Source: an uncultured Candidatus Saccharibacteria bacterium (GTDB lineage Bacteria > Patescibacteriota > Saccharimonadia > Saccharimonadales > Saccharimonadaceae). From it: 64,000 nucleotides of DNA. Location: NCBI GenBank assembly GCA_947570505.1, contig CANOTH010000001.1, positions 53,941 to 117,940 of the forward strand, given 5' to 3'. A program made the translations under genes and the position numbers. A model generated the notes under the pieces. The model had not been told where the DNA came from, ran no database searches, and saw only the letters and a list, made by a program, of their open reading frames with translations. Of this stretch, positions 1-64,000 are shown in pieces. How positions within the stretch are numbered: the first letter of the stretch is position 1; each line of letters opens with the position of its first letter.

Positions 1-177
1 TTTAATATCTCCATAATTATTAGTATTGGGGAAATGCCGTTCGTAAACCGAGCTAGCGAACTTGTTAATCTCGGAATAGCCTATACATTTAGTGGCTATG
101 CCTAGTTCCCTTGCCGCTTCTTCGATCCCTAGTTCAAAACCACCAATACCAGAAAAAGTAGAGAAGTAAGTTAATTT
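1..177 (-). pseudogene. DNA cytosine-5 methyltransferase, N-terminal fragment with an early stop
   Basis: Reading the minus strand from 177 towards 1 gives 59 open codons that continue off the window edge. They contain the C5-methyltransferase SAM-binding motif I (FSGIGGFELGIEEA) followed by GYSEINKFASSVYERHFP, the usual start of the family. The only in-frame ATG (183-181) is followed at once by TAG (180-178), and the remaining AAA TTA ACT codons are not starts. The normal family start would be about two codons before LTYFS, so the gene probably carries a nonsense mutation at codon 2, or uses an unrecognised start. The catalytic PCQ region lies outside the window. The neighbours (NYN and DUF4238-like proteins) suggest a decaying defence island. 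Confidence 0.7.
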
Positions 178-282
178 CTACATTAGAATGATTAATCCTA
201 ATTAGTTTTTGTATTTCTATATCCCCCAAGACCTCTTTTCTTACTACCATTGTAGCATATTGGAGTTAGAGGATACTTGGTA

Positions 283-315
283 CAAAAAAGCTCAGGAGTT
301 TGGATCACTGAGCTT
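283..315 (-). terminator. Rho-independent terminator of the DUF4238-like gene
   Basis: On the minus strand an 8-bp stem AAGCTCAG / CTGAGCTT with a 12-nt loop is followed by a run of six T. It lies about 15 nt after the stop of the gene ending at 331. Confidence 0.75.
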
Positions 316-330
316 GAAACCGTAAAAACG

Positions 331-1188
331 CTACTTATATAAGGTAAGCGGTTTTGCGGGATATTTCGGGTTTAGTTCCAGACTAGCACATTCAGCCGAC
401 GTTATTGCTTGTTGTAGCTTTTCTTCCGAATCAGAAATGACGTACCCGAACCTAATCTGTTGACCCAAGCCAATGGTTTGCCTATTAATTTTTGCGACTT
501 GATCTGTCTCTAAGATTTTCCAAACTTTGTGCGTATATTTAGCTACTAAATTTACTTTGTTAAGTTTCTTCTGATATACCAAAACAAATAGTATGTTGGG
601 GGATAAGGCTAGAGCCCCCATACTGCACCATTCATCATTTTTAAGTCCTATAACAAAATTACTGCCAAGAAGACCAGCGTTAGGATCTATAGCAATGATT
701 AGTTCATGATCTGCGAAAACATCACCTGCATAATGTCGGCGGAATTCTTCCATAATAAAGAAATTTTTGATTTCTGTGATGTCTTTTTGATTAAAATTTT
801 TTAATGCTTTAGCCGATGGCGACTCAAAATACCTTTCTATATCATACATTATTTCTTGAATAAAAGTATCGTCTCTCCAGCATTGGTACATAAAATATTT
901 TTTTATTATGTCTAGGTTAAAGTCAGGTGCGTGTAAAGTATGCGTAGTCCTTAACTCTTTTCTGACCTTTGCGCTTAAATCGCCCAAATAAGTTTCAAAT
1001 TCGGAACTCATGATATTTTCATTTTCGTCAGTGTAGGCTCCCAATCGTGTATTAAAGATTTTGATGTCTCCGTGATGAATTCTGGTCTGTGGCAACTTAA
1101 TATATTTGACAGCACGTTTATTACCGCCATCACTAAATGAGAAATTTCTGAGTATCGTTTTTGAAATATATTCGTGTGACTTAACCAT
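331..1188 (-). CDS. DUF4238-like protein, function unknown
   Basis: This 285-aa protein has no signal peptide or obvious membrane segment. The N-terminus (SHEYISKTILRNFSF) resembles the histidine-containing start of DUF4238 proteins, which usually begin HHxVPxFYLKxF. The central part also fits that family: short basic strands, then an acidic helix rich in Glu and Lys. A clearer DUF4238 protein is encoded at 61538-62578, inside a second mobile island. DUF4238 proteins are common next to restriction and abortive-infection genes, but their activity is not known. The start at 1188 has no Shine-Dalgarno. Family membership is a guess from pattern similarity only. Confidence 0.55.
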   Translation of the reverse strand: MVKSHEYISKTILRNFSFSDGGNKRAVKYIKLPQTRIHHGDIKIFNTRLGAYTDENENIMSSEFETYLGDLSAKVRKELRTTHTLHAPDFNLDIIKKYFMYQCWRDDTFIQEIMYDIERYFESPSAKALKNFNQKDITEIKNFFIMEEFRRHYAGDVFADHELIIAIDPNAGLLGSNFVIGLKNDEWCSMGALALSPNILFVLVYQKKLNKVNLVAKYTHKVWKILETDQVAKINRQTIGLGQQIRFGYVISDSEEKLQQAITSAECASLELNPKYPAKPLTLYK

Positions 1189-1264
1189 TATTTGTAAAAA
1201 ATCTTTTGTGATTGAATTTAATAGCTTCGAATAAATACCGTAATCTTTAGCTATGTTTTTATTT

Positions 1265-1900
1265 TTACATTATTCTATCAAACATCCTCCTATAAGCCTC
1301 AACGACTTCATTACTCCTAATGACATGCGTAGAATCTGCCAGTGACGATAATAATCTAGTTATCTGGTTGTCGAACCCAACGTAAGTAATTAGTTTACCT
1401 GCTTCCTTAGCAACCTTGACTGCAGGTACTAAGTCTGTATCGGAGCTGATTAAAACAATGTGATCAACTTGATTCCTTAGTGAATCGGAAACCATGTCAA
1501 CAGCAAGTCCAACATCCACGCCTTTTTCTTGAAATTTATAATCTGTTGCTCCACATTTCTTACATTCATCTCGATCACGAACTTTAAGCACTCCAGTGGC
1601 TCGAAACTCAATGCCAGTCTTAGCCAAACAACTTCGCATTCGACGCAAATTGTCGGCAAATTGAATGGACTTTTTTTGAATCTCTTCGCCATAATCCTTT
1701 TGTTGACGTATCTTAGCGACACCGTAGTAACGAATTTCTAACCGTTCATCTGAAAAAATCCGACTCAGTAGATATGGAATATCAACAAAGCTAACTTCTT
1801 GTTTATTAGTAGCTAGGCCAGAAGCGACTACTCGCTCTGCGATTTTATAGAGAAAGTTCTGCCCGTCAATATATACTATAGTCTTTATGATTACCTCCAA
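1265..1900 (-). CDS. NYN-domain (PIN-like) nuclease family protein
   Basis: The protein of about 211 aa opens with TIVYIDGQNFLYKIAERV, the first acidic strand of the NYN/LabA (DUF88) fold. Later it has VDVGLAVDMVSD and VLISSDTDLVPAVKVAKEAG, which supply the other conserved acidic residues of this PIN-like RNase core. A CKKCG pair near residue 115 may form part of a zinc site. NYN proteins are thought to cut RNA, and standalone ones often sit in defence or phage-related regions, as here. No ATG exists at the 5' end. The longest frame starts at TTG (1900), which overlaps a GGAGGT sequence, so the true start is uncertain. Confidence 0.8.
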   Translation of the reverse strand: MEVIIKTIVYIDGQNFLYKIAERVVASGLATNKQEVSFVDIPYLLSRIFSDERLEIRYYGVAKIRQQKDYGEEIQKKSIQFADNLRRMRSCLAKTGIEFRATGVLKVRDRDECKKCGATDYKFQEKGVDVGLAVDMVSDSLRNQVDHIVLISSDTDLVPAVKVAKEAGKLITYVGFDNQITRLLSSLADSTHVIRSNEVVEAYRRMFDRIM

Positions 1901-2037
1901 TACTTAAAATCCCTGGCGGGAACGAATCCAAACCAGGGGGCTATGTCTTTATATTAGCATACATGCTAATATTCGTCAATTGGAGAACCTTACACCAATA
2001 TCGAAAGGTTTATATTATGTAAACCTTTTTGGCTCTT

Positions 2038-2141
2038 TACATACACACTTTTATACACACTCTGGCAGGCACAATTAGGATACATAGGGAAACATTCAGA
2101 CACAATCATAAAACTGCATTAAGAGTAAAGTGTGTATTTAC
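2038..2141. repeat. Clustered TACACACT repeats next to a broken tRNA (possible integrase arm sites)
   Basis: TACACACTTT and TATACACACT occur in tandem at 2042-2061, and the inverted form AAAGTGTGTA at 2128-2137. Both lie within 130 bp of the truncated tRNA-Arg gene. Short direct and inverted repeats beside a tRNA are typical of tyrosine-integrase arm-binding sites. No integrase gene is visible in the window on this side. The rest of the 1901-2262 gap shows no gene. Confidence 0.4.
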
Positions 2142-2171
2142 AGATACAAAAATGAGTAATTTTTAGTTCCA

Positions 2172-2217
2172 CCTCTGTTCCGAAGACAGATGCTCTGATC
2201 CACTGAGCTACCGGTGC
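2172..2217 (-). pseudogene. tRNA-Arg(TCG), 5' half only
   Basis: The minus strand starting at 2217 reads acceptor strand GCACCGG, a good D arm (GCTC/GAGC) and a complete anticodon arm TCTGT-CTTCGGA-ACAGA with anticodon TCG. After the first bases of the variable loop the sequence changes to AACTAAAAATTACTC, which cannot form a T arm or pair with the acceptor strand. The gene is therefore cut at the variable loop or T arm, as expected if a mobile element entered there. No matching 3' half is found in the window to the left. Confidence 0.75.
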
Positions 2218-2262
2218 ATGCAGTAATTATAACACAAAATATCAAACTGGGCCGGCTAAACC

Positions 2263-2883
2263 TCAGTCTTCTTGCCCAGCTCGAATCAACTGACGAATAG
2301 CATCAAATAAATATGGTTTGTACACGGCCAACTCCAATGGCTCATTGTATAAAATGCAGGAAAAACAAGTTGAGCTAGTCAGCTCGATGATCATATATAG
2401 TAATATTCCAGGATTTTTTAGATGGACTCCGTTTTTTTCTGCGGCAGCTATTAACATCTTCAGCACATCAACATCGTTGGCAGCAAAAATTTTACTAAGC
2501 CCTTGATCAAATAGTCCAGAAGACAAGTTTTTGGCGATAAGGCGCAGAATTTCTTTGTTTTGAGCTAGGACATCCACCACGTAGCCAATCACAAAGACAA
2601 TCTGATCCTCAAAGTTTACAAAATCGGTCTGGTGCAGAGCATTGAGAGCGCGCTGAAAAATCTCGTTGGACTTCTTGGCGATCACCCGATCTTTGAGCTC
2701 ATCTTTATCACGAAAGTATAAATAAAATGTGCCCTTGGCAACACCAGAACGAGTGGCAATTTCTTGAATTGAAACTTCATCATAGCCTTGCTCCAGAAAA
2801 AGCTGGTAAGCTGCATCCAAAATTCGGTCATATTTGTTAGTTTTTTTATTATGGCGCACGAGGCTACGTTCTAAGATCTTCAT
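2263..2883 (-). CDS. TetR/AcrR-family transcriptional repressor
   Basis: This 206-aa protein has a TetR_N helix-turn-helix at residues 18-65 (RILDAAYQLFLEQGYDEVSI ... AKGTFYLYFRDKDEL) and an all-helical ligand-binding half after it. It is transcribed divergently from the MMPL exporter at 3088. Two identical-core palindromes, ATGACCnnnnGTCAT style, flank the exporter promoter in between and are the likely operators. The simplest reading is a drug- or lipid-responsive repressor of the exporter operon and of itself. The gene looks leaderless: TATAAT, six bases, then ATG at 2883. Confidence 0.9.
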   Translation of the reverse strand: MKILERSLVRHNKKTNKYDRILDAAYQLFLEQGYDEVSIQEIATRSGVAKGTFYLYFRDKDELKDRVIAKKSNEIFQRALNALHQTDFVNFEDQIVFVIGYVVDVLAQNKEILRLIAKNLSSGLFDQGLSKIFAANDVDVLKMLIAAAEKNGVHLKNPGILLYMIIELTSSTCFSCILYNEPLELAVYKPYLFDAIRQLIRAGQED

Positions 2884-2929
2884 AGCTATATTATACAGGT
2901 TAAATAGTCAAGATACAAGTGACAGAAAA

Positions 2930-2944
2930 ATGACCATTAGTCAT
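2930..2944. promoter_or_regulatory. TetR-type operator 1
   Basis: The sequence ATGACCATTAGTCAT is an imperfect palindrome sharing ATGAC/GTCAT with operator 2. It lies between the divergent tetR and MMPL genes, just upstream of the exporter -35 box. Binding by the adjacent TetR protein is inferred. Confidence 0.7.
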
Positions 2945-2952
2945 AAAGTATC

Positions 2953-2981
2953 TTGACATCAGATTTTTATAGAGGTAAAAT
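2953..2981 (+). promoter_or_regulatory. Sigma-70 promoter of the MMPL exporter operon
   Basis: TTGACA at 2953-2958 and TAAAAT at 2976-2981 are separated by 17 bp. Operator 1 lies just upstream and operator 2 just downstream, so a bound repressor would cover the promoter on both sides. Confidence 0.75.
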
Positions 2982-2994
2982 GTCTTTAGAAAAA

Positions 2995-3009
2995 ATGACC
3001 GCTGGTCAT
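2995..3009. promoter_or_regulatory. TetR-type operator 2
   Basis: ATGACCGCTGGTCAT is a perfect palindrome with a 3-bp centre, placed just downstream of the exporter -10 box near the expected transcription start. An identical 18-bp copy recurs inside the downstream gene at 6322-6339. Confidence 0.8.
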
Positions 3010-3087
3010 TTTTATCAAAGTGTGGTAAGTCTGTTCCGCTACGCAAGGCGGGTAACTTATCTTAAAATTAATTAAAATAGGAGAGCT

Positions 3088-5175
3088 ATGAAAAAGTTTA
3101 GCGAGTTTATCTGCAAACAACGCTGGCTAATTGTCATTATCTCAGGGATTTTGATGATACCAGCTTTGTTTGGCTATCTCGCCACGCGAATCAATTATGA
3201 TTTGCTGGTCTATCTACCTTCCGACATTGAGACTTTGGAAGGTCAGGAAATTTTGACCGAAGAGTTCGGTATGGGTGCCTTCTCGGTCGCAGTCGTCGAA
3301 AACATGCCCCAGAAAGAGTTATTGGAGCTGGAGAATAAGATTAGTGGAGTTGAGAGCATCAACCAAGTTTTGAGCTTGGCGGATTTGGCTGGTACTGCGG
3401 TGCCGTTAGACTTCTTACCAACAGCCGTGCGGGAGAAGGCTATGCGCGAGGGTAGCCAGCTAATGCTGATTACTTTTAGTGAAGGTACCAGCGACGAGCA
3501 GACCCTGAATGCTGTAGAAGAAATTCGGAGAATTGCGGGCCAGAGTTGCTTGATTGGTGGCATGAGCGCCATGGTCCTGGATACTAAAATTCTGTTTAAT
3601 AGCGAGACTGTACTATATGTTTCAATCGCGGTTGGCTTGTCACTTATCGTACTACTTCTAGCCTTGGATTCGTTCGTCGTGCCTTTCTTGATGATTGGCA
3701 GTATTGGTGTGGCTCTATTATTTAATATGGGGACCAATATTTTCTTAGGAGAAATCTCTTACATTACTAAAGCGATTAGTGCTGTTTTGCAGCTGGGGGT
3801 GACGATGGATTTCTCGATTTTCTTGTACCATAAATACGAGGCGGCCAAGCGGCAAGAAAAAGACAAACTGAAAGCAATGGCCGGAGCGATTACGGAAACT
3901 GCGACTTCGGTGCTAGGCAGTGCTTTGACAACTTTTGCGGGATTCTTGGCGCTTTGCACCATGAGTCTCACTCTAGGTACGGACATCGGCATCGTAATGG
4001 CTAAAGGTGTGGTGCTGGGGGTGGTTTGTGCGATCACAACTTTCCCGGCCTTGCTGCTGGTCTGTGATCGTTGGATCGAGAAAACCAAGCATAAAGAATT
4101 GTTGCCGAAATTTACGGCCGTGCAGAATTTCATCGTGAAGCTAAGGGTGCCGATTTTAGTTATCTTTGCGGTTTTGTTAGTGCCAGCATATATTATCCAA
4201 GGTAAGACTGAAGTTTATTATAAGCTCGATTCTTCGATTCCAGAAAGTTACGATTATACAAAAGCTATGACTATCCTCCGCGAAGAATATGGTATGGAGT
4301 CACAGATGATGGTGTTAGTACGTCGAGAAACAAGTACGGCTGATGTAAATAATATGGCACGGGAAATTTCTAATGTTGAGGGGGTGGATGCAGCTTTGAG
4401 CTTGGCGATGTTGGCAAATTATGGTCTATCCGAAGATATTTTGAGCGAACAGGTGCGTACTATTGCCGAGACGGAGAACTATACTATGCTGCTAGTTTTA
4501 TCCGACTATAGCATTGCATCAAATGAACTAAACGATCAAATTGCCAAAATTAATGAAATCGTTGATCGTTATGACGAGGGTGCGATTGTGGCAGGCGAGG
4601 GGCCGCTGATGAAAGATTTGGTGGAAATCTCGGATCGAGATTTTACGAATGTGAATATGGTTTCGATTGGTGTGATTTTTGTGATTATGGCAATTGTGCT
4701 AAAGTCGATTTCTCTGCCGGTTCTACTGATGGCGGCGATTGAATTTGCAATTTTCTTAAACTTAGGCGCAGCTTTTGTGACCAGTACGGAGATTCCGTTC
4801 ATTGCTTCGATCGTGATCGGTACGATTCAGCTAGGTGCAACGATTGACTACGCGATTTTGCTCACTACAAAATATCTAGAAGAGCGACAAAAGGGATCGG
4901 ACAAAATCAAATCAGCCCATCAAGCACTTAGTAGCTCTATGCAATCAATCTTTGTCAGTGCAATGTGCTTCTTTGGCGCAACGATTGGTGTGGGTGTGAT
5001 TTCGCAAATTGATATGATCGGATCGCTCTGTACCTTAATCGCGCGTGGGGCCATTATCAGCATGGTGGTCGTGGTGACTGTAGTACCGGCACTTCTAGTA
5101 GTTTGTGATCCAATTATTCGCAAAACGACACTAGGATTCAACAAAACTAAAGTAATCGAAGCCAAAAATAATTAG
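3088..5175 (+). CDS. MMPL/RND-superfamily exporter
   Basis: This 695-aa integral membrane protein shows the internal duplication typical of RND/MMPL transporters: one N-terminal helix, an extracytoplasmic domain (residues about 35-160), then five to six helices. The same pattern repeats after residue 355. The sterol-sensing-like segments ITKAISAVLQLGVTMDFSI and IGTIQLGATIDYAI are equivalent in the two halves, and each carries the Asp expected for proton coupling. MMPL proteins export lipids, surface glycolipids or drugs. A good Shine-Dalgarno (AGGAGAG) precedes the ATG. It is followed after 10 bp by a YhgE-like partner gene and is controlled by the divergent TetR. Confidence 0.9.
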   Translation: MKKFSEFICKQRWLIVIISGILMIPALFGYLATRINYDLLVYLPSDIETLEGQEILTEEFGMGAFSVAVVENMPQKELLELENKISGVESINQVLSLADLAGTAVPLDFLPTAVREKAMREGSQLMLITFSEGTSDEQTLNAVEEIRRIAGQSCLIGGMSAMVLDTKILFNSETVLYVSIAVGLSLIVLLLALDSFVVPFLMIGSIGVALLFNMGTNIFLGEISYITKAISAVLQLGVTMDFSIFLYHKYEAAKRQEKDKLKAMAGAITETATSVLGSALTTFAGFLALCTMSLTLGTDIGIVMAKGVVLGVVCAITTFPALLLVCDRWIEKTKHKELLPKFTAVQNFIVKLRVPILVIFAVLLVPAYIIQGKTEVYYKLDSSIPESYDYTKAMTILREEYGMESQMMVLVRRETSTADVNNMAREISNVEGVDAALSLAMLANYGLSEDILSEQVRTIAETENYTMLLVLSDYSIASNELNDQIAKINEIVDRYDEGAIVAGEGPLMKDLVEISDRDFTNVNMVSIGVIFVIMAIVLKSISLPVLLMAAIEFAIFLNLGAAFVTSTEIPFIASIVIGTIQLGATIDYAILLTTKYLEERQKGSDKIKSAHQALSSSMQSIFVSAMCFFGATIGVGVISQIDMIGSLCTLIARGAIISMVVVVTVVPALLVVCDPIIRKTTLGFNKTKVIEAKNN

Positions 5176-5185
5176 AAAGGATAAT

Positions 5186-6679
5186 ATGAAAAAAGTTTAT
5201 CAAAATATGTTTGCACTCTTTACCGCTGGGATAATTGCGGCAATGCCGTGTTATTCAGTAGCAGCATTGAGCCAGGACGAAACTGTCTATGCTAAGCTAC
5301 AGACATCGGGTGAGGCGCGAAGTATTGCCGTAACTAAACATTTAATTAATGATGCTAAGGAAGCGCAACTGCAAGATATATCGGTGTTGGAAAATATTGA
5401 GAATCTGAATGGTTCCGAATCCTTCGCCATGGTGGATGGTCAGGTAGTCTGGACAGCTAATGGTAAAGATATTTATTATCGGGGTACAACTACCAAAGAG
5501 CTACCAGTGCAGCTAGAGATAAGCTATTTCCTGAATGGTGAAGCCAAAACTCCAGATGAAATGTTAGGCCAGGAGGGTAAAGTAGAAATACGTTTGCATT
5601 ATATTAATAAGGCTCGGGTTGGCGACATGTATGTTCCATTTGTAGCGGCGATTGCGACTACTTTGGATGAAACACAGGTCTCAAATGTGGTCGTGAGTAA
5701 TGGTAAGTCTACTAGCAATGGCCGAAAAATTGCCGTGGCAGCCGTAGCAACACCAGGTTTATACGAAAGTTTGGGCCTGGAAGAACTAAAAGGTTCTGAT
5801 ACCGTGACAGTGAACTATGAGACGAAGAAGTTTGAGCTCAATGATATCTATACTATTATCACACCAAAATTAATCGACAATGATGACTTAAAAACTTTTG
5901 CTGAGCTAGATCAACTTTATGACAAAATGAACACTCTATCTTACAGCAGTCAACAGTTGGTGGCTGGGGCAAACGAACTGGCGACGGGAAGTAAAGAACT
6001 GCAAACCGCGGTCAATGGTATTGCACAGAAGCTAGAAGTGCCAGCTCTAATGATCGGCGAGGATAAATTGACGGAAATCAAAGCTACAGCCAAGTTAGCT
6101 GCTGAACAACAGGTGGAAGCTCAACGACCAACTATCACCGCAACGATTAAGCGACAGGTGGAAGGTAATGCTATCCTAAGCAATGCACTGAAGCTGCCGG
6201 CCACGGAAATGTGCCAAGCTGATTTAGGATTGAATTGTAGTGCTGCGGCAATCCAACAGTACGTAGCAAAATTAATGGCAGGTGTCGAACAAGAATTAGT
6301 TGAGAGCTCGATGAATCTGGCAAAAATGACCGCTGGTCAGACAGCAGTACAAACAGCCGAAACTGTAGCTCTTGGTATTATTGATACAATGCAAAAGAGT
6401 TTGGCGCCACTCGTCAAGAATTCTTTGGCTTCCCTGACGGCCGGAGTAAATAAATTAGCCGCTGGAGCAAACGAGCTTAGTACCGGCATGGCTAAATTTG
6501 ATCGCGAAGGCATTCAGCCCCTTAATAATCTCGTGAACGGGAAAATCAGGACCACAGCTCACCAGCTAGAGAATTTGACTAAACTAGCAGATGAATATGA
6601 TAATTATGCTGGCATCGCTGAAGGGGCGAAGGGGACAACTAAATTCGTACTCATGATCGAAGGCAAAAAGGCCAACTAA
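5186..6679 (+). CDS. Secreted YhgE-like partner of the MMPL exporter
   Basis: The 497-aa product has an N-terminal signal sequence (residues 1-28, ending around SVAALS). A beta-rich domain (30-230) is followed by a long helical region with alanine/leucine heptads. The stretches LVAGANELATGSKELQTAV and LAAGANELSTGMAKF match the repeated helices of YhgE/Pip-type proteins, which are often encoded beside MMPL exporters in Gram-positive bacteria. Unlike full YhgE proteins it lacks a multi-helix C-terminal membrane domain. It probably acts outside the membrane as an exporter accessory. The stop codon overlaps the convergent ABC-F gene by 4 bp. The gene contains an 18-bp copy of the TetR operator. 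Confidence 0.65.
   Translation: MKKVYQNMFALFTAGIIAAMPCYSVAALSQDETVYAKLQTSGEARSIAVTKHLINDAKEAQLQDISVLENIENLNGSESFAMVDGQVVWTANGKDIYYRGTTTKELPVQLEISYFLNGEAKTPDEMLGQEGKVEIRLHYINKARVGDMYVPFVAAIATTLDETQVSNVVVSNGKSTSNGRKIAVAAVATPGLYESLGLEELKGSDTVTVNYETKKFELNDIYTIITPKLIDNDDLKTFAELDQLYDKMNTLSYSSQQLVAGANELATGSKELQTAVNGIAQKLEVPALMIGEDKLTEIKATAKLAAEQQVEAQRPTITATIKRQVEGNAILSNALKLPATEMCQADLGLNCSAAAIQQYVAKLMAGVEQELVESSMNLAKMTAGQTAVQTAETVALGIIDTMQKSLAPLVKNSLASLTAGVNKLAAGANELSTGMAKFDREGIQPLNNLVNGKIRTTAHQLENLTKLADEYDNYAGIAEGAKGTTKFVLMIEGKKAN
6322..6339. promoter_or_regulatory. Intragenic copy of the TetR operator
   Basis: AAAAATGACCGCTGGTCA is identical over 18 bp to 2991-3008, which includes operator 2. It lies inside the YhgE-like coding region of the same operon. 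A role as an auxiliary operator (looping or roadblock) is a guess, but the identity is unlikely to be chance. Confidence 0.5.
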
Positions 6680-8334
6680 ACCAAGTCGGAATTTAGATAG
6701 TAATAATACTCAAGCAACTCGCGGGAATAGTTTTTAATCACCGCGAGTTGTGAGTTTTGTTTGCTTGAATCCAAAGTCTGTCGTGATGGTACAATTAACA
6801 TACGAGTAATTCCCACTTGTTCGACAAAGGCGGGGTTATGGCTTACCATAATAATTGTGCCAGTATAATCTTTGAGATTCTCACCGATGATTTTTTGAGT
6901 CTCTGGATCAAAATGGTTAGTGGGTTCGTCTAAAATCACTAAATTTGCCCTCTGCAGAAGAATTTTACAAAGAGCCACCCGGGCCTTTTCTCCCGGAGAC
7001 AAAACCTCAACTTTCTTATACACGTCATCATCATAAAATAAGAAATTTGACAGCATACTACGTAGCTCAGTATCACTAAAATCATAGCTATTAATATTCT
7101 CCAGAATCGTGCGGCGCTCATCCAGAATTTCTAATTCTTGAGCATAATAGGCAATAGTAGTGTTTTGGCTTAAAATCACCGAGCCGCTTTGAGGCTGCAA
7201 TTCGCCGACAATTAATTTTAGCAAGGTAGATTTGCCTGCACCGTTTTCGCCTACGATGAGAAATTTTTCGCCACGAGTTAAGCTGAAAGAAAGCCGCTCG
7301 TGTAAAAGAGGCTCGTTGGGATAACCAAAAGATAAATTCTGAACTTCGAGCGGAGTTTTGCCGCTAGCTTTGGCGGGAGTGATATTCATGGCGACCCGAG
7401 CATATTCTTGTTCACGAGTGCCTAGCTCTTCAAGCTTTTTAGCTAAGACCTTTTCGCGCTGATGACCCATGCCAATCAGAGCCGTATTAGATCGTTTTGC
7501 GGCCCGAGCTCGAGCTACAAATTCACTGAGGCGCTTGATCTCGCGCTCCTGTTCCGTAATGCGGGCATCCTCGGCAGCTTTTTCTTCGGCATATTGACGA
7601 CGAAAATCATTGTAATTGCCACGATAAACTTTCATCTTGTGCGTAGTTTTATTGATGAAAAGAGTTTTATTGGTTACTTGGTTCAAAAAATCCACATCGT
7701 GCGAAATGACCAGAACTGTGCCTTGATAATTACGCAGGAAATTCGCCACAAAATTTCTAGTCTCCACGTCAAGATGGTTAGTAGGTTCATCCAAAAGCAG
7801 CAGGCTAGCATTCTCAAACAGCACTCGGGCAAAAGCCACTTTGGATTTTTGGCCACCAGACAAATCAGACATTTTGTGATCCATCAAATCCGCAAGTTGC
7901 ATTTTTTCCAAAATTCTTAGCAGCTCATAATCGAAATTTGCCATGTCGTAAGAGTCGATCGAATCTTGAAGGTCATTAATTCGTCCTAAAATAGCTTGGC
8001 TGTCTGGATATTTAGCTAATTTTTCGTATTCTAGGTTCAGTTGTTCTTGCAAATCATCAACCGGACGGCCCGCGGCGACATATTCCCAAACCGTCATGGC
8101 ATCGTGCGCGGGCGGAGTAGTAATCTCTTGCGGTAAATAGCCTAAACGATGGTTGGGCAAATCAATTTTGCCGCTATCAAGCTGCTGTTCGCCTAAAATA
8201 ATGCGGAAAAGGGTGGTTTTACCCGCACCATTCACTCCCACTATGCCTACTTTATCATGATTTTCTAAAATAAAATCGCAGTCATCGTAGATGATTTTCG
8301 TACCGTAAGCTAGGTGAAGATGTGATGCTTTCAT
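6676..8334 (-). CDS. ABC-F family ATPase (ribosome-associated)
   Basis: The 552-aa protein has two ABC ATPase domains and no membrane segments. Walker A motifs are GVNGAGKTT (about residue 34) and GENGAGKST (about 365). Signature motifs are LSGGQKSKVAFARVLF and LSPGEKARVALCKILL, each followed by a LDEPTNH Walker B. The linker between them (about residues 240-310) is charged and helical, as in ABC-F proteins, which bind the ribosomal E site and affect translation or antibiotic resistance. The exact subfamily (EttA, Uup or an ARE type) cannot be decided by eye. The start is leaderless: TATAAT, six bases, ATG. Confidence 0.9.
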   Translation of the reverse strand: MKASHLHLAYGTKIIYDDCDFILENHDKVGIVGVNGAGKTTLFRIILGEQQLDSGKIDLPNHRLGYLPQEITTPPAHDAMTVWEYVAAGRPVDDLQEQLNLEYEKLAKYPDSQAILGRINDLQDSIDSYDMANFDYELLRILEKMQLADLMDHKMSDLSGGQKSKVAFARVLFENASLLLLDEPTNHLDVETRNFVANFLRNYQGTVLVISHDVDFLNQVTNKTLFINKTTHKMKVYRGNYNDFRRQYAEEKAAEDARITEQEREIKRLSEFVARARAAKRSNTALIGMGHQREKVLAKKLEELGTREQEYARVAMNITPAKASGKTPLEVQNLSFGYPNEPLLHERLSFSLTRGEKFLIVGENGAGKSTLLKLIVGELQPQSGSVILSQNTTIAYYAQELEILDERRTILENINSYDFSDTELRSMLSNFLFYDDDVYKKVEVLSPGEKARVALCKILLQRANLVILDEPTNHFDPETQKIIGENLKDYTGTIIMVSHNPAFVEQVGITRMLIVPSRQTLDSSKQNSQLAVIKNYSRELLEYYYYLNSDLV

Positions 8335-8355
8335 TCAGATATTATAACATATTTG

Positions 8356-8388
8356 TTGAAAATTAATTCTGAGGTTATATGCTAGAAT
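8356..8388 (+). promoter_or_regulatory. Promoter of a putative structured RNA
   Basis: TTGAAA (8356-8361) lies upstream of TGCTAGAAT, an extended -10 box (TGnTAGAAT, 8380-8388), although the spacing is long. A start near 8395 would produce the structured transcript that follows. The promoter sits just upstream of the divergent ABC-F gene. Confidence 0.45.
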
Positions 8389-8394
8389 TAAACA

Positions 8395-8570
8395 GTAAGC
8401 TCAATGCTTATGGGACCCAAAGGGGCTATTTTGAGGTTTTGGCTCCAGCTACCCGCGGTTCTCCATGATAAAAGATCGTGAGGCTGCCCTCTGAACTCTG
8501 TAAGAGGAGGAATGAGGCTAGCAGGAAGTGGGGTCAAGATCTCCACTATAAAAAGACAGCTTCTATACTA
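8395..8570 (+). ncRNA. Putative structured small RNA (6S-like shape, identity unknown)
   Basis: No convincing protein start or Shine-Dalgarno is present, but many arms can pair: TAAGC/GCTTA near the 5' end, GACCC (8413-8417) with GGGTC (8530-8534) closing a domain of about 120 nt, CCTCT/AGAGG in the middle, and AGTGG/CCACT (8526-8546). An extended hairpin of this size recalls 6S RNA. I do not see the SRP GGAAG motif, the RNase P GAGGAAAGTCC motif or tmRNA ends. Folding and a covariance search would decide. Cassette 1 begins about 14 nt after it, and the 3' end is unclear. Confidence 0.35.
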
Positions 8571-8583
8571 TCGTCTGTGCCTG

Positions 8584-8790
8584 ACTTCGTCCGTAGCGGG
8601 AATGTCAACTTGAACAACGGTGCTTTGCGGGGCTATGGTGAGTCTGGCTGGGGTTGGTCGCGCTCGGCGGTGGCTTATGGTTCTGCTACCTCGGCTAATG
8701 CCTACCAACTATACTTTAATCCTTCCGTCGTCCATCCATCCAACGGCCCGAACAATCGTTACAACGGTTTCCCCGTCCGCCTGTTTTGTC
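8584..8790 (+). repeat. Silent variable-domain cassette 1
   Basis: The cassette opens with ACTTCGTCCGTAGCGGG and stays open in the frame RSGNVNLNNGALRGYG... to NRYNGFPVRLFC. It is about 70 codons of a lectin-like (FISUMP/C-type-lectin style) C-terminal domain. No promoter, ribosome site or start codon belongs to it, and an in-frame ATG at 8478 lies inside the putative RNA. Its 3' constant end is degraded compared with the other copies (CGCCTGTTTTG instead of CGCTGTTTGG). It is followed by a perfect 31-nt hairpin. Confidence 0.8.
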
Positions 8791-8844
8791 GCGGTTCGGT
8801 GCCGATCTTTTTATATCTAGTTCTTCGCTCAAGGGCGCAGAACA

Positions 8845-8875
8845 GTTGAACTTGTAATATCATTACAAGTTCAAC
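8845..8875. repeat. Perfect 14-bp inverted repeat (hairpin or cruciform) after cassette 1
   Basis: GTTGAACTTGTAAT and ATTACAAGTTCAAC are exact inverted copies around a 3-nt centre. There is no T run, so it is not an ordinary terminator. A weaker relative (TTGCAATGATCGTTACAA) follows cassette 4 at about 12910-12927. Diversity-generating retroelements need a hairpin just after the variable repeat, and the resemblance is suggestive only. Confidence 0.6.
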
Positions 8876-8918
8876 CTATGGTTTACAGAGGTAAATTCAT
8901 ATTAATCCCGGCTTAATT

Positions 8919-9131
8919 ACCGTCCGTAGCGGGCTCGTCAACTTAAACCTCGGCTCACTGGGATACTCGGGCAACTTTGGCTACGACTGGTCGCGTACTG
9001 CTATCTCTTACTCGTCACCGACCTCTGCTCGCTCTTACTGGTTTGAGTTTAATGCCTCAGTGTCTCGCCCGTCCCTCGGCCCGAACGGTCGTTACATCGG
9101 TCTCCCCGTCCGCTGTTTGGTAATACTAGTT
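8919..9131 (+). repeat. Silent variable-domain cassette 2
   Basis: It shares the CGTCCGTAGCGGG start and the CCCCGTCCGCTGTTTGGTA end with the other copies. The frame is open throughout: RSGLVNLNLGSLGYSGNFG ... NGRYIGLPVRCLVILV. The middle differs from cassette 1 at most codons, while the aromatic and serine scaffold (DWSRT, YSSPTSA) is kept. It has no start signals and lies in tandem with cassette 1, about 130 bp after it. Confidence 0.8.
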
Positions 9132-9237
9132 GATGTCTTACAACTCTAACTATACAACCTCAAGGGGTTATTTTGTTTAAGTAATTCTCATATGTTTGTT
9201 GAGCTAACACAAGCTTAGAATTGGCCTTTTCGTAATT

Positions 9238-9429
9238 AGTATACCAGACAGCGGACGGGGAAACCTTGCCAACGAGAATCGTCAGTCGAAGTACCGACAT
9301 ACTGTAGCATAACCCCAAGACGATGAGCTACCCCTATTTGCATAGCGACACTCGACCAATTATTCCCCACTGTACTCAGACGTCTTACTGAGCTATGGCT
9401 TATAGCCACAAGCCCGCTACGGACGAAGT
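9238..9429 (-). repeat. Silent variable-domain cassette 3 (inverted, most divergent)
   Basis: On the minus strand it begins ACTTCGTCCGTAGCGGG (9429) and ends GGTTTCCCCGTCCGCTGTCT (before 9238). Between these ends the frame is fully open (RSGLVAISHSSVRRLST ... DSRWQGFPVRCLVY). It shares very little of the WSR/YSSPTSA scaffold, so it is the most changed copy. Its orientation is opposite to cassettes 1 and 2. Confidence 0.75.
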
Positions 9430-9451
9430 TTCTTCTAAGCTACAAAAACAG

Positions 9452-9479
9452 CAAAAAGACCCAACCGCAGTCAGGTCTT
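9452..9479 (-). terminator. Terminator of the 274-aa hypothetical gene
   Basis: On the minus strand AAGACC, an 11-nt loop and GGGTCTT are followed by TTTTGC, just after the stop at 9491. Confidence 0.6.
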
Positions 9480-9490
9480 AGGTGCCACTT

Positions 9491-10315
9491 CTAGTTGCGA
9501 AATTCTTGCCAGTGGCGAATTTGGGTCCTTTTGGTATTATAATGTACGAGATGCAGATCGCCGATTTCTGCCCGGATGCCATATTGCTTACCGTTAGAAG
9601 TTTCTTTGGAGAATGTTTGCCACTCCGCCAAGATTTCTTGGCCTAACCAGCGCTCACCGACTTGTCCAGCATCATCAAGTTCAATCGCAAGAGTTGGCAC
9701 TAGTTGTACCACATTTCTACTATCAGTGCGGCGCCATTTGTAAACGGAGTGGTGTTTCCAATCAATAAAACCACTGCGCGCCAACGGATCGATATCCGCA
9801 ATGTAGACGTGTTTCCCAATGACCAAAAGCGGCATATCGTCATCAACCACCAAGAGCCGTCCCACATTTTCCTCACCAAACGGCGCACTAGTCATCTTAA
9901 TACCAAGATGTTCCAAAGTAATGCGGAGCTGGCATTCAACATCCTGCAGATTATTGCCGTTACAGCTCGCTAGGATTGCTCGGGCATACCTAAACGGAAT
10001 TTGAAATTGGTAGGCTTCACTACAGGCCAAGGACAAGCGCTCATCAAGTGCTAGTTTATACCATTGAGCAGTGTCTATAGCTAACTCTTCGACCTCCGCA
10101 GTCAAAACTGGCCAGAAGAAATCACGATTAGCAAGCCGCACAATTAGCATCCAACAAGTAAAAATTTGTGCACTAACCTTGCTAAAAAGATAGATCTGAC
10201 CTTTGGTCATTCCTGTTACTATACTAGCTTCAAGATAATCGTCAAAACTAGGATAAGCCTGAAGCAAATCCTGGCTTCTCTCTTGATTAAGAGATTTTCT
10301 GGGGTCAGTAATCAT
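9491..10315 (-). CDS. Hypothetical protein, 274 aa
   Basis: I do not recognise this protein. I place the start at ATG 10315 (MITDPRKSLNQ) because GGAGGAGGG lies eight to fourteen bases upstream. A longer frame to 10408 adds 31 hydrophobic residues and would overlap the promoter area. The product is soluble. The first half is helical (FDDYLEASIVTG, YQFQIPFRYARAILASC). The second half is beta-rich, with VGRLLVVDDDMPLLVIGKHV and a tryptophan-rich stretch near VYKWRR. It sits alone, between the cassette cluster and two tRNA genes, and ends in its own terminator. Confidence 0.7.
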   Translation of the reverse strand: MITDPRKSLNQERSQDLLQAYPSFDDYLEASIVTGMTKGQIYLFSKVSAQIFTCWMLIVRLANRDFFWPVLTAEVEELAIDTAQWYKLALDERLSLACSEAYQFQIPFRYARAILASCNGNNLQDVECQLRITLEHLGIKMTSAPFGEENVGRLLVVDDDMPLLVIGKHVYIADIDPLARSGFIDWKHHSVYKWRRTDSRNVVQLVPTLAIELDDAGQVGERWLGQEILAEWQTFSKETSNGKQYGIRAEIGDLHLVHYNTKRTQIRHWQEFRN

Positions 10316-10453
10316 AGTATCCCTCCTCCATGATTTGTCAATGTACACCAAAATGGTTCCTTCCCCTATTATATCAATAATAATTGAGATCAGTGAAAAA
10401 TCACTCATTTAATCTTCCCTTTTTGGAACAATGGTGGTATAATGCGAAGAGAC

Positions 10454-10530
10454 GGGTCGGTAGCTCAGATGGTTAGAGCACGGGCCTCTTAAGCCTGGTG
10501 TCGTGGGTTCGATTCCCACCCGACTCACCA
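10454..10530 (+). tRNA. tRNA-Lys(CTT)
   Basis: Acceptor GGGTCGG pairs with CCGACTC. D arm GCTC/GAGC, anticodon loop CTCTTAA (anticodon CTT), T arm GTGGGTTCGATTCCCAC and encoded CCA are all present. Confidence 0.95.
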
Positions 10531-10559
10531 CGTCTAGTTGTCACATTTAGTACAAAAGT

Positions 10560-10583
10560 GAGACCTGTCGAGGGTCTTATTTT
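10560..10583 (+). terminator. Terminator after tRNA-Lys
   Basis: GAGACC, loop TGTCGA, then GGGTCTTATTTT gives a short hairpin followed by a T-rich tract between the two tRNA genes. A new TATAAT (10589-10594) follows for tRNA-Arg. Confidence 0.6.
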
Positions 10584-10606
10584 GTGTTATAATGGTATAG
10601 AGGTAT

Positions 10607-10683
10607 GTGCCCGTAGCTCAGTTGGATAGAGCACCAGCTTCCGGAGCTGGGTGTCGCACGTTCGAATCGTGTCGGGCATACCA
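10607..10683 (+). tRNA. tRNA-Arg(CCG)
   Basis: Acceptor GTGCCCG pairs with CGGGCAT (one G-T pair). The anticodon arm is CCAGC-TTCCGGA-GCTGG, giving anticodon CCG. The T arm contains GTTCGAATC and CCA is encoded. The gene has its own TATAAT about 12 bp upstream. Confidence 0.95.
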
Positions 10684-10710
10684 TCACACTACTGAAGGAA
10701 GATACAAGTG

Positions 10711-11763
10711 ATGAAGATTTTGGAAAATATACCGATTGCTAAGCTCACGACAATACGTTTGGGGGGCAAGGCACGATATGTAATAGAAGCTCAAAGTCTT
10801 GATGACATAGAGTCAGCTTTTGACTTTGCTAAGGAGCGCAGTTTGCCAGTTTGGGTCATGGGTGGCGGAGCCAATACCATTGGTCGGGATGAGGGTTTTG
10901 ATGGTGTAATTATTCTGAATCGTCTGCGCGGTATTTGTATTAATGACCTAGATCATAGTGCGAAGCTGCCAAATGAAGTGACTTTCACTGCAATGGCTGG
11001 CGAAAACTGGGATGATCTAGTGCAAGCAGCTTGCGAGTTGGGATATTCAGGCATTGAAGCCATGAGCATGATTCCTGGCACAGTGGGAGCAGCGCCGGTA
11101 CAAAATATCGGAGCTTACGGACAGGATATCTCTAAGATAATTGAACACGTTGAGGCTTACGATACTCAGACCGGTGATTTGGTGAAAATTACAAAGCCAG
11201 AAATGCAGATGGGTTATCGACACACTCGCTTCAACTATGGCATTGATGCAGGGCGATTTGTGATTTTATCGGTAACTATCCGCTTATGCAAAGGTTGCCT
11301 GCAGCCTCCGTTTTATAATTCTCTACAAAGATATGTGGAAAATATGCATGAGACGAATTTTTCTCCAGAGAATATTCGCCGCATGATATGTAAAATTCGT
11401 AAAGAAAAGCTGCCAGATCCAGCCGAGATTGCCAGTGCTGGTAGCTTCTTTAAGAATGTTTATGTCGATCAAGCTGAGGCTGATGCAGCCGAAGCTAGGG
11501 GAATTCCGGTCTGGCGCGATGCGGATGGTAAGGGCAAAATTAATTCCGGATGGTTAATTGAGGCTTGTGGACTGAAGGGTGCTGAGCTGGATGGTTTCCG
11601 GGTTAGTGACAAGGCGGCTTTGGTGTTGATTAACGAAAAAGCTACAAGCTATGCCCAGCTAGAAAAAGCCCGGGCAAAAATTATTGAAGCAGTAAAAAAT
11701 AAGTCTGGCTATGTTTTGCAGCAGGAGCCGGTAGAGATACCAACTGGAGCAAAGATGATTTAA
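10711..11763 (+). CDS. murB: UDP-N-acetylenolpyruvoylglucosamine reductase
   Basis: MurB reduces UDP-GlcNAc-enolpyruvate to UDP-MurNAc with FAD and NADPH, the second committed step of peptidoglycan synthesis. The FAD-binding half shows TTIRLGGKARYV (residues about 11-22), GGGANTIGRDEGFDG and SMIPGTVGAAPVQNIGAYG. The C-terminal half carries SAGSFFKNVYV, whose serine is the usual proton donor. Length (about 350 aa) fits type I MurB. I prefer ATG 10711 to the adjacent GTG 10708; both suit the GAAGGA ribosome site. It begins 27 bp after tRNA-Arg and is followed by folD in the same direction. Confidence 0.95.
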   Translation: MKILENIPIAKLTTIRLGGKARYVIEAQSLDDIESAFDFAKERSLPVWVMGGGANTIGRDEGFDGVIILNRLRGICINDLDHSAKLPNEVTFTAMAGENWDDLVQAACELGYSGIEAMSMIPGTVGAAPVQNIGAYGQDISKIIEHVEAYDTQTGDLVKITKPEMQMGYRHTRFNYGIDAGRFVILSVTIRLCKGCLQPPFYNSLQRYVENMHETNFSPENIRRMICKIRKEKLPDPAEIASAGSFFKNVYVDQAEADAAEARGIPVWRDADGKGKINSGWLIEACGLKGAELDGFRVSDKAALVLINEKATSYAQLEKARAKIIEAVKNKSGYVLQQEPVEIPTGAKMI

Positions 11764-11803
11764 GGCCAATTTATCTCTGTAAAAATCAAATAGGAGTCAG
11801 GAA

Positions 11804-12670
11804 ATGAAGATTTTGAATGGTGCCGAACTGGCGGGCTACATGAAAGAAAATCAAGCGCATCAAGTGCGAGCTTTGCAAGCTAAGAAGATCCAGCCAAGGC
11901 TAGTAATTATTCGCGATAGTGATCAACCCGTGATCGCAAAATACGTACGTCTAAAGAAGCGATACGGTGAGGATATTGGTATAGCTGTAGAAGATCTGCT
12001 AGTGGATGATGTGTCGGGTGCGATTGAATATAGTAGTGGAAGGACTGATGTGCATGGCATGATTGTCCAGCTGCCATTAAAATGTTCAATGCAGACGGAT
12101 GAAATAATCGCCCAGATTAGCCCTGCAAAAGACGTTGACGGGCTAGCAACTGATATTCATTTAATGAATAATGTTAAAAATGATTATTCATCTGGTGATA
12201 TATTTTCTGAGAAAAATCAGCCTCGTTTTGAGTCTGCTACAGCCACCGCGATTAATTGGTTGATGGCCGGCTACGACATTAAACTAGATGGTCGAAAAAT
12301 CGCCATCGTGGGGCATGGGCGGCTGGTGGGAGCACCACTGGAACGGATGTGGAAGAATTCGGGCTATGATGTGCGGATTTTTGATAAAGGTGACGATTTA
12401 GCGGAGCTACGAGATTTTGATGTGATTGTTAGTGCAACTGGTGTACCACATTTAATTAAAAACGGTATGGTGAAAACTGGGGCGGTAGTCGTGGATGCTG
12501 GGACAGCGAGCGAAGGTGGGGTGTTGGTGGGTGACGTAGAAGAATCGGTGCGAGAGCGAGATGATCTGGCCGCAATTACTCCAAAAATAGGTGGAGTGGG
12601 GCCGCTGACAGTAGCAGCTTTATTTGAACATGTGTTAATTGCGGCAAATCATACTACTTCTGGCCTTTAG
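11804..12670 (+). CDS. folD: Bifunctional methylenetetrahydrofolate dehydrogenase/cyclohydrolase
   Basis: FolD interconverts 5,10-methylene-THF and 10-formyl-THF. The catalytic half has VRLKKRYGEDIGI (Lys of the active site), GMIVQLPLK and the DVDGL signature. The NADP-binding half has KIAIVGHGRLVGAPL and the family-ending PKIGGVGPLTVAAL. At 288 aa it is normal length. An extra stretch around NDYSSGDIFSEKNQ lies in a variable loop and is encoded by a copy of the short palindromic repeat (12183-12203). It is preceded by AGGAGTCAGG and follows murB by 40 bp, probably in one transcript. Confidence 0.93.
   Translation: MKILNGAELAGYMKENQAHQVRALQAKKIQPRLVIIRDSDQPVIAKYVRLKKRYGEDIGIAVEDLLVDDVSGAIEYSSGRTDVHGMIVQLPLKCSMQTDEIIAQISPAKDVDGLATDIHLMNNVKNDYSSGDIFSEKNQPRFESATATAINWLMAGYDIKLDGRKIAIVGHGRLVGAPLERMWKNSGYDVRIFDKGDDLAELRDFDVIVSATGVPHLIKNGMVKTGAVVVDAGTASEGGVLVGDVEESVRERDDLAAITPKIGGVGPLTVAALFEHVLIAANHTTSGL
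12183..12203 (+). repeat. Short palindromic repeat, copy a (inside folD)
   Basis: ATTATTCATCTGGTGATATA is shared with copies at 16048, 18899 and 19408 (inverted). Here it is read in frame as DYSSGDI within FolD. The core ATTCATCTGGTGATATA is identical in all four copies. Confidence 0.85.
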
Positions 12671-12694
12671 CTAAAAACCGTCCCAAAAGAGATG

Positions 12695-12906
12695 ACTTCG
12701 TCCGTAGCGGGTGGATTAATCTTAATAATAGCGCTCTGAGGAGCTTCGGCTTCGATGGCGACGGTTGGTCTCGTGTTGCTAGTACTTACTCGTCACCTAC
12801 CTCTGCTACTGCTTACTACCTCTACTTCAATCCTTCAGATGTTGGCTCGTCCCGCAGTAACCCTCGTTGGCAAGGTTTCCCCGTCCGCTGTTTGGTAATA
12901 CTAGTT
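12695..12906 (+). repeat. Silent variable-domain cassette 4
   Basis: It starts ACTTCGTCCGTAGCGGG and ends CCGTCCGCTGTTTGGTAATA-CTAGTT, 24 bp after the folD stop. The open frame reads RSGWINLNNSALRSFGFDG ... PRWQGFPVRCLVILV. It keeps the WSR, YSSPTSATAY and YFNPS scaffold, with different residues between. No start codon or ribosome site belongs to it. Confidence 0.8.
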
Positions 12907-12978
12907 GCTTGCAATGATCGTTACAAATAATGGTGATTTTAAAAATTCATCACTTTTTAATAGTATTTTTGAAAAATC

Positions 12979-13142
12979 GTGTTATAATAGAAGACGGTGT
13001 TAATTGACACGGTACATTGAAATTCGTTATATTATTTATGCTAACTCTATTTTATTTACGATTGATTCTGTCTGGCAGTGTCAGGTATAGGAAAATCCTA
13101 TTTCTGAAACTGCTCGACAGCAGAAATAAATATTAGAGGAGG
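12979..13142 (+). promoter_or_regulatory. Promoter and structured leader of the 13151 gene
   Basis: TATAAT (12984-12989) starts a leader of roughly 160 nt. Just before the strong AGAGGAGG ribosome site (13135-13142) lies an extended hairpin, 13068-13120. It is built from CTGTC/GACAG, GCAGT/ACTGC, TCAG/CTGA and ATAGGA/TCCTAT around an AAA loop, with only 1-2 nt bulges. This is not a terminator because no T run follows. It could control stability or translation of the downstream pair of small genes. Confidence 0.55.
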
Positions 13143-13150
13143 CATTTGTG

Positions 13151-13555
13151 ATGAAAAATGCAAAACAACATGAAACTATCGATCAAGGCGCCAGCGACAA
13201 AGGCGACAGCCCAAAGCGCGTCTGGAGCTTCTTTCCAAAAACCATGGCTGAAGTGCCGTCTGTGGAGGTATTGCGATCTTGGGGGAGAAAAAACTTGCAG
13301 TACATGTCCAAACATTGGGAAGCGGTTTTAGCGAAAAGTGGCAGTGCTGCTACCTGCTTGCTCTCAACCGATGTGATATATCGGCTCATGCAGAACATCG
13401 GGCAAGCTCTGGTGATGGCGGATGATGCTTTTCCGTTGATTCCGGATTTACGTCTCAAGGATAACTGGGCAGAGGTTGGCGAGACAATTGTTTCTTGTTT
13501 CTTACGAAATTATCTGTGCGGCCGGGATGAAATACCGTCGACTAAAGCCATATAA
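13151..13555 (+). CDS. Hypothetical protein, 134 aa
   Basis: I do not recognise this soluble, mostly helical protein (EVLRSWGRKNLQYMSKHW, TDVIYRLMQNIGQALVMADD). ATG 13151 follows AGAGGAGG by 8 bp; an adjacent GTG at 13148 is possible. Its last 29 bp overlap the next frame, whose best start is ATG 13527. The two products may be translationally coupled, or they may be one ancestral protein split by a frameshift. A long structured leader precedes it. Confidence 0.6.
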   Translation: MKNAKQHETIDQGASDKGDSPKRVWSFFPKTMAEVPSVEVLRSWGRKNLQYMSKHWEAVLAKSGSAATCLLSTDVIYRLMQNIGQALVMADDAFPLIPDLRLKDNWAEVGETIVSCFLRNYLCGRDEIPSTKAI

Positions 13556-13835
13556 GGCCAAAATATTAAGCCTAACTAAGTCAGAAATCCCGCCCGAGAC
13601 AAGAGAGGTTAATGTGCAAATCATTGATGCAGATGAGAATTGCAAATTCGAGCAAACGACTTACGATTTGTATTCGCCGTATATCATGAAGACTACCGAA
13701 GTAACTTACTTCGGTACACATCCGGATGCGATGGCAGTTTGGGCGGATCTCTGCGGGACTTTTTATCCTTTATTCCGCATAAATGAAGAGATGCAGGGTG
13801 TTTTGCGACATTACTTTAGCACCACAAAGGCATAA
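13527..13835 (+). CDS. Hypothetical protein, 102 aa, overlapping the previous gene
   Basis: From ATG 13527 the frame reads MKYRRLKPYKAKILSLTKSE and then a beta-rich part (REVNVQIIDADENCKFEQTT, TTEVTYFGTHPDAMAVWADL). No ribosome site precedes the ATG, which fits coupling to the overlapping upstream gene or a frameshifted continuation of it. Function unknown. A strong terminator follows 20 bp after the stop. Confidence 0.5.
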   Translation: MKYRRLKPYKAKILSLTKSEIPPETREVNVQIIDADENCKFEQTTYDLYSPYIMKTTEVTYFGTHPDAMAVWADLCGTFYPLFRINEEMQGVLRHYFSTTKA

Positions 13836-13855
13836 TTGTCTTATAGCGAATTCCG

Positions 13856-13884
13856 AGGTCCCGGCTGAACAGTCGGGACCTTTT
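13856..13884 (+). terminator. Rho-independent terminator
   Basis: AGGTCCCG, a 10-nt loop and CGGGACCT are followed by TTT. It ends the 13151-13835 transcript and touches the convergent lepA stop at 13883. Confidence 0.8.
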
Positions 13885-15670
13885 AATCACGTTTCAGCAT
13901 GACCGTAAAAGCTTCGCTCGGGATATCAATTTTACCAAATCGTTTCATGCGTGCCTTACCACGTTTTTGCTTTTCTAGTAATTTGGCTTTACGATCACGA
14001 TCACCAGTATGAATTTTGACCGTAACGTCTTTGCGGTAAGCACCAATGGTCTCGCGCGCGATGATTTTGGCGCCGATTGCTGCTTGCAAGGCTACTTCGT
14101 AGTTTTGGCGCGGAATGACTTCTTTGAGCTTCTTGGTAATTTCCCTACCCAGCGCATCGGCTTCGCTACGATGACATATAATACTCAGAGCATCCATACG
14201 ATTGCCCGCTACCAAAAAATCTAGACGCACTAAATCTTCAGGGCGATAATCACAGAGCTCATAGTTGAAACTAGCATACCCGGAGGTGATACTTTTGAGT
14301 TGATCATAAAAATCCGTCAACAAATTCGCCATTGGCGCTTCAAAATCAATCACGGCACGATCTTCAATGTAACTAAGGTTGGTTTGATGACCGCGTTTTT
14401 CGTTAATGAGGTTCAGTACTCCACCAATCATATTCTGTGGCAAGATGATTTCGCCCTTCACCCACGGCTCGCGGATTTCTAGAATTGTCGATTGATCAGG
14501 TAGATCAGCGGCGGAACGAATATTTAATTCTTCGCCACTAGTAGTGGTGACTTCATAATTAGTGGATGGGTTAGTGATAATCAGATCGAGATTAAACTCT
14601 CGCTCAAGGCGCTCCTTGATGATATCCATATGTAGTAGACCCAGGAACCCAATTCGTAAGCCAAAGCCTAAAACTGGAGAATTCTCTGGCTCGTAGACGA
14701 GAGCAGAATCAGACATTGCTAGCTTTTCTACGGCTTCTTTGAGATCATCATATTGATCATTGGAGACTGGGAAAAAACCTGCGTAGACGAACGGCAAAAC
14801 ATTTTTATAACCCGGGAGAGGCTGCTTGGCAGGAGTCTTAGCTAGAGTAATGGTATCACCAACTTTGGCCTCACGGGTGGTTTTGAGGTTGGTAACGATA
14901 TAGCCAATAGCACCTTCCTCTAGGTAATCTTTGGGGGTCATTTTGGGAGTCAAGACTCCAACCTCTAGGGCCAAACCATTTGCTTCGGCCGCCATCATGC
15001 GAATTTCGTCGCCTTTTACGAGCTTGCCTTCAAAAATCCGTACATAGAGCACCACTCCGCGATAATCATCGAAATAAGAATCGAAGATTAATGCCCTTAA
15101 TTCTGGAGCAGAATTAGTGTTTGATGCTCTAGGCGCAGGAGCTTTCTTAATAATTGCATTGAGGATGTCGGTGACACCTTGGCCAGTTTTGCCTGAAGCT
15201 AAGATGATTTCTTCCGCAGGGCAGCCGAGGAGGTTGACAATCTGTGCAGTGACTTTTTCTATATCGGCCGCCGGAAGGTCGACTTTATTAATCACGGGAA
15301 TAATATATAAATCTTGTTCTAGAGCTAGATAAACATTAGCCAAAGTTTGAGCCTGAATTCCTTGAGTAGCATCAACTACTAGCACTGCAGTTTCGACGGC
15401 TTGCAGCGAACGCGAGACCTCATAAGAAAAATCCACGTGTCCCGGAGTATCAATTAAATTTAACTCATAGCCTTGCCAGTGCATTTGGACAGGCGCAAGT
15501 TTGATTGTGATGCCCTTTTCGCGCTCAAGTTCCATAGAATCAAGGAGTTGCGACTTCATTTCGCGCTTTGAAACCGTGCCAGTCAATTCCATCATGCGAT
15601 CAGCAATAGTCGATTTGCCATGATCAATGTGAGCAATGATACAAAAATTACGAATTTTATCAGGATTCAT
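13883..15670 (-). CDS. lepA: Elongation factor 4 (LepA)
   Basis: EF4 is a translational GTPase that acts on stalled or assembling ribosomes. The 595-aa protein has G1 AHIDHGKST (residues 13-21), G3 DTPGH, G4 NKVD and the ITIKLAPV switch region. Domains II-III and the LepA-specific C-terminal domain follow, the latter ending with the basic segment RDRKAKLLEKQKRGKARMK. Length matches the family. The gene is leaderless (TATAAT, 7 bp, ATG). Cassette 5 lies in its upstream region. Confidence 0.96.
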   Translation of the reverse strand: MNPDKIRNFCIIAHIDHGKSTIADRMMELTGTVSKREMKSQLLDSMELEREKGITIKLAPVQMHWQGYELNLIDTPGHVDFSYEVSRSLQAVETAVLVVDATQGIQAQTLANVYLALEQDLYIIPVINKVDLPAADIEKVTAQIVNLLGCPAEEIILASGKTGQGVTDILNAIIKKAPAPRASNTNSAPELRALIFDSYFDDYRGVVLYVRIFEGKLVKGDEIRMMAAEANGLALEVGVLTPKMTPKDYLEEGAIGYIVTNLKTTREAKVGDTITLAKTPAKQPLPGYKNVLPFVYAGFFPVSNDQYDDLKEAVEKLAMSDSALVYEPENSPVLGFGLRIGFLGLLHMDIIKERLEREFNLDLIITNPSTNYEVTTTSGEELNIRSAADLPDQSTILEIREPWVKGEIILPQNMIGGVLNLINEKRGHQTNLSYIEDRAVIDFEAPMANLLTDFYDQLKSITSGYASFNYELCDYRPEDLVRLDFLVAGNRMDALSIICHRSEADALGREITKKLKEVIPRQNYEVALQAAIGAKIIARETIGAYRKDVTVKIHTGDRDRKAKLLEKQKRGKARMKRFGKIDIPSEAFTVMLKRD

Positions 15671-15730
15671 AGAGATAATTATAACACATTTTTTGGATTT
15701 ATTGGATGCGATCGACCGCTAGTACTTGCC

Positions 15731-15945
15731 AACTAGTATTACCAAACAGCGGACGGGGAAACCGTACCAACGAGTGTACGGGCCGTCGGACGGGTAGACA
15801 CCGGAGGCATTTGCGAGGAGGTCGTAAGATGTAGCTGAAGTAGGTGACGAGTAAGCTTTAGTAGTACGAGACCAACCGCGACCATCGCTACCAAAGCTCC
15901 TCAGAGAACCGCTGTACAAATTGACGTCCCCGCTACGGACGAAGT
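15731..15945 (-). repeat. Silent variable-domain cassette 5
   Basis: On the minus strand it starts ACTTCGTCCGTAGCGGG (15945) and ends CGTCCGCTGTTTGGTAATAC-TAGTT (15731). The open frame is RSGDVNLYSGSLRSFG ... RWYGFPVRCLVILV. It lies between the divergent lepA and tilS genes with no start signals of its own. It is closest to cassette 4 at its 5' side (SLRSFG versus ALRSFG). Confidence 0.8.
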
Positions 15946-15984
15946 CAAGTATAGCTAGTTAGAGGCATGATATAATCATGTTTA

Positions 15985-16878
15985 ATGAAAGTTATACTAG
16001 CGGTTTCGGGAGGTGTAGATTCGATGGTGATGCTACATCTTTTTAGGAATTATTCATCTGGTGATATAATTGTAGCTCATTTCGATCATGGGATACGAGA
16101 AAATTCAGCCCTTGATGCGGAATTTGTACGGCAGAAGGCATTAGAATATGGCTGCAAATTTTATCTTGGTCAAGCTAAACTCGGTAACCATGCTTCGGAA
16201 GCTACGGCGCGCGAAAGTCGTTATAATTTCCTGCGTAAGCTGGCACGTGAATTAGGTGATAATGGACAACCGACAAAAATTCTCACGGCTCATCATCTAG
16301 ACGACTTGGCAGAAACCATGGCTATCAATCTAATAAGAGGAACGGGCTGGCGGGGGCTGGCAGGCTTAGATACCACAGGAATTTTACGGCCCTTTCTAGA
16401 ACCAGACTTTTTCGCTCAAGTACAGCCGGGTCAGACTATTTGGAATAAACACGACATTTTGCGTTATGCCGGCGAGTATCAGATTAGGTTTCGGGAAGAT
16501 CAATCTAATTCGTCAGACGAATATCTGCGTAATCGCATACGTCACCAGATGAATAATCTTGTTGATCTTGAACGGGTCTATCAGCTATGGCGGCGACAAA
16601 AAAAAATAAAAAAGATGATTGATGAGGCCGTGTCCCATCTAATACCAGAAGCTGACTCGGAGTGGCAAAGGAGTTGGTTCAAACAGCTCGATGATATACC
16701 AAGCCATCAAGTGGCTTTAGAACTTTTGCGAGCGGGGACTTTGCGGGCAGATATTGCGACTACCCGCCCACAGTTGGAAGATTTGCGGCAAGCAATCCTA
16801 AACTATGCTCCAGGCAAGTCTTTTAACTTACCAGGAGATAGACTACTACGATTAGATAAGCATAGTTTTAAGCTCTAG
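15985..16878 (+). CDS. tilS: tRNA(Ile)-lysidine synthase
   Basis: TilS attaches lysine to C34 of tRNA-Ile(CAT) so that it reads AUA. The PP-loop ATP site SGGVDSM lies at residues 8-14, followed by VAHFDHGIRENSA and the LTAHHLDDLAETMAINLIRG block typical of TilS. At 297 aa it is a short form without the C-terminal domain of E. coli TilS. Residues YSSGDII are encoded by the short palindromic repeat, copy b. The start is leaderless (TATAAT, 8 bp, ATG). Its expected substrate is encoded at 39696-39771. Confidence 0.92.
   Translation: MKVILAVSGGVDSMVMLHLFRNYSSGDIIVAHFDHGIRENSALDAEFVRQKALEYGCKFYLGQAKLGNHASEATARESRYNFLRKLARELGDNGQPTKILTAHHLDDLAETMAINLIRGTGWRGLAGLDTTGILRPFLEPDFFAQVQPGQTIWNKHDILRYAGEYQIRFREDQSNSSDEYLRNRIRHQMNNLVDLERVYQLWRRQKKIKKMIDEAVSHLIPEADSEWQRSWFKQLDDIPSHQVALELLRAGTLRADIATTRPQLEDLRQAILNYAPGKSFNLPGDRLLRLDKHSFKL
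16048..16071 (+). repeat. Short palindromic repeat, copy b (inside tilS)
   Basis: This is the fullest copy, 24 bp. The arms AATTAT...ATAATT and ATC/GAT pair around TGGT with a TC bulge. It is read in frame as NYSSGDII. Confidence 0.85.
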
Positions 16879-16926
16879 TGCTTACACGTACCATCAGTGC
16901 GATCTTCAAACCATTCTTCAAATTCA

Positions 16927-18003
16927 TCAAATATAGCGGTTCAGTACGGCATATTCTTCTAAAGTTAAATCTTGTTCAGTGATTGCCGCGGCATGCTCTA
17001 GGCCCACATATCGTAAATGCCAAGCTTCATAGCTATAGCCCGTCAGATCAACTTTGTCTTCGGGATAGCGCAGAATGAAACCAAATTCCGGAGCATGATC
17101 CGCCAACCACTTTGCCGCTGGAGTCGTTGCGAAGTCAGCAGTGGTGCTACCAGGAACAAATACATCCAGAGCATAACCCGTCTGATGCTCAGAAAATCCC
17201 GGTTTCGCTGCATAGTTTGGAGCATCTGCGGCGCCAACTTGCTCAACCCAGCTTTGAAAAACCGACTCTTGTTCCTCATAACTACGATAGCCAGAAGTAA
17301 CATAGAGCTGAAAACCTGCCGCAAGAGCAGTAGCGTACAACTTCTCGAACTGCTGATAAGCGGTGATATCCATGGTAATTCCGGGGGTACCATACGCAGC
17401 ATTAATCGTAACTGGTTCGGGATGGAAGTCCGGCTCAAGATAATAATACTTGTTAACCAGGACGAGTGGGCCATGCTCAACCGCAGCTGGCTGAGTATGA
17501 GTGTAGAATTCATAGTCTCGATTGGCATTGACCAAAGATATCAGCTGTGTAGTTGAGATGGTCGTTGAATCATCGGAAGCTTGATATTCTGCGAGCTGAG
17601 CAAAATATCGTTCCCTGCGGTCAGAGAGATAATTTGGACTCTGCATAATATTTAACATCTGTAACGAATAGATATGCTCTACATCATAATCTGGATGATT
17701 CACAAGTGCTACCGTCTCAGCAGCATCGAGTTGATGTTTTTCTAAAGCCGATAAATATATTTCAACTTTTGAGCTATCAAAATTAGCATCTTGGACAAGG
17801 TTGACAAAATCTGGATGATGGTCATGCGACAAAATTATCGTGACGGTCTCGGGGTTGACTTTTTCCAAAATAACTGTACTTTCTGTAGCAGAATAACCGT
17901 GGCGCTGCAGCTTTTGGGCGGGCGAAAAGTAATAAATCGCTATACCAGCCACACCAACAAACAGTAAAACCGAAATTCCGGTGATTAACCAGGATTTTTT
18001 CAT
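16927..18003 (-). CDS. D-Ala-D-Ala carboxypeptidase, VanY/M15 family, membrane-anchored
   Basis: The 358-aa protein has one N-terminal membrane helix (residues 5-27) followed by an extracytoplasmic chain. The M15B zinc peptidase domain occupies about residues 195-345. It shows VTSGYRSYEEQ, the zinc-binding SEHQTGYALDV, and EAWHLRYVG with the final histidine ligand. Such enzymes trim the last D-Ala from peptidoglycan stem peptides. The 140-residue region before the domain has no family I recognise. It is leaderless (TATAAT, 6 bp, ATG) and divergent from galU, fitting a cell-envelope cluster. Confidence 0.88.
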   Translation of the reverse strand: MKKSWLITGISVLLFVGVAGIAIYYFSPAQKLQRHGYSATESTVILEKVNPETVTIILSHDHHPDFVNLVQDANFDSSKVEIYLSALEKHQLDAAETVALVNHPDYDVEHIYSLQMLNIMQSPNYLSDRRERYFAQLAEYQASDDSTTISTTQLISLVNANRDYEFYTHTQPAAVEHGPLVLVNKYYYLEPDFHPEPVTINAAYGTPGITMDITAYQQFEKLYATALAAGFQLYVTSGYRSYEEQESVFQSWVEQVGAADAPNYAAKPGFSEHQTGYALDVFVPGSTTADFATTPAAKWLADHAPEFGFILRYPEDKVDLTGYSYEAWHLRYVGLEHAAAITEQDLTLEEYAVLNRYI

Positions 18004-18054
18004 ATTTACATTATAACATGTGCTATAATGGCAACATGTAAAGTGGAGTTTATC

Positions 18055-18891
18055 ATGATTAAGAAAGCCATTATTCCGGTAGCTGGTTGGGGCACTCGTA
18101 GATTGCCGATTACGAAGATTATCGAGAAGTCAATGTTGCCAGTCGGTAATCGACCTCTGGTGGATTATTCGGTGCAAGAGCTGATTCATGCGGGAGTGAC
18201 GGATATATATATGGTAATATCAAATGTCGAGCCTTGCCAGGTGAAGTCTTTTTATCGGGATAATTTAGCTTTGAATCAGTATCTAATTGATCGTGGTAAA
18301 TCTGATCGTCTTGAGCTAGCCAGGACATTGCCTGAAAATGTTAAAATTCATTATGTGACCCAAGACCCGGCGGGTAAATACGGCACTGCGGTGCCAATCG
18401 CGATGGTAGTGGAGGAATATAATATCAACGAGCCAGTCTTGGTATTTATGGGTGATGATTTTATCTGGAATCCAGAAGGAGAGTCTGCCAGCGAATCACT
18501 TTTGCAAGCGGTACAGAATGACGAGGAGTCGGCAATTCTGGGTGTAGAAGTCGACCCTAAGCAAGTGGATAAGTACGGGGTACTGTCAGTGGAAGATAGT
18601 TATCTAACGGGTATCGTGGAGAAGCCGGAAGTGGACGCGGCTCCGTCTAATTTGGTCAATGTTAGTAAATATATTATGTCGCCTAAGCTACTTCAAGAAA
18701 TTGTAGAATACGTTAATACGAATGATTTTGGGCCAATGGATCAAGAATATTTAGTGACTGATCCGATTGATACTTACTTGAAACATGGAGGTACTATGCG
18801 AGTGGCGCCTACGACTGGTGAATTTCTAGATGGTGGCAGTGTAGAAGGTTGGTTGCATGCTAATAATGTAGTTTGTGGCTATCAAGGTTAA
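18055..18891 (+). CDS. galU: UTP-glucose-1-phosphate uridylyltransferase
   Basis: GalU makes UDP-glucose for glycan synthesis. From ATG 18055 (7 bp after GTGGAG) the protein reads MIKKAIIPVAGWGTRRLPIT, the nucleotidyltransferase signature. It then shows EKSMLPVGNRPLVDY, FMGDDFIW and GIVEKPE, all expected for the family. An in-frame ATG at 18028 would add nine residues but lacks a ribosome site and overlaps the promoter. Length (278 aa) is normal. The short palindromic repeat, copy c, follows the stop. Confidence 0.93.
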   Translation: MIKKAIIPVAGWGTRRLPITKIIEKSMLPVGNRPLVDYSVQELIHAGVTDIYMVISNVEPCQVKSFYRDNLALNQYLIDRGKSDRLELARTLPENVKIHYVTQDPAGKYGTAVPIAMVVEEYNINEPVLVFMGDDFIWNPEGESASESLLQAVQNDEESAILGVEVDPKQVDKYGVLSVEDSYLTGIVEKPEVDAAPSNLVNVSKYIMSPKLLQEIVEYVNTNDFGPMDQEYLVTDPIDTYLKHGGTMRVAPTTGEFLDGGSVEGWLHANNVVCGYQG

Positions 18892-18898
18892 TGTAGGT

Positions 18899-18921
18899 AT
18901 TATTCATCTGGTGATATAATT
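18899..18921 (+). repeat. Short palindromic repeat, copy c (intergenic)
   Basis: ATTATTCATCTGGTGATATA-ATT lies between galU and the murA-like gene. Its 3' half, TGATATAAT, also matches an extended -10 box, so this copy could act as a promoter for the next gene, in addition to the closer TATAAT at 18947. Confidence 0.8.
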
Positions 18922-18958
18922 TTTAACAGATTCTGCCGATTCGTGGTATAATAGTTTT

Positions 18959-20557
18959 ATGAAAAAACAGCAACAAGTTCCGAGTTATCAGGCCTCGATT
19001 GGTCGCGTGGTTACTAAGTTAAGGACCGAAAAAGGCTGGACGCAGGCCGATTTGGCTGAGGCGATTGGTAGTAGTCAGTCGGCGATTCACCGTATTGAAA
19101 AAGGTCATCAGAATGTTTCTCTGGAACAAGTTAAAAAGCTTTCGCGAGCCTTAGGTAGTCAAATTCTCTCTGTGAATGATGCTGTTTCGCAGAGTTATCG
19201 CATCAATGGCGGTAAAGAGCTTCATGGCGAGGCTACGATTAACTCGAGCAAAAATGCAGCAGTGGCCTTGCTTTGTGCCTCATTATTGAATGCGGGGGTA
19301 ACAAGGCTGAAACATGTTGCTAGAATTGAAGAAGTCTTTAGAATTATTGAAGTCTTAGAATCACTAGGTGTAAAATGTCGCTGGGTTAACGATAATCGTG
19401 ATTTAGAAATTATATCACCAGATGAATTAGATTTAGAGAATATTGATGTCGAGGCGGCTCGCAAAACTCGCTCGATTTTGATGTTTATGGGGCCATTACT
19501 GCATAAGTTCCATCGTTTTCGGTTACCTTATGCTGGTGGTTGTACTTTGGGGACGAGGACGATTGAGCCACACCTTAGAGCCCTGTCGGCTTTTGGGCTG
19601 AAAGTTAATGCGACTAGTTGCAGTGGTTTTTATGAGGCAAGTGTCAAGCCACCAAAGCGACCGCTGAGTAAAGATGCAGCCTATATTGACCAAGTGGATA
19701 TTCCCTTCCCACCTAAACGTATTGTCTTGATTGAACGCGGCGATACCGTGACTGAAAATGTCCTAATGGCGGCTGCACTCTATCCTGGAGAGACTATAAT
19801 TGTCGGAGCATCGTCAAATTATATGGTACAGGATTTGTGCTTCTTCTTGGAGAAGTTGGGAGTCAAAATTCGCGGCATCGGGTCAACGACTTTGCGAGTT
19901 CAAGGTCAGACACAAATTAATATGGACGTAGAATACGCACCCGCTGAGGATCCGATTGAGACGATGTCTTTTATCGCCGTGGCACTAGTCACGAAGTCTA
20001 ATTTGACGATTCGTCGAGCGCCAATTGAGTTCTTAGAGATTGAGTTAGAAATTCTCAAGAGTATGGGGGCAAAGATTGACCGTTCGCCAGAATATTATAG
20101 TACAAACGGGCGGACCCGACTGGTGGATTTAAAAATTCATAAATCCAGATTAGTAGCGCCGACTGATAAAATTGCCCCGATGCCATTTCCAGGCTTGAAT
20201 ATTGATAATTTGCCGTTCTTTTCTGTAATTGCTGCTACTGCCGAAGGGCGGACTCTGATTCACGACTGGGTGTTCGAGAACCGAGCGGTCTATGTAACTT
20301 ATCTAGAAAACCTAAATGCCAAGGTTGAACTGCTCGATGCTCATAGAGTATACGTAGAAGGTCCGACGAATTGGCGCGCCGCCGAGTTAGTAGCTCCACC
20401 TGCTCTGAGGCCAGCCGTCGTGGTCTTGATTGCTATGCTAGCTGCTCCTGGAACTTCGATTCTACGCAATATTTATTCTATTAACCGTGGATACCAGGAC
20501 TTTGCTGAAAGATTAAATCAACTCGGGGCCGATATTAAACCGTTGATGGGAATTTAG
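18959..20557 (+). CDS. murA: XRE-type DNA-binding domain fused to a MurA-like enolpyruvyl transferase
   Basis: Residues about 10-70 form an XRE/Cro helix-turn-helix (KLRTEKGWTQADLAEAIGSS, then QSAIHRIEKGHQNVS). Residues 80-532 are a full MurA fold, which transfers enolpyruvate from PEP to UDP-GlcNAc. Catalytic landmarks are kept: the SSKNAA lysine-asparagine pair, the cysteine in GGCTLGTR, an Asp in the position of D305 (NIDNLPFF) and the late arginine (ALRPAVV). MurA normally has no DNA-binding domain, so this is a real fusion with no frameshift. It may couple cell-wall precursor levels to transcription, or be an inactive regulator. It is leaderless (TATAAT, 6 bp, ATG). Confidence 0.85.
   Translation: MKKQQQVPSYQASIGRVVTKLRTEKGWTQADLAEAIGSSQSAIHRIEKGHQNVSLEQVKKLSRALGSQILSVNDAVSQSYRINGGKELHGEATINSSKNAAVALLCASLLNAGVTRLKHVARIEEVFRIIEVLESLGVKCRWVNDNRDLEIISPDELDLENIDVEAARKTRSILMFMGPLLHKFHRFRLPYAGGCTLGTRTIEPHLRALSAFGLKVNATSCSGFYEASVKPPKRPLSKDAAYIDQVDIPFPPKRIVLIERGDTVTENVLMAAALYPGETIIVGASSNYMVQDLCFFLEKLGVKIRGIGSTTLRVQGQTQINMDVEYAPAEDPIETMSFIAVALVTKSNLTIRRAPIEFLEIELEILKSMGAKIDRSPEYYSTNGRTRLVDLKIHKSRLVAPTDKIAPMPFPGLNIDNLPFFSVIAATAEGRTLIHDWVFENRAVYVTYLENLNAKVELLDAHRVYVEGPTNWRAAELVAPPALRPAVVVLIAMLAAPGTSILRNIYSINRGYQDFAERLNQLGADIKPLMGI
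19408..19428 (-). repeat. Short palindromic repeat, copy d (inside the murA-like gene, inverted)
   Basis: The complement reads TAATTCATCTGGTGATATAA. On the gene strand it is read in frame as EIISPDEL. The 17-bp core is identical to the other three copies. Confidence 0.8.
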
Positions 20558-20558
20558 T

Positions 20559-21779
20559 GTGAGTTTTAAGATTGACACTGATCCGTTGGAGGCTCTGGAG
20601 ATTTTTTATAAAGGAGAGAAACTTGGCGCCTGGGAAGACGATTTTATAAAGAATGAGAAAAAACGTGATTTAAAATTACCGAAGCTATTGAAGGATTTTT
20701 TAGCGAATTATGGACTATTGAGTGTAAACTCGGGTATGAACCAGCTCTGGTTGCCGGATAAAATTGATCCTGACACTGCCAAGGTGGATGGAGAAATGTG
20801 CAATGTCTTAATTATCGGCAAATTCCGAAATAACTTGGTAGCGATCAGAGCAGACAAATGTAGCCAAGGTAACCCAACTCTATTATTAGATGATTTGCCA
20901 GAGGAAAATAACGATGAAATAACTTTGGTGTTTCATGAGGCTGATTTGGATTTGAGAGAGTATTTACTGATTATGTTGATTGAATCACCTTCCGTGTATA
21001 ATAATGCCCAGGTTTACGATGGTGAAGATGCTCAAAAGGTCTTGGATGAGCTTGGTGATAAGTCGAAATTGAGACTAAAAAAGCTCATTCATGATAATAA
21101 ACGTCCTGGACGATATGTGTGTTGGGATGAGAGTGAGCGATATTTTGTCGCTGTAATATCAATGGATGAACATACCGTATTATTGAAGTTTGAACCTTCC
21201 CTGACAATTCAAGAGCTAGAAAATATTTTCACTCGAGAATTTTATGAAAATGCAGATAACTGCGATTATGAACATGCGTTAAATATCTTGCGATTGCTGA
21301 TTGACTATTGGATTCGCATTGATAAAGCGAGTGCAATTTTGGCTGATAAATATAAGCTAGCGGGGCGGTGTTGCTGGGCATTAAAATGCTGGGGAGAAGC
21401 AGAGTATTATTATAATCAGGCTGAACAATTCTATAGGGATGTGCTAATTGAGGCAGTTGATAAAAGTGCAGCTTTTTATGAAGGATTAGGCAATTTTTAT
21501 CTAGATCGCGAGGATATTTATAAAAGTGAAGCAGCTTGTCGGGAAGTGGATCGGTTGTGTGAATTCTCGGGAAATAATGGGCCGCGTAGGAAGGGCGAAC
21601 GAATTATGCGTCAAGGTATGATTATGGCTGAAGCCACTCGTTACGAGAAAGCTATCGAATTGTATGATCAGGCGCTGGCGGAATATCAAAAGGATTCGAA
21701 GAATTGTAAATACGACATTGCCCGCTGTCAACAATTACGTGGCGAAGCTAAAAAGTTATTGAAAGAAAAGTCTAAGTAG
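20559..21779 (+). CDS. Hypothetical protein with SUKH-like N-terminus and TPR-like C-terminus
   Basis: This 406-aa soluble protein starts at GTG one base after the murA-like stop. Residues 25-130 (LPKLLKDFLANYGLLSVNS, then MNQLWLPDKID) weakly resemble SMI1/KNR4 (SUKH) domains, which occur in immunity proteins. Residues about 255-400 form helical pairs with TPR character (CCWALKCWGEAEYYYNQAEQ, MAEATRYEKAIELYDQALAE). A binding or scaffold role is plausible but no activity can be assigned. The tight spacing suggests co-transcription with the XRE-MurA gene. Confidence 0.55.
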   Translation: MSFKIDTDPLEALEIFYKGEKLGAWEDDFIKNEKKRDLKLPKLLKDFLANYGLLSVNSGMNQLWLPDKIDPDTAKVDGEMCNVLIIGKFRNNLVAIRADKCSQGNPTLLLDDLPEENNDEITLVFHEADLDLREYLLIMLIESPSVYNNAQVYDGEDAQKVLDELGDKSKLRLKKLIHDNKRPGRYVCWDESERYFVAVISMDEHTVLLKFEPSLTIQELENIFTREFYENADNCDYEHALNILRLLIDYWIRIDKASAILADKYKLAGRCCWALKCWGEAEYYYNQAEQFYRDVLIEAVDKSAAFYEGLGNFYLDREDIYKSEAACREVDRLCEFSGNNGPRRKGERIMRQGMIMAEATRYEKAIELYDQALAEYQKDSKNCKYDIARCQQLRGEAKKLLKEKSK

Positions 21780-21920
21780 AGATTTTTTGATTTTGAACGA
21801 GGATATGCTTGTTAAAAAATTTATTTTTGTTATATCATGACGATATGCGCGCGAAATTGCGGTGAGATATATCCGTGAAGTACATAAGATGCTATAATAA
21901 AAGTAATAAAGGAAGGTAAT

Positions 21921-22976
21921 ATGGCAAAAAAGACAGCAAAAGAAGCAGCGGGTCCAGATGCAGGAAAAATGCAGGCATTGGATCTTGCGATCGCTCAGAT
22001 TACAAAGCAATTTGGTGATGGATCGATTATGAAACTGGGTGAGACTCAGAAAATCGACGTAGAATTATTACCGTCTGGATCTTTGTCGCTTGATTTGGCT
22101 TTGGGTGGGGGCTATCCAAAAGGACGCATTATTGAAATTTATGGACCAGAATCTTCAGGAAAGACGACTTTGGCACTTCATGCGATTGCCGAAATCCAGA
22201 AACAAGGTGGTCAGGCAGCTTTTATCGATGCTGAGCATGCTCTAGATCCGGCTTATGCTAAGAGAATTGGAGTAGATACGGATAATTTGTTCATTTCTCA
22301 GCCGGATAATGGTGAATCGGCTCTGGAGATTTGCGAGACTTTGGTGCGCAGCGGGGCCGTGGATTTGATCGTAGTGGACTCTGTGGCTGCTCTGGTGCCG
22401 CAAGCCGAGATTGATGGTGATATGGGTGATGCACAGATGGGCTTGCAGGCCAGACTGATGTCTCAGGCGATGCGTAAGCTGACTGGTATTATTTCTAAGT
22501 CTAAGGCTACGGTGATCTTTATTAATCAGATTCGTATGAAGATTGGTGTGATGTTTGGTAATCCCGAGACTACGACTGGCGGTAATGCGCTGAAATTTTA
22601 TGCTTCTGTGCGGATGGATATTCGACGCATTGGGCAGATTAAAGAGGGTGATAGTATTTCCGGTAACCGTACTAAGGTCAAAATTGTCAAAAACAAGATT
22701 GCGGCGCCATTTAGAACAGCCGAGTTTGATATTATGTATAACGAAGGGATTAGTAAGACAGGAGATGTACTAGATCTGGCGATTCAGAAAGGCATTGTCG
22801 AAAAAGCCGGTGCGTTCTTGAAGTATAATGGTGAAACGATCGCCCAAGGACGCGAGGCTGCTAAGGCTTTGTTAAAGTCTAAGCCCGAGTTACTAGCAGA
22901 AATAGAAGCTAAGGTACGTGATAGTGGTGCTCCGAGCTTAGAAGAAGAAATTATCTCGGTGGATGAAAACGAATAA
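21921..22976 (+). CDS. recA: Recombinase A
   Basis: RecA forms filaments on single-stranded DNA for recombination, repair and natural transformation. The 351-aa protein has Walker [10 protein letters not shown] (about residue 74), DAEHALDP, the VVDSVAAL Walker B, and the L2 region [20 protein letters not shown]. The acidic C-terminus ([13 protein letters not shown]) is typical. AAGGAAGG precedes the ATG and TATAAT lies further up (about 21892), so this gene has a normal leader. No clear LexA box is visible in the 140-bp upstream region. recX follows. Confidence 0.98.
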
Positions 22977-22994
22977 TATAGCACGAGGGTGGGC

Positions 22995-23912
22995 ATGCTA
23001 GAGATTGAGTCTTTTAAGCCTGAGGATAGATTCTTAGGTGAGTCGGGTGATGAGGAAGACTGGGATGAGGATTCGGAGGAGCTGGATGAGGCTGAGATGG
23101 CGGAAGAGCTGGATAGCGGTCAGCCAGAAGCGACATTAGCAGATCGACGGCGACGTGAAGCTGAGCTGATTTATGGTTCTGAAGAGGAAGTCTCAGGAGC
23201 AATGGCGAAAGATTGGTTGAAATTAACTGAGCAGCCAGATTACTATTCGATTACCAAAATGACTGCAGGAGTGCGCGATCCTAACCGGGTTAATATTTTC
23301 TTGGATGGACATTTTGCTTTTTCGCTGGATGTGACGCAAACGGTGGATTTTGGGCTGAAAGTCGGTCAACATATTTCTCCGAAAAAACTCGAGAAATTAA
23401 AACGTGCTTCAGAATTCGGCAAGCTCTATCAGCGAACTTTAGAATGGGTAGTAAGCCGTCCACACTCCGTGCGGGAAACTAGGGATTATTTGTGTCGTCG
23501 GCAAATAAAACGCAAAATGCTTAACCGGCAACGCGCAAAAGAGGAGAAAAAACCCCTGGCGGAGATTGAGGACGATATTATACAGCTGGTGCTTGAGCGA
23601 TTGGTAGAGAAAAAGTTCTTGGATGATCGAAAGTTTGCCGAATTCTATGTTGAGAACCGTTATATACGCAAAGGCATTAGTCAAAAGAGATTACGCATGG
23701 AGCTGGCGCAAAAGGGTGTAGATCGCGATATTGCCGCAGCGGCCATGCAGAAGATTCCTCGCGATGAGCAGGAAGAAATGGCAAAGATGATCGCCAAAAA
23801 ACGCAAAAAATATCCGGATGATTTTCGATTGATTGGATATCTAGTAAGACAGGGATTTGGGTTTCAAGCGGCCAAAGAAGCGGTAGAAGCTTCGCATGAG
23901 CCAGATGAGTGA
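22995..23912 (+). CDS. recX: RecX regulatory protein with long acidic N-terminal extension
   Basis: RecX inhibits RecA filaments. The RecX repeats lie in residues about 85-300: YSITKMTAGVRDPNRVNIFL, then VSRPHSVRETRDYLCRRQIK, VLERLVEKKFLDDRKFAEFY and GISQKRLRMELAQKG. About 70 very acidic residues come first (EEDWDEDSEELDEAEMAEEL), which is unusual for RecX. I choose ATG 22995 because GAGGG directly abuts the GTG at 22989. It lies about 18 bp after recA, so the pair is an operon. Confidence 0.88.
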   Translation: MLEIESFKPEDRFLGESGDEEDWDEDSEELDEAEMAEELDSGQPEATLADRRRREAELIYGSEEEVSGAMAKDWLKLTEQPDYYSITKMTAGVRDPNRVNIFLDGHFAFSLDVTQTVDFGLKVGQHISPKKLEKLKRASEFGKLYQRTLEWVVSRPHSVRETRDYLCRRQIKRKMLNRQRAKEEKKPLAEIEDDIIQLVLERLVEKKFLDDRKFAEFYVENRYIRKGISQKRLRMELAQKGVDRDIAAAAMQKIPRDEQEEMAKMIAKKRKKYPDDFRLIGYLVRQGFGFQAAKEAVEASHEPDE

Positions 23913-23945
23913 GCTATTAGGTGCACTAGGCTCGTCATAGGCCCG

Positions 23946-23969
23946 ATATTATAACAAGTGTTATAATAT
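23946..23969. repeat. Perfect 24-bp AT-rich palindrome between convergent genes
   Basis: ATATTATAACA-AG-TGTTATAATAT reads as two outward-facing TATAAT-like boxes, yet it lies between genes that converge on it (recX and the PRC-barrel gene). It is GC-poor and has no T-tract, so it is not a classic terminator. Protein binding or cryptic antisense transcription are possible roles. Confidence 0.6.
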
Positions 23970-23976
23970 TCCCCTG

Positions 23977-24573
23977 CTATTCACCTAGCTTCTTAGCTTC
24001 TGATTCTGAGGCAAAATCAGGTTCACGGAAGGGGTTAATGAAATTAACTAAATCGGGATTCGCCTTAGCTTTTGCTTTGGGCTTTTCATGCTCATCCGTA
24101 ATCGTAATAGTGTAATCATCTACATTAGCTATTCTTTGGCGAGAAATAATCAACTCGGGATCCAGAAAAGACTTCAGCCACGGACGTTGAACTATAATCT
24201 GCTGTATTTGCCAGCTTTCGGGCTCAACAGAAAAATCCGCCACCTTGCCTAATTTTTCGCCTTTTTTAGTCTGAACTTTCAGTCCTACTAATGAAAAATT
24301 AAGCTCGAGAATATTTTTAATATTAATCACTTCTTCTTCCTCGACTAGCTCATCAATGGAGTCAATAATCATACCTAAGCGAGAAAATTCTCTAATGCTG
24401 TGCACAGGTAACACATTACCCGCCTCGCGCCCTACTAGTGGCCCCTCGACTTTAAAAGCAATGATCTTCAAATCATTTGGATCTACCACTGGCTCGACAA
24501 CTTGAGCAATCTTCCCGCTCACGTGCAAGCTAAGGATGGGACAGTTGATGAGTCGTGAGCCGTTGATTAACAT
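23977..24573 (-). CDS. PRC-barrel domain protein
   Basis: The 198-aa protein contains two PRC-barrel-like modules. Residues 8-75 carry NCPILSLHVSGKIAQVVEPV and KVEGPLVGREAGNVLP; residues 90-160 carry LVGLKVQTKKGEKLGKVADF and QQIIVQRPWLKSFL. A basic tail follows. PRC-barrels are small beta barrels that bind RNA or proteins, for example in RimM, and are often seen in proteins linked to photosynthesis or RNA processing. The precise role is unknown. It is leaderless (TATAAT, 6 bp, ATG). Confidence 0.75.
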   Translation of the reverse strand: MLINGSRLINCPILSLHVSGKIAQVVEPVVDPNDLKIIAFKVEGPLVGREAGNVLPVHSIREFSRLGMIIDSIDELVEEEEVINIKNILELNFSLVGLKVQTKKGEKLGKVADFSVEPESWQIQQIIVQRPWLKSFLDPELIISRQRIANVDDYTITITDEHEKPKAKAKANPDLVNFINPFREPDFASESEAKKLGE

Positions 24574-24594
24574 ACTATTATTATAGCATAAAAG

Positions 24595-26304
24595 TTATTT
24601 GATGAGTGGTGGTTGCCACATAGCGGGATAATCTGGTAGGCCTAGCAACACAGAAACTGTTGCCGCTATGTTAGCTAAGCCAGGTTTCTCTAGTCCAGCA
24701 TTACGGTATTTTTTGACATTAGCGGTGTTATCATAAAATATACAAGGCACAGGGTTCGTAGTGTGGGCAGTCTTCGGGATGCCATCCTTATCCAGCAGTT
24801 CCTCAGCATTGCCATGGTCTGCTGTAATGATCATCATTCCGCCCAGCTCATCGACTTTTTTGGCTAAACGCGCCAGCTGAAGGTCAATAGCTTCGATAGC
24901 TACAATTGTAGGCTCTAGCTCGGCAAAGTGCCCCACCATATCCCCTCCCGGATAATTAATACGGACAAACTGATATTTACTCAAGTTATCTAAGACAGTA
25001 TCCGTAACTTCGGCAGATTTCATCCAAGGGCGAGTATTGAACGGCTGGGTATCGGACGGAATCTCAATTTGGGTTTCGCGAGGAGCCTTTTTGTAGCTAT
25101 TTCCATTGAAATAATAAGTAATATGACCATACTTAACCGTCTCAGACACGGCTAACTGGCTAATTTTGTTCCGGCCAAGATAGCTACTGAGGGGTTGTTC
25201 GATTTTGACCGGCGGCACCAGAATATTGGCTGGGATGTGTCGATCATTATCATATTCGGTCAGGCCAGCAAAATAGATTTTTGGCACTTTTCCGCGATTA
25301 AACTTATTAAAATCTTCTAATGTAAAGGCACTGGCAATTTCCACCGCCCGATCAGCTCGGAAATCATAATAAATCATTGCATCGCCATCCCGAATCTGGC
25401 CAATGGCTTGACCGCCTTGTTTAGTGCTGACACTAGAAGCCTTGGCTTTAGCCGCTCGCCCTTCGAGCACCGAACTCGCGGCACTATTCTCTACTATCAC
25501 AAAGGCTGGTAAATACTGATCTTGTACCTGAGGATCCTCACTACGTAAAGTTTTGATAGCCTCGCTAGCCGACTTAAACTCGCGTGGAGCTTTGCCGTGT
25601 ACCATCATGTCCCAGCCCAACTTCACCATGGGCCAGTCGTTTTCGTAACGATCCGCAGTGGCCACCATGCGCCCGGCGCCAGAAGCAATGCGAAAATCAG
25701 CATCTTTGAACTTGGCGCAAAACTTTTCGAGACGGTCGATATATTTCGGCTCTGATTGTGGTGCGACGTCACGACCATCAAACACACAATGAATACGAAT
25801 CTTGCGCACACCCTCAGTATAGGCTTGCTGAATCATTTGCTCCAGGTGTTTGATGTCACTGTGGACACCGCCGTCGGAAAAGATGCCGCAAAAATGCAGG
25901 GTACCAGTAATACGAGTTGAGCAAACCTGATGCTTTTTGGGACCCGCTTCGTCTTTACTCTTGTCGCAATAGCTAGCACCCAGCCATTTCATGGCACCTT
26001 TCCAGGCCTTGGAGTTCCAGATATCGCCCGTAGCGAACGCGGCTTCGATTTGTGCAATTCCCTGTTGAATAATTTGTCCAGAACCAAGCGCATTATGACC
26101 AACCTCTGAATTGCCCATTTGTCCGGGCATAATTCCTACCGCTTCTCCAGATGCCGCTAGTGGAATATTGAGATAATTAACGATTGCTCGATCAAGGAAC
26201 TCCGTATGGGCTTGGCGCACGGCATTGCCGCTGCGCCGAAACGATAGACCTACACCATCCATCACTACTAGCACTACTGGGCCGTCATAATGCAACTGTT
26301 TCAT
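24595..26304 (-). CDS. gpmI: 2,3-bisphosphoglycerate-independent phosphoglycerate mutase
   Basis: iPGM interconverts 3- and 2-phosphoglycerate in glycolysis using two manganese ions. The 569-aa protein has VVMDGVGLS at the first metal site and the phosphoserine motif MGNSEVGH. It also has DGRDVAP and GRMVATADRYENDW in the transferase domain, and ITADHGNAEELLD with the late metal ligands. It is a little longer than the usual 510-530 aa because of insertions. It lies 2 bp after the agmatine deiminase gene in the same direction, so glycolysis and agmatine catabolism share a transcript here. Confidence 0.95.
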   Translation of the reverse strand: MKQLHYDGPVVLVVMDGVGLSFRRSGNAVRQAHTEFLDRAIVNYLNIPLAASGEAVGIMPGQMGNSEVGHNALGSGQIIQQGIAQIEAAFATGDIWNSKAWKGAMKWLGASYCDKSKDEAGPKKHQVCSTRITGTLHFCGIFSDGGVHSDIKHLEQMIQQAYTEGVRKIRIHCVFDGRDVAPQSEPKYIDRLEKFCAKFKDADFRIASGAGRMVATADRYENDWPMVKLGWDMMVHGKAPREFKSASEAIKTLRSEDPQVQDQYLPAFVIVENSAASSVLEGRAAKAKASSVSTKQGGQAIGQIRDGDAMIYYDFRADRAVEIASAFTLEDFNKFNRGKVPKIYFAGLTEYDNDRHIPANILVPPVKIEQPLSSYLGRNKISQLAVSETVKYGHITYYFNGNSYKKAPRETQIEIPSDTQPFNTRPWMKSAEVTDTVLDNLSKYQFVRINYPGGDMVGHFAELEPTIVAIEAIDLQLARLAKKVDELGGMMIITADHGNAEELLDKDGIPKTAHTTNPVPCIFYDNTANVKKYRNAGLEKPGLANIAATVSVLLGLPDYPAMWQPPLIK

Positions 26305-26306
26305 AA

Positions 26307-27404
26307 TTACGGCCTCGGAACTTGTTGAGTAATACAGTGGATATTACCACCACCGAGCAAGATCTCGCGCGCATAAACTGGCTCAATCACACGGTCTGGG
26401 AAGCATTCCTGCAAGTTATCAATAGCCGCTTGATCATGTTCATCATTAAAGACTGGTAAGATGATTGCGCCATTACAGTTATAATAATTAATATAACTAG
26501 CCGGCAGACGATCGCCTTCGTTGCGTGGGAAGGTTCCCTCTACTACATCTACTCCATCGGATTCCTCTTGAGTAATAGTAATAGGATTAGGAACGTGAAT
26601 CTTCACTACTTCAAGCTTGCGTCCTTTGGCATCAGTCTCACTCTCTAGATAATCCAGAGCAGCCTTGGACCGCTCATACTGCGGATCATCCTGATTATCT
26701 TCCCAGGCTAAAACAACCTTGCCCGGTGCAACAAACTGACAAATATTGTCAACGTGGCCATTGGTGTCTTCGTCCATGTAAATCCCTTTAGGGATCCAGA
26801 GGACTTTCTCAGCACCAAGATAATCTAGAAGCTTTTGTTCGATCTCTTCTTTGCTCATGCCTGGATTACGTCCTGGATCAAGTAAAGTCTCTTCGGTAGT
26901 AAGAATAGTCCCCTCACCGTCCGAATGCACTGAGCCGCCCTCAAGAATGAAATCTCCGATGCGGTAGCGGTCGACACCTTCAATGGCGCACATCTTAGCT
27001 GCAATCAAATCATCTTGATCCCACGGGAAATAAATCCCATTCACGAGACCGCCATAACCGTTAAAGCCCCAGTCGACTGCACGCATGTGACCCATACCGT
27101 CAACTACACAAGTAGCACCAGTGTCACGAATCCAAGAATCATCATTACTGATTTCAACTACCTGCACGTTCGGCATGTTCATTTCTAGAACATGAGCATA
27201 CTGACTCTTATTAACACCCAGCACGACTGGCTCATACTTTGCAATCGTCTGTACAACTTGTTTAAAAGCTGCTTGTGCAGGTTTAGCTCCAGCGCGCCAG
27301 TTGTCATTGCGTTCCGGCCACAACAAATATGTGCAACGGTGCTCTGCGAGCTCAGATGGCATATAGAACCCATCTTGTTTTGGTGTAGAATCTGTAATTC
27401 TCAT
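26307..27404 (-). CDS. aguA: Agmatine deiminase
   Basis: AguA hydrolyses agmatine to N-carbamoylputrescine and ammonia. The 365-aa protein shows the guanidino-modifying fold: NDDSWIRDTGATCVVD, WGFNGYGG, EGGSVHSDGEGT, GHVDNICQF, and the catalytic cysteine in GGGNIHCITQQ at the C-terminus. Length equals known agmatine deiminases. AAGAAAAGG precedes the ATG. It is third in an operon after putrescine carbamoyltransferase and an antiporter, the same order as the enterococcal agu operon. Confidence 0.95.
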   Translation of the reverse strand: MRITDSTPKQDGFYMPSELAEHRCTYLLWPERNDNWRAGAKPAQAAFKQVVQTIAKYEPVVLGVNKSQYAHVLEMNMPNVQVVEISNDDSWIRDTGATCVVDGMGHMRAVDWGFNGYGGLVNGIYFPWDQDDLIAAKMCAIEGVDRYRIGDFILEGGSVHSDGEGTILTTEETLLDPGRNPGMSKEEIEQKLLDYLGAEKVLWIPKGIYMDEDTNGHVDNICQFVAPGKVVLAWEDNQDDPQYERSKAALDYLESETDAKGRKLEVVKIHVPNPITITQEESDGVDVVEGTFPRNEGDRLPASYINYYNCNGAIILPVFNDEHDQAAIDNLQECFPDRVIEPVYAREILLGGGNIHCITQQVPRP

Positions 27405-27430
27405 AAAAATCCTTTTCTTAGTTAGAAGAT

Positions 27431-28903
27431 TTAACGTGTGCTTTTAGCTCGTACCCGCTTAGTCGTGCGCTTACGAGATTTTTGTTTAGCTTGTTTACGA
27501 CTCATATTATAGACCATGATTTCACCAATAATAATCGCGATGGCTGCTCCAACAATTAGTGGCCAGTTATACTCAAACATCTCCAGATTAAATTCTGGGA
27601 ACAAAGTAAAGAACAATGCGACCAAAATCAGTAGGAATGGCACCAAGCCAAACAAGGTAATTTTAATCCTGCCACCATTAATCCAATAGCCCTTTTTCAC
27701 AGCTGGACCTTGTTTATGTAACTTGAGGAAGGCCATAAACATCGGCAAGTACGAAAGTAGTAGAGTAACTAAGCTGAGGGAGAAGAAAGTCCAGAAGAGA
27801 TTAGATAATTCAGGGACAAATTGCGCCACGACAATGCCAGCAATAGCGATAATTGCACCTACGATACCAGTCCAAATTGATACTACATATGGCACACCGT
27901 TCTTATTACGTTTTGCCCAAGATTTCGGGAAAGTGCCGTCCTCCGCAGCACAAGCAATCACTGAATTTACACCGAAGTTCCAGGAAGAAATATTAGCCAC
28001 GAGGGTATAAATAAACATTCCGCCTACAACTACGGTAATGGCCTTAATGGCTGCCGCCGAGAAGCCTGCTGTGGTTAGCAAAATATTATAGCTATCTAGC
28101 AAGCCAGAGTCAGTGCTAATTTCTTCAAGCGGAATCGCTACACCAATACCAAATGAAGCCAGAAGATAGAATACTGCAATCAAGATACCACCGACAATTA
28201 CGGCTTTAGGAATTTCCTTTTTCGGATTCTGCATATCATCACTGAAGGTCGAGACAACCTCAAATCCAAGCATATTGAAGATAATCAAGGCGACAAAGCC
28301 TAGACCAGTGAAATCAAATTTACCATCCGCACCTACCATCGGCAGGAAGTCCGTCCAGGAATTGACCGGATTAGCACTGCCTTGGCTAACCAAAACGTAA
28401 ATACCGAGAGCACCGATTCCTGCCATGAAGACGAATTTACAAAAGGCGCCGAGGTTTGATAGCCAAGCGCTTTGGGAAATGCGCAGTACACCGAGTACCG
28501 AAACCAGCAGAATGTAGCCAATTTGAATGGCTAAAATCACCGGCCAGGTCATATCAAACCCGAGCATTTGTAGCAAATAAGTCGTAACTAAATCAGCGAG
28601 CGATGCTACCCACAATGGATAATTAACCCAGTAATACCAGGCTACGCGGCCGGCCCATTTTTCGCCAAAAGCCTTCTTGACCCAAGTATACATACCACCT
28701 TCAGACGGATACTGGGTACCGAGCTCAGCGGAAATCAAGCCATACGGGACAAAGAAACCAATAAGCATAATTGCCCACCAGACATATTGTGAGTTGCCGA
28801 TAGATGCAGTCGGTGCAACCGCATCGCCAACTAGGATGATACAGACAGTGGCTAGGACTGCACTGAACAACCTAAATTTAGGTTTTTTGTTTTTTGTAGG
28901 CAT
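27431..28903 (-). CDS. aguD: APC-family antiporter, probable agmatine/putrescine exchanger
   Basis: This 490-aa protein has about twelve membrane helices and a basic C-terminal tail (KQAKQKSRKRTTKRVRAKS). The early GDAVAPTASIG segment and LGTQYPSEGGMYTWVKKAFG are amino acid/polyamine/organocation transporter features. Its place between the carbamoyltransferase and the agmatine deiminase genes makes agmatine-in/putrescine-out exchange the best guess. The start lies 3 bp after the preceding stop, indicating tight coupling. Confidence 0.85.
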   Translation of the reverse strand: MPTKNKKPKFRLFSAVLATVCIILVGDAVAPTASIGNSQYVWWAIMLIGFFVPYGLISAELGTQYPSEGGMYTWVKKAFGEKWAGRVAWYYWVNYPLWVASLADLVTTYLLQMLGFDMTWPVILAIQIGYILLVSVLGVLRISQSAWLSNLGAFCKFVFMAGIGALGIYVLVSQGSANPVNSWTDFLPMVGADGKFDFTGLGFVALIIFNMLGFEVVSTFSDDMQNPKKEIPKAVIVGGILIAVFYLLASFGIGVAIPLEEISTDSGLLDSYNILLTTAGFSAAAIKAITVVVGGMFIYTLVANISSWNFGVNSVIACAAEDGTFPKSWAKRNKNGVPYVVSIWTGIVGAIIAIAGIVVAQFVPELSNLFWTFFSLSLVTLLLSYLPMFMAFLKLHKQGPAVKKGYWINGGRIKITLFGLVPFLLILVALFFTLFPEFNLEMFEYNWPLIVGAAIAIIIGEIMVYNMSRKQAKQKSRKRTTKRVRAKSTR

Positions 28904-28906
28904 TAA

Positions 28907-29923
28907 TTATTCCTCCTCTTGCCTTTTTATTTTATCTAGAGTAGCTTCTGCCACTCCACCAAAGTATGCTAATAAACCACGTTGTGCTGTGAGACGATTT
29001 TCGGCTTGATCCCATGCGATAGAATTTGGCCCGTCCAGAATTTCATCGGTCACTTCTTCATTACGGTTAGCTGGTAAACAGTGCATGAACTTAGCATTAG
29101 GATTGCCAGTCAGAGCCATCAGTTCAGCATTTACCTGGTACTTAGGGTAAAATTCACGCATGTAAACTTCTTTGGGGGTTTCTTTGTCATACAATCCATA
29201 CCAGACATCCGTATAGACAAAATCTGCACCTTGGATTCTTTCAGGATTATCTGTAACATACACACTACCGCCATAGGTCTGAGTATTAGCGCGACCAATC
29301 TGCAAATAATCATCAGAGAGCCACTTCGAAGGCGGGCCATATTGAACAAAATTCATGCCCATCTTGGTTGTAATCATCATCAGTGAAGCACAAACCTGTG
29401 TACAATCGCCCACAAAAACTACTTTAACTTGGTTCCAAGGTTTACCTTCCGGCAAATGATCAAAGATTGTAATAATATCACCGAGTTCTTGTGTCGGATG
29501 ATTATAATCCGACATTCCATTAATCACCGGCACCGACGATTGAGCTGCCAGCTTAATAATACTTTCGTGACGGTCCACTCGCGCCATGATAATATCACAC
29601 ATTCGGCTAACCACCATGGCTGTATCACCGATGGTCTCGTGACCACCGAGCTGGATCGCGCCGGGAGCTAGGTTCAAAGCATGTCCGCCTAGCTGTTCCA
29701 TACCGACTTCAAACGAGACACGAGTCCGAGTGGACTTCTGTTCGAAAATCATGGCGAGATTTTTGTGATATAAAGTTTCCAGTGTGCCGCCGGCTTTGAT
29801 ATAGCTACGAATTGCTCGTGAAAGCTTAACCATATCCAACATTTCGACCTGATCAAAATCAGTCGTACTAATATAATCTTTGCGCGTAGGTACTACGTGA
29901 CTTAAAACATAAGGATTATCCAT
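28907..29923 (-). CDS. ptcA: Putrescine carbamoyltransferase
   Basis: PTC converts carbamoylputrescine and phosphate to putrescine and carbamoyl phosphate. The 338-aa protein has the carbamoyl-phosphate loop STRTR, the following SFEVGMEQLGGHAL, MARVDRH and HPTQELGD, and late in the chain HCLPA. VINGMSDYNHPTQ and the extended C-terminal helix (GGVAEATLDKIKRQ) fit PTC better than ornithine carbamoyltransferase. It is the first gene of the agmatine operon and is leaderless (TATAAT, 6 bp, ATG). A carbamate kinase, which would recover ATP, is not next to it. Confidence 0.88.
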   Translation of the reverse strand: MDNPYVLSHVVPTRKDYISTTDFDQVEMLDMVKLSRAIRSYIKAGGTLETLYHKNLAMIFEQKSTRTRVSFEVGMEQLGGHALNLAPGAIQLGGHETIGDTAMVVSRMCDIIMARVDRHESIIKLAAQSSVPVINGMSDYNHPTQELGDIITIFDHLPEGKPWNQVKVVFVGDCTQVCASLMMITTKMGMNFVQYGPPSKWLSDDYLQIGRANTQTYGGSVYVTDNPERIQGADFVYTDVWYGLYDKETPKEVYMREFYPKYQVNAELMALTGNPNAKFMHCLPANRNEEVTDEILDGPNSIAWDQAENRLTAQRGLLAYFGGVAEATLDKIKRQEEE

Positions 29924-29967
29924 ATGTTTATTATAATCTAAACTGAGCTAAGTGCAAGAGGAAAAGC

Positions 29968-31038
29968 CTACGAGATTTCCGTTACGTGTTTGAGATGCTC
30001 TCTAGCCTTCGGAGTGACCGCACGACCACGCGGTGTACGTTCGATTAAACCTAGCTGTAATAAATAAGGCTCATAGTAATCTTCAATCGTAGCAGCCTCA
30101 TCACCAGTAAGCGCAGCGATGGTGTTGAGGCCGACCGGGCGATCGCCATAATTTTCGAGCATTAATTGCAACATGTTGCGATCGGCTGGATCCAGGCCTA
30201 AATCATCCACTTCCATCATGTCTAAAGCCGCGATCGCCAGATCATAAGTAATGTAACCGTCAGCATGGACATCAGCATAGTCACGCACACGTTTAGTTAA
30301 ACGGTTGGCAATGCGCGGAGTTAAACGTGAACGAGTAGCTAGCAGGCCAGTAGCTTCTGGCGCAATTCCGGTGCCGAGGAGATTTGCCGTACGGCTAATA
30401 ATTTTTTCAATTTCTGGAATTTTATAATATTCCAGGCGATGAATTAGCCCAAAGCGATCGCGGAGCGGGCCGGCGAGTGAACCAGTGCGCGTGGTAGCGC
30501 CAATTACGGTAAACTTTGGCAGATCCAAGCGCACGGAGCGCGCGGCGGGCCCCTTGCCGATCACGATGTCGAGCTTGTAATCTTCCATAGCGGAATAAAG
30601 AATCTCTTCAACTGCTCGCCGCAAGCGGTGAATCTCGTCGATGAACAGTACATCGCCATTCTGCAAATTAGTCAGAATGGAGGCCAAATCCCCCGCGCGC
30701 TCAATCGCCGGCCCGCTAGTAATCCTGAGGCTTGCACCCATTTCGTGCGCAATCACATTGGCCATGGTAGTTTTACCAAGACCGGGCGGGCCATATAGCA
30801 AAACATGATCCAGGGCCGTACCATCATCGCGTTTCTTCACCGCATCAATGGCTAATTTTAAATTGGCTTTTAATCGTTCCTGGCCAATATAGTCAGCGAA
30901 AGTAGTAGGGCGAAGCGATGCTTCTTCGGCTTGTTCGGACAAATCATTATCATTCAAATTAGAATCCACGAGGCGATGTTTCTCACCCGTGGCTTGCTTA
31001 GCCAGTTCCTCCAAATCCGTGCTTCTCTCAATTCCCAT
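29968..31038 (-). CDS. ruvB: Holliday junction branch migration ATPase RuvB
   Basis: RuvB drives branch migration together with RuvA. The 356-aa protein has [13 protein letters not shown], Walker [10 protein letters not shown], Walker [10 protein letters not shown], the sensor-1 region [18 protein letters not shown], and the winged-helix end with [10 protein letters not shown]. The length is typical. It is leaderless (TATAAT, 8 bp, ATG) and divergent from the HNH nuclease gene, with the two starts only 50 bp apart. Confidence 0.97.
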
Positions 31039-31088
31039 TGTTTATCATTATAGCACAAAACAGAGTACAAATCTGCTATACTAGAGAC

Positions 31089-32291
31089 ATGAATAATGAG
31101 TTAATTCTCCCGAAACAAACTGCCAATCTAGATGTTTTTGATGCAACTCTAAAAATTTACAGTGAGGCGGATGGAGCCTGGGTGGCTAATCGTGACTATA
31201 AAACTCGTATTCAAGAGCTGGTTCCGCGCCTCACGACTGGAGCGCGCGATGAAGCTTTCATGTTCAAACAGTCAGAAATGGCGCGCTATTTTGGCTTCGT
31301 GGAGTATGACTTCGAGCAACGTCGAGCTCGCATTACACCAGCTGGCAAAAAAATTTATGAAGCACGAGTTAACCGTGATCAAGCAACAGTGCATAAATTA
31401 ATTCTGCAAGCGATCCTACATAACAGTTTCGGACGCAATAATTCCGCGATTCAGTCGAGTGATTCTGATGTTGACCCGCCGAAATTATTCATCAAGGCGA
31501 TTCTTGATACCACACACGTTAATAATGACACAGACGGCGGAGTGACTAGCGGTATTAACAGAACCGATCTAGCTTATTTGATTTATCTGACTCACGATAA
31601 AGGATTTAGTTATGAAGATGCAATTAATTTGTTACTCGGCTATTATACTTTGCCAGCAGGTTTGCCGAATAAATACACGGATGTGAAGTTTCCCAAGTTC
31701 CTGGAGAATCTAGGAATCGTACTCACGCAGAATGGAAATTATCTTCTGAGTCCAGAAATCATGCTCCAATATGCTGAGCAAATTAAAAATCTTACTATTT
31801 ATAATACTAATCATACTAGCGAAATCACCAATGAAGGTCTTGAGTATGAAGCAATTATGCAAGCTGCGGAGTACCCAGATTTAGAAAGTAATGATTTCAT
31901 TAGGCAAAATGAACGTGAGCCAGTCAAAGTCGTAAACACGCAAACCACTTACAAGCGAGATGCGGGCCTAGCTAAAACTGTACTCGTGCGTTCAGATTAT
32001 AAATGTTTGTTGGGTGAGACGCACACGACCTTCACTAGTAAAGATGGTCATCCTTATATTGAGGCTCACCATTTAATCCCGATGTCTGCTCAAAAAGATT
32101 TTGATACTAATATAGATCGGGTAGAAAACATCGTGGCACTTTGCCCAAATTGCCACAAGGCGATTCATTACGGCGATGACGCAACCCGGCGAGATTTAGT
32201 GGAAAGATTATATAATTTGAAACAAGCTGATTTCGCGCAAGCCGAGCTGGATATCACTGCTGATGAGCTCTATTCTCGGTATTATGCGTAA
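31089..32291 (+). CDS. HNH-type restriction endonuclease
   Basis: The 400-aa protein has a DNA-binding-like N-terminal part (winged-helix style, residues 35-100) and an HNH nuclease at residues about 295-375. The nuclease shows KCLLGETH, the paired histidines in YIEAHHLIPMS, then NIVALCPNCHKAIHYGD. I start at ATG 31089, which follows TATACT by six bases; a longer frame to 31038 would run back across the promoter. It overlaps the stop of the convergent C5 methyltransferase gene by 38 bp. With two methyltransferases beside it, this is the nuclease of a type II restriction system. Confidence 0.82.
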   Translation: MNNELILPKQTANLDVFDATLKIYSEADGAWVANRDYKTRIQELVPRLTTGARDEAFMFKQSEMARYFGFVEYDFEQRRARITPAGKKIYEARVNRDQATVHKLILQAILHNSFGRNNSAIQSSDSDVDPPKLFIKAILDTTHVNNDTDGGVTSGINRTDLAYLIYLTHDKGFSYEDAINLLLGYYTLPAGLPNKYTDVKFPKFLENLGIVLTQNGNYLLSPEIMLQYAEQIKNLTIYNTNHTSEITNEGLEYEAIMQAAEYPDLESNDFIRQNEREPVKVVNTQTTYKRDAGLAKTVLVRSDYKCLLGETHTTFTSKDGHPYIEAHHLIPMSAQKDFDTNIDRVENIVALCPNCHKAIHYGDDATRRDLVERLYNLKQADFAQAELDITADELYSRYYA

Positions 32292-33435
32292 GTTGATAGC
32301 CATGCGCGAGCTCTAGGGCAAGATTCTTGACTAGCATAGGTGGAATACCTTCACCGATGACTTGGCGCACCAGGCGATCTTCGGCCCATTCGGGGATATT
32401 CCAATCGGTGGGCAGCGAAAACACAATCAAAAGTTCATAGATCGTCAAACATCTCGCGTCAGAAAAAATCCGTACACCGTCAGCATCTCGCCCTATACAC
32501 TTGCCTGGATGGACGCAGCATAAAGACGAAATCACACCATTGTTCTGCGTGATCGTACGAGCGGGTTTGTCCCATTCGAAACGTCGATAAGTATTATAGT
32601 GACCATTTACGCGATCACCATTATCTTTTTTAGGATAATAAACTGGGTTATGAAAGGCAGTCTCACCCGTGGGAGTATGCATCATCGCGATTACATGTTT
32701 CTTAGCATGGACGGGCGGATGATGATATTTGGAAATTGCTTCGGCCTGCTCTTTTTTGTCATAAAAGTCCGGAAAGAGCCGCAAAGTCTCGTCCATTCCC
32801 TCCCGCAACATCGGATCTACGGATGGTAAATGGTACAAAGCTTTGCGCAAATTAATCTGGGGTTTGGGTGCGGGCATTTGCCAAACATAAGACAAATCTT
32901 TGCGCGACAAAAGAAAAATATTGCGGCGACGCATTTGTGGAACTTCGTAATCCATTGCGCTAACTAAACTTTGCTCGGCAAAATTATAATCATGCTCCAG
33001 CTCTTGATGAATGTACTCCGGGATCATTAAAGTTTGCTCGCGCACGTGGATCTCGGTCTTGAGTAATTGCGGTACGTTTTCTAGCAAAACATACTTCGGC
33101 TTCAACTCTTGAATCATTTTAATCGCGTAAAAAATCAGTTGGTTGCGTTCATCGTGCGGGTCGCGTTTACCAGCCAAACTCATGCCCTGGCAAGGCGGTG
33201 TAGCAATGACAAAGTCTACCTGCTGACGACGAGAGCTTTCTAGGATTTGAGCAAAAACTTCTTCGTTGGCGATGTCACCAGTAATAACATCCGTCTCCGG
33301 ATACAGGTGTTGGTAGAATTTACTACGGGCGGGATCAATTTCGTTAGCTACTACTATATCAATACCACAGTCGGACAAGTAGGTTTCGGCGATACCAACG
33401 TTGGCGAAGAGGGACAAACCTTGCAGTCTATTCAT
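32254..33435 (-). CDS. DNA cytosine-5 methyltransferase (second of pair)
   Basis: The 393-aa enzyme carries the ordered C5-MTase motifs. Motif I is the variant LFANVGIAETYL (usually FAGIGG). Then come the catalytic ATPPCQGMS (motif IV), LLENVPQ (VI), QMRRRNIF (VIII) and RQVIGEGIPPMLVKN (X). Its first 42 codons are nucleotide-identical to the start of the neighbouring methyltransferase. The start overlaps the stop of that gene by 8 bp. The two enzymes together probably protect the two strands of an asymmetric site cut by the HNH nuclease. Confidence 0.92.
   Translation of the reverse strand: MNRLQGLSLFANVGIAETYLSDCGIDIVVANEIDPARSKFYQHLYPETDVITGDIANEEVFAQILESSRRQQVDFVIATPPCQGMSLAGKRDPHDERNQLIFYAIKMIQELKPKYVLLENVPQLLKTEIHVREQTLMIPEYIHQELEHDYNFAEQSLVSAMDYEVPQMRRRNIFLLSRKDLSYVWQMPAPKPQINLRKALYHLPSVDPMLREGMDETLRLFPDFYDKKEQAEAISKYHHPPVHAKKHVIAMMHTPTGETAFHNPVYYPKKDNGDRVNGHYNTYRRFEWDKPARTITQNNGVISSLCCVHPGKCIGRDADGVRIFSDARCLTIYELLIVFSLPTDWNIPEWAEDRLVRQVIGEGIPPMLVKNLALELAHGYQLTHNTENRAHQQ
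33291..33416 (-). repeat. 126-bp direct repeat, copy 1
   Basis: These 126 bp, which encode methyltransferase motif I, are identical to 34438-34563. Outside the block the two genes diverge quickly at the nucleotide level. Confidence 0.9.
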
Positions 33436-34585
33436 GTACTCTCACTAATTCTTGCATAATATTTTTTACTAGCATAGGTGGAATACCTTCACCGATGACT
33501 TGGCGCACAAAATGTTCCGAAGCCCAGCTGGGAATATTCCAGTTATCCGGCAAAGACATAATGCGCATGAGCTCAAACACCGTCAAAACTCGTGCGTCAG
33601 AATAAATATCAAATCCATCCTGATCTTTGCCGAGATAGCGCCCAGGGTGGACATTATTTTGTGAACCAATAGTACGATTATACATTGTAATCGTGTAGCC
33701 CGGGCGATCCCAAGCTTGACGTTTGTAAGTATTCTTAAAACCTTTGACCAAAGTACCATCTTGCTTCTTCGGTTTGAACTGATCAATATTGTGAAAGGCT
33801 GTTTCACCCGTGGGGGTATGCATTAGGCTAACAACCTGACGATGGATGTGTCGAGGTGGATAGTGCCAGGGCGAGACTTTAAGCCCGGCAGCTTTTTTCT
33901 GCTCGAAATCCGGAAAAAGCTTTTGCCGGTCAGCTAAAGGTAAGTCATGTACCTCGGGATCCAGTGATGGCAAATCACCAATGGCCTCCGCCATGGTAAT
34001 AATATGGTCGTGCTTTGGTGGGGTCTGCCAAACATAAGACAAATCTTTGCGAGTCAAAAGCATAATCGCACGTTCACGGGTTTGCGGCACACTATAATCT
34101 TCCGCATCCATAACGAATTGATCGTTAAAATTATAGTCCTTCCCCAGCTCTTGCTGCACGTAATCCGGTATCAGGACTTTAGTACCTTGATAAGGTATAG
34201 AAGTGCGCAACTGCTCAGGCACATTTTCCAAAAAAACATACTTCGGCTTTAAATCCTGGACCATTTTGACGGCATAAGTGATGAGGAAATTACGTTCGTC
34301 GTTTTGATCCTTCTTTCCAGCGGTACTCATACCCTGGCAGGGAGGAGTAGCCATGATGAGGTCAATGGGCTCCTGCCTAGCATAATCTAGAAGCTGGGCC
34401 TGCACACCTGGCTCTTTAATGTCCCCTTCGACCATTACCGTCTCCGGATACAGGTGTTGGTAGAATTTACTACGGGCGGGATCAATTTCGTTAGCTACTA
34501 CTATATCAATACCACAGTCGGACAAGTAGGTTTCGGCGATACCAACGTTGGCGAAGAGGGACATTGCCTTAATATTTTGAGGCAT
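33428..34585 (-). CDS. DNA cytosine-5 methyltransferase (first of pair)
   Basis: Motifs: LFANVGIAETYL (I), ATPPCQGMSTAGKKD (IV, catalytic Cys), FLENVPEQLR (VI), QTRERAIML (VIII) and RQVIGEGIPPMLVKN (X). I start at ATG 34585 (MPQNIKAMSLF), just after the rubrerythrin stop. The longer frame to 34690 would overlap rubrerythrin by 95 bp and adds residues foreign to the family. It is homologous to the next gene along its length, with a separate recognition region (about residues 180-280) that differs between the two. Confidence 0.9.
   Translation of the reverse strand: MPQNIKAMSLFANVGIAETYLSDCGIDIVVANEIDPARSKFYQHLYPETVMVEGDIKEPGVQAQLLDYARQEPIDLIMATPPCQGMSTAGKKDQNDERNFLITYAVKMVQDLKPKYVFLENVPEQLRTSIPYQGTKVLIPDYVQQELGKDYNFNDQFVMDAEDYSVPQTRERAIMLLTRKDLSYVWQTPPKHDHIITMAEAIGDLPSLDPEVHDLPLADRQKLFPDFEQKKAAGLKVSPWHYPPRHIHRQVVSLMHTPTGETAFHNIDQFKPKKQDGTLVKGFKNTYKRQAWDRPGYTITMYNRTIGSQNNVHPGRYLGKDQDGFDIYSDARVLTVFELMRIMSLPDNWNIPSWASEHFVRQVIGEGIPPMLVKNIMQELVRVHE
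34438..34563 (-). repeat. 126-bp direct repeat, copy 2
   Basis: Identical to 33291-33416. It encodes the start of the first methyltransferase. The perfect identity suggests recent duplication or ongoing gene conversion. Confidence 0.9.
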
Positions 34586-34595
34586 GTGCGCAGAA

Positions 34596-35144
34596 TTAGT
34601 AGTTCTCGGCACGAATCTCGAAGAAGGCTTGAGGATGGGCACAGACTGGGCAGATTTCTGGAGCTTCTTCGCCAACATGGATGTGTCCACAGTTGCGACA
34701 TTTCCACACTGTCACCTTATCACTCTTGAAGACGACATCATGTTCAACACTATTATAAAGCTTGGCATAGCGCTCTTCGTGTTCTTTTTCGATGGCAGCA
34801 ACACCTTCGAATTTGAAGGCAATCTCATCGTAACCTTCGGCACGAGCTTCTTCAGCAAATTTCTTATACATGTCAGTCCACTCGTAGTTCTCACCTTTGG
34901 CGGCAGCTTCAAGGTTAGTAGCGGTATCTGCAACTTCACCGCCATGGAGATATTTGTACCACATTTTAGCATGTTCTTTTTCGTTGTGCGAAGTTTCGTC
35001 GAAAATGCTGCTGATTTGTTCGTAACCGTCTTTCTTGGCACGAGAAGAGTAAAACTGGTAGCGGATAGCGGCTTGCGATTCACCAGCTAGAGCAGTCTCG
35101 AGATTCTTCCAGGTTTTGCTGTTTGGGTCTAGTTCTTTTGCCAT
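34596..35144 (-). CDS. Rubrerythrin
   Basis: Rubrerythrin is a peroxidase with a di-iron four-helix bundle (residues 1-140) and a rubredoxin iron site at the end. Iron ligands are visible in [22 protein letters not shown] and [14 protein letters not shown]. The rubredoxin part has [10 protein letters not shown] and CPVCAHPQ. At 182 aa it is normal. GGAGTTAAT precedes the ATG and TATAAT lies about 26 bp upstream, so this gene has a short leader. It fits an oxygen-sensitive, fermentative host. Confidence 0.95.
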
Positions 35145-35189
35145 ATTAACTCCTTACATTATCTTTTGATTATAACACGATTCTGGTTT

Positions 35190-36362
35190 TTAGACACTGC
35201 CATTATTCGGACAAGGACCTTGATCAGTCCAACAGTTAGCCGTAATCCAGAAGTTCTTGAGGAACGAATTTTCTTCTCCGCCGGTAAGCTCAACTTCATA
35301 CTCTGGATAAGGGAAGAAGAGATCGGTCGGATCTAGCCTAGTCTCAACCCGACGAACCAGCTGGTTAGCACGACCAGTGGAGTCGACACTGATTTGGACG
35401 TTTTCAAATGGAATAACCGTGTCGTCATGTTTTAATACAACCTGAAAATCAGTCATAGTGTTACCATATGGCATGGAGATGATCAACATCGCGTTCTTAA
35501 TGTCAGTCATAGTTGGTGTCAGAGTAACTGTACAGGCAAATTCTTTACCCTTATAGCATTGAACTCTATATGGGGTATTAGGTACACTAGACTTACCTGC
35601 ATTTGAGATTGCCGCTTCACTAAGTGTCGTAACTACGTCAGTGCCGTTATCTGTTGGCAAAAACAACATGCTGCCGTAGTCGGAGCTTTCACTAGTATTA
35701 AAATCATCTATTTTTATTGTACCAGTTGTCCTCAAAAATGTAACCGATAGTACTGGTGGTGTAGAAGTGTTGTTCTTATCTCGTAGTTTTTTATCAGTAA
35801 AGTTTAGATTATCAAAATTTAACCCATTTTCTTTAGAATACCAACTAATCTCGATCTTATTTACAGTGGATATCTTGCTTGAGTCAATTCCTAACGGAAC
35901 CACCTTAGTGCGAGTATCCGACGTAAGTGTAGATCGATAATCATCAACAATATTTTTCAAAAGAACACACGTGTAGGCCTGTTCGGTATTATTACCACTA
36001 TTGGTAGTATCTTGAATTTTTACCTCCCCAGCCCCGCTACCAGGGTAGAGGAAGGACTTTAACCTAAATGTGCTAGTCGTACCATCGCCACAACCGTCTT
36101 TAGTAATATCACCTGTTTCAAATAAGTTTCCAGTGCGACCTGATTTATACCATTGATTAACTGCCAACTTCGCGTCTTCTACACCAGCCATGGCCGCATC
36201 ATAGGCGGATTGGCTTAGATCATCATTCCCTGCTTGCTGAGATTCCGATAGAATAATCCGAATAAAGCTTAATGTAATTACACCAAATAGAATCGTTGCA
36301 AATATCACAACGTATAGAGAGGCGACACCTTTCTTGCTTAGACTTTTATTAATCTCTTTCAT
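35190..36362 (-). CDS. PilX-like type IV pilus-associated protein
   Basis: The 390-aa protein has one N-terminal membrane helix (KGVASLYVVIFATILFGVIT) followed by AYDAAMAGVEDAKLAVNQW, a pattern seen in PilX-like minor pilins, and then a large beta-rich outer domain. A canonical prepilin peptidase site is not clear. It is the last of four pilin-type genes that overlap or abut, so it probably belongs to the minor-pilin priming complex. Confidence 0.65.
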   Translation of the reverse strand: MKEINKSLSKKGVASLYVVIFATILFGVITLSFIRIILSESQQAGNDDLSQSAYDAAMAGVEDAKLAVNQWYKSGRTGNLFETGDITKDGCGDGTTSTFRLKSFLYPGSGAGEVKIQDTTNSGNNTEQAYTCVLLKNIVDDYRSTLTSDTRTKVVPLGIDSSKISTVNKIEISWYSKENGLNFDNLNFTDKKLRDKNNTSTPPVLSVTFLRTTGTIKIDDFNTSESSDYGSMLFLPTDNGTDVVTTLSEAAISNAGKSSVPNTPYRVQCYKGKEFACTVTLTPTMTDIKNAMLIISMPYGNTMTDFQVVLKHDDTVIPFENVQISVDSTGRANQLVRRVETRLDPTDLFFPYPEYEVELTGGEENSFLKNFWITANCWTDQGPCPNNGSV

Positions 36363-36363
36363 A

Positions 36364-37362
36364 CTAGTCTACTCCAGCCGTGCGTGCGGCAAAATTAAAT
36401 TTATTAATCGCGCAATAATTAAACTCTGAACCTAGATCGCTGAGACTACTAGTATCTCCCGAAGTGACTTCACCTGTTACCGCATCAACTATACTATCCG
36501 GCTGACAATAATCACCACTCCTACTAATGTCTATATTTCCGCGTTTTGTTGCTAAGATGAAACTGCCAGGTATGTATGTCCTCAAGGTCATCGGATCCTG
36601 TGCAATGTGATAAACAGTTAAATCATATAGTTCAAGGTCTAGATCGAATGCATCTAACATTCCTTGCTCAGGCTTCTCTGGTAACACATTGTTCCCGAAT
36701 CCAAAACCGTCGGCATTCCTTAATTGAGTAATGTTAATTTCCGTAGTACCGCCTTCTTTGAGTAGTGGTTTGTAGTTTTTATCAGTTACTGCGGAGCAGA
36801 GACGATAAGTTGGATCTTTGAACCTAACTAGCCTTGGATACTGAGTCGGAGTAGGTTTTTTGTCGTTGATATCATAAGCTATTACGTCTTCCTCACCGCC
36901 AGCATCATTGCGTATTTTGTACTTAATCGTAATAGTCTTGCCAGCCTTTTCACCATAATATGTATTCCATAAATACGAATAATTACCCGTACAGAATACT
37001 CCATATAGCTGTTTGTCCTTAAAATCGCCAGAAGTAGGTCTATATTCTTGAAACACAAAATTAAATGCCTGTTCATCCTCGCATTTGTTCTTGTTATCGG
37101 TAATATGACTATTACACAAACTCGTAGTATCTACAGCTGGGGCACTCGTAATTCCAGTAATGAACTCATCGGTTAATCCGCGACCTACACTGTTCACAGC
37201 TTTGATGGTTAAGCCTTTCTGATAAATTGTCATGATATTGCTCGTAATAACGGCAATCGTGATTAACAATACTGCCACAAAAGCCATGGTAAGTGATAGC
37301 TCCACCATAGTAAAGCCACTTTTGACATCAGAATAGTTGAGTATTTTTTTCTTCATATTCAT
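36364..37362 (-). CDS. Minor pseudopilin, PilW-like
   Basis: The 332-aa product has a class III prepilin signal: a short basic leader, then KSGFTMVELSLTMAFVAVLL, with cleavage expected after the glycine and the Glu5 residue present. The rest is a large exported beta-rich domain with several cysteines. It is translationally coupled with both neighbours (4-bp overlap upstream, 1 bp gap downstream). Type IV pili in Saccharibacteria are used for twitching, host attachment and DNA uptake. Confidence 0.8.
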   Translation of the reverse strand: MNMKKKILNYSDVKSGFTMVELSLTMAFVAVLLITIAVITSNIMTIYQKGLTIKAVNSVGRGLTDEFITGITSAPAVDTTSLCNSHITDNKNKCEDEQAFNFVFQEYRPTSGDFKDKQLYGVFCTGNYSYLWNTYYGEKAGKTITIKYKIRNDAGGEEDVIAYDINDKKPTPTQYPRLVRFKDPTYRLCSAVTDKNYKPLLKEGGTTEINITQLRNADGFGFGNNVLPEKPEQGMLDAFDLDLELYDLTVYHIAQDPMTLRTYIPGSFILATKRGNIDISRSGDYCQPDSIVDAVTGEVTSGDTSSLSDLGSEFNYCAINKFNFAARTAGVD

Positions 37363-38234
37363 AATGCGCCCTTTGGATTATACAATCGAATAACGGTATC
37401 AATAGACTGTGGAGTATTGCCAGTTGGTCCATTCCAGCAGCTTTGAATGTAAAAATCATAAAACTCTGGCTCAGTACCTAATGCGCTAGTCATGTCAGTT
37501 ACTCCTTTGACGGCGATTACCCAAATTCCTTCGGATTTCAGTACGCGATTTTGCTGACTGTTATAGCCAAAGTCAGATTCAGTGCTATCTCCGCTTATAG
37601 TTGGCTGATAGAAAACGAGCCGAGCATTCAGTGGGGATGGAGCAAAAATGGGGTCTCCATTCGATAACGTCCTATGAGAATTACCGCTACCGAATGATGG
37701 TATATATGCAACTGTAGGATTTACTTGGCTCGGTGTACTTACACTAACCCTCGTGGTTATATCTCTAGTATTAATCACAAAGCCATGAGCCTTTGAAAGC
37801 AGAGAAGAGTGAGTACCATCTGTCTCATAAATCCTTTCACATCCCCCCACGACTAATTCGCCCAACTTCGCAAAATCTCCCAACTGTCCTGGTTCTATTG
37901 CGTTATCCGTAATCGTCTGCCAGAGTTGAGTATAAATTTGATATTTTGGCGATTTAGCAAGACTAAAACCAGGTACTGTTGGATCCGGTAAAGTCCGCTC
38001 AGCAATATACGAACTATGAATAAACCTTAGCGCTTCAGCCTGCGCATTCAGTTCATTGCGTGTGGTTACGACTTCTAGAGAGCCCTCAGCCTGTGCGACA
38101 CCCATATTCATCATGGCTATAGATATTACAGCCACCAAACAGAATACTGCAATAGCAAACATTACTTCAATGATAGTATCACCACGTTTGGTCTGGTATA
38201 TATCAATCTTGGTCTTTTTCTTTAACGACACCAT
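37359..38234 (-). CDS. Minor pseudopilin, PilV-like
   Basis: The 291-aa protein has a prepilin leader ending at TKRG, followed by DTIIEVMFAIAVFCLVAVIS, with Glu5 present and an unusual Asp at +1 instead of Phe. An outer domain follows. It overlaps the previous gene by 13 bp and the next by 4 bp, so translation is coupled. Confidence 0.78.
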   Translation of the reverse strand: MVSLKKKTKIDIYQTKRGDTIIEVMFAIAVFCLVAVISIAMMNMGVAQAEGSLEVVTTRNELNAQAEALRFIHSSYIAERTLPDPTVPGFSLAKSPKYQIYTQLWQTITDNAIEPGQLGDFAKLGELVVGGCERIYETDGTHSSLLSKAHGFVINTRDITTRVSVSTPSQVNPTVAYIPSFGSGNSHRTLSNGDPIFAPSPLNARLVFYQPTISGDSTESDFGYNSQQNRVLKSEGIWVIAVKGVTDMTSALGTEPEFYDFYIQSCWNGPTGNTPQSIDTVIRLYNPKGAL

Positions 38235-39061
38235 GAGTCCTCGCCATCCAAATCAATTAACGAAATCGCAGAGGTATTACGACCATCTTCTGCCAACCTA
38301 ATATCACGCATTCTGCTAGTGTTTGATGATTGATCTTCTTTGATACAGAAATTAATAGCATTATATTTGAATTTGCCTGTGCTTAGTTGTTTTGTTATAC
38401 TGTCATTACCCGCCGAAGGACCAGTCTCATTATACGAATTACAGTTGTTCTCTTTAATTCCATAAGGTTGATAATCTTTGGCATACAGTGTGTGTACTGC
38501 GCCAGATCCAGGAGTACGAGCAATAATGACCGTGCCCTTAAAATCTTCTTTTTCAGCTCCAGAGTCTGGTTTCGTGTCTCCTTTTGGCGCCATGACTTTT
38601 GCTTGCCAAGGAATCGCATAGTTGGTAACTGTACTGGCAGCACCTGATATTGTACCCTCGCAGAGAAACTTCAAACCCACATCCGAAAGAGCGGTAGCCG
38701 GATCGGAAGAGGTGGTTTTTTGGGTACTAGGCACTTCAGCACTACCTACCAACGTAACAGTATAAATATGGTCGTCTTTCGTATCGGAGCTAGCACCATC
38801 TGCTCCAAATACAATTGCCTTACCATAGATGGCTAGCTCATTATCATTCCCTCCTTGTTCTTTAAGAGTTTCTGGGCTAATGACCTCGGCATAGGTCTGG
38901 CGCAAGAACTCTGCGAATGAACGCACGGAATCTGTGTAGCGCTGGCTGGCGATTGCTGAATACGTGCCACCAATCACCCCGATTAACATTAATCCTGTTA
39001 TTGCCAAAAAAAGCATCACCTCAAGAATGGTGAACCCTTTTTTCTCTGTTTTCCTCCTCAT
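38222..39061 (-). CDS. Minor pseudopilin, FimT/GspH-like
   Basis: The 279-aa protein starts MRRKTEKKGFTILEVMLFLA, a textbook prepilin signal with cleavage after Gly9 and Glu5 present. The outer domain is beta-rich, with AIASQRYTDSVRSFAEFLRQ just after the helix as in FimT/GspH. It is the first of four pilin genes and looks leaderless (TAATAT, 6 bp, ATG). Confidence 0.82.
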   Translation of the reverse strand: MRRKTEKKGFTILEVMLFLAITGLMLIGVIGGTYSAIASQRYTDSVRSFAEFLRQTYAEVISPETLKEQGGNDNELAIYGKAIVFGADGASSDTKDDHIYTVTLVGSAEVPSTQKTTSSDPATALSDVGLKFLCEGTISGAASTVTNYAIPWQAKVMAPKGDTKPDSGAEKEDFKGTVIIARTPGSGAVHTLYAKDYQPYGIKENNCNSYNETGPSAGNDSITKQLSTGKFKYNAINFCIKEDQSSNTSRMRDIRLAEDGRNTSAISLIDLDGEDSWCR

Positions 39062-39132
39062 GTTTCTATATTATCATAAGTTTTTTAATAAATGAACTCT
39101 TGATTTTTGCGTTTTATATATTATTTATACTA

Positions 39133-39564
39133 CTAAATACCAAAAAGAAATGATAGCCATTGCTCAAAATTACTTCTAGTCTCGGTAGCTAAATTTTCTT
39201 CCGTAGCGACGGTTTTATGTTTATTTTTAGCCAGCTCAGAATTGTCTGGCAAATATACCATTGTTTCCCCCGCCAACATTTTGCCTTGATATTTGCGGGC
39301 GGCTAGCTCTTGATACTCGTCAGAAAGATAATAATCATTCTCTAATTCTAAAGTCTCGACTTCTAGTTCTAGCAGAGCCTTTTCGCGTTGCTTGCTGGCT
39401 AGCTCTTCCGCTAGACTCCAGTTGCGTGACATAGAGCTTACTGAACCCCAAGTCCACATCAGGCTAAAAATCAATGCTCCGAGCAGAAAAATATTATCAA
39501 ACACAAAAAGATCGTGTTTGAGCCAATATTGAAACTTGCGCAACCGAGTTTTAATCCCGCTCAT
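39133..39564 (-). CDS. DivIC/FtsL-like septum protein
   Basis: The 143-aa protein has one membrane helix (about residues 23-45) followed by a coiled coil (SLAEELASKQREKALLELEV) and the segment ENDYYLSDEYQELAARKYQG. This layout, short cytoplasmic end, helix and extracellular coiled coil, is that of DivIC/FtsL division proteins. It is leaderless (TATAAT, 6 bp, ATG) and lies upstream of the pilin operon on the same strand. Confidence 0.78.
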   Translation of the reverse strand: MSGIKTRLRKFQYWLKHDLFVFDNIFLLGALIFSLMWTWGSVSSMSRNWSLAEELASKQREKALLELEVETLELENDYYLSDEYQELAARKYQGKMLAGETMVYLPDNSELAKNKHKTVATEENLATETRSNFEQWLSFLFGI

Positions 39565-39650
39565 GAATATATTATATCATGGGTGATCATACTCCGTTTA
39601 TGATTGCATCTAATAATAGTTATAATGATGGCTTATGCTAATTAATTCGC

Positions 39651-39697
39651 AAAAAAAACATTCAGCGCCACTATACCAAGTATTGCGACGCTGAATG
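39651..39697 (-). terminator. Terminator of tRNA-Ile2
   Basis: On the minus strand CATTCAGCG and CGCTGAATG pair, followed by eight T. The left arm overlaps the CCA end of the tRNA gene. Confidence 0.7.
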
Positions 39698-39771
39698 GTG
39701 GGGGCAGTTGGTTTCGAACCAACGACCAAGCGGTTATGAGCCGCCTGCTCTAACCCCTGAGCTATGCCCCC
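39696..39771 (-). tRNA. tRNA-Ile2(CAT), lysidine type
   Basis: Acceptor GGGGGCA pairs with TGCCCCC. The anticodon loop is CTCATAA (CAT) and CCA is encoded. The body (AGCAGGCGGCTCATAACCGC, then TTGGTCG) resembles E. coli tRNA-Ile2 (ileX) rather than elongator or initiator Met. It would need the TilS encoded at 15985. Confidence 0.85.
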
Positions 39772-39853
39772 GTTCCCTATATTCTACCACAGATTACGAG
39801 ATTACAGTGGGACTTCTTATTTTATTTTAAAAAGCTTATGATATAATATACTC

Positions 39854-40846
39854 ATGGACGGTCGTGAAAGCGAAAACAAAACTTCTTCTGCTGCCCCGCA
39901 GCCAATTTTTACACCGCCAGCTTCAGATGGCTCAAATAATCATGCCAGTAATTTGCCAGCACCAGTTGGTAGTATTTCTCCAGTAGAGAATTCAGGTACT
40001 TTCGCTAGTAGCGGACAGGGCGATATTATCTTGAATAATGCTCCACGCAAAAGTGCTTTAAATAAAAAACCACTGATTATTGGTGCTGTTGCCATCATTA
40101 TAACTATTGTTATAATGATGGTATTTCTATTCATCAAGGGTTCTGGTAGGTCTAGAATTACCGCTGTGTCCGAGAAAAAGTTCCATCAATATGCCAACTA
40201 TTTACTTTTTGGAGAAGACAAAGACACTGCATTGCCAGCAGAATATGACCGTTGGTCAGTTTATAATCTAGAAGAACAATTAGAAAATGATACCTTCGGG
40301 CAAACTTATTGGGACAAAACTGAGACTTTACTAAATGAATCGGTTGACAAATATCATGAACTGGGCGATTCGGCCAACACAACTCTTCTAGCAGCCTTAG
40401 ATGAATATCGTAATGCCTATCGATTCTTGCGGGCCTACCACCAACTAGCTGAACCAAATGAGTCTACTATCGTATCTACTTTAGCAGATTCCGGCAAGTC
40501 AGCCGCAACATCCTATACTAAAGAAATCTTTGATCCTTTGCTAGAATTTAACGTAATTTATGCTGATAGCTATGTAGATTATAAGCTGGCTCAGTATGGC
40601 GCCTTAATTGACTATTATGATCAGTATAACATCGCGGGTTGTTTAGTGTCGGGAGAGATTAATAATACTTGTCCCCAAATTAATGACGAGGCACTTTTAG
40701 AGTACATTGACATGATTGATCAGTCGGCCTTTTTGGCGGACGAAGCTATTGAATCGTTAGTACAATTTCTTACTCAAGATTGCTGGACTATTAGTAAACA
40801 ATTCCAAAATCCCATCACCTTACCTAGCGAAAAGGAGGCCAAGTGA
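39854..40846 (+). CDS. Single-pass membrane protein, hypothetical
   Basis: The 330-aa protein has a low-complexity N-terminus of about 70 residues rich in Ser, Pro and Asn, then one membrane helix (LIIGAVAIIITIVIMMVFLF), then an acidic, helical outer domain with two late cysteines. No family is recognised. It is leaderless (TATAAT, 6 bp, ATG) and overlaps the start of the giant T4SS-like gene by 4 bp (GTGA), so the two are made together. The membrane-helix codons contain a perfect 13-bp inverted repeat (40092-40121). Confidence 0.65.
   Translation: MDGRESENKTSSAAPQPIFTPPASDGSNNHASNLPAPVGSISPVENSGTFASSGQGDIILNNAPRKSALNKKPLIIGAVAIIITIVIMMVFLFIKGSGRSRITAVSEKKFHQYANYLLFGEDKDTALPAEYDRWSVYNLEEQLENDTFGQTYWDKTETLLNESVDKYHELGDSANTTLLAALDEYRNAYRFLRAYHQLAEPNESTIVSTLADSGKSAATSYTKEIFDPLLEFNVIYADSYVDYKLAQYGALIDYYDQYNIAGCLVSGEINNTCPQINDEALLEYIDMIDQSAFLADEAIESLVQFLTQDCWTISKQFQNPITLPSEKEAK
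40092..40121. repeat. Perfect intragenic palindrome, 13-bp arms
   Basis: CCATCATTATAAC and GTTATAATGATGG are inverted copies around TATT, inside the membrane-helix codons. The right arm also occurs at 39620-39632 upstream of the gene. Confidence 0.6.
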
Positions 40847-43800
40847 ACAGAAAGCATTTTAAAACTAGCTTAGTCGTTAGTGTCTTTTTAGCTATTTTTT
40901 CGAGCCTATTCTTGATATCTCGACCAGCCTTAGCAGAGGGCGGTGATGGCCTAGTTATCAAAGCTGCACTGTCGGGCCTTTATGAATGTTATCAATCTGG
41001 AGCTTATAAAAGTCCGCTAGAACTTAGCAAATACAACGATGCTAATTCTCTGGTTCAAAAGAAGGGTGCTCGTAAAATTTATCTCCCGACTGGTATTTCT
41101 GAAACCACTTCCATTAACTGTAAAGAAGTACTAAGCGGGAGCGGCAAAAAATTTGCTGGTATGTATTCTATCGGTGGCATTACTCCACCAAAATCAACTG
41201 GTGATGTATCGGGCTTTTTAACTAATATGGGTTACGAAAAATCTGGCAGCTCCAATGACACTTGCCTCACCACGACCTATACTGGTGTATCAAAAAGTGA
41301 AAATATCAAATATACTTACACTAATGTCATCTCTGTCTGTGCGGCGGTAGATAGCAACGGCAAGATTCAATCCGAAAAAATGGAGGTCAAATATCAAACT
41401 TCCGACAGCACTGAGCTTGGAACGGTCGGTACCGCTAATAATAAAGTTGGTGAATCTATCAAGATTAAGTCTAGTAAAAATAAAATCACCTGTCAGAAGC
41501 ATGCCTTTACGGGTTCGGGTTGGCAGACGATTGGCTCCGTAAAGTTTAGTGCCGGCAGTAGCTGGAGTGACTTTGTCAGCGAGTTCAAGAGTCAAGGATG
41601 TGCTCCCGAAGAAGTAAAATTAAACAGCCTTAGCTGGACTTATACACGCGAAGGTAATAGTGTCGAAACCAAGGGTAGTGAACATGATGCGACTTTTGAG
41701 ATTAAAGACACGGTTGCAGCAGCCAACAAAGCGATTAGCTACGTCTCGAAATACAAAAATTACGATGATCTAAAATTAGATGCTATTGAACAGCGCACCC
41801 TACTCGACTGGTACTTGAAGAATTATTATGCTATTACGTCGAAGTGCGGTTCGGGGCTGGATAGCAGCCAACTCAAAGGGGACGGCTATATTGGTCCATA
41901 CGACATCGTTTCTGATGATGGTACGATTCAGTCTTGCTATGTCAAGGCGACAAAAAATGCTCAGAAAAAGGTCGTAGTTTGGGACCAGAATAATCATCTG
42001 GGTAGTAAGATCGAAAAAACCTTTGCCGAAATTCTGGAAATGAACGGTGCGCAGCTAAAAGCCTTCAAGGACGAACAGAAGCAAGCTTGTAATAGTGCTG
42101 CCCTTTCATCTCGACACGCGGCGAATGCCTTGCTTGGTCAGAGCACCACCAGTGAAGAATGGCGCCAAAAAGCTCAAAAGACTCTGAACGAACTAGATGA
42201 TATTTTGAAGAAGACTAATACCTTCGGCAAGGACGAGAGTGAGCAAATCTACTGGTACGAGCAAAACGATATAGTTATGTGCTATGAGTATACTGATGTG
42301 AATAGTCAGGTGTCTGATCCTGAACCGTCCACACCGCCACCAGTTAAGCCAGAAGGTCCAGGTGGTAGTGGCGAGGTTGAGGTGGCGGAAACCCCGAATT
42401 GTTACAATAGTGCTAGCTCACTAGGATGGATTTTGTGCCCAACCATGGATATAGTCAGTAAAGCTACGCAAGGAGCATACGGTTATGTGAGAGATAACTT
42501 CCTAGAAGTAAAAGCTAGTATGTACTCCTCTGATAGCCCAGCTCATGAAATTTGGAAGACTATCAGAAACTGGGGCAATATTATATTTGTAATTTTGCTT
42601 CTGTTGGTAATCTTCTCCCAAGTCACGGGTATTGGTTTAGATAATTATAGCATTAAGAAAGTCCTGCCACGTTTAATTATGGTGGTAGTATTAATAAACC
42701 TATCGTTCATTATTTGCCAGCTTGCGATCGATGTGTCGAATATCTTGGGAGTGGAGTTAGAGAATTTATTTGGAGTGACTTTTGCCAATCAAATTTACAC
42801 AGATCAATCCTTTGATCTAGGAGTATTTTTAGACAGTATCATCCCGACGTTGTTTACATTGGGTGGTGGGGCGGCATTTGGTGCAATTGTATTAGCCACA
42901 TGGGATAAGTGGCTAATACCACTAGCACTATTTTTCCTCGTCACCTTGATTGGAGTGTTATTCTTCGCCATCATGTTGGCAGCTAGAGAAGCAGCTGTAA
43001 TTATTCTAGCAGTGCTTTCTCCAGTAGCGATTGTCTGTTATGCTTTGCCGAATACTAAGAAGATATATGATCGGTGGTTTAAGATGTTCTCATCTATGCT
43101 ATTAATGTTTCCGATTTGTGGAGCTTTGATGGGTGGTGGGATCATGGCTTCAAGGCTGTTACTAGCGACAGCTAGCGATAGTAGTGGTGCCGTAGCATCA
43201 ATTGCTGCAATTCCGTTAAAATTGTTTGCGGATCTGTCTGGTAGCGGCGATAAAGGATTTTTCTTCCAGCTCGTGGCCGTATTAATTCAAGTCATACCAT
43301 TCTTCTTTGTTCCTACACTCACACGCAGCGCATTTACTGCCATGGGGAATTTGGGGAATCGAATAATGGGACTTCGTGATCGCTTGAGTCGTAGTGCTAC
43401 TGGCGCAATTAGGGGTGCTGAGGCAACAAAAGATTGGCAACAAAGGATGACTGGATTCAATGCTAACCGCAGAGCTAATAGATTCCAGGAGAATCGTGAT
43501 TTTCGTGGGAGATTGGGTACCTGGATGAATAATCGTGGTCTTAATGGTGATAGAGTATTAAATTCTAATGGCAGAAACCGAGCTCAAACCAGAGCAATTA
43601 ATGCTGCTGGTGCCTATATGCTTGCTAATCAGATAGCAGACCAGACTGCGGAAGATGGGATGGAAGGTATTAAGTCTCGTCAATCAGCACAACTACTTAA
43701 GCATTTTATGGATACTTATGATAATGATGCAGATTTTAAAGCTGACCTAGATGAGCAAGGAAAAGCTTACAACCAGGCTTTAGACGAATTAGAAGCTGAT

Positions 43801-44820
43801 CCAGATAGTCAGGAAGCTCGCGCTAAGGTTCGTGCCTTGCAAAAGTTCATTGGCGCTACGGCTGATGGACAAGATAAGATTAAAGAAGTTATGTATAAAC
43901 GTCTTTATGCCGAGCAGCAGGCTAGAGGAAATAATGCTAGAGTCTCTAGGGGTATGCAATTTGCCGCTCAAACACTTGTGGCCGAAAATGGTGGTGCATT
44001 TAAGTCTGGCGATCGTGGATTCTCTAAGGCCATGAAAGAGATGGCGAAGGGTGAAAACAGCAATGTATTCAATGGCCAATTCCGTGAAGTAGAACATAGA
44101 AATGAACAAGGTGAGGTAACTAATAGAACTTACCATAATGATGCTTATGGTGCTGAATCTTGGAAAGCCGATGCTTCTAACCTGGCTAATGCTAATGATA
44201 CCGCGCTAGCAGATGCCTTGGCAGCAATCAATAGTGGCACTATGAGTGCTAACGAAATTGAAGATATTTATCGCAATGCCTCAGATGCTTTAGCGAATGA
44301 GAATATTCACGTTAAATCCGAAAACGAGAGCATACTCAATAATATTCGTCGTGCGGCACATAATGCTATGGCTTCAAGTACTAGTTTATATGATACTAAC
44401 GGTAGACTATTCAATCGTGAAGCTAATGGCCAATACAAATATGTCGATGATTCTAATGTAGAGCATCTCTTCACCCGCGCTGCTGATGGTAGCTTAGTCG
44501 AGCAAGGTGGCAGCGGTATGACTGTTGCTGCAGATCATATTATGACTGCTAGCGACAGGTTTAGTGGGCGATATGGTAGCACATATAGCGATGTTCATAC
44601 TGGTGACAGTTTCAAAGTACAACATAATACACCACAGGCCCGGGCTCATGTGGCACTTCCTCCTGGTGTTAGGCAACGTCCTGATGGTACTTTTGTAAAT
44701 ATAAGCACTGGTAACCCACTAACAGGTGCTGAGCTACAACGTGCTCAAGCAATTACGCGCGCGAATATTGAGGCCGATATTTATAATGCACAAAATGGGC
44801 TCACACCGCCTAACCCATAG
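40843..44820 (+). CDS. Giant VirB6/TrbL-like membrane protein (type IV secretion-like)
   Basis: The 1325-aa protein starts at GTG inside the preceding stop overlap. It has a signal peptide (ends RPALA). A cysteine-rich outer region (residues 35-520) follows. Next is a block of about eight membrane helices (residues 575-850; NIIFVILLLLVIFSQVTGIG, REAAVIILAVLSPVAIVCYA). A long charged, helical C-terminus (855-1325) completes it. The helical block resembles VirB6/TrbL channel proteins of type IV secretion systems, which CPR genomes encode in large forms with exported domains. No VirB4 or VirD4 ATPase is in the window, so the apparatus would be encoded elsewhere. A terminator-like hairpin follows. 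Confidence 0.7.
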   Translation: MNRKHFKTSLVVSVFLAIFSSLFLISRPALAEGGDGLVIKAALSGLYECYQSGAYKSPLELSKYNDANSLVQKKGARKIYLPTGISETTSINCKEVLSGSGKKFAGMYSIGGITPPKSTGDVSGFLTNMGYEKSGSSNDTCLTTTYTGVSKSENIKYTYTNVISVCAAVDSNGKIQSEKMEVKYQTSDSTELGTVGTANNKVGESIKIKSSKNKITCQKHAFTGSGWQTIGSVKFSAGSSWSDFVSEFKSQGCAPEEVKLNSLSWTYTREGNSVETKGSEHDATFEIKDTVAAANKAISYVSKYKNYDDLKLDAIEQRTLLDWYLKNYYAITSKCGSGLDSSQLKGDGYIGPYDIVSDDGTIQSCYVKATKNAQKKVVVWDQNNHLGSKIEKTFAEILEMNGAQLKAFKDEQKQACNSAALSSRHAANALLGQSTTSEEWRQKAQKTLNELDDILKKTNTFGKDESEQIYWYEQNDIVMCYEYTDVNSQVSDPEPSTPPPVKPEGPGGSGEVEVAETPNCYNSASSLGWILCPTMDIVSKATQGAYGYVRDNFLEVKASMYSSDSPAHEIWKTIRNWGNIIFVILLLLVIFSQVTGIGLDNYSIKKVLPRLIMVVVLINLSFIICQLAIDVSNILGVELENLFGVTFANQIYTDQSFDLGVFLDSIIPTLFTLGGGAAFGAIVLATWDKWLIPLALFFLVTLIGVLFFAIMLAAREAAVIILAVLSPVAIVCYALPNTKKIYDRWFKMFSSMLLMFPICGALMGGGIMASRLLLATASDSSGAVASIAAIPLKLFADLSGSGDKGFFFQLVAVLIQVIPFFFVPTLTRSAFTAMGNLGNRIMGLRDRLSRSATGAIRGAEATKDWQQRMTGFNANRRANRFQENRDFRGRLGTWMNNRGLNGDRVLNSNGRNRAQTRAINAAGAYMLANQIADQTAEDGMEGIKSRQSAQLLKHFMDTYDNDADFKADLDEQGKAYNQALDELEADPDSQEARAKVRALQKFIGATADGQDKIKEVMYKRLYAEQQARGNNARVSRGMQFAAQTLVAENGGAFKSGDRGFSKAMKEMAKGENSNVFNGQFREVEHRNEQGEVTNRTYHNDAYGAESWKADASNLANANDTALADALAAINSGTMSANEIEDIYRNASDALANENIHVKSENESILNNIRRAAHNAMASSTSLYDTNGRLFNREANGQYKYVDDSNVEHLFTRAADGSLVEQGGSGMTVAADHIMTASDRFSGRYGSTYSDVHTGDSFKVQHNTPQARAHVALPPGVRQRPDGTFVNISTGNPLTGAELQRAQAITRANIEADIYNAQNGLTPPNP

Positions 44821-44846
44821 TGTGCCCGAAATTTTAGGAATTTAAT

Positions 44847-44875
44847 AAACCCCGTTGTAATAAGCGGGGTATATT
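44847..44875 (+). terminator. Terminator after the T4SS-like gene
   Basis: AACCCCG, a 10-nt loop and CGGGGT are followed by an AT-rich stretch with five T at 44878. The T run is set back, so strength is uncertain. Confidence 0.55.
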
Positions 44876-44953
44876 AAATTTTTGTGAATAGGCGAAGCAG
44901 CTGCGCTTCGACTCTATTCGGATTTGAAGATAAAGGCAGCGGGAGGACTTTGT

Positions 44954-45625
44954 CTAGAAAAGACGATTGGCAATATCAGCGAGTTCTTGATCCTTGTTCT
45001 TGAGTTCTTCTTGGCGCCTTGCATATTCTTCCTCATTTTGTTTTTGCCTAGCGGCGCTCTTTACGGCATGGTCAAATATATTTTTTGCCTCAATCTCAGC
45101 TTCTTCTTCTGTCAACAACCCATCCTGTACATCCATTGCTAGCCGTCGCTGTTCTATCCATAGATAAAGTTTAGCCTTGCCCACAATTCCATATGACTCG
45201 AGATTTTGTCCGCATAAGTCTGATGCCATGTATTTGTCGGCACATCTCGAACATAATACACCACGGCAAAAGCCATAAGTTGAAACTACACTTCCACCAC
45301 CGCAACATCGACATTCATTCGCAGAAAGATTACGAATGGCTCTGTTTGGACGTTTAATGGCTATGCGTTCCGTAACTGGCATGGCTGCCAACTCTGCATC
45401 CGTATATGGCTTGTGCGGATCACGTTCGCCTTCCTTATACTCATACCAATCGCCATTTGGCAACCTCTTCTTAATATATGGTACTCCGCCATGACGTATG
45501 CGCTCAGTATCACTTTTGGAGTGACAATTAATGGGCAGTATACTAATGACAATATAGGGAAACACAATAATCCAAAACCCATATCCTATAATTCGTGGTA
45601 ACACTTCCATCATAAAATATCCCAT
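44954..45625 (-). CDS. Membrane-anchored zinc-ribbon protein, hypothetical
   Basis: I place the start at ATG 45625 (MGYFMMEVLPRIIG), 8 bp after AAGGAAGG. A longer frame to 45769 runs through a large hairpin and has no ribosome site. The 223-aa product has one N-terminal membrane helix, a cysteine cluster (ECRCCGGGSVVS, CRGVLCSRCADKYM) able to bind zinc, and a C-terminal coiled coil rich in Glu, Gln and Arg. Function unknown. It is convergent with the T4SS-like gene. Confidence 0.65.
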   Translation of the reverse strand: MGYFMMEVLPRIIGYGFWIIVFPYIVISILPINCHSKSDTERIRHGGVPYIKKRLPNGDWYEYKEGERDPHKPYTDAELAAMPVTERIAIKRPNRAIRNLSANECRCCGGGSVVSTYGFCRGVLCSRCADKYMASDLCGQNLESYGIVGKAKLYLWIEQRRLAMDVQDGLLTEEEAEIEAKNIFDHAVKSAARQKQNEEEYARRQEELKNKDQELADIANRLF

Positions 45626-45663
45626 ATTTTCACCTTCCTTTTCTATGTTTGTGTGAGTTAGGG

Positions 45664-45725
45664 TGGGGGAGTCTAGTACATTCTGCCTTTTATCTTCAAT
45701 TATTAATGTACTAGACTTCCCCACA
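45664..45725. repeat. 20-bp inverted repeat in the leader of the zinc-ribbon gene
   Basis: Arms 45664-45683 and 45706-45725 pair over 20 bp with one G-T, including AGTCTAGTACATT / AATGTACTAGACT, around a 22-nt loop. It lies between the likely minus-strand promoter (TATAGT near 45748) and the gene start, so it would be a strong hairpin in the mRNA leader, or a protein-binding palindrome. Confidence 0.65.
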
Positions 45726-45785
45726 CAGTTACTAGTAATCATTGTACTATAACACCTTATTAGATGCAATCATAAGCGGAGTACC

Positions 45786-45817
45786 AAAAATCCCCTCCGG
45801 TAAAAGAGGGGATTTTT
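45786..45817. terminator. Bidirectional terminator
   Basis: AAAAATCCCCTC and GAGGGGATTTTT pair over 12 bp around CGGTAAAA, giving T runs in both directions. A second GC-rich hairpin (GGTCTGCTGAG / CTCAGCAGACC, 45856-45881) follows directly after the stop of the adhesin gene. Confidence 0.8.
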
Positions 45818-45896
45818 CACTTTCTGCGAAAGCAGTCAAACCTTCCGAACTAGGAGGTCTGCTGAGTAAACTCAGCAGACCAGAGTCGCAAGAAGC

Positions 45897-47231
45897 TTAG
45901 CGCTTGAGCTGACGGCGGCTAACAATGTAGTAACCAGCAGCAGTTGCGATGGAACCAGTGGCAACAATACCACCAACCATCATGCTTGGACCAGTAGTCG
46001 GCAAAGTTGGCTTTGGTTCTTCTGGGGTTGGGGGAGTAGGATCATCTTCACAAACTTTGTTTGTGACGACGCGAGCATCATCCTTTTGAACCTTCTCACC
46101 ATTGACTGAAGCACGGCCCCAGTTGATCAAAGTGTTTTGACCACAAGCCAGGCTATCATCGACCACTTCAGCAGTGAAGATTACGTAGACATTTGAGTCT
46201 GGACCGTAATCACCAACTTGGATACCATCAGTAGTAATGATGTCTTCATTTACGACTGCGCCATTTGGATGGCTAGAGTTCTTAATCTTAGTAGAACCTG
46301 GGACATAACGTAGGTTTGGTGGAAGAATGTCGCGAATTACGACACCGTTCTGCCATTTATCGCTGGTGTTCCAGTATTCAATTTGGAACTCTACTTTGTC
46401 ACCAACATTGGCAGTGACAGTTTCATTCCAGTTTTTCTCACCGGCAAGACGAACTTGCTTGGTAACCTTGAAGTCGTCGAAGACGGCCTTAACTTGAATA
46501 GTTACATAATTTGCATACTGATAGCAGCCTGGGATACGACCATCAAGCTTGTCGTAACCAATCAAAGTACCACCAGCAGTTGCTTTAGTAACGATTTCGT
46601 CGCTAAGAGTTAATCCACCTTTACCGATACTGTTATTTTCTAGAAGGGCAGATCCGTAGACGTATTCCAAGTGGAAAGCCCGGTCGCTCTTGAAAACTAC
46701 AGAATCCCAGTACTCGCTTGGAGTAGCATTAGATGAACTAATATAGCCAGTTACCTTAGTTTCCGTTGCAGACTGAGATGGAACACTAAATGCAACCTTA
46801 GTGTTCTCAGCTACCGCACTAGTACCATTTGGGTTGTTATTATGTACGTAGGCACGGATAATATAAGTTTGATTATCCTTAACCGTAATTTCATCTGCAT
46901 TCCAAATAGTTTCCTTAGTAGCACCATGACAACCTTCGGTGTTACACTCGCGAGTACCAACGAAGTTCTTTTCACTACCAATCACACTATCAGAAATACT
47001 GTTGAAAACGATTGTGCCTGGGAAATTTTTGTCTTTGATACATTTTGCATAATCCTTGCTTTCTGGATTACAATACTTACCAATAGCACCCTTGTTGATT
47101 TGGTCTTTGGTATAGCTAGGACGGCCACCGCCATTATCGCCCCAAGCAGAGACGTAGGCTGGAGCCATCGTACCTGCAATAGCCGCTACACTAGCAGCCA
47201 AAGCAAGTGAGGTTTTAATTACTCGTTTCAT
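45897..47231 (-). CDS. LPXTG-anchored surface protein with DUF11-type domain
   Basis: The 444-aa protein has a signal peptide (residues 1-29, ending YVSAW). After an N-terminal beta-rich region comes a DUF11-like domain at about 255-390 (TANVGDKVEFQIEYWNTS, DILPPNLRYVPGS). A proline-rich spacer (DPTPPTPEEPKP) precedes the sortase signal LPTTG, a hydrophobic helix and the basic tail SRRQLKR. It should be covalently attached to the cell wall by a sortase, which is not in the window. AAAGGAG precedes the ATG. A surface adhesin role is likely for an episymbiont. Confidence 0.85.
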   Translation of the reverse strand: MKRVIKTSLALAASVAAIAGTMAPAYVSAWGDNGGGRPSYTKDQINKGAIGKYCNPESKDYAKCIKDKNFPGTIVFNSISDSVIGSEKNFVGTRECNTEGCHGATKETIWNADEITVKDNQTYIIRAYVHNNNPNGTSAVAENTKVAFSVPSQSATETKVTGYISSSNATPSEYWDSVVFKSDRAFHLEYVYGSALLENNSIGKGGLTLSDEIVTKATAGGTLIGYDKLDGRIPGCYQYANYVTIQVKAVFDDFKVTKQVRLAGEKNWNETVTANVGDKVEFQIEYWNTSDKWQNGVVIRDILPPNLRYVPGSTKIKNSSHPNGAVVNEDIITTDGIQVGDYGPDSNVYVIFTAEVVDDSLACGQNTLINWGRASVNGEKVQKDDARVVTNKVCEDDPTPPTPEEPKPTLPTTGPSMMVGGIVATGSIATAAGYYIVSRRQLKR

Positions 47232-47380
47232 AGTAATCTCCTTTTATAAATTAATATTTGGCTTAATGAAAATTAAAGTTGATATTGATTAATTTATACT
47301 TTCCTGGTCCATCTTGTTAAACTTCTTCAGTCCACAATCGAATCATCTCAAACACAATTATGCGAGTATCTTGGGTATAC

Positions 47381-47404
47381 CCCGGCGGAGTAAATCCCGC
47401 CGGG
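47381..47404. repeat. GC-rich hairpin
   Basis: CCCGGCGG and CCGCCGGG are perfect inverted 8-mers around an 8-nt loop, in the otherwise gene-free stretch between two minus-strand genes (47232-47479). No T run follows, so a terminator role is unsure. Confidence 0.5.
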
Positions 47405-47479
47405 AATATATGGTACCCCAACATCCTCCGAGTGAGGGTGTTCTGGGCTAAAGTGCTCCCAGATATAGAGTCATTTATA

Positions 47480-49453
47480 TTAAAATCCGCCATCGGTGTG
47501 GCCATCACTCTTATCCTTGCTTGGATCAGAAGTCGTCTTGTCACCGCCACCGCTGGGTTCTGTAACTGTTGTTTGGCCGCCCGATTCAGCAGCATCGTCT
47601 TTGCCCTGGCCTTCGTGATTGGTATTATCACTATTGTTAGAGTCTCCGGATGAGCCTCCATTGCCTGACTGACCATCGCCAGATGGTTTAGTATCCTGTG
47701 CGGGCGGTTTCTGCTCTTCTGCATCGCCGTCGCCCTTATTGTCATTGTCGCCCCTTCCACGATCATTGTCATCATCGTTTTCGGGATCCTTCTTATCATC
47801 CTTTGGTTTATCACCACCGGGTTTCGGCCCAGGTCCAGGACCAGGACCCGGCCCCGGACCGGGATCAGGATCTCCACCGCCACCAGGATTATTATCATTA
47901 GACGGCGGTGCGGCATTTTTCTTATACCAAATCACAACTGCATGGTCAGCTGCCGGCATGGTGCCAATAGTCTGCTCAGCGGTCGTGATTGCCGTATAGT
48001 CATCAATTTTGACGATGGCGAACGGTCCGTACGGATGTCCGGCAGCGAATCTGCCGATCGGTACGGGGGTAATGAGATCCTTCGTTGTGTTCTGCTCACG
48101 GTAATATACCGTTAAACTATACGTTGGATCTTTCTTTTTCTTCTGGGTCGTGGTTGTAGTCTTTTTCGGTGCTGCTAAGCTAAACTCTTCAAGTCTGCTG
48201 TCGTAGCAATTCATACCGAAAAGAACCAGGGTCTTTCCGTTCTCTTTAACAGAAAAGATGGCAGCTTTACTATGCAGCTGATCTTCTGCCTTATCCAGCA
48301 TCTCTGGCTGGGTCAGGTCAGAATATTTGTCATCTACATCAAGAGCCCAGTTACGGGCCGAGTCCTTCTTCTGGACCCCATCGTATGATGTCAATTCAAA
48401 CATCCTCGCTGCATATGATGCATATTCCCACATTTGATCGTTTACGATCCGATGGGTGTAGCTACATTTTTCCTCATCCTCTTGATGTTCATCGCTCCAG
48501 GCGAGGAAAGTTGCTGTGCCTATGACGTCGTTTTCCTTAGGGTTAAGTTTGTAAGCCTTCAGCATTTCTGCCAAATTCTCTTTAACCCATGGATTGTTTT
48601 TTGTAAAGACTACGTGGCGCGACATTAAGTCATACCACGCAATACAGAACAGTGGATTATGAAGCACTTCCTCTTTAAACTTATTGCGGAAGAATTCTTC
48701 ATAGTTGTCGTCCGGGTCGAGGTCTTCTAACTCCTCTTCCCATTCTTCGTACTGATCCGCCATTTCTTTACGGGCTTTGGCAAAGACTTTGTCGTCAATG
48801 TCTGCATCAGCCACGTCTATAGCATAGAGATATTCGAGATCATTTTCGTTGTCCTCGAAGTACTGCTGATTAGCCAATACGGAAAGTCCGAAAGCATTCA
48901 GCCTTTCCATGTGTGATATGCGATAAATCTCCATTTCGTTAGAGGATTGACGGTCATAGACCCTGCCGTACTCCTCATCAAAACGATGAATGTCGCGCTC
49001 AGTCATTTCCAGCGCACGGATTGCCCCGTTGTCCATATTGGGTTTGTCCAGCAGGTAGTCTGCCGACATAGATTCCCAATCGGGCTCCTCTGTTTCCGGT
49101 TCCGGTTCTTCCGCTCCCTTTGTGTCTTCGCCAGCATCTTCACCGGCAGGCTCCGTGTCATTCTGTGACACGGTCTGAATCTCTGCAGTTTCGGCTTCCG
49201 CCGCTGCGTCATCCAGCTGTTCCTGCTGCCGCCTTTCTTCGGCTACTTTGCTACTCGCAACTGCAGTTTGCCAAATTGACAGACCAAACACGAGTACGAG
49301 TATTAGTGTCACAGCCGCACAAATCATCCTGCGACCGAAGGTTATGACATTTTTCCGGACCAAGGTTTTGCCAGAAAATGTCGTTGCTCCAAAGAGCATT
49401 CCAATGAAAAACGTTAAGAGGGCAACGATGCCCCAAATAGCTATTTTTCCCAT
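47480..49453 (-). CDS. Acidic membrane-anchored surface protein with MucBP-like domain, hypothetical
   Basis: The 657-aa protein has two N-terminal membrane helices (residues 3-27 and 38-60), then a long acidic helical region (about 65-420). A MucBP-like module follows at about 445-520 (YSLTVYYREQNTTKDLITPV, HAVVIWYKKN). The tail is low-complexity, with Gly-Pro-Asp repeats and Asp/Lys/Ser/Gly-rich sequence. It has no LPXTG. The base composition is visibly more GC-rich than that of its neighbours, suggesting acquisition. AGGAGGTAG gives a strong ribosome site. Its promoter is almost identical to that of the gene at 50017. Confidence 0.6.
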   Translation of the reverse strand: MGKIAIWGIVALLTFFIGMLFGATTFSGKTLVRKNVITFGRRMICAAVTLILVLVFGLSIWQTAVASSKVAEERRQQEQLDDAAAEAETAEIQTVSQNDTEPAGEDAGEDTKGAEEPEPETEEPDWESMSADYLLDKPNMDNGAIRALEMTERDIHRFDEEYGRVYDRQSSNEMEIYRISHMERLNAFGLSVLANQQYFEDNENDLEYLYAIDVADADIDDKVFAKARKEMADQYEEWEEELEDLDPDDNYEEFFRNKFKEEVLHNPLFCIAWYDLMSRHVVFTKNNPWVKENLAEMLKAYKLNPKENDVIGTATFLAWSDEHQEDEEKCSYTHRIVNDQMWEYASYAARMFELTSYDGVQKKDSARNWALDVDDKYSDLTQPEMLDKAEDQLHSKAAIFSVKENGKTLVLFGMNCYDSRLEEFSLAAPKKTTTTTQKKKKDPTYSLTVYYREQNTTKDLITPVPIGRFAAGHPYGPFAIVKIDDYTAITTAEQTIGTMPAADHAVVIWYKKNAAPPSNDNNPGGGGDPDPGPGPGPGPGPGPKPGGDKPKDDKKDPENDDDNDRGRGDNDNKGDGDAEEQKPPAQDTKPSGDGQSGNGGSSGDSNNSDNTNHEGQGKDDAAESGGQTTVTEPSGGGDKTTSDPSKDKSDGHTDGGF

Positions 49454-49711
49454 GAGCTACCTCCTATTTATTTTTGAAAACTGGTTTCTGGGTTACTAAA
49501 CTCAGTCTTGCATAAACGGGAGGTACCAACCCCCGTAAATACTACTGAGGTTGGGGAGTGTCGAAATTGCTCACACTCCATCTATATGAAAAATGACTCT
49601 ATATTTTAACAGATACATATGCTTACAAACATGAGCATTGTATCTGAGATGATTCGATTGTAAATGGACCTCGTGCAAACCGGTTTTATCCGATTCGTAC
49701 CGACTAAGTCC
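49454..49711 (-). promoter_or_regulatory. Long structured leader of the MucBP-like gene
   Basis: About 250 nt separate the promoter (49712-49740) from the ATG. The leader contains pairable segments GGAGTGT/ACACTCC (49555-49580) and CCAACC/GGTTGG (49530-49555). No known riboswitch is recognised. Confidence 0.4.
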
Positions 49712-49740
49712 ATTGTAGCACACATGCTTAAAAAAGTCAA
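49712..49740 (-). promoter_or_regulatory. Sigma-70 promoter of the MucBP-like gene
   Basis: On the minus strand TTGACT, 17 bp, then TACAAT. The surrounding bases (ACTTGACTTTTTTAAGCATG, then TGTGCTACAATGG) are nearly the same as those at 51293-51321. Confidence 0.75.
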
Positions 49741-49900
49741 GTATTTTATCATAAATAACCTTTAGCACAATAAAAAATATTCTTCCCTGTTAAATTTTCT
49801 TATTTTACGATAATATTGACGAATTATTTTGACTTTTAATGCTTATGCTAGAGGTAGCTGCGTAATTGACATTCTAAGCTATTTCAAGCATAAGAGCAAA

Positions 49901-49932
49901 AGATAAGCCCCGTCGCGATTACGACAGGGCTT
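49901..49932 (-). terminator. Terminator of the 50017-51219 gene
   Basis: On the minus strand AAGCCCTGTCG and CGACGGGGCTT pair with a 6-nt loop, followed by ATCTTTT. The rest of 49741-50016 shows no gene. Confidence 0.65.
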
Positions 49933-50016
49933 AAGGAGGGATTTTGAGATATGATAAGAGATGTGGTGAAAGATGTGTCCGATGACATTTGTACGGCGGG
50001 CGCATAGGCACACCAC

Positions 50017-51219
50017 CTACTTTTTTGTCTTCGGCTGTTTTTTCTGTTTCGGCTTCGGCTTCGGAAACTGCACGAGCTGGCCTTTCATGCCGCCTTCGCT
50101 ATAACACACGTTGGCTGCTTTTAAGACCTCATTGACCTTGATGCGGGTCACTGCGATGTCATCTGCCGCCCATTCCCGAATTTTGTCCGGAATATCATCA
50201 TCATTGACGTCGTTACGGTCCGTGAGTACCTTAAGGTATTTCGCGGCCGGCTGCGTCTTCTGATTCTCCGGATCTACGGGCTTTGGCTGAGGCAGAATCG
50301 GTTCATCATCGTCAGCTTCAGTATCTTTGTCCAGATCGTCCTCCTGCTGATATTTTGCAAGGATGTCCTTCGCTTCCTCAGCAGAGCACTTAAACAGATC
50401 CATGACTCCCTGCAGACGTTCCTCATCGGTTGGCTCTTTCTGCTGTGAGAGCTGATTCACCATTTTTGTGACCAACTGTATATAGTCTGTTAATCCGTTG
50501 ACTAACCTGTGCAGCTGACCAGCATACTGATCCCGCTCATCCAAGCTGAGCTGACCAAGCCATTCGGGAAGGCTAATTGCACCGCCTTTCCTGTCTGCCT
50601 GGCTGACCTCGTTCGGCACGATGACTGAATTTAAGACGTCATCGACTATTTCGCCGAAAGTCTTCTCCGTCTTTGCGCCAGTCGGCTCGCTCTCCGTCGT
50701 CGGTGTCTCCTGCTGCTCCGGTGCGCCACTCTGCTGTTCTTCTGACATTTCATTGTCGTCGAAGGCAAAACAGGTAGGCTCGTACCCCAGGTCAAACAGT
50801 AGTTTCTTGAAAAGTGCCAAACATGGCTCTTCGACATCTTCTGTACTAACCGGCCTTCCTTTAGAAGCCATGTTACCACCTTTGCGAACTCCAAGGTCGC
50901 CCTCAATGGCTTCCTCCTTGCAGTCCGTCAGATAGCGGAAGTTTTTGCCTTCACTGACAATGAAGACAATTTGAGCATCTGCCCATCTTTCTGCGTTGAT
51001 GGAAACCGTCACAGTCTTTCCCTTGGTGAGCTTCTCGTAATTTTTCTCGAAGCCCTCAAGGCCGCACCTGTCATTCAGGTACATGTAGGAAACGACTTCC
51101 TCACTGCACTGGATAAATTCCTTCCAGTTTTTGTTCGGGTCGTCGCCCAAGTACAGATCCACATTAGTGGTCTTTGCCTTCTGGGTACCGATAAATGGAA
51201 ACACTGATCTTCTTTTCAT
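50017..51219 (-). CDS. Hypothetical protein, 400 aa, charged C-terminus
   Basis: I recognise no family. The first 150 residues look folded (VDLYLGDDPNKNWKEFIQCS, TVTVSINAERWADAQIVFIV). An acidic Glu/Gln/Thr linker follows, then a helical part (SLPEWLGQLSLDERDQYAGQ, then LHRLVNGLTDYIQLVTK) and a very basic tail (QFPKPKPKQKKQPKTKK). AGGAGGATTTTCC precedes the ATG. The promoter is nearly the same as that of the MucBP-like gene, and the base composition is alike, so the two genes probably came together and act together. Confidence 0.55.
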   Translation of the reverse strand: MKRRSVFPFIGTQKAKTTNVDLYLGDDPNKNWKEFIQCSEEVVSYMYLNDRCGLEGFEKNYEKLTKGKTVTVSINAERWADAQIVFIVSEGKNFRYLTDCKEEAIEGDLGVRKGGNMASKGRPVSTEDVEEPCLALFKKLLFDLGYEPTCFAFDDNEMSEEQQSGAPEQQETPTTESEPTGAKTEKTFGEIVDDVLNSVIVPNEVSQADRKGGAISLPEWLGQLSLDERDQYAGQLHRLVNGLTDYIQLVTKMVNQLSQQKEPTDEERLQGVMDLFKCSAEEAKDILAKYQQEDDLDKDTEADDDEPILPQPKPVDPENQKTQPAAKYLKVLTDRNDVNDDDIPDKIREWAADDIAVTRIKVNEVLKAANVCYSEGGMKGQLVQFPKPKPKQKKQPKTKK

Positions 51220-51292
51220 GGAAAATCCTCCTTTTCAATGTGCTTAATTTTGGGCGATTAGATTATAAATCACCCTAACTACGTATGCTTTC

Positions 51293-51321
51293 ATGATAGC
51301 ACACTTGCGTAAAAAAGTCAA
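51293..51321 (-). promoter_or_regulatory. Sigma-70 promoter of the 400-aa hypothetical gene
   Basis: On the minus strand TTGACT, 17 bp, then TATCAT, nearly identical to the 49712-49740 promoter including the AAGTGTGCTA segment. The remaining 51322-51529 gap has no gene I can see; TATAAT at 51530-51535 serves tRNA-His. Confidence 0.7.
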
Positions 51322-51545
51322 GTGTTTTAGCATGATAATTATACAAATCTGCCTTTATTAGATAAAACTTAAGAGTTTTCAAGTCTGATGACACTTTTTG
51401 AATATAAAATAATGGGTAGTTTGCCAGTGATAAAGCGGTTCGGAGAGGAATTTGTGACGAAACGCCCTCATATGCGCGATTTGCTCGCGGCTTAGCGATG
51501 AAGGTCTTCCCTTTGCACCAGAATATGCTATAATGGTGGCTGGAT

Positions 51546-51623
51546 GGTGGGATTAGCTCAGATGGTTAGAGCGTCTGATTGTGGTCCAGAAGGTCGTCGG
51601 TTCGATCCCGATATCCCACCCCA
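51546..51623 (+). tRNA. tRNA-His(GTG)
   Basis: Acceptor GTGGGAT pairs with ATCCCAC, with the His-specific extra G at -1 opposite C73, then CCA. The anticodon arm is TCTGA-TTGTGGT-CCAGA (GTG). The antisense strand is read by the end of the recombinase frame, indicating that the island entered at this tRNA. Confidence 0.95.
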
Positions 51624-53235
51624 TATTGTTCAAATTGGCGTCATTAGACGCTTTTTTGATGATTTTTATAGAGAAGAGCGGGCTAATTTTGTCCGTTCCA
51701 CACTTTTTATTCTTGAGGTCAAAGTAAATACCATTTGGGAAAATCATCTTTTGAAGTGCTTGCCTAGTTTCCAAATTGCCATCATGCCAAAGCTTAACCG
51801 GGTCATGCATATAATTGCAGACATACTCAATATCAGCCTCCTTTAATAGCTGAGCCTGCTTGAGCTTATCTAGTTTTTCATCGATTTTGTTGCGTTTAGC
51901 GTCAAGTCCTGCGACATACTCTTCTTTTTCTTCTTTGCTAATATCGCCATCTAGAAATGCGGCAGTGGCTTTTTGCCTCTTCTCAGATAATTCTGCCCGT
52001 TCCTGCTCATACTTTTCAATCTCTTTATTGATATTGCCTAGTTTTTTGAGCGCCGTGCGTTTCACAATCTCTTTGAATAATTTAATCGTGCCTTCTTCAG
52101 GAGTGATTTGCTTGAGGTAATCTTCAAAAGTTTGGTGAATTTCCGAGGTGAGTGCAGAACCGTGACCCTTATGACTACAGCTATACCTCGGGTTATGAAC
52201 ACCAGAACCATTTTGTGGTCCACTTCCTCTCAGAAGTATCTTTCTTCCTTTCTTAAAACATTGCTCCCGTTCGCTCTCGCTCATTTCAGCACCACAAATA
52301 GCACAGCAAGCGATATTCTTGAGTGGATATAATGAATTATCACTCTCGACATAAGGACGGTCATCGTTGCTTTTAATGATTCGCTGATTCTTTTCAAAGG
52401 TTTCCCAAGATATAAGACCATCGAAATTCATTTTGACCAGTTCATTGTTCGCCATCGTCTTAGATTTATGCCAACCTGCATAAATCTCATTTGCTAAAAT
52501 TGTATCTAGTGTGCTTTGCGCCAAAATGTCACCCTTGTAGCCCCTAATATCCATCTTATGAGCAATGTCAAGCAATCCAGGTGGCCTTAAATCCCCTTCG
52601 GAGAACCTGTTTAGAAGAAAGGCAATTTTATCAGCTGTGCCGTTTGTATTATCTGGGACAAGAATGGCATGGCTTTTTTGATGACCATCACGTTGTTTGC
52701 CTTCAACCGGAACCCGTTTAACCTTGAACCCCAGCGGAGTTCTGCCACCCATCCACCAGCCTTCTGTGGTAAATAGGTTATCCATGCTACTGTGAGTAGA
52801 CAATGATTTTTGTTTGTTATCAATCTCTCCCGTCATAACACCCAATATCATCGGAACATCTCCAGTGGGGTCGTCAGCTTCGCCATAATGTTCAGTCGCA
52901 GATAATAGCTGTACACCATTCTTCCTCAGTGGTGCCATGATTTCGCTATAGAATGTAAGCATATTTCGCGAAATACGAGTACTGTTGTAGATAATGACAT
53001 AGTCAACGCCGCCTTTTTCGTTTTCAATACGCTTTAGCATTTCTTTCAAGTCATGCCTGTTGGCATTTTTGCCAGAAGCATGATCCTTATACCAACCATC
53101 ACTGGGAATCTCAATGCTATTGTCTTCTGCATATTTCTGAATGGTTTGCTTTTGTGTTTCGGGTGAGCCACCATAAGATTGCTCCTCAGTAGAAACCCGA
53201 ATATATCCATAAGCTCTTTTCTTATCCATTACCAT
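51553..53235 (-). CDS. Large serine recombinase (integrase/transposase type)
   Basis: The 560-aa protein has the resolvase catalytic domain (residues 7-150; nucleophile Ser15 in GYIRVSTEEQ, then YNSTRISRN). It then has the Recombinase domain (about 170-310), a zinc ribbon (CCAICGAEMSESEREQC, then YSCSHKGHG) and a coiled coil (about 390-470). Such enzymes integrate and excise mobile elements. The last 23 residues (MGWDIGIEPTTFWTTIRRSN...) are the antisense of tRNA-His, so the native end was replaced on insertion. It is leaderless (TATAAT, 6 bp, ATG). Confidence 0.92.
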   Translation of the reverse strand: MVMDKKRAYGYIRVSTEEQSYGGSPETQKQTIQKYAEDNSIEIPSDGWYKDHASGKNANRHDLKEMLKRIENEKGGVDYVIIYNSTRISRNMLTFYSEIMAPLRKNGVQLLSATEHYGEADDPTGDVPMILGVMTGEIDNKQKSLSTHSSMDNLFTTEGWWMGGRTPLGFKVKRVPVEGKQRDGHQKSHAILVPDNTNGTADKIAFLLNRFSEGDLRPPGLLDIAHKMDIRGYKGDILAQSTLDTILANEIYAGWHKSKTMANNELVKMNFDGLISWETFEKNQRIIKSNDDRPYVESDNSLYPLKNIACCAICGAEMSESEREQCFKKGRKILLRGSGPQNGSGVHNPRYSCSHKGHGSALTSEIHQTFEDYLKQITPEEGTIKLFKEIVKRTALKKLGNINKEIEKYEQERAELSEKRQKATAAFLDGDISKEEKEEYVAGLDAKRNKIDEKLDKLKQAQLLKEADIEYVCNYMHDPVKLWHDGNLETRQALQKMIFPNGIYFDLKNKKCGTDKISPLFSIKIIKKASNDANLNNMGWDIGIEPTTFWTTIRRSNHLS

Positions 53236-53242
53236 AGCTATA

Positions 53243-53461
53243 TTATACCATTTTCTCGTTTTGTGGAACGTGTTTTGCGTCTAATAATCTATCGGCCAAA
53301 AAACTCATATTTCCAATAAGTCTACCGACTTCTTCATCTGATAGCTGGTCGGAGACCTTCTTACCGAGGAGTTTCCTTGCTTCTTTGACGGAGATTATTG
53401 GTTTGAGATTATATTGCTCTAAAGTATTTGTTTTAGCTGAAGTATAGTTGGTTTTTGACAT
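53243..53461 (-). CDS. Small protein upstream of the recombinase
   Basis: This 72-aa protein (from ATG 53461) has no recognised domain. It reads VKEARKLLGKKVSDQLSDEE followed by VGRLIGNMSFLADRLL, a short helical pattern I associate with small genes placed directly before serine recombinases. A directionality or regulatory factor is a reasonable guess. It ends 8 bp before the recombinase start. The ATG lies within a strong inverted repeat (53457-53516). Confidence 0.6.
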   Translation of the reverse strand: MSKTNYTSAKTNTLEQYNLKPIISVKEARKLLGKKVSDQLSDEEVGRLIGNMSFLADRLLDAKHVPQNEKMV

Positions 53462-53555
53462 CAACGTACGCCTCTGGCCAAGAGTTTGTATGCTGGCGTA
53501 CGTCGCCGAAGATGTCAGTAAGATTGACTGCTCGTTTGGCCAATAGCCGAGCAGT
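53457..53555. repeat. Two inverted repeats at the head of the recombinase operon
   Basis: GACATC..CGTACGCC (53457-53472) pairs with GGCGTACG..GATGTC (53495-53516), spanning the start codon of the small gene. ACTGCTCG (53527-53534) pairs with CGAGCAGT (53548-53555). They could be autoregulatory binding sites or mRNA hairpins controlling recombinase expression. Confidence 0.55.
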
Positions 53556-53667
53556 GTCTCGTGGTTCTATGTTAACACGAAATTAGTGTAGTGTTTTTAC
53601 GCTTTTGGTGAAAAGTCGGGTTTTCTGAAGTTTGTGTATTTTACTCCTGGTAATCATATGCTCTTTA

Positions 53668-53676
53668 TGATATAAT
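53668..53676 (+). promoter_or_regulatory. Extended -10 promoter of the small RNA
   Basis: TGATATAAT is a perfect extended -10 box. Transcription starting 7 nt later (53683) coincides with the first base of the RNA helix. Confidence 0.65.
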
Positions 53677-53682
53677 TAAGAT

Positions 53683-53836
53683 GTTGAAGTTATAAAAATC
53701 CAAGCAGTAAGCTAAGTGATAAGATGCGGAACTTTGTCGCACGATTAAAACGGCACCGTGTGTCGATAATGCGTGCGAACCCGTATGCTTATCGCTTGGA
53801 TCGACTTCAACACCGATTACACGGTGTCGTTTTTTA
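53683..53836 (+). ncRNA. Structured small RNA in the type III restriction island
   Basis: One long, interrupted stem-loop runs from 53683 to 53811. Helices are GTTGAAGT/ACTTCAAC, ATCCAAGC/GCTTGGAT, then alternative AAGTGATAAG/CTTATCGCTT, TCGCACG/CGTGCGA, and an apical CGGCAC/GTGTCG. A separate terminator hairpin ACACCG-ATTACA-CGGTGT followed by CGTTTTTT closes it. The apical CGGCACCGTGT could also pair with the terminator strand, so switching is possible. It lies 60 bp before the methyltransferase start. It may be an independent sRNA or an attenuating leader of the restriction operon. No known family is recognised. Confidence 0.65.
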
Positions 53837-53896
53837 TCTTGATGCCGTTAAACTGGTGTTGTCGGAGGTACTGCTCTAAAGGTAAAGGTTAATAAA

Positions 53897-55891
53897 ATGA
53901 GCAGCATTATAGAATTACTCCCCAAGGTTGTCAGCGAGGGTAGGCGTGAGGCAAACCGCATTTTAGAGGGGCTATCAAATACCTCCCGTATTTCTTTACA
54001 AACTAACGAGCTAGTCGCTCCGAATAAAGATCGGGCTCAGTCCGAACTTGGAGCTACGGCACTCGCTGCTATCTCGGGCGAGCGTCGGCCTGAACGCTGG
54101 ACGAACCGTCTGATTTACGGTGATAATCTCTTGGCAATGCAGGCACTGCTGGCTGGCGACCCTGATACTGGTTTGCCAAGCATACGTGGCAAAATCGACC
54201 TAATCTATATCGACCCACCATACGATAGTAAAGCCGACTACCGTACGAAAATTGAGCTACCAGGAGCGAGTATAGACAGTAAGCCGACCGTCCTCGAGCA
54301 GTTTGCTTATGCTGACACTTGGAGTAATAGTGTTGGTGGCGAGGAGGTGAAAGGCACCGTTGCTTATCTGAAATATATGTATCCTCGGCTCGTGCTGATG
54401 AGGGAATTGTTGAGCGAGAAAGGGAGTATTTATGTTCATTTGGATTGGCATGTTGGAGATTATGTAAAAATCTTGCTTGACGATATTTTCGGGAAAGAAA
54501 ACTTTAGAAACGATATAATCTGGAGTTATCACAGATTTTCGAGGCGTAGTAATAATCTTTTTCCTCATATGCACGATTCCATTTTATTTTACGCAAAAAC
54601 TAAGGATAATTATTACGAACCAATTCCAGATGATGTAAGAAATAACGATAGGTATGAGAGGGGTTATCACGTCGTAGTTGATAATGGGGTCAAAAAACTA
54701 CTTGTCTATAATGAAGAAAAGGCGAGGCAAAAGGTTGATTTTTCAAAATATGATAAAATCTCATACACTAATGTTACGGCTACGACCATGGGAGACGTTT
54801 GGGAAATACCAGTAATTAATCCTCGAGCGGACGAGAGAGTTGACTATGCTACTCAAAAACCCGAAAAACTCCTCGAACGTATCATCAAGGCATCTTCAAA
54901 CGAAGGTTCTATCGTTGCTGATTTCTTCGGTGGCTCTGGCACGACGGCAGCCGTTGCTGAGAAGTTGGGTCGGAAATGGATCACCTCCGATATCGGTAAG
55001 CCCGCCACCATGATTATGCGTAAGCGTTTTATCGATAATGAGACGAAAGAATTTTTCTATCAGTCCATCGGTGATTATCAACGCGAGCAAATGTCGGCTA
55101 CTTTTGGCAGTCGTTACCGTATCGGCGACCTGAATCAAGTCGTTCTCCAACTTTACGGAGCCGTGCCGTTTCGTCCCGAGGAGAACCCTAAGCATAATCT
55201 CGGCCGTATCCCTCGCACCAAGCATCTCGTCATGGTCGTCTCGCCGAGTGCTGTCGTTGGTTATAATACTCTCGTCGAGGCCCAGGAGTATATGGAGACC
55301 TTCCAGGGTGGTTGGGATAAAATCACTGTTCTCGGCTGGACGTTTGACCCGAAATTAGGAGAAATCGCTAATAGTATTTTCGGCGACTTCGATAATGTGG
55401 TGGACTTCCGAGTTATCCCGCCTGACCTACTTGACCAGTTGAAGAGCAAGACGAGCTTTAAGAAACTCCATGAGAAGGTTGCCGTTGACGAAGACGGCAC
55501 TATCCGCACGCCTGTTCGCTTTACCTCGCTCCAGTATCTCACCTTGAAAGACCCTGTTATCATTGGTGACGAAGTAGAAATAGAACTCGAGAACTATGTT
55601 ATTCTCTCCGCCGACGCTTTGCCGCTTGACGAAAAGAACCGTAAGAAAATGGATGAGATTATCGCTCGAGACCCACTCGCTCTTATCGAATACTGGGCAA
55701 TCGATCCAAATTACGACGGCAAGACTTTTCGTAGCGTTTGGCAGGACTACCGAGGCAATACCGATAATGACGGCGACAACCTTCATGTTATCACGAAGAC
55801 CCGTATTCCACTCGGAGCGTCGAGCAAGGTTGCTGTACGTGCCGTTGACGTCTTTGGTTTAGAAAGTGAAGTTGTATTGGAGGTAAAATAA
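53897..55891 (+). CDS. Type III restriction-modification, Mod (N6-adenine methyltransferase)
   Basis: Mod recognises the site and methylates adenine. The 664-aa protein has the catalytic DPPY motif near residue 105 ([13 protein letters not shown]) before the SAM-binding motif near residue 341 ([14 protein letters not shown]). This is the beta-class order found in type III Mods. The region between and the C-terminal part (about 400-664) would form the target-recognition and Res-contact parts. A weak ribosome site (AAAGGTAAAGG) precedes the ATG. The Res gene begins 1 bp after the stop. Confidence 0.92.
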
Positions 55892-55892
55892 T

Positions 55893-58766
55893 ATGGCAAA
55901 ATATCCACCACTCGCCTTTGCCGAGGCGGTATCTGACCAAGCGAACTCTGCCTGGGCAGACGGCACTTTTCTCGAGAACGTCACTCCGACCACTAAGTCT
56001 CTGCTTACGTACTGGTTCGACCCAGCTTATACTGATTTGCGTCCAATTAACTTCCATAAAGGCCAGCGTCAAGCCATTCTGAACATTATCTACCTTTACG
56101 AAGTCCTACATACCAGCACTGTCCTCGAGGCTTATGACGCTATCGCTCCTCAACTCCTCTCCGAGAAAGGTAGCGGCATGGAGAGTATTACTGGCCCGAC
56201 CTCGACTTATAACTGCCCGAAATACTGTGTCAAAATGGCGACTGGCACAGGCAAAACTTGGGTGCTTGAGGCTCTAGTAGTTTGGCAGTATCTCAATGCT
56301 CGTCATGAAGATAGTGAACGCTATACGAAAAACTTCCTCATTGTCGCTCCTGGGCTAATCGTTTATGATCGCCTGCTTGACGCTTTCCGAGGTCGTAACG
56401 AAGATAATGGCGACACTCGAGACTTTGAGACTTGCGACCTTAAACAAAACCAAGACCTCTTTATTCCTGACGAGTACCGAGAAGAAATGTTTGGTTTTCT
56501 CCAAGGTAGTGTAGTCGAGAAGACTGGTATCGGTAGTACGGTTACTGGCGACGGTATCGTAGCGATTACGAACTTTCATTTACTTATGGGGGTTGATGAT
56601 GCGAAAGAAAGCGGCGAGAGCTGGAGCTTGCCAGTTTCTCCTGGTACGAGTGCTGGGCATGGCTTGGACGACCTCGACCGCTCGCTCGGTGATAAGCGTG
56701 AGCTCGAGTTCTTGCGTAATCTCCCTGACCTCATGGTCATTAACGACGAGGCTCACCATATCCACGAAGTAAAGAAACATGGCGAGACTGGCGAGGTGGA
56801 ATGGCAGAAGAGTCTTCGTTATATCGCCGAGCCGAAAGGTATTCGCTATCTCCAGCTTGATTTTTCCGCTACACCATATAACCAGCGTGGCAAGGAGAAG
56901 GTCTATTTCCTACATATCGTAGTCGATTTTGAACTCAAGACTGCTATCCAAACTGGCCTCGTGAAGACCGTCGTGCTCGACGAACGTAAAGAGCTAAACA
57001 CCGAGGCCCTTGATTATAAGGTCTTGCGTGACGACAAGAAAGATATTATCGACCTCTCCGACGGCCAACGCCAAATGCTCCGAGCAGGTCTAGCGAAGTT
57101 GAATATCTTGGAGCAAAGTTTTGCTACGGTTGACCCCGACAAAGTTCCCAAAATGCTTATTATGTGCGAAGATACCGAAGTTGTACCGTATGTACGTGAT
57201 TTTCTCCTCTCCGAAGGTCGAGACACTGACGATATCTTGGAGATTCATAGTAATAAAAGGGGGGAAGTCGGCCAAGACGAGTGGGAGGACATGAAACAGC
57301 AGCTCTTCGCTCTCGACCGTCATAAGAAACCCCGAATCGTTATCTCCGTCCTCATGCTAAGGGAAGGTTTTGACGTCAATAATATCTGCGTCATTGTGCC
57401 GCTCCGCTCTACCACTTCGGGTATTCTACTTGAACAAACTATTGGTCGAGGTCTCCGTCTCATGTGGCGAGGTAACCCAGAAATTGACGAGCTCAAACGT
57501 GAGAATCGTCACCGTATCCTCGAAGAGAAAAAGACCGCCACGAACTACTTTGATGTACTTTCGATCGTCGAGCACCCAGCTTTCCGAGAGTTTTATCAGA
57601 GCTTAATCGAAGAAGGCGTTATCGGTATCGACGAAGGCGAAGACGACCCTGACGACGAAGGCAAAGTCAAAGGCGACCTTTTGAAGGTTGGTCTCAAGCC
57701 CGACTACGAACAGTACGACTTCCGTATCCCAACTATTATCCAAGAGGCTACTGAAATCATGAAGTCCCCAAATCTCGACGTGAATCTACTCAAAGCCTAC
57801 CATATTCCGCTCTCCGAGCTCCAAAAATTTGTGCCCGACAATGAGAAATGGATTAGCACTGAAGTAACCGAGAATACTCACTTTGGCGACTTTGACGTTA
57901 CAAGCGGTGTCTTCCAAGCCAGTAGTTATAACGACTATCTCATGCGTATCGTAAATCGTATTATCAATAAACTTGGTACGCCAGTTGACGCTGTCAGTAA
58001 GCACCGCCGAGGTAACGACTTGCCAGCTATTGCTGTCGGTAGTAATGACGTAGCTCGCTTGACCGATAAATATATTCGGAATAAACTGTTTGGCCAGGGA
58101 GTAAACCCTCAGCTCCCCGAAGTCTGGAAAGTACTACGGCTTGAGCAGATTATTAACCATATCTCGTCTCAAATCTCCATGCTCATTCTCGAGGCTCAGG
58201 AGCAAACTGAAGTCGATAATGAGGCTGAGGTAGTATTTAACGCTATGTCGAGTGTCGATCGTATCATGGTACGTGAGAACTATGCCATTGAACCTGTGAA
58301 GTGTATCTATGAGAAACTGCCATATCCGAGCAATAAGGGCTTGTATGAGAAAGACTTCTGTGAGTTTGCCGATAATGACGGCGAAGTGGACGCTTTCTGT
58401 AAAGTAATCGAGCGTAAACATACTTTTCTCCGTTTCCGTTATGTCCGAGAAGACGGTTTGCCGTCAAACTATATCCCCGACTTCCTTGTCCGCTTTGGTG
58501 ACGATATCTATCTCGTCGAAACCAAAGCTCAAGACCAGCTTTCTGCCGAGAATGTGAAACGTAAACAACGCTCTGCCTGTAATTGGGTTGACCGTATCAA
58601 TAAACTCCCAGCCGACAAGCGAGAAGGCAAGACTTGGCATTATGCTATTCTTGGTGATGAGACCTTTAACGGCTGGCGAAACAAGCGAGCTACGCTCCGA
58701 GATATGCTAAATTACGCTGAGCTGAGAAATGATAGTATAATTAGCTCAGGAAGGTTATTTAATTAA
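55893..58766 (+). CDS. Type III restriction-modification, Res (helicase-nuclease)
   Basis: Res is an SF2 ATPase that translocates along or signals across DNA and cuts it together with Mod. The 957-aa protein has Walker A ATGTGKTW (near residue 116), the DEAH box VINDEAHHIHE (near 283), motif VI region EQTIGRGLRLMW, and a C-terminal PD-(D/E)XK nuclease (PDFLVRFGDDIYLVETKAQ, near 862). All key residues look intact, so the system is probably active. Codon use is more GC-rich at third positions than that of its neighbours, suggesting transfer. Confidence 0.92.
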   Translation: MAKYPPLAFAEAVSDQANSAWADGTFLENVTPTTKSLLTYWFDPAYTDLRPINFHKGQRQAILNIIYLYEVLHTSTVLEAYDAIAPQLLSEKGSGMESITGPTSTYNCPKYCVKMATGTGKTWVLEALVVWQYLNARHEDSERYTKNFLIVAPGLIVYDRLLDAFRGRNEDNGDTRDFETCDLKQNQDLFIPDEYREEMFGFLQGSVVEKTGIGSTVTGDGIVAITNFHLLMGVDDAKESGESWSLPVSPGTSAGHGLDDLDRSLGDKRELEFLRNLPDLMVINDEAHHIHEVKKHGETGEVEWQKSLRYIAEPKGIRYLQLDFSATPYNQRGKEKVYFLHIVVDFELKTAIQTGLVKTVVLDERKELNTEALDYKVLRDDKKDIIDLSDGQRQMLRAGLAKLNILEQSFATVDPDKVPKMLIMCEDTEVVPYVRDFLLSEGRDTDDILEIHSNKRGEVGQDEWEDMKQQLFALDRHKKPRIVISVLMLREGFDVNNICVIVPLRSTTSGILLEQTIGRGLRLMWRGNPEIDELKRENRHRILEEKKTATNYFDVLSIVEHPAFREFYQSLIEEGVIGIDEGEDDPDDEGKVKGDLLKVGLKPDYEQYDFRIPTIIQEATEIMKSPNLDVNLLKAYHIPLSELQKFVPDNEKWISTEVTENTHFGDFDVTSGVFQASSYNDYLMRIVNRIINKLGTPVDAVSKHRRGNDLPAIAVGSNDVARLTDKYIRNKLFGQGVNPQLPEVWKVLRLEQIINHISSQISMLILEAQEQTEVDNEAEVVFNAMSSVDRIMVRENYAIEPVKCIYEKLPYPSNKGLYEKDFCEFADNDGEVDAFCKVIERKHTFLRFRYVREDGLPSNYIPDFLVRFGDDIYLVETKAQDQLSAENVKRKQRSACNWVDRINKLPADKREGKTWHYAILGDETFNGWRNKRATLRDMLNYAELRNDSIISSGRLFN

Positions 58767-58768
58767 AC

Positions 58769-59473
58769 ATGAAGCCACAAGAAAAGAAAGAACCAAAAGT
58801 ATATCAGTTTATGGATGATACGCCAGCTTTTAGCGTTTGTGAGTTAAATGGAGATACTCATCCCGGCGACTGCTGTAATCCAATATCTCGTCAAGAAAAT
58901 TGGGACAATGGCGGTAAAATGCTGTACTATTGTGGAGATAGCGGCATTCATTTTCATTGTCATAAACATGTAAATATTCCACTTTATCGTAAGACGATGA
59001 CTAACGAGTTTGATGAGGCATATGAAGCATGGTGGTGCGACAAATGCTGCGCAGAAGATGGCGATTATTCTGGATATAAGTTTAACGAAGACGAACACAG
59101 GAGGCGCGCTCGGGCATTTGTAGCTAGCGAGGAATATAAAAACACTCAAGTCACCAGGATAGACGACCAGCTTGTACAGATTGAATTCAAAAAGGCAAAA
59201 TTGCCAAAAGGTGCGTCCGATTACTATTCTGCTTGGGGTAATATAGAGACGGATAAAAACGGCAACCCTCAGCTAAATCTGTATGTTGCTCTGAAAAGCA
59301 TGAGTGGTAAAAAAGCACATTATTTCATAGAGCCTGAACTTGGAAGACTACGCGAGGAAGTGCGAGGATTAGATATCAATCCAGGAGAAATTATTTCTAA
59401 AATCGAAATAACAATGCAAAAATCTAAAATAAGTAAAGACTACGAAAATGAGGTAGCGACTGACGGAGACTAG
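58769..59473 (+). CDS. Cys/His-rich hypothetical protein linked to the type III system
   Basis: This 234-aa protein starts 2 bp after the res stop, so it is very likely in the same operon. The N-terminal 110 residues hold many Cys and His (CNPISRQENW, YYCGDSGIHFHCHKHVNI, WWCDKCCAEDGD), consistent with zinc binding. The C-terminal half is basic and mixed alpha/beta. I recognise no family. An accessory or unrelated defence role are both possible. Confidence 0.65.
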   Translation: MKPQEKKEPKVYQFMDDTPAFSVCELNGDTHPGDCCNPISRQENWDNGGKMLYYCGDSGIHFHCHKHVNIPLYRKTMTNEFDEAYEAWWCDKCCAEDGDYSGYKFNEDEHRRRARAFVASEEYKNTQVTRIDDQLVQIEFKKAKLPKGASDYYSAWGNIETDKNGNPQLNLYVALKSMSGKKAHYFIEPELGRLREEVRGLDINPGEIISKIEITMQKSKISKDYENEVATDGD

Positions 59474-59479
59474 ATAGCT

Positions 59480-59641
59480 GTGGATAATCCTTGGTGGTAC
59501 TACATAATGGGTCAAGAAAGCACCAAGCGCTCAAACCATAAAGTCAGCACTGGAGCTTTTGTAATTGGTCTGATCTGCTTTATTATCTGCCTGATATTAT
59601 TTGGCATTGCGATTGCGTGTCTAGTAGCGATTTTTTGCTAG
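59480..59641 (+). CDS. Small membrane protein, 53 aa
   Basis: From GTG 59480 the frame reads VDNPWWYYIMGQESTKRSNH and then one strongly hydrophobic helix (AFVIGLICFIICLILFGIAI) to TAG at 59641. A GGAG sequence lies 11 bp upstream; ATG 59507 is an alternative start. It follows the Cys/His-rich gene by 6 bp and overlaps the convergent HTH gene by 4 bp. Small single-helix proteins occur as accessory effectors in defence operons; that is speculation here. Confidence 0.5.
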   Translation: MDNPWWYYIMGQESTKRSNHKVSTGAFVIGLICFIICLILFGIAIACLVAIFC

Positions 59642-60189
59642 CCAATTATCTCTCGCCACTTCTCCACACTGCAACAATGAAGCACTGGCTTGCCATAGGT
59701 TTCTCGTTCTACCCACTCTACTTTATTGGTTGCAGGATTATAGTACGGTGCGCAGCATACTAGCTCGCTAAAGTCATTGGTCGGCGGCGCATTGCGCTCC
59801 ATGAGCCTTTTCGCGGCACCAAAACCGCTAGAGGATTTTGCGTGGCTAGAATGTCGTATAAAGGCATTTGGAGGCGTTTCTTTGGCTTCTTTAGTGTCGA
59901 GATAGGTCTTTGACCGTTTCTCATCCAAGACCTGCTTCTGGGCGCGTTTTATGCGCCTCTGGTAGCGTCGATACTCGCTAGTACGCGCCAAGCCAGCACT
60001 GCTCCAGCATTGAGCATTAGTGGCTTCATGTACTAGCTTAGCAAAATCAGGCTTCTCCCTGCGCCAACGACAAAACGTGTCTTCCGATATTCCAACTCCA
60101 TAACAAGCATCACGAATAGTCAGCCCGTCAGCGATATACTGACGCACGCGTTTGGTGAGTTCTGGAGTGTATTTACTAGGTCGTGCCAT
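59638..60189 (-). CDS. HTH protein, phage terminase small-subunit-like
   Basis: The 183-aa protein opens with a homeodomain-like HTH: KYTPELTKRVRQYIADGLTI, then RDACYGVGISEDTFCRWRRE and KPDFAKLVHEA. This arrangement is common in phage terminase small subunits and some transposase-like regulators. The C-terminal 100 residues are basic and not recognised. It may be a phage relic or a regulator of the island. Its start has AGAGGT upstream and TATAGT eight bases before the ATG. Confidence 0.6.
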   Translation of the reverse strand: MARPSKYTPELTKRVRQYIADGLTIRDACYGVGISEDTFCRWRREKPDFAKLVHEATNAQCWSSAGLARTSEYRRYQRRIKRAQKQVLDEKRSKTYLDTKEAKETPPNAFIRHSSHAKSSSGFGAAKRLMERNAPPTNDFSELVCCAPYYNPATNKVEWVERETYGKPVLHCCSVEKWREIIG

Positions 60190-60374
60190 ATACCTCTACT
60201 ATAACACCAAAGGGTAGGGGTATTTTTTGGGGGGGCAAATGTAAACTCGCCAAAAATCACGTTCCATCTCACTTTCCATCTGGCGTATGCCTATTATACT
60301 TATGTAGGAAATTGGTAAAGAGAGTTTTCCTAGTTGGAAACCCCAAATGCTTAAGAAAACGTGGCAAAACTCAG

Positions 60375-60857
60375 TTAATGCTTCTTAGTATGAAACCTGT
60401 GACTCCAGTCCATACGGGTCACGACAAAGTGACCGTTTTTAATATGACCGTGTATTCTCGCCGTCTTCCCTAGGCCATCAACAGCCATCTGATAATGAAA
60501 AGCAGAACACTCCTCACCATCATCAATCTTCCTATCATCCTTATCTGGCGGGTGGCCACCGTACTTTTCCTCTACTTGGTTATACGTCATAGTGACACTA
60601 TCTTCTACGAACTTTGAAAAGGCATTGAATAGTTCTAATTTTTCCGCATCCGTTAGAGTTCTGTTCGGTTCACTTCCTATGTAGCAGTTTGGGTGAAGAA
60701 CGGTACTAATAGACGAGAAGTTATACCTGGGTTCAAGCTGATAATCGAAAGCTATCCTAAAGTAAGCCTCCGCTTCTTTTGTTAACCTTGCTTTTTCAGC
60801 ATCCGGCAATTTACTGAGGACTTTTTCGAATCCGCCAATCTTATTTGTCATCACCAC
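60375..60857 (-). CDS. Possible toxin of a Panacea-type toxin-antitoxin pair
   Basis: The 160-aa protein is not recognised with certainty. It is soluble, with a helical N-terminal half (FEKVLSKLPDAEKARLTKEA). The end, TARIHGHIKNGHFVVTRMDW-SHRFH, resembles the last strands of RelE-like folds. Its first 17 bp overlap the end of the DUF4065 gene, the classic order of antitoxin then toxin. A toxin role is inferred mainly from that position. Confidence 0.5.
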   Translation of the reverse strand: MVMTNKIGGFEKVLSKLPDAEKARLTKEAEAYFRIAFDYQLEPRYNFSSISTVLHPNCYIGSEPNRTLTDAEKLELFNAFSKFVEDSVTMTYNQVEEKYGGHPPDKDDRKIDDGEECSAFHYQMAVDGLGKTARIHGHIKNGHFVVTRMDWSHRFHTKKH

Positions 60858-61305
60858 TATAAATTGAAAGGTAAAATGCCCGCATAGTCTTTGGAGAAAT
60901 TTTTACATTACCACGCTCATCCTCACTTAAGTCGGAACGCGCTTCTTTCCATGGTTTTTCTGTGTGAGATAGAGCTTCTAGAGCATTACCGCTCTGTTCT
61001 CCATAGGTAGCCCAAACGGTTTCGAGCAATTCTTCTACATCTTTCGGGAAAATTGGCGCTTTCTCCACCTTTGGAATGTCGTTCCAGCCTTTAGACTTAT
61101 ATTTTTGATACAATGTCGGTGAAACCGGACCATGAACCCAGGCCTCAAACTCGCTATCGACAACAATCGGTTTATCCATTAAAGCGTAACCCCAAGCCAC
61201 AGCATAATAGCACAGCTTCTGGAGTTTCTTTTGCGTCATTGGCTCTTTTGCCAAAAACCAATTAGCCAAGTCCTCGATGGTTCGTTTGTCATCTGCGTTT
61301 CCCAT
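60841..61305 (-). CDS. DUF4065 (Panacea/SocA-like) antitoxin-type protein
   Basis: The 154-aa protein matches the Panacea domain: LANWFLAKEPMTQKKLQKLC, then YYAVAWGYALM and EFEAWVHGPVSPTLYQKYKS. Panacea proteins neutralise very diverse toxins encoded beside them. It has AGGA before the ATG and TATAAT about 25 bp upstream. It is upstream of, and overlapping with, the 160-aa candidate toxin gene. Confidence 0.82.
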   Translation of the reverse strand: MGNADDKRTIEDLANWFLAKEPMTQKKLQKLCYYAVAWGYALMDKPIVVDSEFEAWVHGPVSPTLYQKYKSKGWNDIPKVEKAPIFPKDVEELLETVWATYGEQSGNALEALSHTEKPWKEARSDLSEDERGNVKISPKTMRAFYLSIYSGDDK

Positions 61306-61537
61306 ATTTTTCCTATTCCGCTTATTGTATCATATTATAATGATTTTGTAAAGCAGAATTTTACCTCCTTAACCTTACTTCTATTTTAACATAAGCATTA
61401 TAAAAGGCAAATCTTTTGGTGGGTGCAGGAATAGTATAATAAGCTTAAACAACCACTGAGGCGAAAAGAGTCGGCTAGGAGAGTAGAGTCACTCAGATTC
61501 TTATAAGATAACTGTTATTGGATGCTAAAATGATAAT

Positions 61538-62578
61538 ATGACAGAGAAAACAAAATCTAACCATCACACAGTACCACAATTTTACATGAAAGGATTCTTG
61601 GATAAAAGGATTGGCAAAATTGCCGTTCTCAATAAGGAGAGCAAAAATATTTCGTACCAAGCCGTACGGAATACCGCTGGAGTAGCTGGATTCTACAACA
61701 TTCTTAGTAACTCTGGAGAAGAGATCGATGCCATTGAGAATCTATATAGTCAAACTGAAGATGAAGCGGCTAGGATTACGAGGTGCATAGTAAAAAATGC
61801 TTTTATTCCTCCGCCAGGCCACAAATACAGAGAGACACTGTCGCGATATTTATCTATGCAGTTTTTCAGAACCATAAAATCTCGCCGGCGTGAGCAACTT
61901 ATTAGCGATTACTGCACAAAAAGCTTGCTGATCGAAAAAATAAAAGAAAAAGACGCAAACACCTTAACGAAAACTCAGCGCGATTTCTTAGAATATCCAC
62001 ATCAAATTGGAGAGTTCACATTGTCACAAGATTCGGCGACGATACTGGAGATAAACATGGCTAAGGAGTATTATTTCCTTTTTTATGAGCGACCATGGTC
62101 TCTGCTATGCTACAACAAGCCCAGTTTGCTTACTAGTGATAATCCGATAGTGCTGTGTCCTTATCCAAGCTCCAAAAATAACGGCCTACTTACTGCGGCC
62201 GAGATCTGGTTCCCGATAGATTCGCGCCATCTTCTTATACTGGGCGACTTGTCCAATAGGGAAAATATAAAGTATGAAGGCCTAACAGTTAGAGATAATG
62301 AAACCAATAAGGTCCTTATGGATAGGGCAAGGCGAAATGCTAATAGTCTTCAGGCCAACCAAAGCTATATGGAGCTGTTTGGACAAAAAGAACTACTTGA
62401 AGAACAAAAGGACAACTGCCCTGCACCAGCGTCTCCGATCAGTTTCCATGATAGAAATGTGTGCACTGCCTTAGAAGAATATTATGATACAGCAAAAATG
62501 GACTTGAAGCCTAAATCGGGGTATGGCGTGCCAATAGAAGAAATGTTTAAGAAGCACACGCCGCCAATCAAGAACTGA
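61538..62578 (+). CDS. DUF4238 protein
   Basis: The 346-aa protein starts KSNHHTVPQFYMKGFLD, the hallmark of DUF4238. NTAGVAGFYNI and the later LLTSDNPIVLCP also fit that family. The function is unknown; members are frequent in defence and mobile regions. It is leaderless (TAAAAT, 6 bp, ATG). It is the last gene before the right border of the island. A second, weaker DUF4238-like gene lies at 331. Confidence 0.85.
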   Translation: MTEKTKSNHHTVPQFYMKGFLDKRIGKIAVLNKESKNISYQAVRNTAGVAGFYNILSNSGEEIDAIENLYSQTEDEAARITRCIVKNAFIPPPGHKYRETLSRYLSMQFFRTIKSRRREQLISDYCTKSLLIEKIKEKDANTLTKTQRDFLEYPHQIGEFTLSQDSATILEINMAKEYYFLFYERPWSLLCYNKPSLLTSDNPIVLCPYPSSKNNGLLTAAEIWFPIDSRHLLILGDLSNRENIKYEGLTVRDNETNKVLMDRARRNANSLQANQSYMELFGQKELLEEQKDNCPAPASPISFHDRNVCTALEEYYDTAKMDLKPKSGYGVPIEEMFKKHTPPIKN

Positions 62579-63031
62579 ATAAACCGCCCCGAAGCAAAGA
62601 TTTCGAAGTAAAACTTAATTAGAAATTAAGACGTATCTGGACCATTCAGCACAGTGAGAATGTGAGGACTCAGGGTGGTCGCCAAAATATGGGGGAGGGG
62701 GTATTAGTTTTGGCCTGCTCACCAAAAGGAAAATTCGCCAAAAATAAAAAACACAAAGCAAAAAGCATGCTATTATAGAGGTAGGATGTTTTTGGGCTTA
62801 ATCAATGCTCGCCAAAAAACATAAGAAACTTAACTCCCCTGCAATCGAGACTGCACCATATAGCTTCTTATCAAACCTGTGTGCTCGTCTCCACCGATCT
62901 TCCTCGATATGGTCAGATCGAACTAGCCTATTTGCGTCAGTTTCCGCTCCTCTCAGAGTTGGTAGCTCTTATGCCTGCTTGTTCTCTCTACCTGCGCTCC
63001 TGTGAGATTGGCGTGCACTGAGCGATCAACA
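62579..63031 (+). other. Gene-poor border stretch with a possible small transcript
   Basis: No convincing protein is seen. A 66-codon frame at 62805 lacks a ribosome site and looks random. TATTAT at 62772-62777 could start a transcript of about 250-300 nt ending at the strong terminator at 63032-63075, so a small RNA is possible. Short runs of CGCCAAAAA recur at 60233, 62682, 62736 and 62810. Confidence 0.3.
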
Positions 63032-63075
63032 CCCCCTAGAGCAAGTTCCAGAGCCACTAGGGGGATTTCTTTTTG
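63032..63075 (+). terminator. Strong Rho-independent terminator
   Basis: CCCCCTAG and CTAGGGGG pair around a 17-nt loop, followed by ATTTCTTTTT. No protein gene directly upstream explains it. Confidence 0.75.
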
Positions 63076-63244
63076 GCGATTTTTCGACGTTTTAAGGAGT
63101 TTTTGTGTTATAATTAGAGCAGGCGTACCGCAGACTGGTTTACGAACTAGTCTTTTACCGGTGGTAATAGCTTGCCAGTGGCGAAACAGAGATAATGTGT
63201 TTAACTCTGAAGAACTCCGTGGCAATCTCGTTCCATTTCGATTC

Positions 63245-63350
63245 GATGAGGTACCCCATATCGTTCAAATTAGCGCCAGAAGGTGCTTTTCTGATGGTAT
63301 TTATAGAGAAGAGAGGGCTAATTTCGTTGGTTCCACACTTTTTGTTCTTA
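63245..63350 (-). pseudogene. 3' remnant of a second serine recombinase
   Basis: The minus strand encodes KNKKCGTNEISPLFSINTIR and then KAPSGANLNDMGY, in frame and colinear with the end of the intact recombinase at 51615-51715 (KNKKCGTDKISPLFSIKIIK, then KASNDANLNNMG). The nucleotide match is gap-free over about 100 bp with roughly four of five bases equal (hand count). The rest of this gene is absent. It lies next to cassette 6 and forms the right-hand copy of a direct repeat bordering the island. Confidence 0.85.
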
Positions 63351-63358
63351 AAAGTGTT

Positions 63359-63575
63359 ACTTCGTCCGTAGCGGGATTATTTTTCTCGACGAAGGCGCCT
63401 TAATGCATATTGGAACTGATGGCTATTTATGGTCTAAATCGGCAGGAGAGTATTCATCATCGCCTGGCTGGTCATCTGCCCTTCATCTTGGATTTGGAGG
63501 GGCAAAAATAAATCCATCCAGTGGCCCCAATTATCGTCGTAATGGTTTCCCCGTCCGCTGTTTGGTATACTAGTT
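63359..63575 (+). repeat. Silent variable-domain cassette 6
   Basis: It begins ACTTCGTCCGTAGCGGG and ends GGTTTCCCCGTCCGCTGTTT-GGTATACTAGTT. The frame is open between them (RSGIIFLDEGALMHIGTDGY ... YRRNGFPVRCLVY). The middle is very different from the other copies, keeping only GAL, a tryptophan-serine pair, YSSSP and PSSGPN. It starts 9 bp after the recombinase remnant. Confidence 0.8.
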
Positions 63576-63613
63576 CGGCAATACGGGAATTCTGCGCAAG
63601 CTGGTCAATGTCA

Positions 63614-63626
63614 CGGAACCGACGAG
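63614..63626 (-). repeat. 13-bp copy of the tRNA-Asp 3' end
   Basis: CGGAACCGACGAG equals 63738-63750, which is the acceptor/T-stem end of the tRNA-Asp gene. It may be a trace of an old insertion at that tRNA. Confidence 0.4.
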
Positions 63627-63734
63627 GCAAAAATCCGCGCCCTGGCTCCTACGGAGCTGGGGGGATAACGAACTAAGACGAACTGATTCCCGTTTACCCA
63701 TAGAAAAAACTCGACAAAAGTCGAGGCCTTTCTA

Positions 63735-63811
63735 TGGCGGAACCGACGAGACTCGAACCCGCGACCTTCGCCGTGACAGGGCGACGCTCTAACCAACTGA
63801 GCTACGATTCC
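63735..63811 (-). tRNA. tRNA-Asp(GTC)
   Basis: Acceptor GGAATCG pairs with CGGTTCC (with a wobble pair). The anticodon arm is TCGCC-CTGTCAC-GGCGA (GTC), the T arm contains GGTTCGAGTC, and CCA is encoded. Confidence 0.95.
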
Positions 63812-63943
63812 ATTGCTCTTTATTATACCGTGTCGATGTATAAAATGCAAGGGGTGAATTTGAGATTTTTTGAGGTGTAGTGACAACCGGTGAATTAACA
63901 TCTTTTTGTCGCAGATGAGTTTCTGTGATAAAATGTAGTTATT

Positions 63944-64000
63944 CTGGGTGTGGCGCAGCTGGTAGCGCGCGCGGTTCGGGACTGCGAGGTCGTCGGTTCA
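63944..64000 (+). tRNA. tRNA-Pro(CGG), cut by the window end
   Basis: CTGGGTG acceptor strand, TGGCGCAGC D-arm start and anticodon loop TTCGGGA (CGG) are present. The T arm begins GTCGGTTCA at the window edge. TATAAT-like sequence (GATAAAAT) lies just upstream. Confidence 0.9.

What the first reader, a model, noticed from the sequence alone, without database searches (positions are those of the whole stretch)
8584..63575. Dispersed library of silent lectin-like variable-domain cassettes
Six intergenic segments of about 190-217 bp (8584-8790 +, 8919-9131 +, 9238-9429 -, 12695-12906 +, 15731-15945 -, 63359-63575 +) share an almost constant start (ACTTCGTCCGTAGCGGG) and end (GGTTTCCCCGTCCGCTGTTT). 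Their middles differ strongly, yet all six stay open in the same frame, from RSG to GFPVRC. None has a promoter, ribosome site or start codon. The constancy is at nucleotide level at the ends, and only a sparse protein scaffold (WSR, YSSPTSA, FNPS) is kept within. This is what one expects of donor cassettes copied into an expressed surface gene by recombination or retro-homing, as in pilin or vls variation or DGR variable repeats. The end motif fits FISUMP/C-type-lectin-like domains, the usual diversified fold. No reverse transcriptase, template repeat or expressed full-length gene is in the window, so the mechanism is open.
Basis: partly seen in the sequence, partly recalled or inferred. Interest (0 to 1): 0.93.

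Follow-up and report, generated by a model that had tools for sequence, protein, structure and literature searches.

The report
DGR-written archive of silent surface-protein cassettes
This bacterial genome, likely a Saccharibacterium, holds 118 scattered and likely unexpressed copies of one gene ending, some with the adenine-change fingerprint of a mutating reverse transcriptase, and one complete gene for a predicted surface protein whose ending is identical in DNA to one of the stored copies, so the cell likely writes, stores and swaps in new surface versions.

Summary
The genome has 124 cassette matches: 118 headless cassettes (two incomplete); one complete 593-aa gene, predicted to be exported and FISUMP-like, whose last 70 codons are a cassette; and five that are template repeats (TRs) of a diversity-generating retroelement (DGR). 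A contig with ten cassettes encodes a DGR-type reverse transcriptase and a partner with an Avd-like fold. In three species, cassettes near a TR differ from it mainly at TR adenines (rate 0.35-0.51, other bases 0.04-0.09). The expressed cassette is 100% DNA-identical to a silent one on another contig. A public copy of the gene has an identical constant part but another ending, identical in protein to a different silent cassette of this genome. Eight other species of the genus give 69 to at least 146 cassette matches. Best reading: a DGR writes variants into a dispersed silent store, and copying by recombination moves them into one expressed gene. Activity, direction, silence and role are inferred. 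Ten paper searches found no such combination in print.

The parts
8586..8779 (+).
   Evidence: TR-type 3' end; ranks 1 of 33 references for adenine-biased mismatch to near cassettes
8790..8807 (+). Conserved TR 3' element CGCGGTTCGGTGCCGATC
   Evidence: Within one mismatch in 6 of 174 genus genomes
8922..9131 (+). Headless cassette (variable repeat)
   Evidence: 84% identical to the TR at C9, 16 of 31 mismatches at TR adenines
9238..9427 (-). Headless cassette (variable repeat)
12697..12906 (+). Headless cassette; shares a 105-nt exact block with the cassette at C9:6063
15731..15943 (-). Headless cassette (variable repeat)
63361..63575 (+). Headless cassette (variable repeat)
21921..22976 (+). 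RecA gene, a possible but untested helper of cassette copying
   Evidence: PF00154, 466.8 bits at C1:75912-76694; ORF

Best explanation
The headless cassettes are variable repeats of a diversity-generating retroelement, likely silent, from which variants are likely copied by non-reciprocal recombination into the 3' end of one complete gene for a predicted surface protein. Steps: (1) TR RNAs (five TRs here, one in the window) are likely copied by the DGR reverse transcriptase with its Avd-like partner, which would misread adenines. (2) The cDNA likely replaces cassettes: they carry the target-type 3' end (CCGTCCGCTGTTTGGTA), whereas TRs carry another. (3) Cassettes lie in short frames and nearly all lack start signals, so they are likely unexpressed. 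(4) One gene has a signal-like N-terminus, a FISUMP-like body and a cassette as its last 70 codons; that cassette can be exchanged. Shown: adenine bias, RT motifs and relatives, TR and cassette types, one complete gene, expressed-silent DNA identity, a public gene copy differing only in the cassette. Inferred: enzyme activity, direction of copying, use of RecA, silence, surface display, and the benefit (perhaps matching changing host bacteria or avoiding phages).
For: Archive: 118 headless cassettes and one match in a 620-aa frame; the constant part of the gene is otherwise found only as two short pieces. Exchange: expressed cassette C27:14719-14928 identical in DNA to silent C19:7633-7842 with unrelated flanks; public protein P0001 identical over 529 residues, then an ending identical to silent cassette C2:49821-50030. 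Three identical silent pairs; 87 cassette pairs share runs of 20 or more polymorphic sites, against a mean of 29 and a maximum of 43 in 60 column shuffles. DGR: mismatch rate at TR A/C/G/T .421/.065/.085/.040 in G042 (33 cassettes at 80% or more identity).350/.094/.080/.074 in G000 (26 of 115).505/.075/.052/.076 in G096 (18 of 43). True TRs rank 1 of 31 (G042), 1, 2 and 4 of 33 (G000) and 1 of 22 (G096) when every cassette with enough neighbours serves as mock template. Adenines change to all three other bases (C 122, G 263, T 184 in G042). The G042 expressed cassette differs from its TR at 4 of 86 visible bases, all TR adenines. RT: IGNLTSQ and YVDD motifs, 34% identical over 396 aa to the RT of a second, textbook-like DGR on C22, best PDB sequence match 8ub7. 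Partner: Avd 4dwl among top fold matches, TM 0.85 by target length.
Against: Only 26 of 115 cassettes of this genome are at least 80% identical to a TR; 60 of 115 are below 65% and over all 115 the adenine excess is small (.417 against .24-.28). The expressed cassette is only 61% identical to its best TR, with 15 of 71 mismatches at A. Mock templates also show some adenine excess (median ratio 2.0-2.6). Two of the five TRs of G000 had too few neighbours to be ranked. The pooled adenine share of mismatches (50-65%) is below the 75% cut-off used in PMC8144416 for RTs outside the main DGR clade (passage). No TR lies next to the RT in this genome. A test for NNY codons at hypervariable sites was null (77% against 75%). 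Strain data for exchange rest on one public protein of unknown source.
Confidence: 0.72

Rival explanations
1. A plain DGR with many dead remote targets: the headless cassettes are relics of truncated target genes and are not read back into the complete gene.
For: Truncated extra targets are reported in Treponema denticola (PMC4891356, passage). Variable AAY codons cannot become stops, so open frames among young cassettes prove little. 60 of 115 are far from every TR.
Against: Expressed-silent identity over 210 bp and the P0001 ending. Among the 60 diverged cassettes only one has a stop although 4.5% of possible point changes would make one. Frozen third positions at the ends.
Confidence: 0.15
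2. The copying runs the other way: the DGR diversifies the expressed gene and recombination archives its variants in the headless cassettes, which are seldom or never read back.
For: The G042 expressed cassette is close to its TR with adenine changes only. Identity alone gives no direction.
Against: The G000 expressed cassette is far from every TR (61%), and the P0001 ending equals a stored cassette that is also far from every TR (63%): old variants in the expressed place fit read-back better.
Confidence: 0.08
3. Pure cassette switching (pilin, vls or tprK type) without any retroelement.
For: Single complete gene, many headless donors, mosaics.
Against: Adenine-biased mismatches to marked TRs in three species, RT-TR pairs and an Avd-like fold.
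Confidence: 0.03
4. Assembly or binning artefact: strain variants of one locus laid out as many cassettes.
For: Draft genome with 6.47% contamination; 13 of 124 matches lie within 300 bp of a contig end.
Against: 111 of 124 lie further inside contigs, six matches with different flanks in this one window; the same picture in other genomes.
Confidence: 0.02

Closest known systems
Diversity-generating retroelements (Bordetella phage BPP-1 type; a Patescibacteria-only DGR clade is described in PMC8144416)
   Same: RT with (I/V/L)GxxxSQ motif, Avd-like partner, intergenic TR, adenine-biased TR-VR differences, variable region at the C-terminus of a target gene
   Different: About 118 variable repeats stand outside any complete gene; several TRs away from the RT in this genome; signs of recombination between stored and expressed copies. 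Published multi-VR cases seen in passages have up to 4 VRs per DGR (PMC3521204), 2-7 target genes (PMC4891356) or 21 VRs in 15 target proteins (PMC10907252), within genes nearly always
Remote DGR targets of cyanobacteria (PMC7517822, passages)
   Same: Targets far from the RT, similar to its TR, at 3' ends of genes
   Different: Those are variable regions of CLec-encoding genes, not headless cassettes
Donor-cassette switching: tprK of Treponema pallidum (53 donor cassettes, PMC10063172, start of abstract), vls of Lyme Borrelia (PMC11499132, start of abstract), pilin of Neisseria (recalled)
   Same: One expression site, many silent donors lacking the gene's front part, segmental mosaics, donor kept after copying
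   Different: More donors, dispersed on both strands, strongly divergent inside, apparently renewed by a retroelement; likely in a Saccharibacterium
Hypervariable repeat gene of a Gracilibacterium (PMC6851277, passages)
   Same: Variable gene in the same wider radiation that breaks assemblies
   Different: Variation is in a repeat region within the gene; no cassettes or silent copies mentioned in the passages seen

Membership tests
Diversity-generating retroelement | RT with (I/V/L)GxxxSQ and YxDD motifs, related to DGR RTs | tested here: met
   IGNLTSQ and YVDD in L010 ORF (motif as in PMC3521204); 34% identity to the C22 RT; 8ub7 77.9 bits, next Drt2 32.4 (that 8ub7 is the BPP-1 DGR RT is recalled)
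Diversity-generating retroelement | TR-VR mismatches concentrated on TR adenines, to all other bases | tested here: met
   pooled share 50-65%, weaker than the 75% cut-off quoted
Diversity-generating retroelement | TR close to the RT gene | tested here: inconclusive
   373 and 343 bases downstream in G042 and G096; a cassette match 68-371 bases downstream in G145, G172, G173 (adenine bias not checked there); in G000 no TR near the RT
Diversity-generating retroelement | Variable region inside the coding sequence of a target protein | tested here: inconclusive
   Met by the complete gene and the G042 gene, not by the 118 headless cassettes
Diversity-generating retroelement | Avd accessory protein | tested here: met
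   No Pfam or PDB sequence match, but the model of a 92%-identical homologue matches Avd 4dwl: prob 1.00, TM 0.85 by target, rmsd 2.0, E 0.13; other four-helix proteins (2gsc, 2rld) rank above it
Diversity-generating retroelement | C-type-lectin fold of the variable domain | tested here: inconclusive
   FISUMP model below cut-off; fold searches covered mainly residues 48-208
Diversity-generating retroelement | Mutagenic retrohoming activity | not testable with these tools
   Needs reads, strains or an assay
Donor-cassette gene conversion (vls, tprK, pilin type) | Single expression site with many silent partial copies | tested here: met
   silence itself inferred from missing start signals
Donor-cassette gene conversion (vls, tprK, pilin type) | Non-reciprocal copying: donor kept | tested here: met
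   Identical copies at C19 and C27 in one assembly; direction not shown
Donor-cassette gene conversion (vls, tprK, pilin type) | Variants of the expressed gene in strains match stored copies | tested here: met
   One case, P0001 against C2:49821
Donor-cassette gene conversion (vls, tprK, pilin type) | RecA-dependent recombination | not testable with these tools
   RecA gene present; dependence needs genetics

The most novel reading that the evidence does not exclude
A write-store-read diversity system: a mutating reverse transcriptase writes new variants into a chromosomal library of more than 100 silent cassettes, old variants are kept, and recombination deals them one at a time into a single surface protein. 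It would join DGR mutagenesis and donor-cassette switching in the small genomes of Saccharibacteria, with libraries giving up to at least 146 matches.
Probability: 0.6. Interest if true: 0.96.

Novelty: new variant of a known kind. Interest (0 to 1): 0.94.

Why it matters
In a plain DGR each new variant replaces the last one. A silent store would let a lineage keep and reuse past variants, as some pathogens do with donor cassettes, while the retroelement keeps the store fresh. Whether Patescibacteria switch surface proteins in this way was left open in print ('remains to be seen', said of FhaB-domain proteins, PMC11809585, passage); this locus makes the question testable with long reads. It would also explain why the gene most like the expressed one runs off a contig end in G096, G130, G039, G013 and G145, G042, and nearly so here (33 bases after the cassette match). 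DGR screens that expect the variable region inside a gene would miss such stores.

Tried and rejected
Cassettes as ends of ordinary genes: rejected, since only 1 of 124 matches is in a frame over 237 aa. The DGR on contig C22 as driver: unlikely, because by eye its TR resembles its own target gene and no cassette match lies on C22; action in trans is not excluded. The C3 RT as group II or Drt type: all below those models' cut-offs (67.3 against 300; 43.7 against 390). TTCGTCCGTAGCGG as a general signal: exact in 3 of 174 genus genomes, one of them a single hit; G096 has TTCGTCCGTAGTGG. NNY codon test for a DGR origin of hypervariable sites: null. Lectin fold by structure search: not seen, not excluded. 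RNA structure of the TR 3' end: single folds differ between copies and the element hardly varies, so covariation was not tested. A first alignment of TR ends mixed orientations and was dropped. Direction of copying: could not be decided.

Papers. Passages seen: PMC11809585, PMC12102498, PMC6851277, PMC8144416, PMC10907252, PMC7517822, PMC4891356, PMC3521204. Seen only as start of abstract in a listing: PMC10063172, PMC11499132. None was read whole. Nothing seen describes a silent store of DGR variable repeats; most subscription papers are not in the library.

Full report
What was checked. The six segments are present. The genome (1,228,677 bp, 72 contigs, 95.92% complete, 6.47% contamination) gave 46 DNA-level matches to one cassette and 124 protein-level matches to another. 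Of the 124, one is the end of a complete gene, five are template repeats (C1:62523 in the window, C2:16569, C6:40116, C9:36187, C15:10769), and 118 are headless cassettes, two of them incomplete (C23:5-91 at a contig end, C4:42556-42645) and a few with odd ends (C3:22921, C16:29792). Matches lie on both strands (59 plus, 65 minus).

Exchange. The expressed cassette and silent C19:7633-7842 are identical from TTCGTCCG to TTTGGTATA, with unrelated flanks. The public protein P0001 is identical to the gene product over 529 residues and then has another ending, equal residue for residue to silent C2:49821-50030. C24 joins a 3' gene piece to a cassette one nucleotide from silent C7:16367. Three pairs of silent cassettes are identical in their cores and others share long blocks. 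A column-shuffle test on 111 distinct cassettes finds 87 pairs with long shared runs against a mean of 29; uneven constraint along the cassette could add to this. In G042 a contig end carries 273 nt identical to the stretch before the expressed cassette, then a cassette identical to silent C9:2644.

The retroelement. Cassette-like repeats without the usual 3' end proved to share CGCGGTTCGGTGCCGATC and to be rich in Asn codons. Within one mismatch the element is in 6 of 174 genomes of the genus: this one 5 times, G145 5, G130 2, G039, G096 and G042 once each. In G042 and G096 the repeat lies 373 and 343 bases downstream of the RT match. Near cassettes differ from TRs mainly at TR adenines in the three species tested, and true TRs stand out from cassettes used as mock templates (in G096, 44 of 81 matches were examined). 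The RT of this genome (C3:1304-2593) has SQ and YVDD motifs and is nearest to DGR RTs; it shares contig C3 with ten cassettes. The overlapping upstream gene (331 aa) has no family match, but its modelled C-terminal four-helix bundle resembles Avd. Its relatives stand beside the RT in G042 and G096 too.

Why two mechanisms. The expressed cassette of G000 is 61% identical to its nearest TR, with 15 of 71 mismatches at A, yet identical to a stored copy; recombination is the simplest source. The visible 86 nt of the G042 expressed cassette differ from its TR at four adenines only, so DGR products also reach an expressed gene. The frozen third positions at both ends fit DNA-level anchors for cDNA or recombination.

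Spread. Cassette-profile matches (TRs and complete genes included): G042 87, G039 86, G130 77, G096 81, G145 77, G013 88, G053 42, G063 27, G040 26, G055 21, G014 17, G046 5; G172 at least 146, G173 69. In G042, 2 of 87 lie in frames over 200 aa, one of which lacks the constant 5' end. Among the G172 rows printed (the list is cut) one lies in a frame over 152 aa (578 aa). RT relatives occur in 96 of 174 genomes, so the RT is more widespread than the store. Some relatives, such as G014, have several long target-like genes instead, which suggests that the headless stores arose from a multigene DGR family; this is inference. Of 80 named loci with relatives of the gene, 77 come from Candidatus Saccharibacteria records, so the window's organism is likely one.

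Limits. All evidence is from draft assemblies. How new cassette sites arise is open: the cassettes carry the target-type, not the TR-type, 3' end, so they probably spread as copies of targets and not as TR insertions.

Noticed in passing
L009 and L044 (G000 contig C22): A second, textbook-like DGR: small target gene, an Avd-sized ORF, an Asn-rich TR and an RT side by side. No cassette match lies on this contig; it may be a contaminant, though its G+C (41%) is not far from the rest.
   Followed up: partly
L167 (IMG/VR contig 3300035327_000487), about 3400-4200: A contig in the viral collection carries a cassette and a TR-like element (CGCGGTGCGGTGCCGATC) of the same kind.
   Followed up: no
upstream flanks of many G042 cassettes: Palindrome-like stretches such as CCCGTATAGCCTATACGGG or TTGAACCCGTATAGCCTATACTAG directly before the cassette; they could bear on how cassette sites arise.
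   Followed up: no
L041 (G000 C27) about 12918-12957: Two copies of ACGGTTAACCGTATAGT upstream of the complete gene, perhaps a regulator site.
   Followed up: no
upstream of DGR RTs: L010, L314, L312: The Avd-like partner carries an extra N-terminal domain of about 180 residues with no family match.
   Followed up: partly
window 61538-62578: A DUF4238 protein (115.3 bits) upstream of the last cassette.
   Followed up: no
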